DNA from: Bretschneidera sinensis
Taxonomy: Eukaryota; Streptophyta; Magnoliopsida; Brassicales; Akaniaceae
DNA length: 64,000 nucleotides
Assembly: GCA_023935145.1 (NCBI GenBank)
Contig: CM043700.1
Span: 98,498,400 to 98,562,399 of the forward strand
Direction: 5' to 3'
The position numbers were made by a program, and so were the translations under genes. The notes below the pieces were generated by a model. It was given only the letters and a program-made list of their open reading frames with translations, made no database searches and was not told the origin of the DNA. Position 1 is the first letter of the stretch, and the number at the start of each line of letters is the position of its first letter. Shown here in pieces: positions 1 to 64,000 of this stretch.

Positions 1-73
1 TTTTATGTGTTTATTGCTTAACTAATTGGACCTTCAACGATTTGATTTATGAATTCCGATACACTTAGATCAA

Positions 74-104
<31 letters not shown>

Positions 105-272
105 TTCTCTTACTCAGTTATTTCAATTTTGAAATAGAACTTTAAACTCAAGTTAAACTTATTTTATTCTTTCAATTATTTTGAATGAATAGGATTTTAC
201 TATAAAATAAAAACAATGTTATCCGTGGTTTTTTTTTTTTTAATTTTTAATTTTTAATTTTTTTTTTTGCAG
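1..272. other. AT-rich stretch without recognised gene
   Basis: Low-complexity T-rich and TA-rich DNA (TA run near 79-92, T runs near 93-106 and 230-268). The T-rich end passes directly into a CAG that looks like a splice acceptor for the S6-like piece that follows. Nothing else is supported. Confidence 0.6.
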
Positions 273-362
273 TTCAATATCACTCTTGCTACTAGGGGAT
301 GCCATAAGAAGCTTGAAATTGACAATGACCAAACCATGCAAGATCTTGCCTTTAGCTCTTAA
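273..362 (+). pseudogene. Relic exon resembling 40S ribosomal protein S6
   Basis: After a T-rich tract and CAG, the reading frame starting at 273 gives a short peptide that begins FNI and contains GCHKKLEIDNDQ before running into TAA at 360-362. Plant S6 has FNI.....GCQKKLEIDDDQ at residues 3-21, and its first intron commonly follows ATGAAG, so an acceptor just before FNI fits exon 2 of that gene. The similarity stops after about 25 residues, there is no upstream ATGAAG exon in view and no downstream S6 exon. I infer a gene-fragment capture or a decayed pseudogene; the match is short and could still be chance. Confidence 0.45.
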
Positions 363-1405
363 ATTTTCTGTTCCCAGGAGTATCCTAAAAAAAGAACCTT
401 TCTTCTCTCTTATCATTTTGAGTTAAGAAGATGTGAAAGAACCTTTTTTCATATAAAATCAGTAAATTCTAAGGGGTGATAGTTTAGTTAATAGCAACTT
501 TATAGTTGACAACAATGATGCTTCATGATATGTTAAGTTGTTACCCTATTGAAGTTGATACTTCCACATTATACTTGTCCATTATAAATCCAATTTTTGC
601 AAAGGTGAAATTTTTCTTTACTAATATAGTGGATTCACTCATGACCATTAAAATTTTTCTTTCTAATTTTTTCAACTCTTTCAATCAGTTGATTGCAATT
701 TTGTTATTGATATTTGACCATTATGTAAATGGGTTCGTGTATTTGGATTTAGGGGTTAAAAGATAAAACCAAGCTTGATATCAACTGTAACATGGCTCTA
801 ATAGTAACCTATGAAAATAGAAATATTTAACAACAGTAATTTCTATTTATTTAAACTTAGTGATGGATGGTTCTTTTACAGCTAATTTCATGATGTTGTC
901 TCTATTTCTATAATCGATTAAACTGATACTATAATACAAATTAAATTTCTTTTATTTTAAAATGGAGAGCGAAATGCCATTTAAAGCCCCACAAAGCTTT
1001 TAATTTGTGGAAAGGATGATGGTTCTATAATTCTATAAGTTAAATACCAATTACCAGAGCATGTAAAATAAAAGAGGAAGAAATTTACAAGTTCATAGGA
1101 AAAAGAAAACAAGTAATTTGTTATTTAATTTTTAACAAATATATGCTAAATCAATACGTGTTCTTATCAGGGTATGTTAACTGACAGAATTTTTTTTCAA
1201 AGAGGGGAAAATGCAAGCTAATTTGTTAAATAAATGAATAATTTTTTATTTAGTTAAAACATTGACCAACAAATTTTTTTCAAAAAGAAAAGTAAAAACC
1301 AGAGAACCATTAATTTACTAAATATATGAATTTAGCAAAAAGAAGAAAAAAAAACATATTGACCAACAGAATTTCGCCAAAAAAACAAAGAACCATTATT
1401 TTTGC
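363..1405. other. Intergenic AT-rich DNA
   Basis: No open frame resembles a known protein. The right part (from about 1180) contains degenerate copies of the roughly 120-bp repeat annotated at 1406-1527. Confidence 0.5.
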
Positions 1406-1527
1406 CAAAATATATGAAAATTTTGTTTGGAGAAAAAAGTTAAATATGCATAATACATGCGGAAATCATGATATGAAAAAAGAAAAAGCCCCCACTGATT
1501 TTGTTAAATAAATGAAGATATCAAGGC
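1406..1527 (+). repeat. Unit of a local ~120-bp repeat, left of MULE-1
   Basis: The stretch running from CCAAAATATATGAA to GAAGATATCAAGGC is closely matched at 23038-23162, just right of MULE-1, and more loosely by neighbouring stretches on both sides. This indicates that MULE-1 landed in a pre-existing local tandem repeat. The last 10 bases (1518-1527) are the target duplication of MULE-1. Confidence 0.55.
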
Positions 1528-1656
1528 GGTTAAATAGTCATTTTGGCCACCGAGCTTTGCCCGTTTTAACATTTTGGTCATTATAATTTAAAACTATACA
1601 ATGTGAGGATTAGTATTTGTAAAAATTTACAAACAAGCCACTCCCATCAATGATTT
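1528..1656 (+). repeat. MULE-1 left terminal inverted repeat
   Basis: It pairs over 129 bp with the reverse complement of 22768-22896, with scattered mismatches, many of them C/T or G/A. The repeat ends inward at CATCAATGATTT. In MULEs the terminal repeats hold transposase binding sites and often the promoter of the element's genes. Confidence 0.93.
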
Positions 1657-2158
1657 TGTCCGGTACCAAACGAAAAAGTGTTGTGGCTTATTTAAAACTT
1701 ACATAGAGCCTAATAAGCGCCTAATCAACATTTTAGGTGGATGAAATGTCTCATCACGTGAGAGATTGTACGTCTGAAGGGAGACTAATGGTTAGGCATT
1801 CTTACTCCATACCAGTCTCAAAGGTTGCAAAGGAACGAAAAACCATAGGCGAGAGTGAAAATTTCGTGCATTTTGGATTTTATTGTTACTCTCATCTCAG
1901 ACATTCTTATAATGTTGTTCAAATTCTTCTTCAAACACGGTGGAGACATTGAGAGTGAGGGATTTTGGGTGTGGTTTGAGTCAAAATCCGTGTCGTCCAA
2001 GCAATTGTAGGGTAAGGGAAAAGGATACCATACATTTGGGATGCAGAGGTTGTATGAGATAAGAAGAGGACCTAATGATGGTTCCCCTATTTACAGTAAG
2101 TAGATATTTTCATTTGACTTTCGTTTTTCAAATATCTGATGTAAGTAATTTTTTATGA
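1657..2158. other. MULE-1 subterminal region, no gene
   Basis: Non-coding part of MULE-1 between its left repeat and the inserted PIF element. It is probably leader sequence of the MULE transposase gene, whose coding part begins at 17119 beyond the insertion. Short open frames here have no recognisable product. Confidence 0.5.
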
Positions 2159-2678
2159 GGTATGTTTGGGTAACAGTTTACAATTTTCAGTGTTTGAAAA
2201 CCGTTTTCGAAAATAAAAACTGAAAACAGTTTTCTGAAGAAAACATGTTTGGATAACTGTAACTCGAAAACTGTTTCCAAAACAGAAAACAGTGAAATGT
2301 TGTTTGGATAATCTAATTTTGAAAACTGATTTGAAAATAGAAAACTGCTTGGATACACCTTCTTGTAATTGTTTTCAGTTTTCAGTTTAAATTTGAAATC
2401 TATATTAATTTTATTTCTCATATTTACTAAATACAATTTTTAGCACACACCAAATACTTGAAAATAATTATTAATATTTTATTTTTAAAATATTAAGTTT
2501 TTTAATATACCATGGATCAAACATTGAAAACTCATTTCCCTCGTCATATCAAGCATGTTTGTTTGTTAAATTAATTCTAAAAAAATTAAAATAAGAAACA
2601 TAACACAACTTTCAAAATTTGATAAAATGTGAATAACCAACCCATCATTCTTCTTGGAAAATGGTTCAATATCTAAAA

Positions 2679-3674
2679 TGTTATTATTTGTCTAAGGTTC
2701 AAACAGGTCCAACCATGGCTTGAAAATGGTTAAAGTCCAAACCAAAGGTGGAGTATCAAATTTCAACAAGTTAGAAGACTGCACACATGTGTGTGCATCA
2801 ATTTGGAGCAAGGGAAGGCCATGCGCACTAGTGTGCGCACTTCTGCACACAATCAGGGAAGTGTGCACATAGCAGCAGCATCAGCATGCACCATGGTGCC
2901 CAGCAACCAACACCATGGCATCCATAATGGTGTGCTGTAGGACCACATCAGTGTCGTGGCGCCTAGAAGCCAACACCATGGCGTCCAGAAGGTGTACAAA
3001 GGTGCCCTGCCCAGCGCCATGGCGCCCCCTGTTGAGCGCCTAGGCGCTTGGCAAAGGGCTGCACACATGGACAGCCTGTTTTAAGACCCTTTTAAGTGTG
3101 TGAGTGCAAGGTTAAAATGAACAACACCACTTGGGAAGTGATGAAGGGCTATGATTAAGTGGAGATCATGATCAAAGGGTGGAAATTGATTCACAAGAAT
3201 GTCCAAGAAGTGAAAGGCAATAAAAGGAGTTCCCAAGCCTCATTTTTCACATATATAATACAACACATACAAGACACTCTTTGAGATCAATTGTAATACA
3301 AGAGAGAATTGTGTGAGAGACATAAACACAAGAGGGACTCTTTGTAGTGAGGCTGGTTGTAAAAAAGAGAGAGTAGTATAGAGAGAGAGCATTGTAATCT
3401 TCTTTCTTCTCTTCTTGGTTTCTTTAAGAACTTGAGCTTTTTGAAGGGGATTACTGTAACTTGTAAGAACCTTTTTTGATTAGTGTAGAGAGTTCGGAGG
3501 AACTCACGGGGACGTAGGCGCATTGTCGAACCTCGATAACAAATTGCTTATCTTATTTCTTTCTTTGATTTTCTGTTCTTGTGTTCGATTACTGAAATTC
3601 TTTCTACAAGTCATTCTAGACTTGGGTGTTTAGAAGATCACCACCTGGGCATCTTGTCAAGGTGATTTCCAACA
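2679..3674 (+). repeat. Copia-1 5' LTR
   Basis: It starts TGTTATTATTTGTC and ends CCAACA. It contains two copies of a ~63-bp GC-richer unit (CCATGGYGCCCAGMARCCA motifs, about 2890-3020) where the 3' LTR has three. Visible differences from the other LTR are mainly transitions, as expected for an old methylated copy. Confidence 0.95.
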
Positions 3675-3675
3675 G

Positions 3676-3690
3676 TGGTATTAGAGTTGC
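3676..3690 (+). promoter_or_regulatory. Copia-1 primer-binding site
   Basis: TGGTATTAGAGTTGC lies one base after the LTR end and is a close variant of TGGTATCAGAGC, complementary to the 3' end of initiator methionine tRNA, the usual plant copia primer. Confidence 0.8.
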
Positions 3691-3914
3691 ACAGCTGGTT
3701 ATCGGAGCAAGAAGTAGAAGGTGACGGAGCCAAGACTCCAAGAATCAAAGATCAACATCTTGGGTGATTCAAGAACGGTGTAAAGATCAAGATCCGATCG
3801 TGTTCTTGAAGGTTGATTCAAGAACGGTGTTAAGATCCATCTTTGATCTATGTTCTTGAGGTTGAAGATAGCATTTATGGGTAGTGCATAAATTTGGGAT
3901 CTTGTCTGCAAAAG

Positions 3915-6900
3915 ATGGCTTCAAAATTCTGTGTAGAGAAGTTTGATAGAAAGGGAGACTTTGCCCTTTGGAAGCGGAAGAACAAGGTTGTTCTAATGCA
4001 ACAGAAAGTGGACTTGGCTATTAGAGAAGATGTTGATTTTCCATCAAGTGTCGCGGAGGACCAGTAGACCGAGATGAAGAAGATGGCTTACAGCACTATT
4101 TTCTTGCACATGTTGGATAGTGTCATAAGGGAGTGCGGAGACTCGGAGGATCCGGCTGTCATATAGAAGAAACTAGATGAGTTGTTTCTTACCAAAACTC
4201 TCCCTAACAAGATTTATCTTCTTAAAAGAATCTTTGCTTTTAAAATGGATCATAGTAAAGAGTTGCAAGATAATCTTGATTCTTTAATAAGCTAGTTCAA
4301 GATTTGAATAGCTGTAGCATTATTTTTCTAGATGAACAATTGGCTGTCATTTTGTTAAATTCTCTTCTTGATTGTTTTGATAATTTGATTAATGCTATTG
4401 AGTATGGAAGGGATACTTTGACAAAGGAGATTGTGATCAATGCCATAAGGGCACATGATTTCAAGGCCAAGATGAAGGAGACATCAAGTGGAGATGGGCT
4501 GTTCGTAAGAGGAAGGCCAGCAACTCGGAATGGCAGTAGCAACCATGGCAATTACCGGGAGAAATCAAGAGGTAGAGGGCAGAACCATCGGAGATCTCAT
4601 TCCAAGACAAGACTTGGAGGAGGAAGGAGATGCTTCTGCTGCAACAAGGAGGGCCATTTCAAGAAAGATTACAAGAAGAGGATATAAGATGAGAGGAGAA
4701 GCCATACCAACAATGGAGAGGCTTCGGTTGCCAAAAGAGAACAACAAGATGATGTGCTTGTTGTGTGCTCAAATGTGAGCAGGAGGCAAGGCAGTGGAAA
4801 GTGGATTCTTGATTCCGGGTGCACTTATCATATATGCCCTCACAAGGAATGGTTCAAGTATTTCAAGGAGATCAATGATGGAAGGGTCTTCTTGGGGAAT
4901 AACAATTCTTGCCAAGTGAGAGGGATTTGAGACATCCAATTGAGAATGTTTGATGGAGTCACAAAGCTGCTGCGAAATGTAAGATATCTTCTAGATTTGA
5001 AGAGGAATTTGATCTCATTGGGGCAGCTGGATTCCATGGGGTATACATGCAAAGTAGAGGGAGGAAAAATCAAAGTGGCCAAGGGATCTTTGGTAGTGAT
5101 CAAGGCAGCAAGAAATGATGGACTCTATGAGATGATCGGAGAGACAGAAATCAATGATCAAGCAGCAAGCTTGATGGCTGAGATGGACAAGGCAGCCTTT
5201 TGGCACACTCGTTTGGGTCACATAAGCGAAAAGGGCCTGCAAGTGCTTAGCAAGGAAGGTCTACTTGGTGGTGACAAAGTAGAAAAACTGGATTTTTGTG
5301 AGAGTTGCATTCTTGGGAAGCAACACAGGGGCAGCTTCAACACCGGAGTGCACAAGTCCAAAGGGATTCTTGACTACATTCATTTGGACCTTTGGGGACC
5401 AGCTAAGACACCAACACAGGGAGGTAACTTTTACTTTCTGTCTTTAATTGATGATTATTCAAGAAGAGTGTGGGTTTATTTGCTTAGGAATAAATCTGAT
5501 GCCTTGAATAAATTTGTTGTGTGGAAGACGTTGCTGGAAACTCAAACGGGTAGGGTGGTTAAGGCTTTACGAATCGATAATGGCTTAGAATTTTGCAATA
5601 ATGATTTTGATAAATTATGTGAATTAAATGGCATTCTAAGGCATAGGACGGTTGTAAAAACACCCCAGCAAAATGGAGTTGCTGAAAGAATGAATAGAAC
5701 TCTTATGGAGAAGGTTAGGTGCATGTTAATAGGATCTGGGTTACCAAAATATTTTTGGGGAGAAGTTGTGGCTACAGCTGCATACTTGATAAATAGATCA
5801 CCCTCTAGAGCTTTAGAGCTTAAGACTCCCATAGAGATGTGGAGTGGAAAACCCCCTGAATTAAACAACCTTAGGACTTTTGGTTGTGCTGCATATGCAC
5901 ACCAAAAGGAGGATAAACTTATCCCAGGATCTAGAAAATGTGTATTTCTAGGATATAGTGATGGGGTTAAGGGATATAGGTTGTGGTCCTTAGAAAATAA
6001 GGGCATGAAACTGATTATAAGTAGGGATACTATTTTTAATGAATTGTTATTGCCCTACTTGGAGAAAACGAACCCTGTAGGGTGAAATTGATTATAAGTA
6101 GGGATGCTATTTTTAATGAATTGTTATTTCCCTACTTGGAGAAAACTAACCCTGTAGGGGCTAGTGAGCAAACTAATCCGGAAGTTGTGGAGCATCGCAT
6201 CAAGGAGAACTCGGTTCAGGTAGAGCAGAGAAGGCAAGAGGGTTCGGACCAGATAGAGCCCTTGGATGAAGGCCTAGCTCAAGAAACTCAAAAAGGAGAG
6301 GCTGAACAAGAAGAGGTTAATGCAGTAAATGACTACCAGCTCACAAGAGACCAGGAAAGGAAAGTAGTTAGACCACCCTTGAGATATGGGTTTGCAGATG
6401 CTAATGTAGCAGCTCCTTGAATAGAAGGAGAGGTTGAACCAGAAACTTACACGGATGCCATGGAGTGTAAGGATTCGTCAAAGTGGCAGCTAGCTATGGA
6501 GGAAGAAATGGACTCTTTGATAAGAACAACTCTTGGGAGTTGGTGCCCAAACTAGAAAAACAGAGAGTTATGGATTGTAGATGGCTCTACAAGATCAAAT
6601 AAGGGAATACTCCAGGAGATGAAGTCTGGTATAAAGCTAGGCTGGTGGCGAAGCGGTTCACACAAAAAGAAGGCATAGATTTCACCGAAATCTTCTCACT
6701 GGTTGTGAAGTACAAGACGATCTGGATAGTGTTAGCATTGGTGGTCCAATTTGATTGGGAAATTGAGCAAATGGATGTGAAGATAGCGTTCTTACATGGA
6801 GAGCTCGATGAGACCATTTTCATGAGGTAACCCGAAGGTTATGAGGAAGGAAGGCAGGGAGAGTTAGCATGCAAATTGAAGAAATCTCTCTATGGCCTGA

Positions 6901-8001
6901 AGCAATCACCTCGACAATGGAACACGAGGTTTGATTCCTTTGTAATCAACTTGGGTTTCATGAGGAGCTACTATGATTCTTGCTTGTACTATAAGGGGCA
7001 GAAGATTGAGGAGATGGTGATCATCCTCATATATGTTGATGACATATTGCTGGTTGGGAGCAGCATGGAGAGGATAAAGAAATTAAAAGCTCAACTCAGT
7101 GAAGAGTTTGAGATAAAGGATCTTGGCCATGCAAAGAAGATCCTTGGGATGTGTATCCTGGGAAAGGGGGAGAAACAGATTGAAGATCTCTCAAACTTCC
7201 TACATAGAGAAGATGATATCTAAATTCTCTATGGAAGATAGCAAACCAGTGAAGGTTCCCCTTGCTGGTCATTTCAAGTTCTCCAGCGATCAATGTCCAA
7301 GATTGGAGGTGGAGAAGAAGGAAATAAAGAAAGTCCCCTACTCTAGTGTTGTTGGTTCTGTTATATACACTATAGTAAGCACTAGACTGGACATTGCTCA
7401 TGTAATGAGTGTTCTTAACAGGTTTATGAGTAATCCCAGAAAGGAGCATTGGCTTGGGATGAAGTGGTTGCTGAGGTATTTGAAGGGAAGCCCAGAAGTA
7501 GGGCTGGTATATAAGAAGAGGCGTAATGCCATCTGCCTTGAGGGGTTTGAAGATTCTGACTATGGAGTAGACCGGGATAAAAGGAGATCGATTACCTCTT
7601 ATTTTTTCAACTTAAATGGATGCTGTATAAGTTGGAAGGCTCAGTTGTAGCCAGTGGTAGCACTCTCAACAACCGCGGCTGAGTACATAGCTGCTACGGA
7701 GGCCATCAAGGAAGCTATGTGGTGTAAAGGGTTGCTTGAAGAGTTAAAGGTACTAGATGAGCAGGTTATGGTATTTTTGGATAGTCAAAGTGCCTTATAC
7801 TTGTGTAAAAATCCAGTGTTCCATGAGAGGACAAAACATATGGATGTTTGGTATCATTCCATTTGGGAAAATGTTACGAAAGGATGCATCCATGTGGACA
7901 AGGTTGCCACGGAAGAAAATCCTGCGGACTTGGGTACTAAAGTTCTACCTTTAAGTAAGTTCAATAATTGCTTTGAATTACTCAGGATTGGAGTTGGTTA
8001 A
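3915..8001 (+). pseudogene. Copia-1 gag-pol polyprotein, degenerate
   Basis: From ATG 3915 the gag part opens MASKFCVEKF and soon meets stops (first at 4066-4068). A zinc knuckle CFCCNKEGHFKKDY lies at 4630-4670; the usual last Cys is Tyr. Pre-integrase and integrase follow at 4940-6085, with the H/C motif (HTRLGH...CESCILGK) and the acidic integrase core. Reverse transcriptase (KIAFLHGELDE at 6780-6812, YVDDILLVGS at 7033-7065) and RNase H (AEYIAATEA, 7677-7703) follow, ending at stop 7999-8001. The frame is broken in many places, including a 77-bp tandem duplication near 6005-6160. The domain order and motifs leave no doubt about identity; no functional product is possible. Confidence 0.93.
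6005..6160 (+). repeat. 77-bp tandem duplication inside copia-1 pol
   Basis: The stretch beginning GAAACTGATTATAAGTAGGG and ending AACCCTGTAGGG occurs twice back to back, with offset 77. As 77 is not a multiple of three it shifts the frame and brings in a TGA at 6083-6085. The copies differ at a few bases, so the duplication is not recent. Confidence 0.85.
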
Positions 8002-8069
8002 TTGGTGACTCAAGCTGAGTTTGGATCCTGAATCTTTCTGCACAATGGTTCAGGTTTTTTGAACACTTA

Positions 8070-8084
8070 GACAAAGGTAGAGAT
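8070..8084 (+). promoter_or_regulatory. Copia-1 polypurine tract
   Basis: Purine-rich ACAAAGGTAGAGAT immediately precedes the TG of the 3' LTR at 8085, the expected place for the plus-strand primer. Confidence 0.65.
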
Positions 8085-9143
8085 TGTTGTTATTTGTCTA
8101 AGGTTCAAATAGGTCCAACCATGGTTTAAAAATGGTTAAAGTCCAAATCAGAGGTGGAGTATCAAATTTCAGCAAGTTAGAAGACTGCACACATATGTGT
8201 GCATCAATTTGGAGCAAGGGAAGGCTATGCGCACTAGTGTGCGCACTTCTGCACACAATCAGGGAAGTGTGCGCATAGCAGCAGCATCAGCATCAACCAT
8301 GGCGCCCAGCAACCAACACCATGGTGTCCAGAATGGTGTGCTGTAGGACCGCATCAGTGCCATGGCGCCCAACAACTAGCACCATAGTGTCCAGAATGGT
8401 GTGTTGTAGGACTGCATCAGCACCATGGCGCCCAGAAGCCAGCACCATGGCGTCTAGAAGGTGTGCAAAGGTGCCCTGCCCAGCGCTATGGTGCCCCCTG
8501 TTGAACGCCTAGGCGCTAGGCAAAGGACTGCACACATGGACAGCCTATTTTAAGACCCTTTTAAGTGAGTGAGTGCAAGGTTAAAATGAACAGTACCACT
8601 TGGGAAGTGATGAAGGGCTATGATTAAGTGGAGATCATGATCAAAGGGTGGAAATTGATTCACAAGAATGTCCAAGAAGTGAAAGGCTATAAAAGGAGCT
8701 CCCAAGCCTCATTTTTCACATATAGAATACAACATATACAAGACACTCTTTGAGATCAATTATAATACAAGAGAGAATTGTGTGAGAGACATAAACACAA
8801 GAGGGACTCTTTGTAGTGAGGCTGGTTGTAAAGAAGAGAGAGTAGTATAGAGAGAGAGCATTGTAATCTTCTTTCTTCTCTTCTTGGTTTCTTTAAGAAC
8901 TTGAGCTTCTTGAAGGAGATTGTTGTAACTTGTAAGAACCTTTTTTGATTAGTGCAGAGAGTTTGGAGGAACTTATGGGGACGTAGGCACATTGCCGAAC
9001 CTCGATAACAAATTGCTTGTCTTATTTCTTTCTTTGATTTTCTGTTCTTGTGTTCGATTGCTGAAATTCTTTCTACAAGTCATTCTAGACTCTGGTGTTT
9101 GGAAGATCACCACTTGGGCATCTTGTCAAGGTGATTTCAAACA
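8085..9143 (+). repeat. Copia-1 3' LTR
   Basis: Direct repeat of 2679-3674 starting TGTTGTTATTTGTC and ending TCAAACA. It is 63 bp longer because it holds one more copy of the ~63-bp CCATGG-rich unit (about 8297-8460). Confidence 0.95.
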
Positions 9144-9148
9144 TAAAA

Positions 9149-9492
9149 CATGACATAGTTTTCTTGTTTAAAATAAGTTAGTTGAGGACAACTTTAAGAT
9201 ACAATAATCATTGATCAAATACAACTCTAAGAAATTGATAAAATGGAAATGAACGACCCAAAATTCTTCTTGCAAAAGGGTTTGCCTCAACTGCTCAATT
9301 TGGTTGGTTTGTCATCCTTACACCCTCTAAGTCAAATAATATATCAATATGTGAAATATATTCCTAAGAATAACAAAAATAATTCAGTAAGTAAAAAAAA
9401 AAAAAAAAAAAAAAACTAAATTAAACACAAATAAGGACATTAAATTAACTAACTCTTACCCACAAATCATAACATTATTACCATATATTCAA
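9149..9492. other. PIF element, non-coding left arm
   Basis: Continuation of the PIF element after the copia insertion. It includes a poly(A) run at 9391-9414 and the 3' end region of the minus-strand transposase gene. No other gene is seen. Confidence 0.5.
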
Positions 9493-10888
9493 TCAAATAC
9501 CAAAACGGTTTGCCCACATCTGATTGGCAATAAGCTCATGAAACGCAGCCATAGCTTCTACACACGCATCAGACAAATCAACTGTACGATTATTTGTAAA
9601 TGTGTGTGACCCCCCTTCGCTGTCTACTTCATAGCCCTCTGTTTCCCATTCATTAAACAATTGATCACTCTGAGAACACTAGTGTACAAAATTATGTAGA
9701 ATACAATAAGCAACAACTATAAGAGGCTGTCTAGTGGGTCTAAATCTATGCATCATTTTTAAAATTGGAAAGTGCACCTTTACGACCCCAAAGCAACGTT
9801 CAATGACATTATGTAGAGATGAGTGCCTATAGTTAAATAGTTCTCTATAACTCGTTGGTTGGCGTGTTTTACCTTGATATTCATTTAAGTGACACTGTTC
9901 ATCTCTAAACGGTGGAAGAAACCCAGTTGTACATGAATAGCCGGAATCCACCAAATAATACTCACCTAAAGTCATACAAATTCTCTTAGTACATATCAAT
10001 CAATTAGTATATAATATCAACTTAATACTAAAATAGATTTACCATTAGTAGGCTAAGGATATTGAGCATCCGATCGAGTTAAGGCGTCTAAACAAACTCG
10101 TGAATTATTAGCCGTACTTTCCCATCCACTATTCATTATGTGAATTTCATATCGAATAAACATGCATACATCACATTTTGTGTCACACCCGATTTTCTAC
10201 CTCTATAACTAGTAGCTTTTTTCTGCTAAAGCCCATGCACTGATGTGTGTTCCATCAATTGCTCCAATACATTTTTATGTCCACTAAATTGCACACGATT
10301 ATAATCAGTTTGGTATTATATATTGTATATACAAAGCTAAACTAATAAATTAACAATCAATCATAAGATACATTACCTTAAAAGCTGGGCAAAATCTTCG
10401 ATAACGTCTAATTTGTGGAGGCACCACGTGGTCATTCGATGGACAAATTATGTGTTCAATGCTCTAAACAATATCTTAAAATGTCGATTAGTTGTTTCTA
10501 ATGAATGTTGAAATCGATTAGCTACAACTCTGTGGTCCACATTGTGCCCCACAACAAACAAGAAAATGACCATCATTTCCTCTACTGCGACACTCATTGA
10601 GTCTTTTATATAATTATATTGCTTCTATATGTTAAATAAGTGAATAAGTGTTTCCTTATCCATGTGAAACAATTCATAAACTACCTCTGAAAAACTATTT
10701 AACAATTCAGTTATATATTCATGTCCACTGAATCGTGATGTTCGCATAGGTAATTTATTCATAAATTTTTCATCATATTCGTCAAACATAGGAAGCATTA
10801 ACAATGAGAGCATTTCATACTCATCTTCAGCGGCTGAACTTGATGAATTAGATTGGCTACCACAATTATTGCAGTATGAATTATCCAT
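9493..10888 (-). pseudogene. PIF/Harbinger transposase (DDE_Tnp_4 type), broken
   Basis: Read on minus, the N-terminus (10888 to 10625) opens MDNSYCNNCG and includes RTSRFSGHEYITELL, the conserved start of plant PIF-like transposases. HNVDHRVVANRFQHS follows near 10490-10550. After an apparent intron come the IGAIDGTH-type catalytic region (about 10230-10290, disrupted) and YRGRKS...TQNVMYACMFDMKFT (about 10150-10220). Downstream, EYYLVDSGY (third catalytic region) and a C-terminal IERCFGVVKVHFPILK segment lie at 9679-9999, ending at stop 9493-9495. These motifs form the RNase-H-like DDE domain that cuts element ends. At least one stop and frameshifts interrupt it, so the gene is inactive. 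In PIF elements this protein acts together with the Myb-like partner encoded upstream. Confidence 0.88.
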
Positions 10889-11324
10889 TTCTTAACCTAA
10901 ACAAAAAAACAAGTCCCATTATGGTTATCATGTAATATAGTTTATATTCCACAAATCTAAATAGATTGAAGTTTAATTCTATTTAGAAAAAAAAAATTGA
11001 CAGCACCTCCTCTGTTTTCTATGATTTTTCAAATCTAATTAGACCTGCATATACAATTCTAATCATTCAAATATAATTAGACCTGTATACACAATTCTAA
11101 ACATTCAAAGCTAATTAGACATGTATACATAATTCTAATCATTCATATTCCAACAATGCAAGGAATGTCAAACGCATATAATTAATCCAAACAAATAACA
11201 TATCATCCATAAACTTAAAAAAGTAATAAAAATATCCAAGTACAAACATAAACACACATCAAAGAACAAATAGTCTCCTTAACACACGAACATAATTTAA
11301 GACCAAAGGCAATGTCTCTAACTC

Positions 11325-12340
11325 TCAATCAATTCTAGCTAACCACGCATTCTTCCTCTCTAAAGACATTTTAATGAATGCCTCCCTCAACTCAAAATTA
11401 CCTGTAAATTTCTCTAACGCCTTCAAATATGTATCATCATCCACCCAATTTTCCATTCCATCAAGAACTTTCAAACATGATGCCACTGAATAATCTGCTG
11501 AAACCACCAAACTTGTTCCCTCCACTCTTTTCTTTCAATACCTCTCAGCTCTAGCCAAAGAGGCTTTTGTCCTTGCTTTTGTGGCCTCTATGAAACTAGC
11601 AAAAACTTAACTTAATTGACTATTTCTAGTTTCCTTTTGTTTTTTCTTATCATTGATTTTAGAATGCTTGGCAGAACATTCAGGCTGAGTGGGTTGACTG
11701 CTTGGGGTTTCAAGGTCAACCGGAGTATTTGGGTCATCCGGGTTACCAAGGCTATCAACATCAATGTCTATATGTATGCCACTATTGAGAAAAGCTTAAT
11801 GCAATTCATTCTCATTATCGAAATTAGGTGGATCTTGGGTAGAAGCATGGTGAAGAATTCCTGTGGCAGTTTACTTGTTAAAGATTATCCCTAACAATTT
11901 GTATTGTTCACAGCCTTGTTTATGAAATTGAGAAGCTTTTTGGTGTGCCTAAAAAAAATGAAGATATAAATGTCAATATCGATTTCAAAGAAATTATCGT
12001 AAGATAAGTCCACCATATCAACTTTAGGGAGAAAAACGATACCTGAATGTAATTTTCCCAAGTCTCATCTAAGGCTATGACAGTATTACTTTTCGCATTC
12101 TAACCAAAACCAGTTTGCTCAAGCAATTGACTAAACAGTCAGTGTTTCATATGCAACCTTTGATATTTCTCCTCAATTATTTCACTATAAAGAGCTTGAT
12201 GGTCTTCATATTCTTTGAGAATAAAATCCTAAGTCTTTCTATGAAACACACCATCTTTCATGTTTCTCTTGTTTACCTCATCAACCATGATATCAATAAA
12301 ACATTTCTCTCTCTCAGAGCCCCATAAAGAAATATCAATG
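11325..12340 (-). pseudogene. PIF/Harbinger ORF1: Myb/SANT-like DNA-binding protein, broken
   Basis: On minus, the segment around 12220-12330 reads REKCFIDIMVDEVNKRNMKD, the trihelix-like Myb_DNA-bind_3 domain of plant PIF ORF1 and related proteins. A tail after about 12130 includes SNTVIALDETWENYIQ. The C-terminal part (11525-11325) ends KMSLERKNAWLARID. In this family ORF1 binds the element ends and helps the transposase enter the nucleus and cut. Frame breaks and a probable intron separate the pieces; I do not see a continuous frame. Divergence or convergence with the transposase is absent: both genes read on minus, ORF1 first, as is common. Confidence 0.75.
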
Positions 12341-13353
12341 TTTTCAGAAGCTATCTACATTAAAACCGAACTTAACATATTATTATTGAACAATAAAAAA
12401 TAATCGACTATTTTAAGATACTTAAATTGGACCTACATACATATACCAATTATCCTTTGTCCTAAAATAATACATATACATATACCTTTGTGCAGGTGTT
12501 GGTGCAGCAGTCCCTGCGCAGGTGTTAGTGCAGTAGCCCCTGCGCAAGGGCTGCAACACTAGCCTCTGCTGCACAATATGAACAATAGTATCTTTACAGT
12601 GAATTGTGATCAATTCAAACACCAGCTGTAGCAGCCCTGTGCAGTTGTTAGCTGATACTTAGTATACAGTAACTTTGTCTCGTCTCTTATAGGAAGGCTA
12701 TAGTATATATGCATATGCTACATTTATCAGTAAACAAATACTCTAGTAAAAAAGGTTTCTAAATATTATTATTCTTTAACATGAATGCACTTATTTTCGT
12801 TATTATTTTTTTAATATGATTATTTATTGATAATTAAAATAAATGCTACTATACTACCTACGAATATTGATGAATGTCTGCTATATATATTTATGATTGG
12901 AAAAGTAACCAAACTTTCTCATCGCAAACCAAATTTGACCAAAGTTTGGCCTTAATGGAAAGGATAATTACCTTGCTCCATAAAGTGGCTAAAGACCCAA
13001 GTGCATCATGTGTGAAATGCAATAAAGTAATGTGTCATATTTTCCACAAAGATTAATGATTGTTAGATATACCTTCAAAGATCCACATAAACATTTTGAA
13101 AAAAAAAAACCTTGAATTGTGATCAATCAATATACAATCGAACGGTGTTGAAAGACCCTAAGACAAACTGATAAAGCAAAATAAAGTTAAATAGTAAGCT
13201 ACCCTACCCAGGAAGCACATCTAGGAAACCATAACTAAATGCAAAGCACACCAAAACCAACCACACCTGAATATAGAAAAAAAAGACGGAAAAATACCAC
13301 AATGAACAAACCATGGAAGATCTGATAGATTCCTCAAGTCCTACAAAAATACT

Positions 13354-13364
<11 letters not shown>
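12341..13364. other. PIF element internal non-coding region
   Basis: Non-coding. A small GC-richer patch at about 12494-12640 repeats variants of GTGCAGGTGTTRGTGCAGYAGCCCCTGCGC, two to three times. Remainder AT-rich without recognised genes. Confidence 0.45.

Positions 13365-13448
<84 letters not shown>
13364..13448 (+). repeat. Compound (TA)n(CA)n(TA)n microsatellite
   Basis: A short TA run, then about 20 CA units, then about 20 TA units. Likely highly length-variable. Confidence 0.95.
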
Positions 13449-13450
<2 letters not shown>

Positions 13451-13556
13451 CTATTTCAAGTCCTAATTAAGAATTTAAGACACTTCTAATGTTAAGAACA
13501 TATTTAATCCCCTTGCACAAAAAAAAAAAAGAGTCTAGTCAAGTGACACAATATAT

Positions 13557-14872
13557 CATTACATTAGGGATGAAATCACTCAGTCTGTCCTTAAGTAACA
13601 TAAGTTATTACTATGTAATATAGACCAGAATTGAAGTTTTATACCTCAAGACTTGATTTGAAATGAGCTTCAAATCCTAAGACTAATGCTTAATATTTAC
13701 AAAGATAACAACTGGTATTATATAGTAATTATGATTGAGAGTCTCTCCAATCATTGAAACTGGTATTATAAAATTATGATTAAGACCATCTCCAATCAAA
13801 GTTTTTGGCCTTAAAATTAATAATGTCACTTGAACTTGCAGACCTGCATAGGAGGAATCAATCACCACATTAGCATTTATCATAGATAAACTATAAAATT
13901 AAATAATACATGACAAGGATGCATTAATCAGAAGATATATTAGGCTCAAGCATGCAACCATAGATTACTATCTGCCAATGAAATTTGGGGCTATCAACCA
14001 AAACTCATTAACATAACAAAGTCAGATCATTTTTGCTTAAATGGATACAAATGGTTTGAGTTAGAATTCTCTCAAGGCCTTTAACAGATCTGGTGCTGAA
14101 AAAGGGTATTCAATGCATGAACAAGAGCATGTTGACAAATATCACACTAATAACATCCAAAAGTAAGGACAAGTGCACCCAATCATATCACTGAAGATGT
14201 CTTTCAACAAACCACAATGCTGAAATGAGACAGATGTACATAAGTACAATAATTTTTAGACTTCTTTTGATAAGTACACATAAGTGCAATAATTAGGACT
14301 TGAAATAGATCTTTTAAGGTGAAGTAGTCCAATGATGCAAATTTTGCCAATTACTGGATTGAAACTACTTTAACGTGCAAATGGAAAGGAGAGGTCAGCT
14401 ACCGAATTGAAACAGTCCAATGATGCAAATTTTGGCAAACAAATCAGTATCACAAGAACATAAAAAATCATATAAATCAGTGCAAAGTGCTTGGTATCAA
14501 CTACCCAATACAAACAAGCTTAGCAACATCAGAACTAAATCAAGAACTAGCAAATAGAACATAAGCTTAGTAACAATAAATATATAATAGCCTACCAATA
14601 CTTGAAATTTGTCTAATGAAGCAAAAACTTTGATTGGAGATGGTCTTAACCATAATTTTATAATACTAGTTTCAATGATTAGAGAGGCTCTCAATCATAA
14701 TTACTATATAATACCAGTTGTTATCTTTGTAAATATTAAGCATTAGTCTTAGGATTTAAAGCTCATTTCAAATCAAGTCTTGAAGTATAAAACTTTAATT
14801 GTGGTCTATATTATATAGTAATTACTCGTGTTACTTAAGGAAAGATTGAGTAATTTCATCGCTAATGTAATG
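13557..14872. repeat. Long inverted repeat, ~250-bp arms with 815-bp spacer
   Basis: Arm 13557-13806 is the close reverse complement of 14622-14872. The outer ends read CATTACATTAG and the inner ends CAATCAAAGTTTTTG. Homology stops sharply at both ends, which suggests terminal inverted repeats of a further nested DNA element (foldback or MULE-like). I find no clean target duplication next to CATTACATTAG. The spacer contains no recognised gene, only a local duplication of TCCAATGATGCAAATTTTG near 14328 and 14410. A transcript through it would fold into a long hairpin. Confidence 0.85.
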
Positions 14873-15315
14873 AAAATAGACAGATCCACAATTTCATAGT
14901 TCATTACTAATAAATTTTTAGTTTCTTGATTATATAAATAGCAAGAAAAGACAAGATAATAGTACTTTAATTTTTAGCATATGTCATTTTTCTTGTGGAA
15001 TTTTAGGCTTGCTTTGGTTATCTATTAAGGAGAAAAGTTATAGAATTGAGTAACTACAACCTCTACTTAGTCATGCTTATGAACAATTGTGGTAAGCATT
15101 GGCCAGTTATGAAAAATCTCAATGTGAGCTTTGGAAAGCATATCTAAATCAAGATTCAATAAGCTTTAACAATGATGGACAACTTTAATAAAGATGATAC
15201 ACATACCATCTTTTTCTGTTCAAGACATTTGAAGTAAATAAAGAAACCTTACTGTTTAGTCAAAGTCATGATTCTTTTAGAGGTGTTTATTAATCCAATT
15301 ACTAAAATTGGTATG

Positions 15316-15405
<90 letters not shown>

Positions 15406-16589
15406 CCAGCTGCCCAAGTAAGTCAGAGACCAAGTCAGCTGGTAAGCCTAATCTATAAGCATTAGTACGATTCACCATTAGACAAGCAACTTTTAAAGAG
15501 TTCAAGTTGATCCGTCTATAGTTCAAATATTTTATCTTGAACAATGGCACAACTCTCTTCTTTTGTTTGGTCCTAAGGCATACCCTTCCTTTTATAATAT
15601 ACTTACTAACTACTTTTACCTGTTGAAGATTCAAAGTTACTTCTCTACTATTAATTATCTCAGCCATTAATTTGACAGAAAAGGTGACATTAATTGCAAT
15701 AAGATATAAAAGGAGTGCTTCTCCTTAGTATAAACTGCTTGAATTAACGAAAAAATGAAGGAAACGCAAGATTACTTTTTCAGAGAGGCAATGTAAAAAA
15801 AGATAGACATACAGAGAAAGAGTAAAGAAATAAGCGAGACAAGCACCTTAAACCATAGAGACACACTGTGCTCTAAATAATTCTGTTTAGATAAGATGTG
15901 CACTAAGAAATTACAGAACCCAATTGATAAAGATGCTAATATAGATATGGCATACACTAAAAAGCATATAAAAATAGGCATATGTACATATATGATTAAT
16001 TTCTAAAGCTTGAAGTTATAGAGAGAGTTCTCCCAGAGTTGTTGCTTACCTACCTTCACTTTTCTTTTCTTGCCTCAATGTTGAAACTGTTGTAATAGTC
16101 TGAGTGAAATAGGAGGACGTAGTGAAAATAATGAAAATGGGTTTTAGAAATGGGTTTAAAAAATGGGTTGGGAGTGCGAAAGAGAGATAAGAATGGGTAA
16201 AGGGTTTCAGAAATTCCCTTTTTCGAGAGTGACTAAAACAAAGATGATAATGGGTATGGGTTTCAAAAGTTGAGACTGTGCGAGAGTGAGAGATGAGAAG
16301 GGGTAAGGGTTTATATGTTGAATGTGTAAGGGAGATGAGAATGGCCTGTACTGGTTTTGTGTTAAGATTGCAAGAGAGAGAGAGAGAGAGATGAAAACAA
16401 GAGAAGTTGTGAATGAGAAAAGTAGAGACGCAAATGAGAGAGAGGGTAGAGAAACGCGATTGAGAAAAGAGAGAAGAGAGTAGAGAGTAGATAGTAGACA
16501 GCAGATAGCAGATAGTAGAGAGAAGCTCAGACTCGATCGAGAGAAGAGAGCAGAGAGCAGTGTTTTAGGGTTGATTTTAGAAAATGAAA
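14873..16589. other. PIF element right arm, non-coding
   Basis: No recognised gene. It includes a TA microsatellite and a purine-rich GAGAGA stretch near 16371-16560. Open frames across the TA run are artefacts of the repeat. Confidence 0.5.
15313..15400 (+). repeat. TA microsatellite
   Basis: About 40 TA dinucleotides, with one TG interruption near 15336. Confidence 0.95.
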
Positions 16590-17118
16590 CATGAAATTGG
16601 AGTTTTCTAAATATAGTTTCTGAAAAGAAGTCTTTACGAAACTGTTTTTGAAAATGATTTTTGAATACACTTTTCCAAACATATGTTTTAGTTTTTGAAA
16701 ACTGTTTTCATTTTTTGAAAATTGAAAACAATTTTCAAAAACTATTTCCAAACATAGCCATGATGTTTTCAATTGATTTTATTTAGTGTTGTGTTATTGT
16801 GTTGGACATTCTTCTTTATGTGTTGAGTTATTGCCTTTTAAAGAGTTGTCGTGCACTTTTTGTTTGTACTTCATGTTGTGAGTTAGAATAGATTTTGAGA
16901 ATTTCTTAATATGGAAACCCATTTGTTAATGCTCCTTAAGCATATGTTACTATTGTCATAGCTTTGTATAGTTACATGTGGAAAATATTTAGTGTGTTGC
17001 ACTTTAAAATGATAATTTGCATTGATTCAACATTTTTCTGTTCTGATCCTTTAAGAATGGATTATATGTATACTTTTCCATTATAAAATTGCATTGAATA
17101 TGTCATTGTGATTAAGTG

Positions 17119-20100
17119 ATGCTATGTTCCATAGAGAGTAAAAAAGATGGGTTATTTACGTTGAAGTTTCACCATGTAGGGAGGTTGATATTTGATAAGG
17201 TACATATAGGAGGTGAAGTAGGCTATTTTGATTGGTGTGATGAGGATAGGTTGTGCCTTTTAGATATAAATGAAACGGTTAAGGATATTGAGCATGATGG
17301 TTTCATTAAATATTATTAGTGAGATCCTAAAAATGACCTTAGTGATGAAGGTGGCTTACTGCCAATGAGAACTAATTCTGACGTCTATTTAATGTCAACT
17401 AGTGTGCCAAATAGCATGGTAATTGAGGTGTTCCTAGAGCACCTAACTCTTGAGAAAATAATGGAGCAATATAAGTTAGATGTTGAGAATATTTATGATA
17501 AGATGGATGAGTGCTTTAAGGATGAAAATTATTTTCTAATAGCTGATAATGAAATTAATAATTTTCATTTGCCAAACAAGGCTGTTGTGATTGAGGAAAT
17601 ACCTGATGGAGATGATAATGTCTTATCTAATTCACAATCTGTTAAGGATGCACATTTGATGATTGAATATGTAACTAAGAATGTCATAATAGTTAAGCAA
17701 TCTGTTGTGGGGGACAATATGATAGATGAATGTAATAGGGAGCCATCTGTGATAGAGGGCAATATGAGGGATGAATTACTTGGAGAGCAATATGTAAGAC
17801 ATGATAATGTGATGGATGAGTCTGGTAGAGAGCCATATATGATGGAGGGAATATAAGGGATGAATTACTTGGAGAGCAATCTGTAAGGCATGAGAATGTG
17901 ATGAATGAATATGGTATGGAGCATTCTAATAGGGATCAATATAGTAGGGAACAAACTGGTATGCAGTAATCTAGTAGGGGTCAATATAGTATGGAGCAAA
18001 CTGTTAGGAAACAATCTAGTAAAAAGCAAAGTGGTAGGGATCAATTGTAATGGAAAACATATTGATAGATGAATATGTTAGGGATACATATGAATAGGCT
18101 GATGATGTTGGAGATAAAGAGGCTGATGACAGTGAGGATTCTGATTTCAATGAGTCTGACAATGGCTTCAGTGACAACGATGATGCAGATTTTCAAAGTA
18201 ATGTTGATCCAAGACTAGAAAGGGATATCATGAGTAGAAGTGGGAAGGCAATGAATGATTCAACATTTAGGTTTTATGCAAATGAATAAGATGATCTTAT
18301 AAGTTGTAAATTTGATGGAGACTCAAATGATCTACATAGCATGGGCAGTGGTTCTAATGAAGATTTGAGAAGACATCATACTGGGGAGTGGAGGGATGTT
18401 GACATGTCTAATCCAAATTTTGAGTTAGGAATGAAGTTTAGGGATATTGTCCAAATCAAAGGGGTAATTGATGCATATGAAATAAAATGAGGCTTCAGTA
18501 TTAGATACATAAAGTTTGACAAGAACAAAGTTTATGCTAAATGCAAGGTAAGTTGTCCTTGGAAGATATGAATTAGCAAGACACCTAATTCTCCTATATT
18601 TATGGTGAATACCCTTGTGGAGAAGCACACATGCGCTAAGTCAAGGAATAATAAGAGGTTGTCTTCAAAGAGATTACGTGATCTTTATGTGGAGTCAGTC
18701 AGGATTGATCCCAAGTGGCCTATACGTACATTTGCTGCTGCTATTATGAGGGATCATAATATAGAGGTTGCTTATCCAAAGTTGTAGAGAGTAAGAGACA
18801 AAGACCTAGATAAGATTAATGGATATGATAAGCAACAGTTCAAGAGACTGCATTCTCATGCAATAGAGTTGAGAAAAAAAAAATCTAAGGATTACTACAA
18901 TTATCAATTTGGATGGGTTATTGTTTGAGAAGATGCATGCTTGTTTGGATGCTTACAAGAAAATGGTTTCTTGTTGGATGTAGACCATTTATTGGAGTAG
19001 ATGGCTGCTTTTTAAAAAGAAGATATGGGGGTTAGCTATTAACTGTAGTTAGAGTCGATGCTAATAACAGCATGTGCCCTATAGCCTATGTTGTGGTTGA
19101 AATTAAGTCCAAATACTCTTGGATTTGGTTCTTAAAGTTATCGTCTTGGGACTTCAACATGAAAAACTGCTTTAAATGGACTTTCATGTCTGATAAATAG
19201 AAGTTAAGATGAATTCATTAAAAAATGTTTCATTACACAAATTGAAAGTGAATATTATTATGTACTATTGATATCTATTCTTCTTTTACATGGATTTGTT
19301 CCAGCACTTGATGAGATGTTCCCACTAACTGAGCATAGATTTAATGTGAGGCATATGTACTCTAACTTCAAAAAGCTTCACCTAGGGAAGGCCCTCAAAG
19401 ATGCACTATGGAGATGTACAAGAGCTATTTATATAGAAGACTTTGAGGATAATATGAAGGAGTTAAGGGAGCTTTCTAAAGAGGCATATCAGTGGCTATA
19501 TGATAAGTCACAATATCATTGGTCAAAGTCACATTTTAGGGAGCATTCTAATAGTGACATGCTTCTTAATAACCATTGTGAAGCCTTCAACAAAGTGATA
19601 TTGGATAGTAGAGAGTAACCCATCCTCTTAATGGTTGAATTAATTAGATGTAGGTTAATGAATATGATCTTGAACAAAAGGAACAAAATGATAAAGTATC
19701 AAAGGTACTTGTGTCCTAAGATTCAAAATAAGCTAGAGAAGAACAATGACATATTTAGAATTTTATGACCCTCACAATCTGGTGGATCAAAGATAGGGAT
19801 TTCAACCCGCTACAGTGATTAGTGATATGTTGTTGACATAATGGAAATGACTTGCACATGTATGAGATGTGATCTCACTAAATTACCATGTGCCCATGTA
19901 ATTGTTACAATTTGGGACAATAAGGAGCAACCAAAAAAATATGTTGATGAGTGCTAAAATAAAGGGATCTACATGAAAATATACTCCACAATCATCAATC
20001 CAATTAATGGACCTAAGTTGTGGCCCAAGAGCAACCTTGGTGACATTCACCCACACTTGGTTTAAAAGTGGCTTGTTGTGAGGCCTAAAAGATTAGGAGA

Positions 20101-20262
20101 GGAGATGTTGATGAAAATCTAAATGCAACAAAAATTCAGAAGATCTTTGTGATGTTTTGTGAGAATTTTGGTATGGTAGGACACAATAGAAGGAGGTGCA
20201 ATTTGGGTGATGATCCTAACCTAGAACCACCACCTTCTGTGAGAAATAGTGTAGGGAAATCT
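17119..20262 (+). pseudogene. MULE-1 transposase (MuDR/mudrA type), broken
   Basis: The N-terminal domain (17119-17319) has the plant MULE start KFHHVGRLIF...VHIGGEVGYFD. A long acidic linker with ~90-bp tandem repeats follows (about 17360-18050). The DNA-binding domain (about 18400-18640) has FELGMKFRD, the CKVSCPW pair and a closing HTC. The catalytic MULE domain includes GVDGCFLKRRYGG (about 18975-19015, first Asp), FMSDK (19180-19196, second Asp) and NNHCEAFNKVI (19568-19605, Glu). A SWIM zinc finger CTCMRCDLTKLPCAH lies near 19852-19896, and a degraded zinc knuckle ending GHNRRRC at about 20180-20202. In-frame stops appear in the catalytic and binding domains (for example after RRYGG and after FMSDK), so it is dead. 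It would normally bind the 129-bp ends and cut them. Confidence 0.92.
17721..17960 (+). repeat. ~90-bp coding tandem repeat in the transposase linker
   Basis: Units start near 17721, 17811 and 17900 (GATRGATGARTNTGGTAGRGAGCC motif), encoding repeats of REPxMxEGNxRDELLGEQ. The third unit has lost one base, which causes the frame to end at 17856. Degenerate shorter units continue to about 18040. Confidence 0.8.
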
Positions 20263-20990
20263 TTAAGTATTTTTTTTGTGCAACATATATTTTTTTTACT
20301 TTAACTATTTTCATGAAATAAAAGAGGAGAAATGTTAGGAAGAGCATGGGAAAAGGAAGGGAAATAGACAAAGATCAGGTTGGAGATAATGTAGAGGCAT
20401 AGGAACATATAAGTGGTGATTGATAACTGCTACGGTGCTTTCTATGTGTGCTTTCTTTTCTCATTCTTTCTTTTGAAGTGTTTAATCCAGTTTTGGGTTT
20501 AAATTCCACCAAATGGATAACACACTAGCAAGGAGGTACAACATAGGTGATGAGCCCAATATAGAACCACTACCTCTTTGTGGGAAGTAGTGCATAGCAA
20601 TCTGTAAGTGTTTTTTTTTTTTTGTGTAACGTGTATTTTTTTGTTATTTTAGTTGTATAGTAACTGTTTGCATGTAATAGAGGAGGAACAATGCAAGGAG
20701 GAGCATGTGAAAAGGAAGGTAAATAGACAAAGGTCAGGTTGGAGGTAATATAGAAGCAGAGGAACATGTATGTGGTGATAGATAATTGCTATAGTGCTTT
20801 CTATGTTTGCTTTCTCTTCTCATTCTTTCTTTTGAAGTGTCTAATCCAGTTTTGGGTTTAAATTCCACCAGATGGATAACACACTAACAAAGAGGTGTAA
20901 CATGGGTGATGACACCAACATAAAACCACCAGCTTCTGTGGGAAGTAGTGCAAGGCAAAGTACCAAAGGAAGGGCAGTTAAAGACAAACT
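20192..20990 (+). repeat. Triplicated ~350-bp block at the transposase 3' end
   Basis: Blocks beginning GGAGGTGCAATTTGGGTG, GGAGGTACAACATAGGTG and AGAGGTGTAACATGGGTG start at 20192, 20532 and 20891. Each carries the exon end encoding RRCN.GDDPN.EPPPS followed by intron-like sequence containing GTTTTGGGTTTAAATTCC. The last exon and intron of the transposase were thus multiplied locally. Confidence 0.82.
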
Positions 20991-20999
20991 TCAAGTATG

Positions 21000-22130
21000 C
21001 TCTCCAACTTATTTGAATTTAAATTATCTATTAGAGTTATGAAATTTCCTACTGATTTAAGTATCATGCAACATCAGGTTAGAAGAACTCGTTGACCTTT
21101 AATTAAAGAACAAAACTCAACAAATAGTGCAAATCAAAAGCTTCATTTGTCAACTCCTGTGACATTAAGATGGATGCCTGATGTAATGACTTCTTATTTA
21201 ACCTTAAATTTCCTTTTAGTACTTAAATGTAATTTAACTTCTATCTCTAACCTTGAATGTATTTTATATGCAGGGCTCAACTCTATATTACCTTCCACTA
21301 GCATCTTCTACAAAGACTATCGACATAGCATGATCTCAACCTCTTTCCACCTAGTATAGCCAAGACCAATTAATAAAAGATGGCTAATTTTATGTTTTGA
21401 TGTTTTAATTGTGTGATTTTGTGTTGGTGTGATTTTGAGAATGGAAGGAGATAAAATTTTATGAATCTGTGGGAATGACGTGTTCTTGTTGGTATGTGGT
21501 ATTGTTTGGGGCATGACTTGGTATGTGGAGTTTTCTGGACATTTACAATACTAGTTTGGCTAACAACATTTGGTAGCCAATAGAATTATCTTGACTATAA
21601 CAACTTTTGATGTCTTTTTAGTGCCAATATAGATGAAATGTAAACGATGTGGTTATTGTTATAATAGTTTTCCTAGGCTTTTTTACATGATTTTAATGTG
21701 TAAGTAATGCTTGAGATTTGTGTACATCAAATCAATATAAATTGAGAGAACTTACTTTTTTGGTACTGAATTTGAATGGTGCCTAAATATTTGTGTGTGC
21801 ATTTGCGCAATTACTTCTATTCTGGTGTCTAGTCTGCATAATGTATGTGAGGGGTATGCTTGTGTAAACTGGTAATATGAAAACTTGAAAAAATTTGATA
21901 TAAACAAACCAACAAGAAATGAAAACAATGGACAAGTTCAAAACTAGAATACATTTAACATATCTTAAAAGTTACATCTTGGGTGTGCATTTTCCTTAAT
22001 CCTTATAAATACAGTCAACCAAAAACCCATAAAACAGCAAAACAAAAAGACAAAGATGAATCTGCATTTGCTAGCATTAATCCTTGCAGATTATCAAACC
22101 AGAAAACAAAAAGCACACTAGCAACCATAA
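21000..22130. other. MULE-1 intergenic spacer between the convergent genes
   Basis: Non-coding stretch between the 3' end of the transposase pseudogene (plus) and the stop of the GRF gene (minus). It would hold both 3' untranslated regions. No further gene is recognised. Confidence 0.5.
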
Positions 22131-22577
22131 TCACAGTACAATCACTTTTTTATGTAGATAATATGCCAAAATCCAAAAAAAAAAAAAGCCTATGCAAATC
22201 CCAGAAATGTAGCAGCAAGTCCTAAAAAACATCTCCTTTGACCAATCTCTAACACTATCCCTCTCCATTTTAAGAATCTTTCGAAACAAACCAATCACGA
22301 GCTGACTAGACCGATCATCTAGAGGATCATCATATAAAGCAAAGAATTGACATCCACCATGCTAATGCAACCAAGGAAACAATAGAAATGGCAGTTAGTG
22401 CCAGACGTAAAAAAAACAGAGCATAAAGGAGTGAAAAAATAGAAATATTCTTACCCAATGGAATCTATAACCAAAAAATCTCCTCCCTTTGTTATTCTCC
22501 GTCCAGGATGTTTTTAAGACAACAGTTGCACCACAACGACATATGCTTGTGCTTGAGATTATATGTGTGTTTGACAT
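22131..22577 (-). CDS. Small GRF-type zinc-finger membrane protein carried by MULE-1
   Basis: Two exons on minus: 22577-22455 and 22361-22131, with donor GTAAGA and acceptor ATTAG, giving 117 codons plus TGA with no internal stop. The start ATG 22577 is the first ATG in frame. Exon 1 encodes SICRCGATVVLKTSWTENN and GRRFFGY, and exon 2 opens with GGCQFFALYDD. This is the GRF zinc-finger pattern (CxCG, GRRFF, C..F). One of the four expected zinc Cys (after GRRFFG) is Tyr37. Residues about 92-111 are strongly hydrophobic (GFFFFWILAYY), a C-terminal membrane segment often seen in plant GRF proteins. It lies antisense to and convergent with the transposase, 0.2 kb inside the right MULE end, so that end probably supplies its promoter. 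The role is unknown; GRF fingers in other proteins bind single-stranded DNA or RNA. The exon model is mine and unverified. Confidence 0.72.
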
Positions 22578-22767
22578 GGTTGCTGCCAAAGAGAAGATGA
22601 TTGGTGAAGAAGAAGAAGAAGAAGATGAGTAAGAGAGTTTGTTTTTAATGGAGGGGGTAGAGCATAAAGGGGGAGGGGGAAATGATGGGAAGTTTCCCTC
22701 TTATAATTCATGTGGGTCCTAGAGACAACTAAACTGTCACCGTGGCGCTAAGCAAGCTGTTTCTGTT

Positions 22768-22896
22768 AAATCATTGACGGGAGTGGCTTGTTTGTTAACT
22801 TTTACAAATGTTAATCTTCACATTGCATAGTTTAAAATCTCAGGGACCAAAATGTTAAAACAGACAAATCTCAATGGCCAAAATGGCTATTTAGCC
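22768..22896 (-). repeat. MULE-1 right terminal inverted repeat
   Basis: Reverse complement of 1528-1656, ending ...CTATTTAGCC. The duplicated target ATATCAAGGC follows at 22897-22906. The ATG of the GRF gene is about 190 bp inside this end. Confidence 0.93.
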
Positions 22897-23037
22897 ATAT
22901 CAAGGCATTTTATTTGACGTATTTTTTCTTAAAGAAAACAAGATACCACAAATTTGGTAAGTTTATGGAGAATTTATTAGAGAATAAAAACTTGTTGATC
23001 AATGGATTTTTGTCAACAAGAAAATAAATGACCATTA

Positions 23038-23340
23038 ACTTTTCCAAATATATGAAGATTTAGTTTCGAAAAAAATTAATTATGTATGATATGTGGGAAA
23101 ATCAAGGTAGAAAAAGGAAACAAAGACCTTGTTGATTTTGCTAATTTAATGAAGATATCAGGCATATTAATTGATTGATTTTTTTTTTTTTTCAAAAATG
23201 AAATAAGACACCACCAGTTTGTCAAGTTTATACTTTATAAAGAATTTATTTAGCAAAAAATTAACGCATGCTACCAAAATAAAGGCATGAAAAATAAAAC
23301 AAAGACCCGTTGATTTTGATACATATATGAATCAAGAATT
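23038..23340 (+). repeat. Units of the ~120-bp repeat, right of MULE-1
   Basis: 23038-23162 matches 1406-1527 and ends GAAGATATCAGGC, nearly the MULE target site; a more diverged unit follows to about 23340. This supports insertion of MULE-1 into a local tandem repeat. Confidence 0.55.
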
Positions 23341-24235
23341 CATATGAAAAATAGGATGTTTATTCAACATGCTCTTTTTAAAGAGTTTTTCATGAGTTTT
23401 TCAATTCAAATATTTGTTTTCTTCTTCATTTACAACCAAGTGCATCATTTAATATTGGTTAGATCATAGTTTCTTAATTATGTATGACATGTAAAGCATA
23501 AAAATGATCTACCATGTCAGTGTGTTAGAATTTTTTATTTTTTTCCTTCTATTTAATGGCTTTCTAACTATTTTTTAATAACTCTATGATACAATGTTAT
23601 AATATATTTATAGGGATACAATATGTATAGATTGGAAGCCGTTGTGCAAATGTAAATAAAAAATTATACAATAAACTATAATCAAATTTCTCAGAAGAAA
23701 AAAATGATACTAATTAAAACAAATTCCATTAGAGGTAGAAGGCTACTCAAAATTTAGTACTATAACTTAGTTATGATAAAGGATTATTTTTCTATTACTT
23801 TTTAATATATGATTGTGATTAAATTTTTTCATGAGATTCATATGAAAAAATTTTCATTTATTTCTTAATGTGTTTCATTTATTAAAAAAAAAATTACAAA
23901 TGTAATTGAAGCATTATTAAAGTCATGTTTGGAAACTGATTAAATGAGTAAACTTAAATAATTTTTATCTTGAATTGATTTAAGTTTATCAATTTAAACA
24001 TGTTTTAATCAGTTTCAAAACTACCATTAAATTAGTTTGCTTATCTTCATTGGTGCCTAAAACGCTACAGTTGATGCGTGCTGTGTAGTTGTGAGAAAGA
24101 ATCACTAGCACTACGTGAATAGTGGCACACATCATGCAGTTCATTTTTAAGATTATCTTAATGTGTACTTTCAAAATCCAAGTTGTTTCCATTAAAATTT
24201 TAATAAAAGGAGCAATTTTCAACTGCTGAATCTTT
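23341..24235. other. AT-rich intergenic DNA
   Basis: No recognised gene, terminal repeat or RNA. Confidence 0.5.
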
Positions 24236-24460
24236 TGCTAATCGTTCTCTCTCTTTTGAGGTATAAAAAAGAGTGTTGACTACACCCCGAGGTCCCGAAT
24301 CGAATCCAATGCTTTGCACTTTACCAAAAAAAAAACTGCTTAACCTTTTATTCTTCTCTATTATGTAAGAAAACATTGAAAATGAGCAATAGCTCAGTGA
24401 TTTATGAACTACTCCATATACATAGGCTGTATGCCCTATAAATCTATAAGAGAGGTGCAA
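24236..24460 (+). mobile_element. tRNA-derived SINE-like fragments
   Basis: 24280-24345 reads CCCCGAGGTCCCGAATCGAATCC, a box-B-like pol III promoter, followed by TTTGCACTTTACC and a short poly(A). This is how tRNA-related plant SINEs end. At 24388-24412, AATAGCTCAGTGATTTATGA resembles box A of another copy that lacks its 3' part. The pieces are short and decayed; I call them by pattern only. Confidence 0.4.
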
Positions 24461-24535
24461 TTTCTAGTCTAAGGATATACGATTCCTATTCTCCTGCTTC
24501 TTAGAATGGCACCAAAAAGAGACCACCTAAGATTG

Positions 24536-24538
<3 letters not shown>

Positions 24539-24574
<36 letters not shown>
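24539..24574 (+). repeat. TA microsatellite
   Basis: About 17 uninterrupted TA units followed by GAGGA. Confidence 0.9.
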
Positions 24575-24578
<4 letters not shown>

Positions 24579-25441
24579 GATTTTAAAGCTACACATTTTG
24601 TAATAAACTTTCATTATTAATCTCCAGCCTAAAAGTCCTATCACTGTTAGCTGTCCTTCATCTTTTAATGTCTCCGTTTTTTGTATTCTAGTAATGCTTG
24701 GCATGGAAGTCAACTTCTTTTTTTTTTCTTCTTCTTTCTGAGGCAATTTTATCAATAAAGTGGAAAACCCATTGTTCATGCTGAAATTCTGCCGGGAAAT
24801 CGAACAGTCAGAAAACAAAACTTGCGCACACAAAAACCAAAAAACCCTAAAGAGTCGTGGGATAACTGAAGGGGTTGTGCCTCTCGGAGACTCTTCGATG
24901 CCTAAGTTGGCATATGGCTTAAAAGTATGAATGCTGGAGAGTAGAGAGTATTTATTGTGTGTACCTTATGATGGTGAGAGCCTCCTTATATAGTGCTTTG
25001 AGGTAGAGTCCTGATGAGATCTTATTTGCTGATGAGATAGAATTTCTTTAAATTTTGAGTTATCTAGATAGGATTAGGGCTTGTTTGGAGATAAGACTAA
25101 GCTTATCCCTGGCTGGAGTGTCGCAGTAGGATTAGGGTTCTAGCGTGAAAGTACTGTTATGCCCTTTTCCATGTGTTCTTGTCTGATTAGTCGCTTGTCC
25201 TTCTTGCGAAATTACCTTTTTGCCTTTGGAGGGTGCCACGTGTCACTATGTCATTGGATAGGAAAATTTCCCTAAATCACCCATCTTACAAATTAATAAT
25301 ACCAAGGAACTTCTCAACAAAGCTGAATTGTAAGGCATCATGATTATCAGGAAATATTATTTGTTGCCATTATGCAAATAATTTATGATTTTACTTTTCT
25401 TTTGATAATAAAAGAAATAAGTATAAGATATATCTAGGGAT
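24575..25441. other. Intergenic DNA, possibly an LTR fragment
   Basis: 24840-25290 is moderately GC-rich and reads like part of a retrotransposon LTR (CTCCTTATATAGTG promoter-like box near 24990 and GCCACGTGTCACT near 25225). No matching second copy occurs in the window, so it is left unclassified. Confidence 0.3.
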
Positions 25442-28164
25442 GGGAGGAATCGAGCTTCTCCTAGAGTGGGAAAAGGAGAAATGTCCTAACTATTGTGGTA
25501 CATCGTTGGGACAATTTTATGATTGGGATAATTACAATTTTGAACCCTCTACTATGGCAACCAAATTGTAGTCCGAACCTGTTATGTGGCCTCGTTAAAG
25601 AGAAAATGCAAGGCGTGTATCCATCAAATAGAATATAAGAGGGATGACTCCAAGACTTAAGTACACCTGACTATTTTCGGCATTAATAGAATTGGTGCCG
25701 TCATTAGGAATGAGAGCCAAACTTATTTCTGTTCAATATGCCATCCAAGAAAATTCCAACACGAAATACCACGCATATGATTTCTGAGGTCAACTTGTCC
25801 GAATTACCACCACCCCCATCTTTGATGGAATGGCCTTATCGTGGCTCGGGGAGAAACAACTTAACCGAGGTAAAAAAAAAAGAGTGGGCCCCACTTAATC
25901 AGTAGCCTGGTTCACACTTGAACCAAATAGTTCGACGAGAAACTCATGAGATAGACCTTAACGAGCCTACCATTAGATCCGAGTACAATGCTCTCCAGCA
26001 CCGACTTGAAGAGGTGGTTGCACGCCTTAGATGAGTCAAACCAAAAAGAACTCGAAATCATCAGTCTACTGTCTGAACTGCTTACACCACCCGAAAGACT
26101 ATCGAGCTAGTGCCTTAGCATCGGAATAGCCGACCCAAGCAGGGAAGTTCAAGTATGGGACAAAATCTGAGGGTTTCTTCGGGACAAGGGAGAACCGAGT
26201 CAATATAGCCCCCGGCGGAGTCCTCGACATTCAATTTAAGATGATGAGTCTGTCTCGAACTCGCACCCATCCAAAAGACAACAAGAACAAGACATGTCTG
26301 AGGTGAGAATGCAATTAAAAGAAATGAATGAGTGCATTGGGCTCACCATCTAAGCCACCCAAGGAAACATCTTCGATGAGATTAGACTTGTAGGCAACCC
26401 TTTCTCCCAAGAACTCATGGATAAGAAGATACCTCCAAATTTTAAAATGCCTCACATGGAGCCATACTCAAGGAAAACATGTCATATAGAGCACATAGAG
26501 ATTTACAAGTCTCTGATGTTTCTCCATGGCCACTTAGAGGCAACAACAATGACGTGTTTTTTAGGTTGCCTTTAGGGCAATAAAATCATTTGGTGAGCTC
26601 AATTAAATTTTTGCTACACACTTCTTCAGTAGCCGAGGTCCCAAAAAGACTATAAAAATCTTGCTAAGTATAACTCAGCCCTTCGTGACTACATCTCACA
26701 ATTCACCTTGGTTATGGTATAGGCAAGGGACATAGATCAAAATGTGGCAGTCATAGCCTTCACTAATGGCCTCAAATCTTCTGACCTTAGCTATTACTTC
26801 TCCAGGAATCCGTTACAAACTATGTTGGCACTTCTTGGTAAAGTAGATGAGTTTGTGATCATCGAAGGAGACCAAGCCTTTTGCAAAAGAAGAGAGGACA
26901 CTTTGACGAGAAAAAAAAGAAAAAATCCTAAAGAACATAAGTCTGGGAGTGATCAGAAAAAAAGAGGACAAAATGATGTCCGAAGAAACAAAAAATTTAG
27001 GAGCTCCTTGAGGATACGACACTTAGACTCCTTTCAACACCTCAAAGGCTAACCTCCAAATGGAGATAGCAAGCCAAGACATCATAAGTGGCCTCCCAAG
27101 ATCAAGACTCTGACCGAAAAGAGAGACATAAACCATTTTTTCACCTCCACAAGGACCACGACCATGACACAGATGAATGCATATGTTTGAAGGATGAAAT
27201 TGAAAGCTTGATATAGAGAGGATAATTAAAGAAGTTTGTAAAGATAGAATCGAGGAGAAGCACGAGCCGAAGAAGTTCAGACTGTAGGGAGAGGAATAGA
27301 CCAAGACAAATTCTAGGTAAGAGAGAGAATAATAGAAGACAGTGGACCTTGAAAAGGATGTCAAATAATGCCCCAACGATTGGTGCCATCAGAACTATCT
27401 TTGGGGGGACAATGTTTGGAAGAGAGCATATGCCTGCTTCTTAGGATCAGTTGAAGGGCCCACAAAGAAGACGTAAATTGATCAAACCATCAGCTTCTTA
27501 AATGTGGGTCTTTAAGGAGTAAAGTTCTCCTATGATGACATAGTTGTCGTAACTCGTAACCTTGGTCATTTTAAAGAATCTTGTTAGAAAATGGGTTATC
27601 CCGAGATATATTGTACTTTGATTCCTTTAGGACGAAGAAAATGTCGAAAGATCGCCTAGAATTAGCAAAATACACCTTACACAGGTTCTTGGGTGACTTA
27701 GTGTACCCAAAAGGAAGCATAGAGCTACCAGTGATAGTAATAACCTTACCTTGTCAAACAACCATCCTGATCATAGATCTCCATTCTTCGTACAATGCAG
27801 TCCTTAATTGACCAGGGATGAACTCCATAAAAGCAGTGATTTTGACATACCATTTGAAAATGAGGTTCCAAACAGAAAATGGGGTTCCAAACAGAAAATG
27901 GAGTAGGAGAGATGAAGGGCAACCAAGCTACAGGCCGAACCTATTATTTGGCCTTATTGAAGGGAAAAATCAAGGTAAGTGTCCATCAAATAGAAGATAT
28001 GAGGGATGAATCCAAGACCCAAGTACACCCGACCTATTTTCAGCATCAATAGGAGGAATTGGACCTCTACGAGAGTGAGTAAAGAAAAAATGTCCCAATT
28101 ATTATGGTACATCGCTGGGATAATTTTGTGATTGCGATAATCATATTTTTGAACCCTCTACTAT
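25442..28164 (+). mobile_element. Rearranged gypsy (Tat-like) remnant with permuted end repeats
   Basis: A gag-protease body (about 25740-27880) is bounded by two pairs of direct repeats in mirror order. Segment A occurs at 25442-25555 and 28053-28164; segment B occurs at 25556-25690 and 27916-28052. The order is A-B-body-B-A. B encodes, in place at its right copy, the gypsy pol stretch around NQATGRTYYLALLK. The left B copy runs into AATTGGTGCCGTC, a primer-binding-site-like motif that precedes gag in this group. Both A copies contain the outer end of the MULE-2 inverted repeat. The structure is not a normal LTR element; I infer an aberrant recombination. Confidence 0.6.
25740..27880 (+). 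pseudogene. Gypsy gag-protease polyprotein remnant
   Basis: An opening MPSKKIPTRNT lies near 25739, followed by many stops. The gag core is recognisable at 26395-26900: KIPPNFKMPHMEPYS, then ALRDYISQF and AFTNGLKSSDLSYYFSRNP, the order seen in Tat/Ogre-type gag. DHDTDECICLKDEIESLI (about 27155-27215) is the conserved gag C-terminus. The aspartic protease region (about 27560-27810) retains ENGLSRDILYF in place of the usual VDNGSS.DIL, then GSIELPVIVITLP and SSYNAVLN. Reverse transcriptase, RNase H and integrase are missing. Dead; lineage assignment rests on these motifs only. Confidence 0.75.
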
Positions 28165-28224
28165 GGGTCAAGTTTCAATTTGGTCATTTCACTTTCAATT
28201 TCGACAAATTAGTCCCTCTACTAT

Positions 28225-31200
28225 TATAGGTACCGCTCTTATCCGCTTGAGACCTATGCATTCCAATGCAACTCCCCTTGAAGAAGGTGGATATGGCTGA
28301 GGTATAGATTATGATGAGTAGGCATATGAAAATGAGTGAAACCTATTAAGTCTAATACAAACCCTTTATAAGTTGTAAGGAGGCTCCAGTGATGGGTGCA
28401 CTTTTAATGTATTAGACAAGGGTCTGTTTGTCACCAAAGTACAAAGCAAGGATGATAGGTAAGGAGCCGCCACTTGACCTTGAAAGGGATCAAATTCTTT
28501 GTCATTAGTCTACGAGAGAAATTCCAAGGGTTGAAAGATTTGGATATAAGAGAGTGAGGATTTAAAGGTCCCTCTCTTACCTAGACCGAAGTCTAGCCCT
28601 TTGTGTTTTAAGCAAATTGATTGAAATTTTGATTCAAGTATTATTACCATACACTAATAATAAAGACAAGTACACATTTTTCAATTTATATTCAGACAAA
28701 ACGACACTAAATATCAAATTTAAAGTATTGCAGTAAAATTAAGCATGTAAAGGAAATGAATTACTTTAACTAAAAAACAAAGGAAATATTAAAGCTACTT
28801 GCAAAATTTGGATTAAAAATGAGAAGTAAATTAAAGTGTGTTCATTTAGAATAAGTTGATTAATTATGGATTAGGACAAAGTTATTTTTAAACTAGATGA
28901 ATTAAATTTGAAGATTAAATTAAATATATGTGATATGTGTGCGGATTAATCTAAGTGCATGTAGGTGCGTGTGAGGTGCGCACAAAAGCATGCACATGTG
29001 CGCAAGATGCATGCAAATGTGTGCAAGATGCACACAAAAGTGCGCACATGTGTGTGTGTGTATGCAAGTGTGTGCGCAAAAGTGTGAACGTCTGTTCAAG
29101 TGTGTGGGATTGTGTGCATATGTGTTCAATGTGTGTGCAAAAGTGTGAACCTGTGTGGAATAGTGCGTACATGTGTACAATATGCGTATAGAAGTGTGCA
29201 CATGTCTGCAAAGTGCGTACAGAAGTGTGCATGTGTGTGCAAAAGTGTGCAAAAGTGCAAGTGTGTGGGATAATGTGCACATGTGTGGGATATCGTGAAC
29301 ATGTGTTTAAGGTGTTCACAATAATGCACACCTATGTACAAGTGTATGGGACAGTGCACACATATGTGCAAGGTGCGTGCAAAAGTGTGCACATGCATGC
29401 AAGTGTGTGCGAGTTTGAATTAGATGAGTTGAAACTAAGCTAATTAAACTTATGCAAATTAAACTTAAAGATTAAACTAAGCTACTTTGAAGAGAAGATT
29501 AAAAAATAACTAGTAACATTTTTAACGGACCAAAGGGGGACAAAAATTAACAAGGACCAAGGGGGTCCAAAATTCTTCCTAAGGAATTAAAGTGTACATG
29601 TAGTTAATGGCGACTTAAAGTAAAACATCTAACTTATAAGACACAAATATTCTTAAGGTACTAAACTAAAAGAAATGACATTAAAACTACCATTAACTCA
29701 ATATTGCATTTCTTAAAGGAAGCCTACATTATAGCAAGCAACTAACTAAAGAAAAACATATAACTAGTGAGGATAAAATAAACACTAAGAAACTAGTGAA
29801 TATCTTAGATGAAATTTATTAAATGAGAAAAATTAATCTAGTTCATTTTCAAGGTGGTTTGAACACATAAGCCATACTAACAATTTATTTTTCAAGAAGA
29901 AGAAGTTTAACGAACCTTATTTGGCTAAGGAAAATTTTCACGCGTAAGGATAATCCTCTGAGATCCGCACGTTCTAGTGGACTTGATGAAGTGGAAAGAT
30001 TAACCTTGATGAAAGATTAGAAGACCAAAACCAAAGGGTGGCCGAAAATGGAAGGAAGAACACACTCTTGTTCTTCTTTGTTTTCCTCTTATGTTTCTTT
30101 GTTTCTTTTCTTGTTTGTGTGCTCTATTTTGATTATTTTACTTCTCTCTTTGATTTTTCTAAACTTCTCTCTTTTTTCTATCTAAATTTTCTCTTTTCTC
30201 TCTCTTTTTTGCATTACTTTGCCTTAGTTTGTGCTTGTGTTCAACAAAGGGGGGTATTTATAGAAGGATATGGGTTGTCCAAGGGATTAAAAAATTAAAA
30301 AAAATTGAGAAATAAAGAACATGGCCAGCTATGGAGAAGAGAAGGGAAAAGAAGTTTCAACTTTTGAGGCGAAAGGTGTTTCACTTTTGGGGTGTAAAAG
30401 TGGGGCTAGAGAAGATGAGTTGTGGTAAACCAAGTGAAAAGTGAGAGGAAAAAGCCTTTTAGGTGGCTAGCCATGGGGAAGAGAAAATGAATCTTTTGAG
30501 GTAAAAATTGAAGAAAAAAGTTTTCAAAAAGGTGAAAAAGAAAGTACAATTTGAAGTTTTTCAATAAAGCAAATGCAAAAGCAAAAAGTGAGGAGAAACT
30601 CCCCTTGGTGTGGCCGGCCGTTGGTGGGGGGCGGGGGAGGGGGAAAGACACAATTTTTATTTTTTTTTGGAAACATAATAAAGTGAAAAGGCTTAAGAAA
30701 AAAATGTGTGCAATTACAAAGCAAAAGAAAGGAGAAAAAAGGCTTCACACTAAAAAAAAAAAGAAACTATTATTTTTTATGTACTATTTTTTTAGGTGGA
30801 AGCTTAATAAGGTAATTTCCAATTAGCTAAGCAAAAGCAGAAGAAGAGAAAACTCCTTTTTGGTACACATGACTGTCCAAAAAGGGAGAAAAATTTGTTG
30901 TTTTTAAATGAATAATTACTATTTTCTAGGTGAAAAATGTTTTATTTTGTGTGGAAAAAAAGTAGCATTTGGTACAAAATAAGATGAGGGAACCTATGAG
31001 GGAGAGGTGAGTTCAAAAAGCAAAAAGAAATAGAGAAATTTCCTCCTTATGGCCAGCCACATAGGGAAAGAAAGAGACAACCTTTTGTAAAAAGAGAGTT
31101 TATCTTGAGAAAAGTGAATCAATCAAAAGGTGTCAAGCGGAGGGTAAAATTGAAAGTTCACCTTTAAAAGTTAGAAGTCTTCTTGGGCTTGAAATTTGGG

Positions 31201-31492
31201 TTAAAGATGTTTGAGCTTAGTAAAAATCAATGGGCTTTAGTGGGTTTTGGATTGGACCAAAATGTAAATGAAGACTTTGGTCTTGAATTTGGTTGAATCA
31301 AATAAGACCCAATTGATTTAAACCCAGAGTGCATTTAATGGATTGAACAAAAAAGGACTGCAATTGGTTCTACTCCTCAATTAAATTCAAACCTCCACAT
31401 TTACCAAGTCTAAGCGCACTAGGATCAAAGATTCGTCATAGAAACCCGCACGTAGTCCTTTTTAAAATTTTGGAACAAAATGAGTGTCTACA
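28225..31492 (+). mobile_element. Solo LTR, 3.27 kb, inserted in the MULE-2 left inverted repeat
   Basis: It interrupts the MULE-2 repeat exactly and is flanked by the perfect 5-bp duplication ACTAT (28220-28224 and 31493-31497). The right end TGAGTGTCTACA is a typical LTR end; the left end TATAGG would be TGTAGG but for one transition. The motif GGAGCCGCCACTTGAC near 28467 resembles the GGAGTCGCCAC block common in very long LTRs of plant Tat/Ogre gypsy elements. No PBS, coding domain or second LTR is present, so LTR-LTR recombination removed the rest. It contains the GT-rich tract at 28960-29412 and otherwise no gene. Confidence 0.75.
28960..29412 (+). repeat. GTGTGCACATGTGTGCAAG-type alternating repeat
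   Basis: About 450 bp composed almost wholly of TG/CA steps in loosely repeating units of GTGTGCAxxxGTGTGCACATG. Strict purine-pyrimidine alternation over long runs makes it prone to Z-DNA. It explains several overlapping Cys/His-rich open frames on both strands, which are not genes. Confidence 0.85.
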
Positions 31493-31655
31493 ACTATGAA
31501 AACAATACAATTTCACTCTTCCCCTAGACTCCATCTAGCTCCGTTAACTTACCAATCACGTGATCCTCACATAGGGGATAGATGTCACTCCCTCATTACA
31601 TCTTGTGCCAACGACCTTAAAGGCACATGTGGAGGGGCTCATATAACCTAATAAA

Positions 31656-32201
31656 AAACCTGACCCTAAAACCAAAAGTGCCCTAATCCTTATCTTCTCG
31701 CATTCTCTTTCTATCATCGTTTGTGCTAAAATATCCCCCTCTTTCTCATCATTTGTGATAATCTATCCATCTCTCTCTGATCGCCTATGATAATCAATAA
31801 TCTTCATCTCTCTTTGATCTATTCACTTCACAAATTCCAAAATTTCTCACCCTAAGTCTTGTCGGTTCATTTTGCGATTTATGTTCATTTTTTTTACCTT
31901 TTCTAGGTTATGGTCTCCTGTGTTAGAAAATTCATTGTCAGGTGTTGAGTTTTTTATACCCACAATGGGGTTTGTTTAATTCATTTTTCGAACTTGAAAT
32001 TCATTATGGTCCCTTGTGTTATGAAATGTAACTAGAAATTTCTACAAACGTGGTCACCCTGTGTTGAGTTTTTTATACCCAAAGTGGGGTTTCCACTGGG
32101 GTTTGTTATTATGTTTTGTGTTTTGTATGTTTCATTTGCATCTGATTATGCATGATTATGAATGATATATTGATTGATGTTACTTATATATCATTGTAGG
32201 T
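31656..32201. other. MULE-2 5' leader region
   Basis: Non-coding stretch between the left inverted repeat and the transposase start. It holds a direct duplication of TGTTGAGTTTTTTATACCCA (about 31941 and 32067). A leader with intron ending near 32198 (TTGTAG) is plausible. Confidence 0.45.
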
Positions 32202-33032
32202 ATGGAATGTCATAAGTACTCAATGTTTATTCATTATGGTGGTTTTATCAACAAAAAAAGAAAGACCTCGAAGGCATGTGGAAAATTAACTATTTTTTAT
32301 AACAAAAATATTGATAGAATATGTGTGAGTCTAGTTGCTAATATGCTTCATAGAATGAATGTGGTTGATTTGGAATGTTTCCACTATGTACCACTTGGGA
32401 GATAGTCTTAGGAATCTAATCACAAACAATGATTTGAATGTTATGCACTAGTACATTAGTAATTTAGGGGCTGATAATGTGCATGTATATGTTGAACATA
32501 CATGGAATGATGCAATGAAAATGGATGCAAATGATATGGGTGAATGCAGTAAACCTCAAATTCCAAAACTTGAAGAGATTTTTCTATTACTATTTGCTCA
32601 ACATAGTATAGTGAGGTTAATGACAGTGCATATGTTGAGGTAAAGGGTCCAAATAGTGCATTTGTTGATGTTCATGTGGGAGTCAATGAGGCTAGTGGGG
32701 ATAATGAGGCAACTAGTGGGGGAAATGATGATGAATGTGAATCTGTTCGTGTAGAAGTTTGTGGAGATACTAGGGATAAAGGGAAACAACCTGTATAAGG
32801 TGAGGGTGAGAGTGAAAGTGAGGTTGGGGTTAGGGTTAATGATCACAATGAGGATGAATATGAATTTGATGTGAGCTTAGACTTTTACTTAAGGGATGGT
32901 GATTTTGATGCCATTGCTGATGATATATTTGATGAAAATGTTGATGAACCAATAGGAGATGATGAAGTGTCAGGATTTTGGGGTGTAAATGAACAAAGGG
33001 AATGGGATGAAAAGGTTATACAAATTGCTAGA
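32202..33032 (+). pseudogene. MULE-2 transposase, N-terminal part only
   Basis: The start MECHKYSMFIHYGGFI matches the HHGG-type N-terminus of plant MULE transposases. GKLTIFYNKNIDRICVSLV and a FHYVPLGR end follow, and after a stop, VHVYVEHTW (about 32485). An acidic linker (SLDFYLRDGDFDAIADD, 32870-32925) follows, ending in a stop near 33032. The DNA-binding, catalytic and SWIM domains seen in MULE-1 are absent. Stops at 32403 and 32798 confirm that it is dead. Same domain family as the MULE-1 gene but clearly diverged. Confidence 0.78.
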
Positions 33033-33399
33033 TGATAGTAGTATGCTCTACAAGCCAATAGCATTTGATGTTATAGATATATTACTTGTAATTACTCTTA
33101 TTCATTTATTGACAATAAAATAATATTATTGATATTTTTCTTATTTATCATGTTCATTACAAATCATTATATGTACATTACATGATAAAGCCCATAGAAT
33201 AAGAGCAATGATAATAAGCACCACGATGAGATCATGCTAGTGAGATGTATTTCTTTAAGATTTATTCTTAAATACTCCTAATCATAGGATCACTAAGAAG
33301 AACATTAGTGAATCTGGATAGATTAATACATACTATGTTTCCTCAAAGAGTTGAAGGTAATTAATCTCATGATCACTAGTGTGTGAAACATTAAAACAA

Positions 33400-34650
33400 G
33401 TTATGTAGGTGATTGTTAGAGAACTGGTACACCAAAATAACTCGACTAAGATGTTATTAATGAACATTTTACTGGATGTCAATAGTTTTATTACGTTGTA
33501 GTTGCACAAGTGATCCTTGGACTTGAAGCACCATGGATATCTTGTGTATGAGTCATCATGCTTTAATACTACCTAACTGAGATTCTAATTATGGGTCACA
33601 AAAGGGTAGTAATTGGGTGTGACCACTTATGCACAGAGGTATATGAGTGTATAATAGAGGATCCATCACTCTCTGTAATAGAGAAAATGTCTTATGTGAT
33701 ATGATTAAGTCATAACTTGGAAATTTCTTGGCCAAGGTGGGGTGGAAATTAGAAAAGATTTTTAATTTCACCATTTAAGTTATAGACTTGAGATTGAGAT
33801 ACATAGGATTAAATAATTAAGGCTTGATAGTAAATCCATGGCTTAAGGTTTAATCAAGAACATTACATGATGAAATGATTGAATTGTATGGTAAATGACA
33901 CCAGAAAGGTTAACATTAATTCATATTGTTTGGGTAGTCATGATATATTGCTATATAGCAATCTTGACTTGTAGAAGCCTTAAGAATTAATTTTAAATCA
34001 AAGAGAGAATTACACATAATTTTTAATTCAAATTAAAATTAAAAATATTTTTAATTAATTGGATAGGATTCAATTGTTACATAAATGTTACAACCTACTG
34101 CTAGTGCAATATTGAACCTAAAGAGTCACGCACAATTGGGAAATTGCAAGATTAACGAAAACTAATAAGTTAATGGAGAGATTTCTCATAATTAATTAAA
34201 CTAGGGTTTAATTGCAATTCTAGAAATTCTAGAGCTTTGAGGAGTGAAGACACTAAATAAATGTTTTATTTGATAGAAACTCGAATGCTTTATTGTTGAA
34301 ATTGTTTTTTTTTTAGTGTCTCTCTCTCTTTCTAAAATGTGATTTTTCAAAGCTAGCACTCAAGGAATTTTCAGTCAGCCTTAGTCCTCCTATTCACGTG
34401 ATGTTCGACATCTTGAAAAATGAGATCCTTATTCTTGGTTGCTTATTTGGATATTCTTAGAGCTAGACATTTGAATAGCTTGTGAACTCTTCATCGAATT
34501 CTCAACCAAAATATTCATAAAGGTATAAATCTTTAACCTTGTATGGAGATGGATTATCATTCTTAATAGATTCATGGAGTAATTCATGAGATTAAGTTAC
34601 TTTTTAAATTAAAAAAAAATTCGTTGCGTATCTTTGACAGTAGACTTTCA
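33400..34650 (+). mobile_element. Copia-2 probable 5' LTR
   Basis: The right end is set by ...AGACTTTCA at 34650 followed by ATGGTATCACAGCC, close to the methionine-tRNA primer site of plant copia elements. The left end is not resolved; TGTTAGAGAACTGGT near 33415 is the best TG start. No 3' LTR copy is found, so the element is truncated. Confidence 0.45.
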
Positions 34651-34651
34651 A

Positions 34652-34664
34652 TGGTATCACAGCC
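34652..34664 (+). promoter_or_regulatory. Copia-2 primer-binding site
   Basis: TGGTATCACAGCC, one or two changes from the TGGTATCAGAGCC primer site, one base after the presumed LTR end. Confidence 0.6.
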
Positions 34665-35680
34665 AACTCTATGAATTATTAGAATGATTTTGATTCTACT
34701 GTTGCGACTATAAAATATATGATGTTGTAAATTCTAGTGATTGAAAATTCATAATCTAATAGTTAGATTAAGATTTATGAAACCATAGGTTAAGAGAATT
34801 TAAGAAAGAGTTCTTGAATTATTTATTGTCATGAGATGATAATAGAGAATTTTTAAATTGCTTTCAAGTGAATTAATCAATAGAGATTGATTATGAACAA
34901 TTTAGTTGATCAAAATATGATTTTGGATCGAAAGAAAATTGTTTTGAGAAGAAAATTCACATAGAAAATGTGAAAATTTGCAAATATCGAAAGGACAGTT
35001 GATTGTCCCCTTAGGACAGTCTATTTTTCCCTTATGTACCTAATTGAACAACCAAATAGAAGTTAAAGACAATCAATTATGTTTTGGACAAAATCTTTTG
35101 ACATTCAACTTTCCAAATGGACAGTCGGCTATGTGATGTAAAAATCAAATTTTCATGTTTTTAAAGAGCTTTGGATTTTTTTTTAAAATTAAAACATGTT
35201 TTTTAATTGAAATTAAATGTTTAATTTTTATCTTAAAACGGATTTAAATTAAATTTATTTATTTATTAAGAATTTTTCTCAATTTTAATTATCAAAAGTT
35301 TTAAAAGTTGGAGTTTGATTAGGAATTGAAGCTCCAAAATCCTTATTGCATTGGAATTATGAATTCTAATGAACACAGAACCATAATCTTATTTGGAATA
35401 GGATTAAGAAAAATGTTTGGAAAACTAATGGTATTAAGATTGAAATCTAATAAAAAAAAAGCAATAATTAGAATAGAATTGTTATTATTTATTTTTGCTA
35501 TTTGATTGTATGAGTGGATAACTATTGGACTTAGACGTTAGCAATTCGTTAATTTTTTTGGTATTATTTTTGGTGATTCAATTTTAAATGGGATTTGTAT
35601 ACCTTGCTATCTCTTATTTCTCTTAATGTGAATTTTTATCTCCCTCTAAAATAATTCCCATTGACTTCTAATCAAGGTTT

Positions 35681-35762
<82 letters not shown>

Positions 35763-36700
35763 ATGTATGTAAAGTTACTTAGAGAAAGATAGGATTTTAT
35801 TGAGGTGAATAAAGGAGTGCAGAAAGAAGTATGGAGGACCATTTGAAGGTTGAAGACCCAGGAATGTATTTGATATATTCATGTAATAATTACCTAGGAT
35901 TTGACTAAATGATTTACTTAATTGGCTCAAGTAAATCACACTTAGAAAGTCCATAGTCATCCACCTAAGGTTTTATATGCATGAGATGTATGTTTACTAG
36001 GCATGAGATGTATGCATATTTTTCCATGTGATTTGATTATATACTATTAAATGTATATGATGCATATTAAATGATGTGATCTAAACGTAAAGACCTAAAT
36101 CCTTCACGCGCAAAATTTTAATATTAAGTTGTAAACGAAAATCATTAGGAATAATTGTTCGTAACCTTCCACCATTATACTTAATATGTGAAGTTTCTTA
36201 TGTGTGTAAATTTGTTGTGTCACCACTAGATTTACATATGTTGGAAAATCATAGTTTCTATTAAAACATGTGATGTACACGAAACAAACAATATAGTTTT
36301 TATTTTTTAGTTTTATGTCACCACAAGGGTTATATCACTAATTTACACTTGTGAGATATGATGGGTTTAACTTAACTAAAGTGAATATGATTTGTTGTGC
36401 CACCACAATGTCATATACATTTAAGAGACTAAATTATGAGTTTGAATTGCATGAGATACAAATGATAAAAGTTATCTACCTATCAAATACATTATTAGTT
36501 TATTGTGTTACCACAAGACTTAATGTACAAGTGATAAGATCCTGATCCCCACTAGAAAACCTTTAAAAGGGGTTTTTTGCTTTTCATATTGAGGGTTGTG
36601 GGAATTGAAAGGAATACTGTGAGGCGCCATTTATAATAAATTCCAAATCTTTATGGTAGTTAATAAAGTGATTAGATGCATATTTTATCTGTTGTTACAT
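34665..36700 (+). other. Copia-2 long untranslated leader
   Basis: No coding domain. It includes a TA microsatellite (35682-35758) and, at 36214-36515, four spaced copies of a TTGTGYCACCAC-like motif. A polypurine-like CTTTAAAAGGGG lies near 36561. Confidence 0.45.
35682..35758 (+). repeat. TA microsatellite
   Basis: About 38 uninterrupted TA units. Confidence 0.95.
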
Positions 36701-36739
36701 TGTATATCGCAATGACTAAACCCACTATCATCCATACTT

Positions 36740-37260
36740 GATGCAAACAACTAACTAGTCCAATCTCCTAGATTGCCTAAAGAATTTGAGAATCGTTCTC
36801 AATTATGAGAAAATGGTTTTTGTTCTTGATAAGTCGCTTTCAACAACTGTTGTTGAAAATATTTTAGAAAAAAGACATAGCTACTTTTGAGAAGTGGCAA
36901 GAGAATAATTTGTGGGCTAGGTGCTACATGCTAACATTTATGTCTAATGAGCTTCAGAAACAAAATGACAAGATGAAAATTGCTTATGCAATATTGTTTA
37001 ATCTACAAGAGTTGTATGATGAACATAGTTGCAATGCAAGCTTTTAAATATCTAAAGACCTCTTTAAGGCTATTATGCCCAAAGGATCATTAGTCTATGT
37101 ACATAGATTAAAGGTGATCAACTATATTAAGAAATTAGATTGATTCATTTTATTATGGATGCAAATTAAGTAGTGAATTAATTCTTCAAGGGAATAGGCA
37201 AAAAGAATTTATGGGGTTAATGAATACTGCAAATGAGATAAACTAGGTAAAAACTTGTGT
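36740..37260 (+). pseudogene. Copia-2 gag remnant
   Basis: Frames around 36770-37200 read NYEKMVFVLDK, then LWARCYMLTFMSNELQKQND, AILFNLQELYDE and KAIMPKGSLVYVHRLKVIN, in the order of the plant copia gag (UBN2-type) domain. Two or more frameshifts and stops are present. No zinc knuckle, integrase or reverse transcriptase follows; the tandem repeats start instead. Confidence 0.72.
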
Positions 37261-37319
37261 TTTCTTTTGGGTAAATTTTCAAGTATATGTACAAGCAATG
37301 TGGTTTATAATCCTTTGTT

Positions 37320-38074
37320 GAGTAATGAATGGTTGTATGCAAAAATCTTCTCAATGAGGCCAAGCACCTCAACCTTCAACTAATGCTGGATTTACTAGGG
37401 TTTTAGGATCAAGTAAGTCAAGAAGCAGAAGCAATAGGTCTAAAATCCACTCCTAGGTCAGTTATACATTTGTACTTTTAACAAAAGTGTATTCAAAATG
37501 GTGGTTGTTGAGTAAGAATACTCGATTGGTGACTAATGAATGGCTCTATCCAGTAATGAATATTTGATTAATGAGTAATGAATGGATGTATTCAAGAATC
37601 TTCTCAAGGAAACTAAGCATCTCAACCTTCAACTAATTCTGGATCTATTGGGATTTCAAGATCAAGTAGGTCAAGAAGTAGAAGCAATAAATCTAAAAGC
37701 TTAGTCTCAGGTTAGTTATAAGTTTATACTTTTAATGAAGTGTATTCAAAATGGTGATTATTGAGTAAGAATATTTGACTGATGACTAATGAATGGTATT
37801 TTAGTGTTGAATATTTGACTGTTGAGTAATGAAAGGGTGTATACAGGAATCTTCTCAAAGAAACAAACCATCTCAACCTTCAACTAATGTTAGATCTATT
37901 GGGATTTGAGAATCAAGTAGGTCAAGAAGAAGAAGCAATAAGTCTAAAATTCAATCCTAGGTCAGTTATAAGTTTGTACTTTTCATGAAAGTGCATTCAA
38001 AATGGTGGTTATTAAGTAAGAATATTTGACTGGTGACTAAGGAATGGTTGTTTAGTACTGAATATTTGATTGAT
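37320..38074 (+). repeat. Three tandem copies of a ~251-bp unit
   Basis: Units start with GAGTAATGAATGG-like sequence at 37320, 37573 and 37824, and a partial fourth at 38075. Each contains CATCTCAACCTTCAACTAAT and AGGTCAAGAAGYAGAAGC. Divergence between units is modest. The serine/arginine-like frame RSRSRSNRSK inside suggests that the unit derives from the linker next to the gag zinc knuckle. Confidence 0.85.
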
Positions 38075-38149
38075 GAGTAATGAATACTTATATATTGTAA
38101 AAAAGTAGGTCTAGGTCAGAAGGACCTCAAGTGAAGCCATAAGAACCTC

Positions 38150-38490
38150 AAAAGCCAATTCAATGAGGTCAGATATTTCCATGAGGCCACCAGGAGCTGC
38201 AATGTGGCAACCATAAGCTGCAATGAGGCCAGAAAAAGCTCAAGTGAGGCCACAAAATTTTTTAAGGCTAATTGTGTATCAGTGAAGGTCAAGAGCAGCT
38301 ATAAGGCCACCGAAAGCTATCTTGAAGCTAATAAGAGTTGCCATGAGGCCATCAAAAACTACAATAAAGCCAAAAGAAGCTCAAGTGAGGCCACAAGAAC
38401 TTCAAATGCAAATTATGTATCTAGGGAGGTCAAGAACTGCCATGAGGCCATTAAGAGCTGCAATGAGGCCACCAAAAACTTCAAGGATTA
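38150..38490 (+). repeat. ~21-bp degenerate minisatellite (AGCTGCAATGAGGCCACCAAA)
   Basis: At least a dozen imperfect repeats of about 21 bp. Because 21 is a multiple of three, a frame across it gives a repeating SCNEATK/SCHEAIK peptide; I regard that frame as a by-product, though a coding origin is not excluded. Confidence 0.7.
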
Positions 38491-39293
38491 GACCTATGGT
38501 CAATTTACTATGTCTTGTTAGGATAATGCCACCAACACAAGGAAATTTGGCTCAATCATCATCTCAAAGTTGTTCATTAATTAGTGCAACATCTCACCAA
38601 ATTAGTGGGATTCATACTAAAGGATCAAAAAATTATTGAATGACTTTAATGGTGTTTTTTGTGGTTGTAATGACTTGTTTTGTGGAAACTAAGATAAGAT
38701 GATGGTGTGGAGACTCTAATTTTTTTGGACGTAAGCAAACCTTATTTGTAGGAGCACTGGTTCTTAATAGGAATATGGGAGAACATTTTGGCTTTTTGTG
38801 CACTATTTTGTGCTTACAATATATATCAAGTGCCTTCTTCTGTTTTATCATTAAATTGCTCAATTGGTCATTTATATTTGATTACTTTCTTGATAAATAA
38901 ATAATTATAGTTACAAATTGAAGAAAATCTAGAAATGTAATTTCATTTCTTGATACCATTTATAACTCCTTCAAGGGTGGCAAATTGAACATAAATATTT
39001 GGCTTAACACAACCTAGAAATTTTAAAGCAACACCTAGACATACAGAACCTAGAAATGTTAAAGCACAACCCAGAATCCTTCAAAGTTATCTCATTTCAT
39101 TTCTTGACAACATACAACTCTTTAAAGGCTAGAAACAACCAAAAAATATTAAAGACCCCAAATATTCAAAACATCTAAAAAATTGGAATCCCAAAAATTT
39201 GAAGCAAAAAAAATGAGAAGTCTCAAACAAACCAAAAAATGTAGAAACTTATGAAAATAAATTGTCTTTTATTTATCTTTTTCTTGTTCTTAC
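38491..39293. other. MULE-2 right interior, little recognised
   Basis: 38530-38640 has a Ser/Gln-rich frame (LAQSSSQSCS, IHTKGSKNY) that could be the C-terminal tail of the MULE transposase, by position and composition only. The rest is A-rich and non-coding, with duplicated phrases such as AACCTAGAAATKTTAAAGCA. Confidence 0.35.
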
Positions 39294-39510
39294 ATTCAGT
39301 CTCTTGCCTTAAAATCTTTCATCGCAAACTAGGAATGACTTGTTGTGCTTTTGTGCATATAGGAGGATCAAACCATGAAAAATGGTTGCAACCACCCCTT
39401 TGCCCGAAATTGTTGCACTTAATTAACTTTTTTCTTGGGTTTCCGTTTGTCCACAAGGTCTGCAATCAAGCTGGGAACCCGGATATGCAAAAAATTTCAG
39501 ATGATCTCAT
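39294..39510 (-). pseudogene. GRF-type zinc-finger gene of MULE-2, first exon, broken
   Basis: From ATG 39510 on minus the frame gives FCISGFPA, a TGA, then LQTLWTNGNPRKK; after a one-base shift it continues KCNNFGQRGGCNHFSWFDPP and CTKAQQVIPSL. This is the GRF zinc finger (CxCG.P..L.TSWT..NPGRRF..C.......C..F.W.D). The second zinc Cys is lost, and the stop and frameshift abolish the product. A donor GTAAGA follows at 39293. The gene sits about 0.3 kb inside the right MULE-2 end and is antisense to the transposase, exactly as in MULE-1. The downstream exon was not identified. Confidence 0.75.
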
Positions 39511-39676
39511 ATTGGAACACGTGCTCGTTTTTCTTTACAGTGTCTCTTCTGCAACATAAGTGAATGTGTGTAATAGTGAAGGAGAGAAGCTCACGACAAG
39601 ATATTTTGGGATTGGTGGAGAGTGATGAAGAAATATGAAGTGATGCATAAGGGATTTTGTGTGAAAAAGATGAAGT

Positions 39677-39836
39677 GATGCATAAGGGATTTTGTGTCGT
39701 AGAGAGTGATGGAGAAGATAGAAATAGTGTTATAAGATTTTTTAGGTCATATGAGCGATGCATAAGGGATTTTGTGTCGTAGAGAGTGATGGAGAAGATA
39801 GAAATAGTGTTATAAGATTTTTTAGGTCATATGAGC
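39677..39836 (+). repeat. 80-bp tandem duplication next to the MULE-2 right repeat
   Basis: Two copies (39677-39756 and 39757-39836) that look identical by eye, starting GATGCATAAGGGATTTTG. A third partial copy lies upstream near 39643. Identity suggests a recent event compared with the rest of the element. Confidence 0.88.
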
Positions 39837-40065
39837 TCCTCCACCCATGCCTTTGAGATCCTAGGTGAGATATGTAATGGGGAAGTGACATCTATCCTCC
39901 ACTTGAATAGCACATGATGAGAGAGTTTATGGAGGTAGATGGACTCTAACTGAAGGGTGATATTGCATCATTTTCATAATAAAGGGATTGATTTGTCAAA
40001 ATGGAAAGTGAAGAGACCAAATTGAAACTTTACTCATAGTAGAGGGACCAAAATGTAGTTATCCC
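39830..40065 (-). repeat. MULE-2 right terminal inverted repeat
   Basis: Its reverse complement starts GGGATAACTACATTTTGGTCCCTCTACTATGAG and pairs with 28134-28224 plus 31498-31655. It is followed by the TTTATGATT target copy. Confidence 0.82.
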
Positions 40066-40173
40066 TTTATGATTTTACTAATGGAGCTTTTGTTAGGTTT
40101 GATACCACTGACCTTGATCCAATACCCAGATCAAGTTAAAAGCCAAACTTGGCCCAAAACTTTGATCATCAAC

Positions 40174-40980
40174 CATGGGCGGATCCACATTGTGGGCAGT
40201 GGGGGTCACCTGCTCCAACTTAATATTTGAACAAATATTAATATTATATGTATTTTTAAAATTGCTTATACTAATATAAATAAATTTCCTCTACAAATAT
40301 TAAAAAAATTATCTAAACTTAAAGTAGATTTCTCAAATGTTTCAAAAGCTTTGGATTTATGCGTAAATTATTTAGCCTTAATGTAATTTTCCACAAATTG
40401 TCTCATTGGTAAAACTTTTTATTTTATTATAAAAATAGAAATTTTCTCAAAAAGATTTATGTGCAAATTATATAACATTTTGCGATGAGTATTATAAATA
40501 ATCGAATGCACAATTGTATAGGAGAAAAATAGTTGAATGATTTCCTGACCACCTTCACGTGTCATCCGTGTGAGAAGGGATTTGACTTAGATCTATATTT
40601 TTTAGGTTAGTATTACCGAAAACCACCACTATTACCGAGTTTAAAATGATCAGATCTATCAAACTGTCAAATCGTGGTGGTATGATTCTGTCACAATCAA
40701 CCGCACATGCCCTACACGCTATCGATAATGTGTCGGATTGAATCTCGGTCACTGCTTTTTAGAGAAGAAAAGAGAAAAAAAATACTAAAAAATCCCTACT
40801 TTGATGACGTGGTAAACTGATAAGGAGGAATCAAGGACATTATGGTAAAAAAAATTAAAGCATAATGCTAATTTGTGCCTTAAGTGGGACAAGTTGGCAT
40901 TTTCCTAAATATATATATTTATAATTTACAATGTGTATATATATCACCCCAATAAGAAAAAAAATATGGATCCACCACTG
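40174..40980. mobile_element. Non-autonomous hAT-like element, 807 bp
   Basis: The ends CATGGGCGGATCCA (40174) and, reverse complement, CAGTGGTGGATCCA (ending 40980) match at 11 of 14 positions. They are flanked by TCATCAAC (40166-40173) and TCATCAAT (40981-40988), an 8-bp duplication with one mismatch, as expected for hAT. No transposase is encoded; the interior is AT-rich. Confidence 0.72.
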
Positions 40981-41166
40981 TCATCAATGTTTTATCAAAA
41001 TATATACACACACAAACAAACAAACAAACAAAAAATATTTCTGGATTATTTGTTGTGAATTTGAATTCGAAAAACAGTGACATCCAGGTTGGCCCAAATT
41101 TTTTGCAATTACAATGTGTAAACTAAATGCCATACCATCAAGCATCAACACATGAAAGTTTCTTTC

Positions 41167-41490
41167 ATTTTACTTAACTTCTCTGGAATATACTTTTTCA
41201 TTTTATTACTTTACTAACCCATTTATTAGCGATAGTGATAGACTTTTAGTCCCCAAAAGCCTGTATTTGTGATGTAGGTCCCCACAAATGTGTTGCCTCA
41301 AGTGTTGCTCCCCATGTATGTGTTGTTTTATTTTACTTAACTTCTTCGGAATATAATATTTTCATTTTATTACTTTACTAACCCATTTATTAGTGCTGGT
41401 GAGAGACTTCTAGTCCCCAAAAGCTTGTATTTGTGATGTAGGTCCCCGTGTATGTATTGCCTCAAGTGTTGCTCCCAAAACTTACAAGCC
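41167..41490 (+). repeat. 163-bp tandem duplication
   Basis: 41167-41329 is repeated at 41330-41490, from ATTTTACTTAACTTC to AAGTGTTGCTCCC, with a few differences and small gaps. Confidence 0.85.
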
Positions 41491-41585
41491 TTACCCTCAT
41501 GTTGTTGCTAATTGACCATCAAGATGACATTCTTCCAATAATAACTCAATTTTCCGATTCAATAACTGATCTTGAAGCCATCTCA

Positions 41586-43190
41586 TGTTGATTTTTTTTT
41601 TTCAAAATAAACTTGGATTTTAAGTTTGGGATGTTATCAAAGGAAAGAAAAAAAGAAAAGGAAATTCAAGTTGTAAATGATTCAATTGACTGGATGGAAG
41701 GCTAAAATTTCTTGGAACTCTCTTGAACTTTTTTAGTAGACTGAATGAAAGACCCAGTCGACTAGATGTTTGAAAATTTTGAATGTTAAATGACAGTTAG
41801 ACGGGAATAGAAGTTTCCTTTGAGAATGAACTATTAGTTATTTATTTTAAATCAGTTTTCTACTGAACCAAGGTGTCTCTAATGGAGAGACACTAATTAA
41901 ACACTATAAATATAGATTTCAAATTTCTTTTCTTATTCTTCTTCTCCTTCTCTAAAAAACTGATCTTCTTATGTTTAGAAATCTTGTAAATTTCCAAACA
42001 TAAGTGCTTTTAATCCATAACCTCGACTCAACGCTTACTAACCATAAGTCTTAAGTTCAATGAGACAAAGTACTTCATCAGTAGCGATTGCAAACACCAA
42101 CAGTAAATATTCCATCCCAAGAGAAGGGAGAAGGGTGTTTGGAAACCGTAGTGATAAAATGAAGGGTGAACTTTAAGTTCTTAATAAGGCTTATAAAAGT
42201 TTTCTTTAGTATGTTAAGCTACGGAACATACTTGATAAAGTTTACCTAGTGAGTGTGAAGTGTAGCCACTTCTGTTGAGTTCAAAAGCTGGACACTAGAG
42301 CACTCATGACATAAGATACATGACATAAGGCCTGTGAATGTGTCGGCATATTTTCTAGCAAATTCTATGAGGAGAAGTCTCATGTATGAGACATGTCTAG
42401 TTAAACAAATAGGATTTTTGGTTCAAAGTATTACACTACCACATATTTTATTTAAGTTTGATGTGTTTTCAATAAGTGAATATTCAAGTCTAAAAGACAT
42501 CTTCATCTAGGCATGAACTTCAATAGATGACCAAAGATCAGATTTTCAAATTTTTATCGAGTCAAAATATTTTGAAAATGGTGGGGGATTGTTGATGTTT
42601 TTTCAAAATAAACTTGGATTTTAATTTTGGGATGTTTTAGAAATGAAATAAGAAAAGAAAAGGAAATTTAAGTTGTGAATGATTCAATTGACTGAATGGT
42701 TGATTCAGTCGATTGGATGGAAGGCTAAAATTTTGTAAAACTCTTTGGAACTTTTTCAGTCGACTGAATGAAAGACCCAGTCAACTGGATGTTCAAAAAA
42801 TTTGAAATTTCTGAATGTTAAATGACAGTTGGACGGGAATAAAAGTGTCTTTTGAGAAAGAACACTTAGTTGTAGAGTTTAAATCAGTTTTCTATTGAAC
42901 CAATGTGTCTCTAATGGAGAGACACTAATTAAACACTATAAATACAAATTTTAGATTTCCTCTCTTATTATTCTTCTCCTTCTCTAAAAAACTAATATTC
43001 TTATGTTTAGAAATCTTGCAAAATTCCAAACATAAACGTTTTTTATCCATAAACTCATAAAAGCTGTCGTGGGTTATACTTCATGAGTGCAAAGTGCAGA
43101 ATAATAACAGAGGTTCATTATATCTTAGAGAAAATTCATTGGAAACATTTATACACCAGTTAGGGGAAAATTAAACCTTAAGGAAAGTGA
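41586..43190 (+). mobile_element. Collapsed LTR retrotransposon
   Basis: Direct repeats starting TGTTGATTTTT (41586) and TGTTGATGTTTTTTC (42590) share about 430 bp, including TCGACTGAATGAAAGACCCAG and the TATA-like CACTATAAATA. GGTGGGGGAT (42580-42589) directly before the second copy is a polypurine tract, so the second copy is a 3' LTR. The interior keeps only ~570 bp, with weak copia pol-end similarity (FKSWTLEHS). The first LTR is cut short at about 42020; the 3' LTR right edge is not fixed. Confidence 0.65.
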
Positions 43191-43304
43191 TATGGTCATG
43201 TTTTGAAGTCATTTATCTTATTCTCTCTTATTTCTTTTGATAAACAACCCTCATTTTTTCCATAAACTCCCCCAACATCTCATGGGGTTCACCATTAGGT
43301 TTAT

Positions 43305-43788
43305 TTTGATATTCATCATTTTTGGTGTTGCCAAAGATCATAGAGTGGTATGATCAATTTAATTTTTTTTTTTTTTTATGTTTTCCCATTTCTTAGGAAG
43401 ACAAAAACAAGGATGAAGATGTATTTCATTTTCTGATGAATCCTAAATGAATAAATCAGTGCAAAGACCTCTTTGGAGTTGCAATAGTAGCTATAGTTTT
43501 TTTTTTCAATGTTATGATTTCCCAGTAAAACTAAACTTCCTTCATAATGTTCTCATTATTTTTATTTTTTACTGCCATTATTCATGTACAATTAGTTTGC
43601 TAGTTTTTTTCAGCTCAATTTATCACATAAATATTTTTTTACACAATTATGAAACCTGCAGGCCAATAATTGAAGCTTCAATGAACCCTGCAAGGAGATT
43701 AGGTCCTGTTATTGTTTTTGGTGTCTATAAGAATCTATGGGTATTTATTATAGCCCCTAATCTTGGAACAACGGTACCTAAGGAATAA
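43305..43788 (+). pseudogene. NIP-type aquaporin pseudogene, C-terminal exons
   Basis: Three exon-like pieces are in order: FGVAKDHRVV (about 43318-43350), DLFGVAIVAIVFFFNVM (about 43465-43520, matching the ELAGVAIGATVLLNVM helix), and after a T-rich tract with CAG, a segment with EASMNPARRLGPVIV and YKNLWVFIIAP (43663-43765). SMNPAR is the second NPA motif of major intrinsic proteins; the layout fits nodulin-26-like proteins. The N-terminal half with the first NPA is absent, a TAA follows at 43786, and the helix before NPA is altered. It is a broken host-gene fragment among transposons. Confidence 0.72.
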
Positions 43789-44890
43789 TATTTTGAGGAC
43801 AGCAAAAGCATATGCAATCAAGTTTATATACATGTTGATCCATAGATGACTTTTATGTGATTTTATCAAGACAATTTGTTACTACATATAAATTACTCAG
43901 GGCAATCATTCCTACATCCTCAGATTCCCTTATTTTCATTTAAATTATTATTTTTTGGAGGCACTAAATACACGTCCACATTTTAACAATCCACAGCTAA
44001 ATTTTTCATGTAGTATGTCAAAAGAATTTTTTGCCATTTCATGAGATAAAATTCAGAATCTATCAACATGGCCAGAATACCTCACTTCACATCTCTCAGT
44101 TTCTCTCAAAAATGAGTTTCTTCTCTCACTCAAGAGTCCAAGATAGGGAAAATGAGATGGAGAGAGAGTGAGCTGAGAAGGAAACCTATTTATTTCCCAA
44201 TTACAATCCCTCTATCTTCGACTTTCTTCTCACTTTTTCTCTCTACATAAAGTCCTTAACCTTTCTTTTTTTCTCACTTTCTTTGTCTACCCAAAACTCT
44301 AACCTCTCACTTTATCTTTTTCTCTTACCGGTAATTACAGTAGCGGCTCCATCGCTTCAAGATTCGGGACCATTGTCTTCAACTACAAAAACCCATTTAC
44401 CATTTCCCCCCAAAACATGCAAATATTTATGCTTAATTTTTTCTCTGATTTGAATTTCTCGGATCTGATTCTAGGTATTTATTTTTTTTGGCTGAGAAAT
44501 GGGGAGTTTGGGTGAGATTTTAAAACATACAAGATTTGGTACAATGGGAATTTGGATATGTTTGGTTGTGATTATTGGTGGATTTGAACAGAAATGGAGA
44601 GTTTAGGTGTGATTTTGTTTGTGTATGGATATATTTGTTAGTGATGATTGATGCAAATGATGGATATTATAGGCGTGTGTGATGCCTGCAATTTGTGTGT
44701 GATGGAGGACAGTGTTGCAATTGATCTCTAGGTATTTACTATTTTTTTCTGCAATTGTTTATCAATTTACTTTTGTCTAAAATTAGATCTAGAGAGTTTT
44801 TTTTATCTTTAACTCTTTCCTCTTTCCTATGCATTGATCTTTCTCTATTTTTTCAATATGATAACTGAAGATTTTTTAAAGAGACGGAGA
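43789..44890. other. Intergenic DNA, nothing recognised
   Basis: AT-rich with CT/GA-rich tracts near 44090-44300. No terminal repeats or coding motifs seen. Confidence 0.5.
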
Positions 44891-46079
44891 TGTAAGCTAA
44901 ATATATATAAATAATAATATCATACATGAAATTAAGTCGTAGATAATTATATAAGTAAATCACATAACTGATTGAGCCATCGTTACAACGGAAACTTGAA
45001 TTACTTCACAGTGAAAGCTTGATCAGGGTTAGGTCGTCTTCTTTTTAATCCCACAACAATACCTTTCTTAGATAGATAGAAAACTGAATACTCTAATGTA
45101 CTAGGAGCCAAAGAGAGGGCCTAGCCTATTTATATACACATCAGTAACCCTAATTACTAAGAGTCCAAATGGACCCTCCTATTTACTGGTTAATATTATA
45201 CTAAGGCCTACACTAACTGCTGACCCACATTAATTAAATAAGATGTGTACAAGCCCAAACCATATGATCATTGATTAACAACATATGGGCTCTCGTACTT
45301 TTCTCATTGGACCAAATTCACTGACCTGATTTTATAAAACTAAAACCACTATAATTAGTAGTAGCCCGCATAGAAAAATTTTAACATTTTAATATATTTT
45401 ACTCAATTTAAAATGAATCCTGAGTCAATCAACTTAATTTTATTGTGGCTACATTTTTAGAAAACAATTTGGTCCTTTGAGACAAAATCATAAATGAATC
45501 GGTCCTATGAAAACACCAAACATGGAATCATGGCAACCATTGTGCTCTATTATTCACACAAGACCAATCTATGGTTACTCATGCAAACGATTCCACTGGC
45601 ATGGATCCAATGTGGTAGTGTAGCAAGAAAATAACATTCCATAGGTGATCACAAATATGTTACTTTCATTGTCAGTTCTCAACATGTCTCTCCGAAAAAT
45701 ATGTATGTTAATAGGTCAGAGAAGTCATCAACAACATGGTATGTCTCCAATCAAAATACCTCGAGGTCTCAACATGGTGTCAAGCAAGAGACATACCCAA
45801 ACAAACTCAAAACTGACACTAGGTTTTAAGTTTCCACAACATGACATCATATGTTTAAATGCATTAATATATACACAGAGATAAGATACATAATATGAAT
45901 GAAAATATGTATGATGATCATCAGCCAATATCATAATATCCAACTGTCGAACGTGCCCAAAACATGATGGGCTCCAAAATTTTATAAATCCAATAACCAA
46001 ATATATTAAAATATAAATAACCCCCACTAACCAAGTACATTAAAGGACTATAAAACACCCATACTATCAACATATTTCT

Positions 46080-47600
46080 TAAAAACAATTGATCTCAAAC
46101 ATTTGGTTAGAGAATCAGCAACCATATTCTCTATTTGAATGTACTCAACAATGATGTCTCTTTACTTTACCAAATCCCAGACTGTAAGGTATTTCAGCTC
46201 AATATGTTTAGAACCACTACAACTCTTATTATTCTTCGAAAACAACACAACAGAGCTATTATCACAATATATAACTAGTGGTCTAGAGATAGAGTCAACC
46301 ACATAGCTTGTTTAGTTGTCTAATAACAAGCTACAAACTCCACTTGCATAGTGGAAGAAGCAGTAATCATCTATTTAACACTCTTCCAGGAAATAACTCC
46401 TCCAACTAAGGTGAAAATGAATTTTGAAGTGGATTTTATGGCATCAAGACAACTAGCCAAATCCGAATCAAAGTAACTTATCATCTCAAGATTATCCACA
46501 TTTTTTTTGTAAACAAGCATATAATCCTTTGTTCTTTCAAGAACCTCATCACTTTCTTAATCATCTACTATATAACTAATGTCTGGTCTGGTACAAATCT
46601 ACGCAAACATCAGGCTACCAACTGCACTAGCGTAAGGCATAATTTTCATGGATTCTCTCTCAAGATCATTCTTGGGACATTGACTCAAACTCAATTTATC
46701 CCCTTTCACTATTGGCACATCTCCAATCTTTACAAATCTGCATGTTAAACCTGTTAAGTACACAATCTATGTAAGCTCTCTGAAAAAGACCTAACATACC
46801 ATGAGATCTATCCCTCGGATATCAAATACCAGGAACAAAAGATGTCTCACCAAAATCTTTCATATTAAAAGTCTTGGACAACAACTATATTGTCTCATGC
46901 AATAATCCAAGATCATTACTAGCAAGCAAAATATCATCCACATAAAGAATCAAGTAAATAAATTTGCTCCCACTTATCTTTAGATATATGCACTGATCTA
47001 CCTTATTCTTTTCAAAACCAATGGAAGTTACCACCTCATCAAATCTTACAATCTTAATGGGCTTTCCTAGTTGTTTCTAAACTTTAAATCTAGAATATTA
47101 GAACTACAAGTTGGGCCATTTTTCTTGGTTTTGGTTAACTTTCCCCGAATACAATCAACACAGGTCTCTATATTACCAAAATCAAGAGTGGGTAAAATAT
47201 CATCCCTAACAAGCCTTTCAACTCTCTCTAGAAATGTGACATAGACGCCAATGCTATAAAGCAGAACATTTTTCTTTGATAAGAGGTCTTTTGGAGGCAT
47301 CTGTTTCAACATCAAAACAAGTATACTCATTGTTTGAAACCAAACACAATTTGTACATGCTATCATATTTCAATGTCTCTCATGTTTAAAGCAAATTCTA
47401 TATCCTCTTTCCGTCTCTTATAATTCGAACCAATCAGGATCTCAATGGTTATTTGGTTATTGTTCATAGAAAAGGATACTGATTCAAGACAATAATGAAA
47501 CACATTAGTATAAGGGTAATGATTAACATATTTCAAAACAAAGAATCGAAAAGTATAGTTATAAACTCCCCTTTGGGCGGAGAATATAACAAACACTTAG
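46080..47600 (-). pseudogene. Copia-3 gag-pol remnant with internal deletions
   Basis: Read on minus: gag start IEILIGSNYKRRKEDIEFAL (about 47450-47390); then RVERLVRDDILPTLDFG and CVDCIRGKLTKTKK (47220-47120), the pre-integrase region; then directly GFEKNKVDQCIYLK and LYVDDILLAS (47010-46900), the reverse transcriptase core; YALRQCSWQPDVC and the CKDWRCANSERG region (46740-46590); and KHIELKYLTVWDLV...MVADSLTKCL (46210-46090), the RNase H tail. Most of gag, protease, integrase core and the first half of reverse transcriptase are deleted, and stops are frequent. Identity as copia is secure; function is excluded. Confidence 0.85.
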
Positions 47601-49312
47601 AAACTCTACATATGAAACATATCAAGACAATGTCTGTTTCAAAAGAATTGTTCCCTTTGGGTAGATAGACCTTCTAAACTTACCCATCATCTTCACCACA
47701 GTGTTCCATATACTTCCATAAATTACAGCACACAATTACCCCCTTTTAACAGGTAATTGCGTGATGCAATTGAAAATCATCCCGCAATATGTTTTAATGA
47801 AATCCCACAAGTATCAATGAGTGTGCCACTTTGGAAACAAATACTCATATCAAGCTATGAAATTTTTCAAAATCGAAATAGACAATAATGCCCTTTATAA
47901 CCACAGACGCATGCGTTACGACATGCATGCCCATGGCCATACAATACTCAAAACATGTACCTCAATGAGTCACCAAATAATTTCATCCTTACTATAGGTC
48001 TTAAACACATCAAAATATATTTAAATAATTTTATCAATTATTTTTCACAACATACATATTTTTTTATATTTTCTTTCAAGCTAAGAGTACAATAAATAAG
48101 ACAACTAATCTAGGAGAGTACATACTGTTAACAATATCTCAGCACATCAAAATAATTTACTGTGAAATAAAGTTTTAGAATATATGCATAGATTTCGATA
48201 AATAAGCAATCGATCATATAATTTCATAAATAAATATCTACTGAACCCAAAAAATTGAAAAAAAAATATAATAATTATTTTAAAATAATAATTTACATGA
48301 CACAAAAAAAACAAGGACCAAAATTATTGGCTCACGCTCCTGCACCCACCAGGCCCACATAGAAAATGTGTGTTGTTACTGAAGAAAGTCTCGATGAAAC
48401 ATACATGGAAGGGCTAGGCGCCTCTGGGTAGGCGATTGAGACATGCTTAGGTGCCTAGATAACATTATGTTCATTACAGTAATGACACAACTAGCACTAT
48501 AACTAAACAAGCCATTATCACCAAACAATAAAAACAAAATAGAGCTAATAGGTAAGAAGACACAAAAGGCCATCAAAACAATCATGTTAATATAAATCCC
48601 TTTAACTTACACCAAAATTTTCTAGCACTAAATCCCTTAACTGATCTCTCCATCATAATCTCTCCCTTGAAAACTATGATGAAAGTTAAAAAGACAAACT
48701 TTAACCTCTATACTGGAGCCTGTCGTAAGCATGTCTTTATTTGTATTAAATTATCTCTTAAAGACGTTTACATGACATGTTATCAAGTATAGTTCTGCAT
48801 TGTCACCATGATCCAAACATTTAAATAAAAAACAAACTAAGATGAACAGACTGAATGATAAATGAAAGTTAGAGAAAAAAACTTAGTATTTTGTGAACCT
48901 TGGCAGCTCGAACTTCATCACATACATTCACATACATAAGGAGGCTAACTCTGATGACCATCCTCATTACGACTAGACACCATTCATCCTAATAATATGT
49001 AACAAGATGTAACAATTTTGCTCAGATCTTAATAGTAATTTTGTAGCATTTGTTGTGCACATCAATTCATATCAGAGGACATTTGCCATAAACTTCTAAT
49101 GTTTCAGTTACCATCAAATACAAATTTAAGTACTTTTATCCCATATAAATTTCAGATACGATGACTTCCACCAAGCATGATACTTTGTCCAGCGTATTTC
49201 AAGCATAGAACAATTTAGGCGCTAAGAGCACTACGGTTACTATAGTATAGCCACACTGCACTACGTTGTTGTTGTTTTTTTTTTCTTTTAGCTTTCAAGT
49301 CTCACTTGATAG
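47601..49312. other. Copia-3 leader region left of the gypsy insertion
   Basis: Between the gag remnant and the inserted gypsy element; non-coding on both strands. It probably belongs to the copia-3 untranslated leader that continues at 54709-55257. Nothing else is recognised. Confidence 0.45.
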
Positions 49313-49715
49313 TGTCATGACCTACGTGTTCGAGGGTTTCCTAGTACACTTCTTGATTATAATGTACACCATTGTATTGCATGTGCACTACAAGGTAGTA
49401 CCTTGTACTTTCGTACTACACTTATAGTACCGTAGGATTATGACATTTGGCAAGATGTTATCCATAGATGTAAGGGAGCTCTCCCTATATAAAGGGGCCT
49501 CCTCCTCACTTGTAAATCATTCAATCATTCAAGCAATAGCAAGCTCTCTAACTTTGTCTCATATTCTCTTATGTTGGCTTACTTTCTTTGAGTGGGTCTA
49601 GCTTCGAGGGTGGTTCACTTGAGTAGCTAAGAGGAAGGCTGACTTAGGCATTCCAATGAGGTGTTTTCAAACCTAAGGCCGCACGATTAGTAACTTAAGC
49701 TTGCAGCCCATAACA
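49313..49715 (+). repeat. Gypsy-1 5' LTR
   Basis: Begins TGTCATGACC and ends CATAACA. A promoter-like CTATATAAAGGGGCC lies at 49485-49499, which would place transcript starts about 30 bp on, in the short R region. Confidence 0.95.
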
Positions 49716-49717
49716 AA

Positions 49718-49732
49718 TGGTATTAGAGCCCG
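49718..49732 (+). promoter_or_regulatory. Gypsy-1 primer-binding site
   Basis: TGGTATTAGAGCCCG, two bases after the LTR, resembles the initiator methionine tRNA complement TGGTATCAGAGCC used by plant chromoviruses. Confidence 0.8.
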
Positions 49733-49756
49733 GTTCATCGAGACTTTTGAGAAGAG

Positions 49757-51012
49757 ATGGTGACCGCTTATGATGCTAGCAATCTAGCTCATGACAGTCA
49801 TGAGACCCGAGGGAGGGCGGCCAAGAAGGTTAGTTTAAGGGATGTGATGTCAAGCATGGATGCTCACTTGGCTAAGGTGGAGTTAGTCATGGCGAAAATG
49901 CTGGACAGGTTCGAGGATATCGATGGTAGCATCGAGGAGCTAAACTCCATGAGGGAGGATCTCCAAGGAGTGATACAAAGTGCCCTCAATGAGGCGTAGA
50001 CGTACTCACGCAAAAGAACGACACCCTTGAGGTCGTGGTGGTATCTATACCGAAAGAGATGGAAGAGCTCAAGCGTGAGCTCTTAGCTTGCAAAGCTACC
50101 TTTAGAGATGGTATGCTTGCAATGACACCCAATCATAGGGTGGATGTGCCTAAGCCAAATGAGTTCAAGGGCATCTGAGCTGCAAAGGATGTTGACAACT
50201 TTCTTTGGGAGATGGATCAATATTTTCGAGTGATGAACATCATGTAGGACGTAACCAAGGTAAACACAACGTCTATGTATCTTGTTGATATTGCTTTATT
50301 GTGGTGGTGACGTAGGTGTGTGAGTTCTGCCATTGTTACGTGGGAAGAATTCTAAAGGGAATTCCGTCAACAATTCTATCTGGAGTATGCGGAAGATGAG
50401 GCACGAGCCACACTACGAAGGCTCACCCAACGTGGGGGAGTACGAGAGTATGTGTGAGAGTTTTTGAAACTCATGCTCCAAATTTCTAATCTTGGAGAGA
50501 GTGAGGCTCTCTTCTCCTTCATGGATGGCCTCAAACCAAGGGCCAAGCAAGAGTTGCAAAGAAAGGGTGTCCAAGACCTCACCTGAGCCATGTCCGTGGT
50601 GGAATCTTTGGTTGAGTTCAAGAAACAAGAGAAATTTGACTCCTCTAAGAACAAGGGCAAAGGTGGGGGAGACAAAGATAAGTATCAGAAGGGTGGCCCG
50701 AGGAAACCACCCATTCACAAGTGGAAGTTTGCCAAGGAATAAGACAAAAAGGAGCCATTATCATGCTTCTTATGTGAGGGTCCTCATCGAGTGTGGGATT
50801 GCCCGAAAAGAACCAAGCTCTCTACCACTGTTAGGGAACAGGGGAAAACGGATAGAGATCCCATCAAGCTTGGCTCTATTATGCTTAACTTGATGAAAGC
50901 CAAAAGGTTTAGCAATCGGAAGGGGCTTATATTTACAAACATCATAGTGGCTGGCACCAAGGTTGGTGCTCTTGTAGACACTGGGACTTTCGATCTCTTT
51001 GTGTTCGAGTAA
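49757..51012 (+). pseudogene. Gypsy-1 gag and start of protease, broken
   Basis: ATG 49757 opens MVTAYDASNL and a coiled-coil-like stretch, stopping at 49997. In other frames the gag core continues: FLWEMDQYFRVMN (about 50200), TWEEF.REFRQQFY (about 50340-50380), GESEALFSFMDGLKP (50500-50540). A zinc knuckle CFLCEGPHRVWDC lies at 50765-50803, followed by a protease active-site region ALVDTGTFDLFV (about 50970-51005), where DTGAS is altered to DTGTF. A stop ends the frame at 51010. Several stops could come from single C-to-T changes (for example CGA to TGA), as in methylated plant repeats. Gag would form the particle and the protease cut the polyprotein. Confidence 0.9.
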
Positions 51013-51179
51013 ATGTCAAAGAGATTAAGCCTTAAGGTGGAGAAAGGCAATGAGTGGATCAAGACAGTCAATTCCAAAGAAGTTCCGACAATGGGTATAG
51101 CACAAAAGGGTGGAGCTACAACTAGGAGATTAGAAAGGCAAAGAAACTCTTGAGGTAATCCCACTTGATGATTAAGACT

Positions 51180-54100
51180 TTTTAATTGGGTTAGATTTCC
51201 TTAATTGGATTAATGCTTTACTAGTGCCATTTGCCAACTGTGTGTGCATCCTTGATTCTCGGTGCCAATGCCTCGTACCGATAAGGCGAGACTCTGGCCA
51301 TGCTAACCTGGTTTTATTGGCAATCCAACTATCCAAGGGGGTGAGAAGGGATAAAGTCACATACTTGGCCACCTTGAAATATGATGAGGTCTTAGAATCC
51401 AAAAAAGAGACTCCTCTTGAGGTACTTGAGCTTTTAGAGTCCTTTGTTGATGTGATGCCCCTGGAGTTACCCAATAAACTCTCACCTAATAGAGAGGTGG
51501 ATCATAAGATTGAGTTGGTATCTACTGCCCAACCACCAACCAAGGCTCCATACCGAATGTCACCTCCCGAGCTTGGAATTGAGGAGACAACTTAAGGAAT
51601 TGGTTGATTCAGGATTTGTGCGACCTTCTAACGATTTGTGTCACCTTCCAAGGCACCCTACAGTGCACCAGTTTTGTTCCAATAGAAGCACGATGGTTCT
51701 ATGAGGTTGTGCATTGATTATAGAGCTCTCAACAAGCTCACGGTGAAGAACAAGTACCCCATCCCACTCATTATGAACTTGTTCGATCAACTTGGGGATG
51801 CTAGATGGTTCACCAAGCTAGATTTGAGATCGGGCTACTACCAAGTACGGATAGCCGAGGGGGACGAGCCAAAGATAGCGTATGTCACTCGCTATGGTTC
51901 TTATGAATTTCTTGTGATGCCTTTCAGACTCACCAATGCTCTAGCAAATTTATACATTCTAATGAACAAGGTACTCCAACCCTTTCTAGACTGCTTTGTG
52001 GTTGTTTATCTTGATGATATTGTTATCTATAGTTGATCTCTAGAGGAGCATGTGAGGCACTTGAGACAGGTATTTCAAGTTTTGAAAGAAAATGAGCTTT
52101 ATGTGAAGAAAGAGAAGTGTTCATTCGCTCAACATAAGGTACCATTCCTTGGCCACATAGTAGGTGGGGGAAAGATTCGGATGGATGGGGGCAAGATTCA
52201 GGCTATTGTTGATTGGGAGCCACCAACCAAGGTTATCGAGTTGAGATCATTCTTTGGGTTGGTGAACTATTATCGACGTTTCATCATAGGCTATTCAACC
52301 ATCACCACACCCTTGACCAATATACTCAAGAAGGGGAGAGTGTGGGAATGGAGTTAAGTTTGTTAGGAGGCCTTTAAGTAATTGAAACGGGCAATCACAG
52401 AGGAGCTTGTCCTAGCCCTACCAAATCACACCAAGCCCTATGAGGTCTACACGGATGCATCCGACTTTGTTATTGGAGGGGTCTTGATGTAAGATGGTCA
52501 TCCGATTGCTTTTGAGAACCGAAAGCTCAATAAGACCGAGCGACGGTACACGGTTCAAAAAAAAGAGGTAACAATCATGGTTCATTGCTTATGCACATGG
52601 AGGCACTATCTTTTGGGGTCTAGGTTTATGGTGAAGACTGACAATGTAGCCACAAGCTACTTCCAGAATCAGAAGAAACTCTCTCTCAAGCAAGCTCGAT
52701 GGCAAGATTTCCTTGCCTAGTTTGATTTTGTGTTCGAGTACAAGTCAGGGAAAACCAACACAGTAGCGGATGCACTAAGCCAAAAGATAGAGTTTGCTGC
52801 CATTATCCAACCACAAGGGTCCTTGGTGGATCGCATTAAGGAGGGATTTTCCCATGACCACACTGCCAAGTCTTTAATGGAGTGTGCCACAAAGGGGAAG
52901 ACTAGGAGTTTCTGGCTAGAGGAGGACTTGCTCTATACCAAGGGGAATCGGTTATATGTGCCACTTCATGGGAAATTACAGAAAGAGGTGATGTAAGAGT
53001 GCCAGGATTCTAAGTGGGCTAGTCACCCGGGTGTGCACCGCACCCTAGCACTTGTGGAGAAATGCTACTATTGGCCACACTTGAGAGGGGACATTAAGGC
53101 CTATGTGAAAACTTGTCTTGTGTGTCAACAAGACAAAGTAGAACAAAAGTCACTTGGGGGTCTCTTGGAGCCATTGCCAATTCTAGAGCGTCCATGGGAG
53201 AGTATCTCCATGGATTTCATTATGAGGCTACCTAAGAGTGATGGATTTAGGAGCATCATGGTTGTTGTGGACCGGTTTTCGAAGTATGGTACTTTCATTC
53301 CGGCTACCAAAGAGTGTCCAGTAGAGGAGGCAGCCCGGTTGTTTCTCAAGCATGTGGTGAAGTTTTGGGGTGTACCACAGTCCATTGCTAGTGATTAGGA
53401 TGGATGGTTTATGGGACGGTTCTGGAGAGAATTGTTCAAGTTGCTCGGATTGGATCTAAACTTCTCCACTAGTGTCCACCCCCAAACCGACGAACAGACT
53501 GAGGGAGTGAATGCTTTGTTGGAGACATACCTCCGACACTATGTGAGTGCCTCGCAACAAGATTGGCCAAAGTTACTAAATATGGCTTAGGTTTCGTATA
53601 ATTTACAAAGGAGTGAAGCCATCAGCCAAAGTGCCTTTGAGATTATGATGGGACGGCAGCCTCACACTCTGAGTACTATTGCTATGGGATACACGGGGTC
53701 AACTCCGGTAGCCTATAAGTTTGCCAAGGCGTGGAAAGAGCAAACCGATTTGGCTCGAGTTTATCTACACAAGGCAGCCAAGCGTTCCAAGAAGTGGGTT
53801 GATCGTAAGAGACGGGATGTGCAGTACCAAGTGGGGGATTTTGTGCTTGTGAAGCTACATTTGGTACTTCGCACCAAAGGGATCCATAAGGCATTGGTAC
53901 GCAGATATGAGGGGCCTTTTAGAGTTCTTAGGAGGGTAGACAATGTGGCCTACAAACTTGAGCTACTATCCAAGCTCAAGGTGCACCTGGTCTTCCATGT
54001 GACTATGTTGAAACCATTCCATGAAGACCAAAATGATCCGAATCGAGGTGAGTCACAGTGAGGCCCTATAGGAGTTAGAGTCTCTTATGACCGAGACATT

Positions 54101-54286
54101 GAAAGTATACTAGCCGACCGAGTTTTGAGACGGAAGAACTATAAGCCGATGCATGAGTACTTGATAAAATGGAAGGGACAACCTGATAGTGAGACTAGTT
54201 GGGAACCAGCCGAGGCCTTGTGGCAATTTCAGACGAAGATCGACCAGTTTTATGCCGAGAGTGCGATGAAGACGTCGCCAGATTGA
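51180..54286 (+). pseudogene. Gypsy-1 pol: RT, RNase H, integrase, chromodomain, broken
   Basis: Reverse transcriptase (51701-52357) has [32 protein letters not shown] and the catalytic YLDDIVIYS (52009-52035). RNase H (about 52435-52790) has YTDASDFVIGG and ends YKSGKTNTVADALSQ. Integrase shows its H/C zinc region (VHRTLALV...CLVCQQDK, 53030-53140), WESISMDFI (first Asp), then SIASD, a stop, and the Glu-containing HPQTDEQTEGVN (about 53475-53510). The chromodomain (about 54100-54230) has HEYLIKWKG and SWEPAEALW, the aromatic cage region that directs insertion to marked chromatin in chromoviruses. Stops at 52034, 52498, 52718, 53396, 53589 and others, plus a break before RT, prevent expression. 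Confidence 0.95.
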
Positions 54287-54287
54287 G

Positions 54288-54297
54288 TAGGGGAGAA
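54288..54297 (+). promoter_or_regulatory. Gypsy-1 polypurine tract
   Basis: GTAGGGGAGAA immediately before the 3' LTR start TGTCATGACC. Confidence 0.85.
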
Positions 54298-54704
54298 TGT
54301 CATGACCCGCGTGTTCGAAGGTTTCCTAGTACACTTCTTGATTATAATATACAACATTGTATTGCACGTGCACTACATGGTAGTACCTTGTACTTCCGTA
54401 CGATACTTGTACTACACTTATAGTACAGTAGGATTGTGATATTTGGCAAGATATTAGCCATGGATGTAAGGGAGCTCTCCCTATATAAAGGGGCCTCCAC
54501 CTCACTTATAAATCATTCATCATTCAAGCAATAGCAAGCTCTCTAGCTTTGTTTCATATTCTCTTGTGTTGGCTTATTTTCTTTAAGTGGGTCTAGCTTC
54601 GAGGGCGGTTCTCTTAAGTAGCTAAGAGGAAGGCTGACTTAGGCATTCCAATACACCGAACCTAAGGCCGCATGGTTAGCAACTTAAGCATGCAGCCCGT
54701 GACA
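54298..54704 (+). repeat. Gypsy-1 3' LTR
   Basis: Direct repeat of 49313-49715 with small indels (an extra CTTGTACTACA-like unit near 54405 and a shortened stretch near 54655), ending CCGTGACA. Confidence 0.95.
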
Positions 54705-54708
54705 ATAG

Positions 54709-55257
54709 CACGATGGTCTGTGTTAAATTGACACCTCAAAAGTTGTGTATTAGCCATGGAGATCAGTAGGACAAATGTGAATCACTTACCTTAAAGGAGT
54801 ACCAACAAAGTGAAACAAGAACCGAAGGCCAATTCACAAGGCAATTGTCATAATGGTAATTAAATTCCAAATAGTGCAAACCCAAATAATTCTCAATGAT
54901 GTGGATTGTGGACTCAAGCTAGGCACATTTAGATTTCATAAAGAAATGAACTTGAAAGTACATTTAACAGTCGAGCAGAACCTTTTTAAATTTCAGCGAC
55001 CAATTGTGCTGACTTGCATTTGAAGCACAATACATAGCTGAACATAGCTTACAAGTTTTTTTTTTTTAAAGTAAAATTGTAATAATTCAGACCACTCAAA
55101 ATTGAAAACTGAAATTTATTGCAAAACGACGACCTAAAGAGACAAATCCGACAACCTAAAATTACAGCTTTAATGGGTTTTATTCCGATGAAATAATATA
55201 ATTTCACTTGAAATTAAATGTAATATTTTGTATTAAATTCTAAAATTCATGTATCCA
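54709..55257. other. Copia-3 leader, right of the gypsy insertion
   Basis: Non-coding continuation of the copia-3 internal region between the gypsy insertion and the copia primer site. No gene. Confidence 0.45.
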
Positions 55258-55268
55258 GGCTCTGATAC
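55258..55268 (-). promoter_or_regulatory. Copia-3 primer-binding site
   Basis: On minus GTATCAGAGCC directly follows an LTR ending in ...TAGCA; core of the methionine-tRNA primer site. Confidence 0.7.
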
Positions 55269-55530
55269 TGCTAAATAAACATAAATAATAATATCATACA
55301 TGAAATCAGAACACAAATAGTTGCATAAATAAATTACATAACTGATTAAGCTATTGTCATAGTGAAAACTTGAATTAACTGGGGAAGCTTGATCAGGGTT
55401 ATGTTTTTTCTTTGAACTTCCACAACAGTATCTTTCTCAGATGGATAGAAAACTAAATACTCTAACGTACTGGAAGCCAAAAAGAGCACCTAACCTACTT
55501 ATATACACATCAGTAACCTTAGTTATTGAG

Positions 55531-56480
55531 AGAGAAAAACACTAGTGAGAAAAGACTCTGTGAGAGAGAAAAAAGGGGCTACCATTTTAGAGAGAGATAC
55601 TCTTGTGATTTTAGAGAATAAATGGTTTAGGATTAGTGAGTAATCAAGTCAAGTAGATTTTGAGACTTATCTTATGAAAAGACAAAAAGCTTTTAGACAT
55701 ACTAAAGGACAAATTTAACCTTAGATTGGTAAAATGTCGCATCCTCCCTTATTGTTGGGAATTTTAATATATTACATATTTACATGTATTCACCTATCAT
55801 GATCATCGTGTGTATGTATCTCATTTAACTCAATGTCTACGAGTGTCATTTAAATCCATCATCAACATATCAAGACAGATTCCAACTGCAAAAGTTAACC
55901 AAAAGAATTCCACAACCAGGAAGAAGAATGTAACAAAAATGCAAATGCAACAAATAAGAAGCTGCTTTCTACTTTTTCAATTGTGCCCCAATTCATTATT
56001 GCACAGTACTAGCTTTTCTGACCAATTAAAACTAAATCAACCAAAAAAAGCACCGACTGTCATAACTTAATGAGAAATGTAAAAATAACTTGACCATAGA
56101 TTTCACCACTAAACCTCTACACACATTTGAGAAAACAAAATGGCTCTCTGAAAACGCAAAATGTATTCTCAAAGTCATTTTGTCATGCACTGATATGCCA
56201 TAGCTCAGTCACGCTTCTTTAAACCTAAACCTAACGCATTGATCTCTCCTGTTCAAAAAAACAGAAAACACTGCAAACTAAAGCAGTTAGCCTTGTTTTA
56301 AATGTAATGCAATATGGAGAAACATAACATAAGGATTACATAAAATATCTGCCTATCAGTTAAAGAGAACGAAAAAACCTGGATTTATTTGGGGACCACA
56401 AAAGAGCATAATCCCTAGCATGACTCTCTTTCCTCCTTAACAAACAAACAAAGACTATACAGCAGAGCTATGTATATGAT
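55531..56480. other. Spacer between copia-3 and CRY1
   Basis: AT-rich, no recognised gene or element. The 3' end of the CRY1 transcript must lie near its right edge, but no polyadenylation signal can be fixed. Confidence 0.45.
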
Positions 56481-56499
56481 ACAAGAAGGAAAAAAGGAT

Positions 56500-56684
56500 A
56501 GCAGATCAGCTGCTTGTATTGGTTTGCAATTTCATACACAAACGTTGATAGGACATCATCAGCTGATCAGGTTAGACCAGTGAAGGGACAAAAGTACATA
56601 AGGGATGCCAACTATAGCCCCTGTAGCCCCATAGGATTAGGAATCATTGCATTCTTCACCTCTTCGTTTCCAGTCTCGTTTCAC
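56500..56684 (-). other. Probable CRY1 3'-untranslated exon
   Basis: On minus a good acceptor (TGTTAACAG) ends at 56685, and a donor GG|GTAAGA overlaps the CRY1 stop at 57173/57172. Splicing them would leave an untranslated last exon here. The left limit is arbitrary. Inferred from splice-site patterns only; transcript data are needed. Confidence 0.4.
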
Positions 56685-56742
56685 CTGTTAACAAGAGAAA
56701 AGAGTCATGAGTCTAGAATATCAAAAACTACTCAGATCTTTC

Positions 56743-56851
56743 GGTGGACAAGAATGGGGAGGATAGGATGTCTCATCCTACCCCGAACAAGATGATTTTA
56801 TCCTAATATCACCGAATGAGACATTCCGTCCTCCCACTCATCTTGTCCACC
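56743..56851. repeat. Short inverted repeat (MITE-like) in the CRY1 3' intron
   Basis: Arms 56743-56776 and 56816-56851 pair over about 34 bp (GGTGGACAAGAATGGGGAGG / reverse complement) with few mismatches and a 39-bp loop. Related CCACCAAACA phrases continue to about 56920. Size and structure resemble a miniature inverted-repeat element, but no target duplication was identified. Confidence 0.55.
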
Positions 56852-57168
56852 AAACATACTTATAAGATAAGAATCATCTTATCTTCCTCTCGTCCAGTCC
56901 ACCAAACACACCCAAAAAGGATTTCACTTTAAATCAAATTTACATCTACTTGTTAATTCGTTCACATATATGGAAGTACTTGAGGACTTATATAGATAGC
57001 AATAGGGCTAATAGAAAGGCAACTGTACAATTCCATATTACTGAGAATTCCTGGCTCAAATACAACTTCACAGAAAAGCATCTTAAATCATCAGGTGGAA
57101 GGAACTTGTAAAAGACCAAACCAAGGTGTAGAAAAAATAACTGGACAATTCTTCATCTTTAAAAGTTC

Positions 57169-60100
57169 TTACCCAGTTTGAGAAAGCCATCTCCAATTTA
57201 TTATTTGGTGAGACTGTGGATGCCTTTGCAAGTAAGATGAACTTGCTCCAATGCCATTCTCATCACCTACAAACTGGTCCGAGTAACTAGAAGCTGGAGG
57301 AGACCAAACTGGAACTACACCTCCATCCCTCTCTCTTCTAGTGGTACTAGAAGATTCTGCTGTTGAATCGTCGGCATTTGCTAGCCCTACCGTGATATTA
57401 AATTGTGGCGAAGTATTATTTCCACGAATTGTTTGTGGATTCCCTTGGTTTACTGTGTCCCTTCTTGGATCTTGATTTTCATTTACATTCACATTTATAT
57501 TCCTTGGAACTTCTGCTCTGCTATCTCCAGCTGAATTTCGAAGATCCAAAGAAGATTCCTCCTCTTCTACTCTTACAAAAGAAGAAGTCATGCTTGGGAC
57601 CATCTGATCGTCATAACGTCTTATTGTAGTAGGAAGGTGTTCGTTCATCACAGGTTCATGGTTTTCCTCCATTTGTATGTCATGAGGAAATGCAATTGGG
57701 GCTGATTCAGAGGAGTCTCCAAGCCCTTCCTCAGTTCCATTCTCAATTGCGGCTCTTGAAGCCGCTTCTAGCTGCCACATCTCTGAGAGTGCTTCTTGTA
57801 GTCTTACTTTTGCTGCCTCAATCCCAATAATGGGGAGAGAATAATTTGATCCCAGCTCAATCCCAGCAGCTTGAAGTACAGATTCTGGCGCATTCCATGG
57901 GTGGTGTATCCATTCAGTTGGAAGTCTGGCAAGTTCAGGGAGCCACCGCCGTACATATTCTCCATTAGGGTCGAATGTGTAACCTTCAAACTGTAGAAGG
58001 TGAATCTTATGAGTAAACTTTATTTAACATGTATTATTTAGGAAAAGTTGAGTAGCTGACAATGTAGAAAATTATTTGAATTTCACTTTATATATTTTTT
58101 TCAAGATTTTCTGAATGCTTGGAAGAAATAACTCATAAGAAAGAAGAAAAAAGTGAATACGAAAAAAGAAACAAAGAAAAGAAAATTTTAATTCACACAA
58201 GCTTTGGTTTGCCTTCTTAGAAGTTTTCACTCAAGGCTAGTTGGGCTATGGTCCAATGATAAGTGGGAGTTGGTCGTTGGGGTAGTCATCCTAAGTTTGG
58301 ATCCATGTACCAAAGGAAAAAAGATTTCACCTAAGGGTGGAAACAATTAATAAGATTCAATTTCCATACCAAAAACTACCAAAATCCATATACAGAAATT
58401 TATTCATCAACTAAGTTTACATATCTAACCTTGAAAGTTCATGGAAAAACAAGGATTCAGAATATGAGTGATTGCCTAGCCACAAGAGAGAGTAATTAAC
58501 ATTTTCTTTCTATCTTTATGACTTGTAGACAAGTGTGTGCATTTGGGCAAAGGTTCCCCAAAGGCCTAGTAACATAACCAAGCTACATTCAAACTACTAA
58601 AATTATTGTCCGAACCTGTGGATTATCTATGCGGTCGAACTCACGGCCATCAGGGAGAGTACCAGATATGTATTGCCAACCAAGAGCATCGCTCTCTAGA
58701 TCTGCATCTAAGAGGGTATCCCAGAAATACTTCATTCCCCATCTCCAGGGAAGCTGCAGAACCTTTACAAAGAAGCTAGAGACAACTACTCTTATCCGAT
58801 CATGCAGCCAACCAGTGGCCCACAATTCTCTCATGCCAGCATCCACCAATGGATAGCCAGTTCTACCTTGTCTCCATGCCTTAAAGTAGCCTTCATCTAC
58901 AACCCATGGGAAGAACTTAAGGTGCCCAAGAAGTGGCCTTTCATGACTGTAAGGATGGTTAAAACTTAAGTATCTTGAGTATTCCCTAAGACCAATTGAC
59001 TTAAGAAACAAATTCACACTCTCTTCACTGGCCTTGTTCCCTTCATTGGCCCACAGTACCTGTTTGATGCGGACAAGATGGAAAACTTTTCTCACACTCA
59101 CCTCACCGAAATGCAAGTGTGGAGAAAGAAATGAGGTTGTGGCACTATCAGCTTTTCTGCGATTCTTAGAGTACTCAATTAATGGTCCATTTATGAATGT
59201 TGTTAGAGCCTTATCAGCATTGCTCCAGCCAGGCGACCATGCTCGAGCAAGAAGTGCGTTGCTTCCCTTCTCTGATTCATCTTCAAACACCAATGTGTCT
59301 GAAAGGCATCTAGATACATCACCTGCAAAGTACAAGCAATGTTTGAAAGAAGATCGGATGTTCAAAGAATCATTGGATACAAGTGCCTTGTAAAAGAAGG
59401 ATATACATAACAACAATGCAGGAACCTGACAGTCTTTTTTTAAAATGTCGTTCAAGGGTAAGACACCACCTGCAGAAAAACTAAAGACTTCCCAGGGGGG
59501 AGGTGGCTCCCTTGTCATGCATATCTTCCTAGAGGAGATAAGTTGCTCTGTATATATATAATATTATGCTCACATTTCATGCAATGGAGTCATTTGCAAA
59601 AAAAACATGCAAAATAACATGTACCTTGCATTTCTTAACACCAAGAGAAACCAATGTTGTAAATTATTATTGGAATAACATTCTACTTCAGGATGATTTT
59701 ACACATTACAGTAAATTCTAAGAATTATGATTTTATATGGCATAATTATCTAACTAAAAATTATAGCGTATGCCACAAATAGGAAAGTTTATTGCTCAAC
59801 TACACTGAATTGAGTAGAAAAAAGAATACTCATAACAAGAGGTTCACCCCAGCAACAGCATTTCCAGATAAAATTCTACAGCGTCCTGCAACTAGCCCTG
59901 CAAGCCAATATATGCATTCCATATAACTACTTATACGGTTATGCTATTAGTGGTATTGACAATATTTAATTATATAGTTAAGCTATAAACACAGGATTCT
60001 TTTAAATTTTCAGATAGCTTCTGATTGTATTTGCCTTTTAATGAATGCTTAAGAAGCTGTTGTTCAATCCGCAGGAAATATGACATTTCATCTTAAAAAA

Positions 60101-61406
60101 CTCTATTTTGAACAAATTCATAAATAAACCATTGGCAGTGTTACCAACAGACCAATTCACTAATGCACATACCTGGTGAAAAGGAGACCGATTGAATATG
60201 AAGAATAAGTATCAATAACTCAATTGAAATAAAGCACACCTGAAATTATCCTCTTAGGTGGGAGAAGTGGAGGGTCGGGGTCATATGGCATGCTAAGGCA
60301 TCTTTCCCAGAAAGCTGAAAAGGTTGTGAATGGGCGGCCTTGGGCATCATTTACATCCCATGGTTCATACAGCAAATCCGCATTAAAGGAACGCACACCT
60401 ATGCCTTGTGCAGTTAAAACCTCTTTTGCTCGATGATCCCTAACCAGCGACAATGGATCTGGAAAACAGTATATTGCCATTAAATGTAGAAATGCAACAA
60501 TTCTTTTCTTTGTTCTCCCATGTATTCTGATAATATTTAATAATAAACTTAACAAATCAGGCTAAAACTAGTTCCTTCTATAGAATCGATTCAAGACACA
60601 AATACTCGAAACAAATATAAGACCTCCTTCCCAGGATCATATAAGGCCTCTTCCAGTAAAACTGATCACAGATTTAGAAGCAATTGCAGAACAATCAATC
60701 ACCCAATTAGATAATCATAGTAGAACAAAGACAAATTTTCTCATGCAAGGAACATTTCCAATTTTCACGGAAGCCCAACAAGTAAGAATCATTGAATTTA
60801 TTAAGTAATACTTCAACATAAGAGGCCATGGCCATCCAAACAAAAAAATAAAAATAATAAAAAACAAAGGAGAAAGATTAAAATATAAACCCTTTTCAAT
60901 TTTATAAGTGAGATTAAAAATAAACATAACCCAAAAGAGAATTTAACATTTAATGCACAGAGGAAAGAAAATAAAAAATAATCTCAAAGTCAATCCACAT
61001 AATCCTCCAATTCCATTCAGTCATATATAATAAAATGAAAAGACTTTGACATCACTTTAAAAAAATAAAAGGAAGAAGATAAAAGTAACTGACCATACAA
61101 GTGGTTGAAGAACAACTGAGAAGCACCAGTAGCTTTAATAACCTCAAGAAGAGAAGAAACACTATCAGTAGATCTCTTGGTGATGAGTCGAGTACCAAGG
61201 CTTCTCAATGAAGAGTCAAGGTGAGCCAAGCTGTGCTTGAGCCACCACCTAGAGACCCTCCCTGGGTAGTAGTGACCCTCTTCCTCTGGTGCCCATATGA
61301 ACACTGCAACCACAGCGCCTGCTCTCACACCAGCTGCTAGTGCAGGGTTATCTTCAACTCTCAGATCTCTCCTGAACCAAACTATGTTACACCCATCACC
61401 TGACAT
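57169..61406 (-). CDS. CRY1: Cryptochrome 1, blue-light receptor
   Basis: Four coding exons on minus: 61406-61094, 60458-60240, 59322-58616 and 57990-57169, all with GT-AG introns; together 2061 bp, 686 residues (Arabidopsis CRY1 has 681). The start ATG 61406 gives MSGDGCNIVWFRRDLRVEDN, the conserved opening; an upstream TTG in frame is not a start. Residues 1 to about 490 form the photolyase-like domain with an N-terminal alpha/beta part and FAD-binding C-terminal part (HLHFGEVSVRKVF, GYPLVDAGMRELWATGW). By a 7-residue offset from Arabidopsis, the Trp chain is W317, W370 and W393, and the flavin proton donor D389 in DALGWQY. The tail has DQMVP (541-545), an acidic EEEE (555-558) and STAES (622-626), the DAS motif. 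It acts mainly in the nucleus, where photoactivated CRY1 oligomerises and inhibits COP1/SPA, promoting de-etiolation. No frame defects. The transposon-free exons contrast with its repeat-rich left flank. Confidence 0.97.
58230..58330 (+). repeat. Possible tRNA-like (SINE) fragment in CRY1 intron 3
   Basis: GGGCTATGGTCCAATGATAAG and, 35 bp on, AAGTTTGGATCCATG resemble box A and box B of tRNA-derived SINEs at about the right spacing. No tail or target duplication is evident, so this stays tentative. Confidence 0.25.
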
Positions 61407-62540
61407 CTCCAAAGCTCACCAACCAAAATCCAAAAACACCCACTTTTTGTTGCTCTCTCAGCTAATATAGCATCTCCTCTCTCTTGAAATGACACACAAG
61501 CGAATTGTTGTATAATTAAAAATCTTATCTTTTTAGGAGTTTATTAGACCTTTTAAGAATTATGGACATCATTTACTTTTATTTCTTATTTATTGATTAT
61601 TCAATCCAGCTTATTTGGGTGATTTTATTTTTTAATTTCTTATGAATTGTGGGTTTTAGTCTTTATAGACCCAGTTGCAAGGCAACCGAAAGGCCTTGGC
61701 CTTTGAGAGGAGAGAAAGAGGTGGGCCTGAAGGAGTGAAGAGGATTGATTAATAAAGTGGGGATACAACAAATTGATAGGCAATTTGCAGCCACAACTTT
61801 TCTTTGTTTAGATTTTCTTTTCCTCTTATCCTCAGAAAGAAAACAAAATGCCACCCACCTTCTAGTTCCATCTCTTGCCCTCTCTCTGTGACAGGGTGGA
61901 AATATAGTGAAATGAAAAGATGTTTTTATTTTTATTATTATTTCAAAATTATTGGGTGCTCGTGGATTTTGTTCAGTGGGGAAAACCTGATGATGAAATG
62001 ACAACATTTATAAAAGTATCATTGTCAATTTTTGTATTTTGTTTGATGCAGGAAGGGGCACATTTGGGTTTTTGATATGACTTTGTCTATAATTTTGCTT
62101 GCATCTGATTCTGAGTACATGTAGCCTGTTGGTTAATTATATATGGATTATGATCTAATTACTATCCCATCTAGAGATTGTATTGGCAGCTTGGATATTC
62201 GAAGGGAACAGCAATCAAGGGGAGAGATAGATATGAAGCTTATGCAGACTACTTGGAATTGGCTTTTTGTCTTGAAGTGGGCCTTTATTCGTTTCCTTAA
62301 GGCTTATCATAAAGCTCAGATTCCATTTTTTTGTCGTTGTTAAAAGTGATTTATTGATGTGGTGCTTTCCCTTCTTCTCTGTGTTAGTAATTCTTTTCTG
62401 GTCGGACCATACTGAGCATGTTTAAATGTGATTTTATTGAGAATAAATGGCCGTAAAGGAAAAAGAAAGAAAAAGGAGACTGGTATAAGATGGCATGCCT
62501 GAATTAGTAATAAAAACATGGTTTATTTATAAATTTTCTC
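61407..62540. other. CRY1 upstream region
   Basis: On minus this is the CRY1 promoter and leader. A CT/GA-rich stretch lies near 61455-61490 with TATATTAGC (minus) about 60 bp before the ATG, which is too close for a normal leader, so the real start of transcription is probably further upstream or the leader is spliced. No other gene is supported; short plus-strand frames at 61804 and 62143 have no recognised product. Confidence 0.45.
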
Positions 62541-62690
62541 CCGAAATTTGTTTTGGGTTGCACTAATCCCCTAAACTTTAAAAGTAGTCAGGTTAACTAC
62601 TGACGTTAAAAACACCTTACAATTTCTGACATTCATCCAATTTTCAAAAAATCGTTGGCGTAAATCAAGTGGAGTTCAAGTGAAAACACT
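62541..62690. mobile_element. Possible terminal fragment of a MULE-like element
   Basis: CACTAATCCCCTAAACTTTAAAAGTAGTCAGGTTAACTACTGACGTTAAAAACACC resembles by wording the CCCTAAACTTTAAAA...CTGACGTT ends common in plant MULE inverted repeats. No partner repeat is present in the window. Confidence 0.25.
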
Positions 62691-63101
62691 AAAAAGGACA
62701 TATCATGTTAAATTTTAAATTTAATTATTTTTAAAACCTAAAAATAAAATTAAAAGCTATTGTATTTATAAAAAAAAAAAGACTAAAATTAAATTTTCAA
62801 ATTTAAACCAAATATGTTAGTTAAAATGCCTATTTTCTCCATCTCTAGTAAAAATTAAATCGCACATGCCCAATTATCTAACGGTGCGTACGCGAAAGTT
62901 ATTTGAGTCTCCACACGTAGGGGACTAAACTGTTGATAAAAGATTTCGTGGAGACACGCAAACCAATCAAAGGACATAACGTGTCCATTTCTATTCAATC
63001 CCTGTGAGACGAAGTGTACCCAATGATAGAGTAATACATATCTGCATGCCTTCTGGAAGCCTTTTTGAAGGGTTTGGCTTAGATGGTGAAGTTCGAGGTA
63101 T
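62691..63101. other. Intergenic DNA
   Basis: AT-rich on the left, mixed on the right; no recognised gene. A minus-strand frame at 62855-63124 has no known domain. Confidence 0.45.
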
Positions 63102-63409
63102 GTCTTCAGTGTCTTTTGTGACAACCTAGGACTGTTTCATAGTATCGGATCTGTACCGTGATGTACTGGATACGTTCTCATAGCATGCAAACTACCACGT
63201 CAAAGGTCTTCAGTGTCTTTTGTGACAACCTAGGACTGTTTCATAGTATTGAATCTGTACCGTGATGTACTGGATACGTTCTCATAGCATGCAAACTACC
63301 ACGTCAAAGGTCTTCAGTGTCTTTTGTGACAACCTAAGACTGTTTCATAGTATTGAATCTATACTGTGATGTATTGGATACGTTCTCATAGCATGCAAAC
63401 TACCACGTC
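63102..63409 (+). repeat. Three tandem copies of a 104-bp unit
   Basis: Units start GTCTTCAGTGTCTTTTGTG at 63102, 63206 and 63310 and end CTACCACGTC. Copies 1 and 2 differ at about two positions; copy 3 has several C-to-T type changes. Each contains GACAACCTAGGACTG and CATGCAAAC. The array ends about 58 bp before a TATA box. Confidence 0.93.
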
Positions 63410-63466
63410 CCTTTGACCGGCACATAGCTCATATGACCAAAACATGTCCCTAGCATTATGCTTAAC

Positions 63467-63476
63467 CTATAAATAA
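63467..63476 (+). promoter_or_regulatory. TATA box of a putative gene at the right edge
   Basis: CTATAAATAA, a near-ideal plant TATA box, in a locally less repetitive stretch. Transcription would start near 63500, about 460 bp before the first good ATG, so a leader intron is likely if the gene is real. Confidence 0.4.
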
Positions 63477-63961
63477 TTAAATACATCACTTATGACACAA
63501 AAACTCATTCTACACTTGCTACAGTGAAAAGGATTATACTACAGATTGGAGACTGTTATTTTTTGCTCCAATCATGTATCAAGTATGCGATTGGGAATTG
63601 TCATCAGTTCAATTAGTACTTTGGGATAACTCCACTTCCCCTTCCTTCGCATTCTACGGATTGGTTCTATTGATTATTTGTCCACCTCAACATTTTTCAA
63701 ATTTTACCTAGAATAGTAATCACTCGTGTCTTAAAGCATTTTGAAGTTCCACTTAACGAGAATAAAAGTATTTCTATTTCAAGATATAATCACTATGATG
63801 AACACACTCTTACAAGGATCTTATATGGGTTCAATTGAGGGATGGAAATTGGGTAAGGAGGAAGGAGGCAATGCAAGTATAAAAAAGATGTATGGGTGAG
63901 AAAAAAAAGGGAGGAACCCGATCAAGAACAACATCCTCCTCATCCTCCTTCGCAATCCAAG

Positions 63962-64000
63962 ATGATGGCCAGCTCTTCGGAATTCAAGATGGAATTGGTA
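63962..64000 (+). CDS. Possible start of a gene running off the window
   Basis: ATGATGGCCAGCTCTTCGG opens a frame (MMASSSEFKM...) that stays open for the 13 codons left. The preceding 120 bp has purine-rich and TCCTC-rich sequence like a plant leader, and a TATA box lies at 63467. Too short to identify; could equally be chance. Confidence 0.25.
   Translation, partial: MMASSSEFKMELV

Follow-up and report, generated by a model that had tools for sequence, protein, structure and literature searches.

A plant MULE lineage probably constitutes a two-gene transposon carrying an inherited and selected GRF gene. In the genome of Bretschneidera sinensis, the arrangement of the two genes, their association, their near-constant spacing, their co-variation and GRF dN/dS values below 1 are established. 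The transposase of such an element would be read from the left end, with a small GRF zinc-finger gene on the other strand just inside the right TIR, and the GRF protein may often have a hydrophobic helix at its C-terminus. Both genes would have descended together, with purifying selection preserving GRF as the elements multiplied. The two elements of the window (the whole 64-kb stretch of DNA analysed), MULE-1 and MULE-2, would be decayed members of this lineage whose TIRs have diverged.

MULE-1 and MULE-2 in the window

1518..1527, no strand: MULE-1 left TSD, atatcaaggc
1528-22896: MULE-1, whole element, bounded by TIRs and TSDs
1528..1656, + strand: MULE-1 left TIR
18038..20146 (about), + strand: MULE-1 transposase, frameshifted; MuDR-type, MULE DDE, SWIM-like finger
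22131..22577, - strand: GRF-1 gene, 117 aa, hydrophobic C-terminal tail; exons 22577-22455 and 22361-22131
22768..22896, - strand: MULE-1 right TIR
22897..22906, no strand: MULE-1 right TSD, atatcaaggc
28125..28133, no strand: MULE-2 left TSD, TTTGTGATT
28134-40065: MULE-2, whole element; TIR of ~250 bp, left copy in two parts; TSD 8/9
28134..28224, + strand: MULE-2 left TIR, outer part
28225..31494, no strand: 3.3 kb of DNA interrupting the MULE-2 left TIR, a putative insertion
31495..31655, + strand: MULE-2 left TIR, inner part
32202..32570 (about), + strand: MULE-2 transposase N-terminal remnant, frameshifted
39226..39495 (about), - strand: GRF-2 gene, two stops
39818..40065, - strand: MULE-2 right TIR
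40066..40074, no strand: MULE-2 right TSD, TTTATGATT

The sequence-only reading had proposed two real MULEs with unrelated-looking terminal repeats, and TIRs and TSDs were found for both. The MULE-1 TIRs are 129 bp long with 84% identity between left and right, and its TSD copies match at 10/10 positions, a match given by 6 of 20,000 random flanks. The MULE-2 TSDs, TTTGTGATT and TTTATGATT, agree at 8/9 positions; random-flank 9-mers with at most one mismatch were obtained in 192 of 20,000 cases. A second copy of the MULE-2 left junction is located at 25440-25557, where TTTATGATT is followed by GGGATAA, matching the right TSD at 9/9 positions. Each element combines long TIRs with a TSD in the 8-11-bp range, as expected of a MULE. 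The unrelatedness of their repeats also held, as four cross comparisons between MULE-1 and MULE-2 TIRs score 17-20, within the shuffle range (25-93 of 500 shuffles as high), with a single weak 32-bp BLAST match (E = 0.015).

A rightward MuDR-type transposase had been proposed for each element, which stands for MULE-1 and not for MULE-2. The MULE-1 reading frame is disrupted by frameshifts, and its product matches PF10551 (E = 2.8e-9, 37.7 bits, cutoff 27.6) and, slightly below the cutoff of 19.6, the SWIM profile (18.8 bits). MULE-2 retains only an N-terminal remnant; a profile built from 50 MULE transposases of plants gives no match to a catalytic core there, and against the same 50 proteins the remnant does not clearly exceed shuffles. 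The remnant matches, at E = 8e-5, the N-terminal part of the transposase encoded by L035, another GRF-carrying element in this genome. Pfam searches with N-terminal fragments of the MULE-1 and MULE-2 transposases gave no MULE-related family. A copia gag suspected by eye at 36.8-37.0 kb was unsupported by Pfam.

The GRF genes reported as reading leftward from each right end were recovered at 22131-22577 (GRF-1) and about 39495-39226 (GRF-2), both pointing inward. GRF-1 contains a GT-AG intron of 93 nt and yields a spliced ORF of 117 aa, whereas GRF-2 is without an intron at that place. Matches to PF06839 lie below the 25.9-bit cutoff for both GRF-1 (E = 8e-4, 19.9 bits) and GRF-2 (E = 0.017, 15.7 bits), with no other Pfam family at E ≤ 1; elsewhere in the genome, all 20 of the PF06839 matches listed exceed the cutoff, including L017, which is of the window type. 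A profile built from 25 plant GRF domains matched the GRF-1 and GRF-2 positions when scanned against the window (next match E = 0.6), and the two genes align with a score of 98 that was reached by none of 300 shuffles. Two random loci in 64 kb occupied both right-end kilobases in antisense in 26 of 200,000 trials. The GRF zinc finger uses four cysteines as zinc ligands, of which three are kept in GRF-1 and three in GRF-2; the relatives L035 and L040 retain all four, which marks GRF-1 and GRF-2 as decayed GRF copies. A protein search with GRF-1 returned one candidate and none at E ≤ 0.001.

GRF genes and transposases across the genome

Genome-wide tests were confined to the window's own 1.21-Gb genome. 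The 150 GRF matches listed, from a larger number, merged into 142 loci; the placement test used 110 of these, without the 32 that form an array at C2:134.7-136.0 Mb, and set them against the best 150 transposase matches. Random placement was run 1000 times, with C8 assumed to be 99 Mb long and contigs beyond C9 1 Mb. Among the matches listed, 30 of the 110 GRF loci lie within 4 kb of a transposase, which is downstream and antisense in 30/30, and the nearest listed transposase is so placed in 36/36 cases within 10 kb and 44/46 within 30 kb. Random placement gave mean pair numbers of 0.11, 0.29 and 0.83 at these three distances (maxima 2, 3 and 5). Start-to-start distances of the pairs listed range from 1.9 to 3.5 kb and are mainly 2.57-2.94 kb; GRF-1 and the MULE-1 transposase form one such pair. 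Counted from the transposases, again among the matches listed, a GRF locus on the expected side and strand accompanies 14, 17 and 20 of the top 25 within 4, 10 and 30 kb, and 30, 36 and 45 of all 150. The 80 GRF loci without a listed transposase within 4 kb may reflect nesting, decay or transposases outside the best 150.

DNA around Pfam GRF matches contains a transposase in 8/18 stretches, antisense in 8/8, a count made over all stretches because their sorting into transposon-type and host-like followed the transposase result. In a hand-picked sample of eight further loci (ranks 2, 10, 17, 29, 38, 43, 47 and 53 of the GRF list), a transposase was found in three and a sense orientation in none. 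In the same sample, no transposase was detected within about 5.6 kb of L039 or of L043-L046, the latter being four loci of a more distant GRF subgroup. None of 25 long plant GRF proteins is fused to a MULE, MuDR or SWIM domain, a weak test since antisense neighbours are not expected to fuse; some of the 25 bear retroelement or Harbinger-type domains.

Further elements with both genes were identified in the same genome. L032 to L035 are enclosed by TIRs of 81-94% identity, and L033, L034 and L035 each read TIR, transposase, antisense GRF, TIR, with 9/9 TSDs. The second gene is antisense and adjoins the TIR opposite the transposase start in MULE-1, in L032-L035 and in all 30 close pairs among the matches listed. 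GRF and transposase occur together in MULE-1, L025, L026, L027, L032-L035, L038 and L040-L042, so these are not Pack-MULEs, in which captured fragments of host genes take the place of a transposase; L031, with TIRs and GRF and no transposase, alone appears GRF-only.

Co-divergence, selection and alternative explanations

GRF and transposase distances are correlated over 11-12 loci (Spearman 0.75-0.78); values this high arose in 5, 0 and 5 of 5000 Mantel permutations. Values of GRF dN/dS fall below 1 in 35/36 canonical pairs and 15/15 measurable K-type pairs, the pairs not being independent of one another; 13/28 K-type pairs are saturated, and the exception is L041-L042 at 1.31. Two deep GRF groups account for part of the distance correlation. 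The tree of 27 GRF domains has support too weak for use. Both the co-divergence and the enrichment proposed in the sequence-only reading were thus found in this genome, supporting its view of GRF as a regular second gene of the lineage.

GRF loci and MULE transposases are both abundant here, and two repeats could lie near each other by chance, or MULEs could insert beside GRF genes. This is highly improbable given 30 close pairs among the matches listed against 0.11 by random placement; insertion beside genes would also leave strand and spacing unfixed, and in L033, L034 and L035 both genes are enclosed by TIRs and TSDs. An improbable reading, if less so, is that a host GRF fragment was captured by MULEs, perhaps repeatedly, and travels in Pack-MULE style with no role in transposition. 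MULEs frequently capture host genes, according to the available text of PMC6446971, the intron content of GRF-1 and GRF-2 differs, and some gene models fuse GRF to other transposon domains. However, identical side, strand and spacing in 30/30 close pairs among the matches listed, co-variation with the transposase and dN/dS values that mostly fall below 1 are unexpected under separate captures.

A selected second gene could instead act as a regulator or anti-silencing factor, like VANC, outside the cut-and-paste reaction, which we consider possible but rather unlikely. Many plant MULEs possess an antisense second gene, and VANDAL MULEs have an anti-silencing accessory gene (PMC6446971, available text). 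On the other side, the closest solved chains to the GRF finger by profile, NEIL3 (E = 1e-10), ZCCHC4 (0.008) and an AP lyase entry (0.03), lead to DNA-repair and rRNA-methylation enzymes, and a role at nucleic-acid ends fits at least equally. These three share the finger family with the transposon GRF, but their finger is part of an enzyme, whereas that of the transposon makes up much of a small protein. 

Within the main, two-gene reading, tail hydrophobicity is 1.99 in GRF-1 and 0.53 in GRF-2, and reaches at least 1.6 in 10/25 plant GRF proteins. L024 has a hydrophobic tail in the GRF frame; in L026, L032, L033, L039, L043 and L045 the tail is in frame with at least one stop before it, and in L035, L042, L044 and L046 it is broken or out of frame. 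The Zf-GRF of APE2 binds ssDNA (PMC6122073, available text). By analogy, and tentatively, the finger of the inherited GRF gene may bind ssDNA or nicked ends while the tail holds it at a membrane, possibly that of the nuclear envelope; the protein would then assist in processing ends, in reintegration or in localisation, a MURB-like role filled by a different protein.

Relation to known plant MULEs

That plant MULEs carry an antisense second gene is already known (mudrB, Abermu ORFR, PMD). As described in the available text of PMC9168764 and PMC6446971, maize MuDR (mudrA and mudrB) resembles the GRF elements in its long TIRs and in having transposase and second gene on opposite strands; in the GRF elements the second gene is a GRF zinc finger, set apart from MURB by description rather than sequence. 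In Abermu type II elements (ORF1 and ORFR), ORFR lies antisense between ORF1 and the 3′ TIR, a position shared with the GRF gene, and shows Ka/Ks below 1 (PMC9168764, available text). ORFR has no assigned function in that paper, whose available text leaves its role open, and it is distinguished from GRF by description, not sequence; "GRF" has no occurrence in the main text. Abermu elements without the antisense gene appear recently active in the same available text, suggesting that such a gene may be dispensable. Most MUDR-clade MULEs likewise have an antisense accessory gene, with a PMD rather than a GRF domain, and VANDAL/Hiun elements (vanB, vanC) are plant MULEs with accessory genes, one of them anti-silencing (both PMC6446971, available text); the VANDAL/Hiun proteins differ from GRF by name and are likened by description, not sequence. 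The term "GRF" is absent from the text of PMC6446971 and from the available part of PMC3310237. No report of a GRF second gene in a plant MULE was found in the literature searched, a body that leaves most subscription journals and Repbase outside it; where GRF was named with MULE, transposase or zinc finger, the available texts used it for a program or an NLR-associated domain, and other papers naming GRF were, by title, expression and methylation studies. Scanning viral and bacterial collections for MULEs gave 48 and 58 pattern matches, none of them a relative.

The role of the MuDR-type second gene is a long-standing question, which a second gene with a nameable, biochemically studied domain renders testable. 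GRF genes are usually counted as host genes in annotation, yet 8/18 stretches here hold an antisense MULE transposase; this fits, in this one genome, the earlier proposal that many annotated GRF genes may be MULE genes. Since the GRF gene accompanies the transposase and shows signs of selection, some of the GRF zinc-finger genes in plants belong to transposons. A broader view, which we hold as speculative, is that many of the GRF zinc-finger genes in flowering plants may be second genes belonging to an old lineage of MULEs. Such a gene would encode a helper, anchored in a membrane and binding ssDNA, that keeps transposition intermediates at the nuclear periphery; a different and widespread protein would then perform a MURB-like function.

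Structure of the two elements

MULE-1 and MULE-2, two decayed Mutator-like elements (MULEs), each carry a minus-strand GRF zinc-finger (PF06839) gene, designated GRF-1 and GRF-2.

Features of MULE-1 and MULE-2
1528-1656 and 22768-22896: MULE-1 terminal inverted repeats (TIRs), 129 bp, 84% complementary
2679-3674 and 8085-9143: LTRs of a copia-like element nested in MULE-1
13556-14873: inverted arms nested in MULE-1
About 18038-20146: MULE-1 transposase, matching 50 plant MULE proteins (best E 7.8e-80)
22577-22455 and 22361-22131, minus: GRF-1, two exons, spliced frame open for 117 aa
28134-40065: MULE-2
About 39495-39226, minus: GRF-2, frame broken by two stops

MULE-1 is flanked by a perfect 10 bp target-site duplication (TSD) and is ~21 kb long, a large share of which is nested DNA; its transposase is disrupted by frameshifts. 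The left TIR of MULE-2 lies in two pieces (28134-28224 and from 31495), both matched by the single right TIR, and its TSDs have 1 mismatch in 9 bases. A copy of the left junction at 25440-25557 carries the TSD form found on the right. Two short blocks (25440-25689 and 27918-28166) occur in swapped order, so that a second copy of the MULE-2 left junction lies 2.6 kb from the first. Elsewhere in the window, minus-strand frames at 57169-61415 resemble a cryptochrome gene by eye, and a 155 bp inverted repeat of 69% identity (43978-44126 and 55589-55737, 11.5 kb apart) encloses frames that by eye are gypsy pol-like.

The sequence-only reading described both elements as having a transposase reading rightward from the left end and a GRF gene reading leftward from the right end. 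This shared layout mostly holds, but a full MULE-2 transposase was overstated: a search with a plant MULE transposase profile detected no transposase core in MULE-2, where only an N-terminal remnant is present. This remnant does not clearly exceed shuffles when compared with the 50 plant MULE proteins; it matches the N-terminus of the transposase of L035, a GRF-bearing reference element elsewhere in the genome (E 8e-5), and has no match in 15 stretches without a transposase. Cross comparisons between the TIRs of the two elements fall in the shuffle range, except for one weak 32-bp match (E 0.015).

GRF-1 and GRF-2 both score below the Pfam curated cutoff and each retain three of four zinc ligands, as expected of relics. 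The spliced frame of GRF-1 is still open despite the broken transposase of MULE-1, with one zinc-ligand cysteine changed to tyrosine. A profile of 25 plant GRF domains found both places and no other window match below E 0.6. Judged by sequence, GRF-1 and GRF-2 are homologous to each other, and the closest to both are L035 and its relative L040.

Association of GRF and transposase genes in the genome

Searches covered the window's own plant genome (1.21 Gb, 550 contigs), in which the window lies at C4:98498400-98562399. The 20 Pfam GRF matches listed were covered by 18 ten-kb stretches, eight of which contain a MULE transposase (E <= 1e-6), antisense and on the downstream side of GRF in 8/8; the other ten contain none at this threshold. 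The GRF genes fall into two subtypes, canonical (as in L035) and "K-type", with KISESDKNKxxLYYSC. Inverted repeats enclose the loci L032, L033, L034 and L035, as well as the transposase-less L031, and were looked for but not found at L025, L026, L027 and L038. A search of 30 x 30 base positions around the TIR ends found 9/9 TSDs at L033, L034 and L035, and none at L031 or L032. L031 (6359-8935, oriented with GRF on the minus strand) has 2.6 kb between 93% inverted repeats, holding a GRF frame without a transposase, and is perhaps a GRF-only derivative.

A second set paired the best 150 rows of a genome search with the L035-type GRF, both window GRFs included, with the best 150 matches to a 96-aa segment of the L035 transposase, MULE-1 included. 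After merging, and excluding an array on C2, 110 GRF loci remained. The nearest transposase among the matches listed lies within 4 kb of 30, 10 kb of 36 and 30 kb of 46 of these loci, and is downstream and antisense in 30/30, 36/36 and 44/46 listed pairs, with start-to-start spacing mostly 2.57-2.94 kb. Random placement (1000 runs) gave means of 0.11, 0.29 and 0.83 pairs and maxima of 2, 3 and 5, respectively. Viewed from the transposase, a GRF gene lies within 4 kb of 14 and within 30 kb of 20 of the best 25 matches, and of 30 and 45 of the best 150. The pair counts are lower bounds because the lists take in the best candidates only, and the rates apply to this lineage rather than to all MULEs because the transposase query was itself taken from an element with a GRF gene. 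For this genome, the proposal that members of this MULE lineage regularly carry GRF as their second gene is well supported.

Of eight loci sampled from the L035-type GRF match list, three had an antisense transposase and none had a sense one. L039 corresponds to the right end of an L035-like element, its left side being taken up by other repeats, and copia DNA lies near GRF at L043 and L045, so nesting may hide some pairs. The excluded region (C2:134752491-135984904) has more than 30 partial GRF-like matches on one strand, mostly to query residues 23/39-69, in a 55-aa frame; several are ~22.3 kb apart, and others lie on C10 and C404. The region has the look of a long tandem array, whose resemblance to GRF may be due to chance.

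Co-variation of GRF and transposase, and dN/dS

L040, L041 and L042 align to L035 across transposase and GRF together (72-81%). Transposase and GRF distances correlate at 0.75-0.78 over 11-12 loci, a level reached by 5, 0 and 5 of 5000 Mantel permutations. This is in keeping with the anticipated co-divergence, but the split between the two GRF subtypes contributes to the correlation. By the Nei-Gojobori method, over about 53-89 codons and with pairs that are not independent, 35 of the 36 canonical GRF pairs have dN/dS below 1 (0.22-0.92), the exception being L041-L042 (1.31). K-type pairs range from 0.20 to 0.52 in all 15 that were measurable; 13 others were saturated.

Known second genes and a possible role for the GRF protein

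MuDR comprises mudrA and mudrB. In some Abermu elements, an antisense ORFR, to which no origin or function is assigned, lies between the transposase and the 3' TIR (PMC9168764). Antisense PMD genes are given for most MUDR-clade members by Dupeyron et al. (PMC6446971). The layout is already known from these precedents, and MuDR and Abermu resemble the MULEs here in their two-gene or antisense second-gene arrangement; the second gene of the MULEs here is a GRF zinc finger. The GRF version was not found among the papers listed from the literature searched, outside of which lie most subscription journals and Repbase.

In GRF-1, the finger and a linker are followed by a hydrophobic helix near the stop (hydrophobicity 1.99). 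A hydrophobic helix is in the GRF frame at L024, and in frame following at least one stop at L026, L032, L033, L039, L043 and L045; GRF-2 has a weak tail helix (0.53), and at L035, L042, L044 and L046 the helix is broken or not in frame. A hydrophobic helix is present in 10 of 25 plant GRF proteins, a set that includes several merged gene models. In three predicted plant proteins (P0067, P0072 and P0074), GRF is joined to PF09331/PF03384 (Sinapis) or PF04827/PF13359 (Tanacetum), the latter pair of which we take to be Harbinger-type; GRF may be carried by other transposons as well, or these may be merged gene models.

The solved chains nearest to the GRF finger are NEIL3, ZCCHC4 and an AP lyase entry, and binding of single-stranded DNA is reported for the Zf-GRF of APE2 (PMC6122073). 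From the tail helix, these nearest chains and the APE2 Zf-GRF, we infer that the second protein of this MULE lineage may be a membrane-anchored helper that would bind single-stranded DNA.
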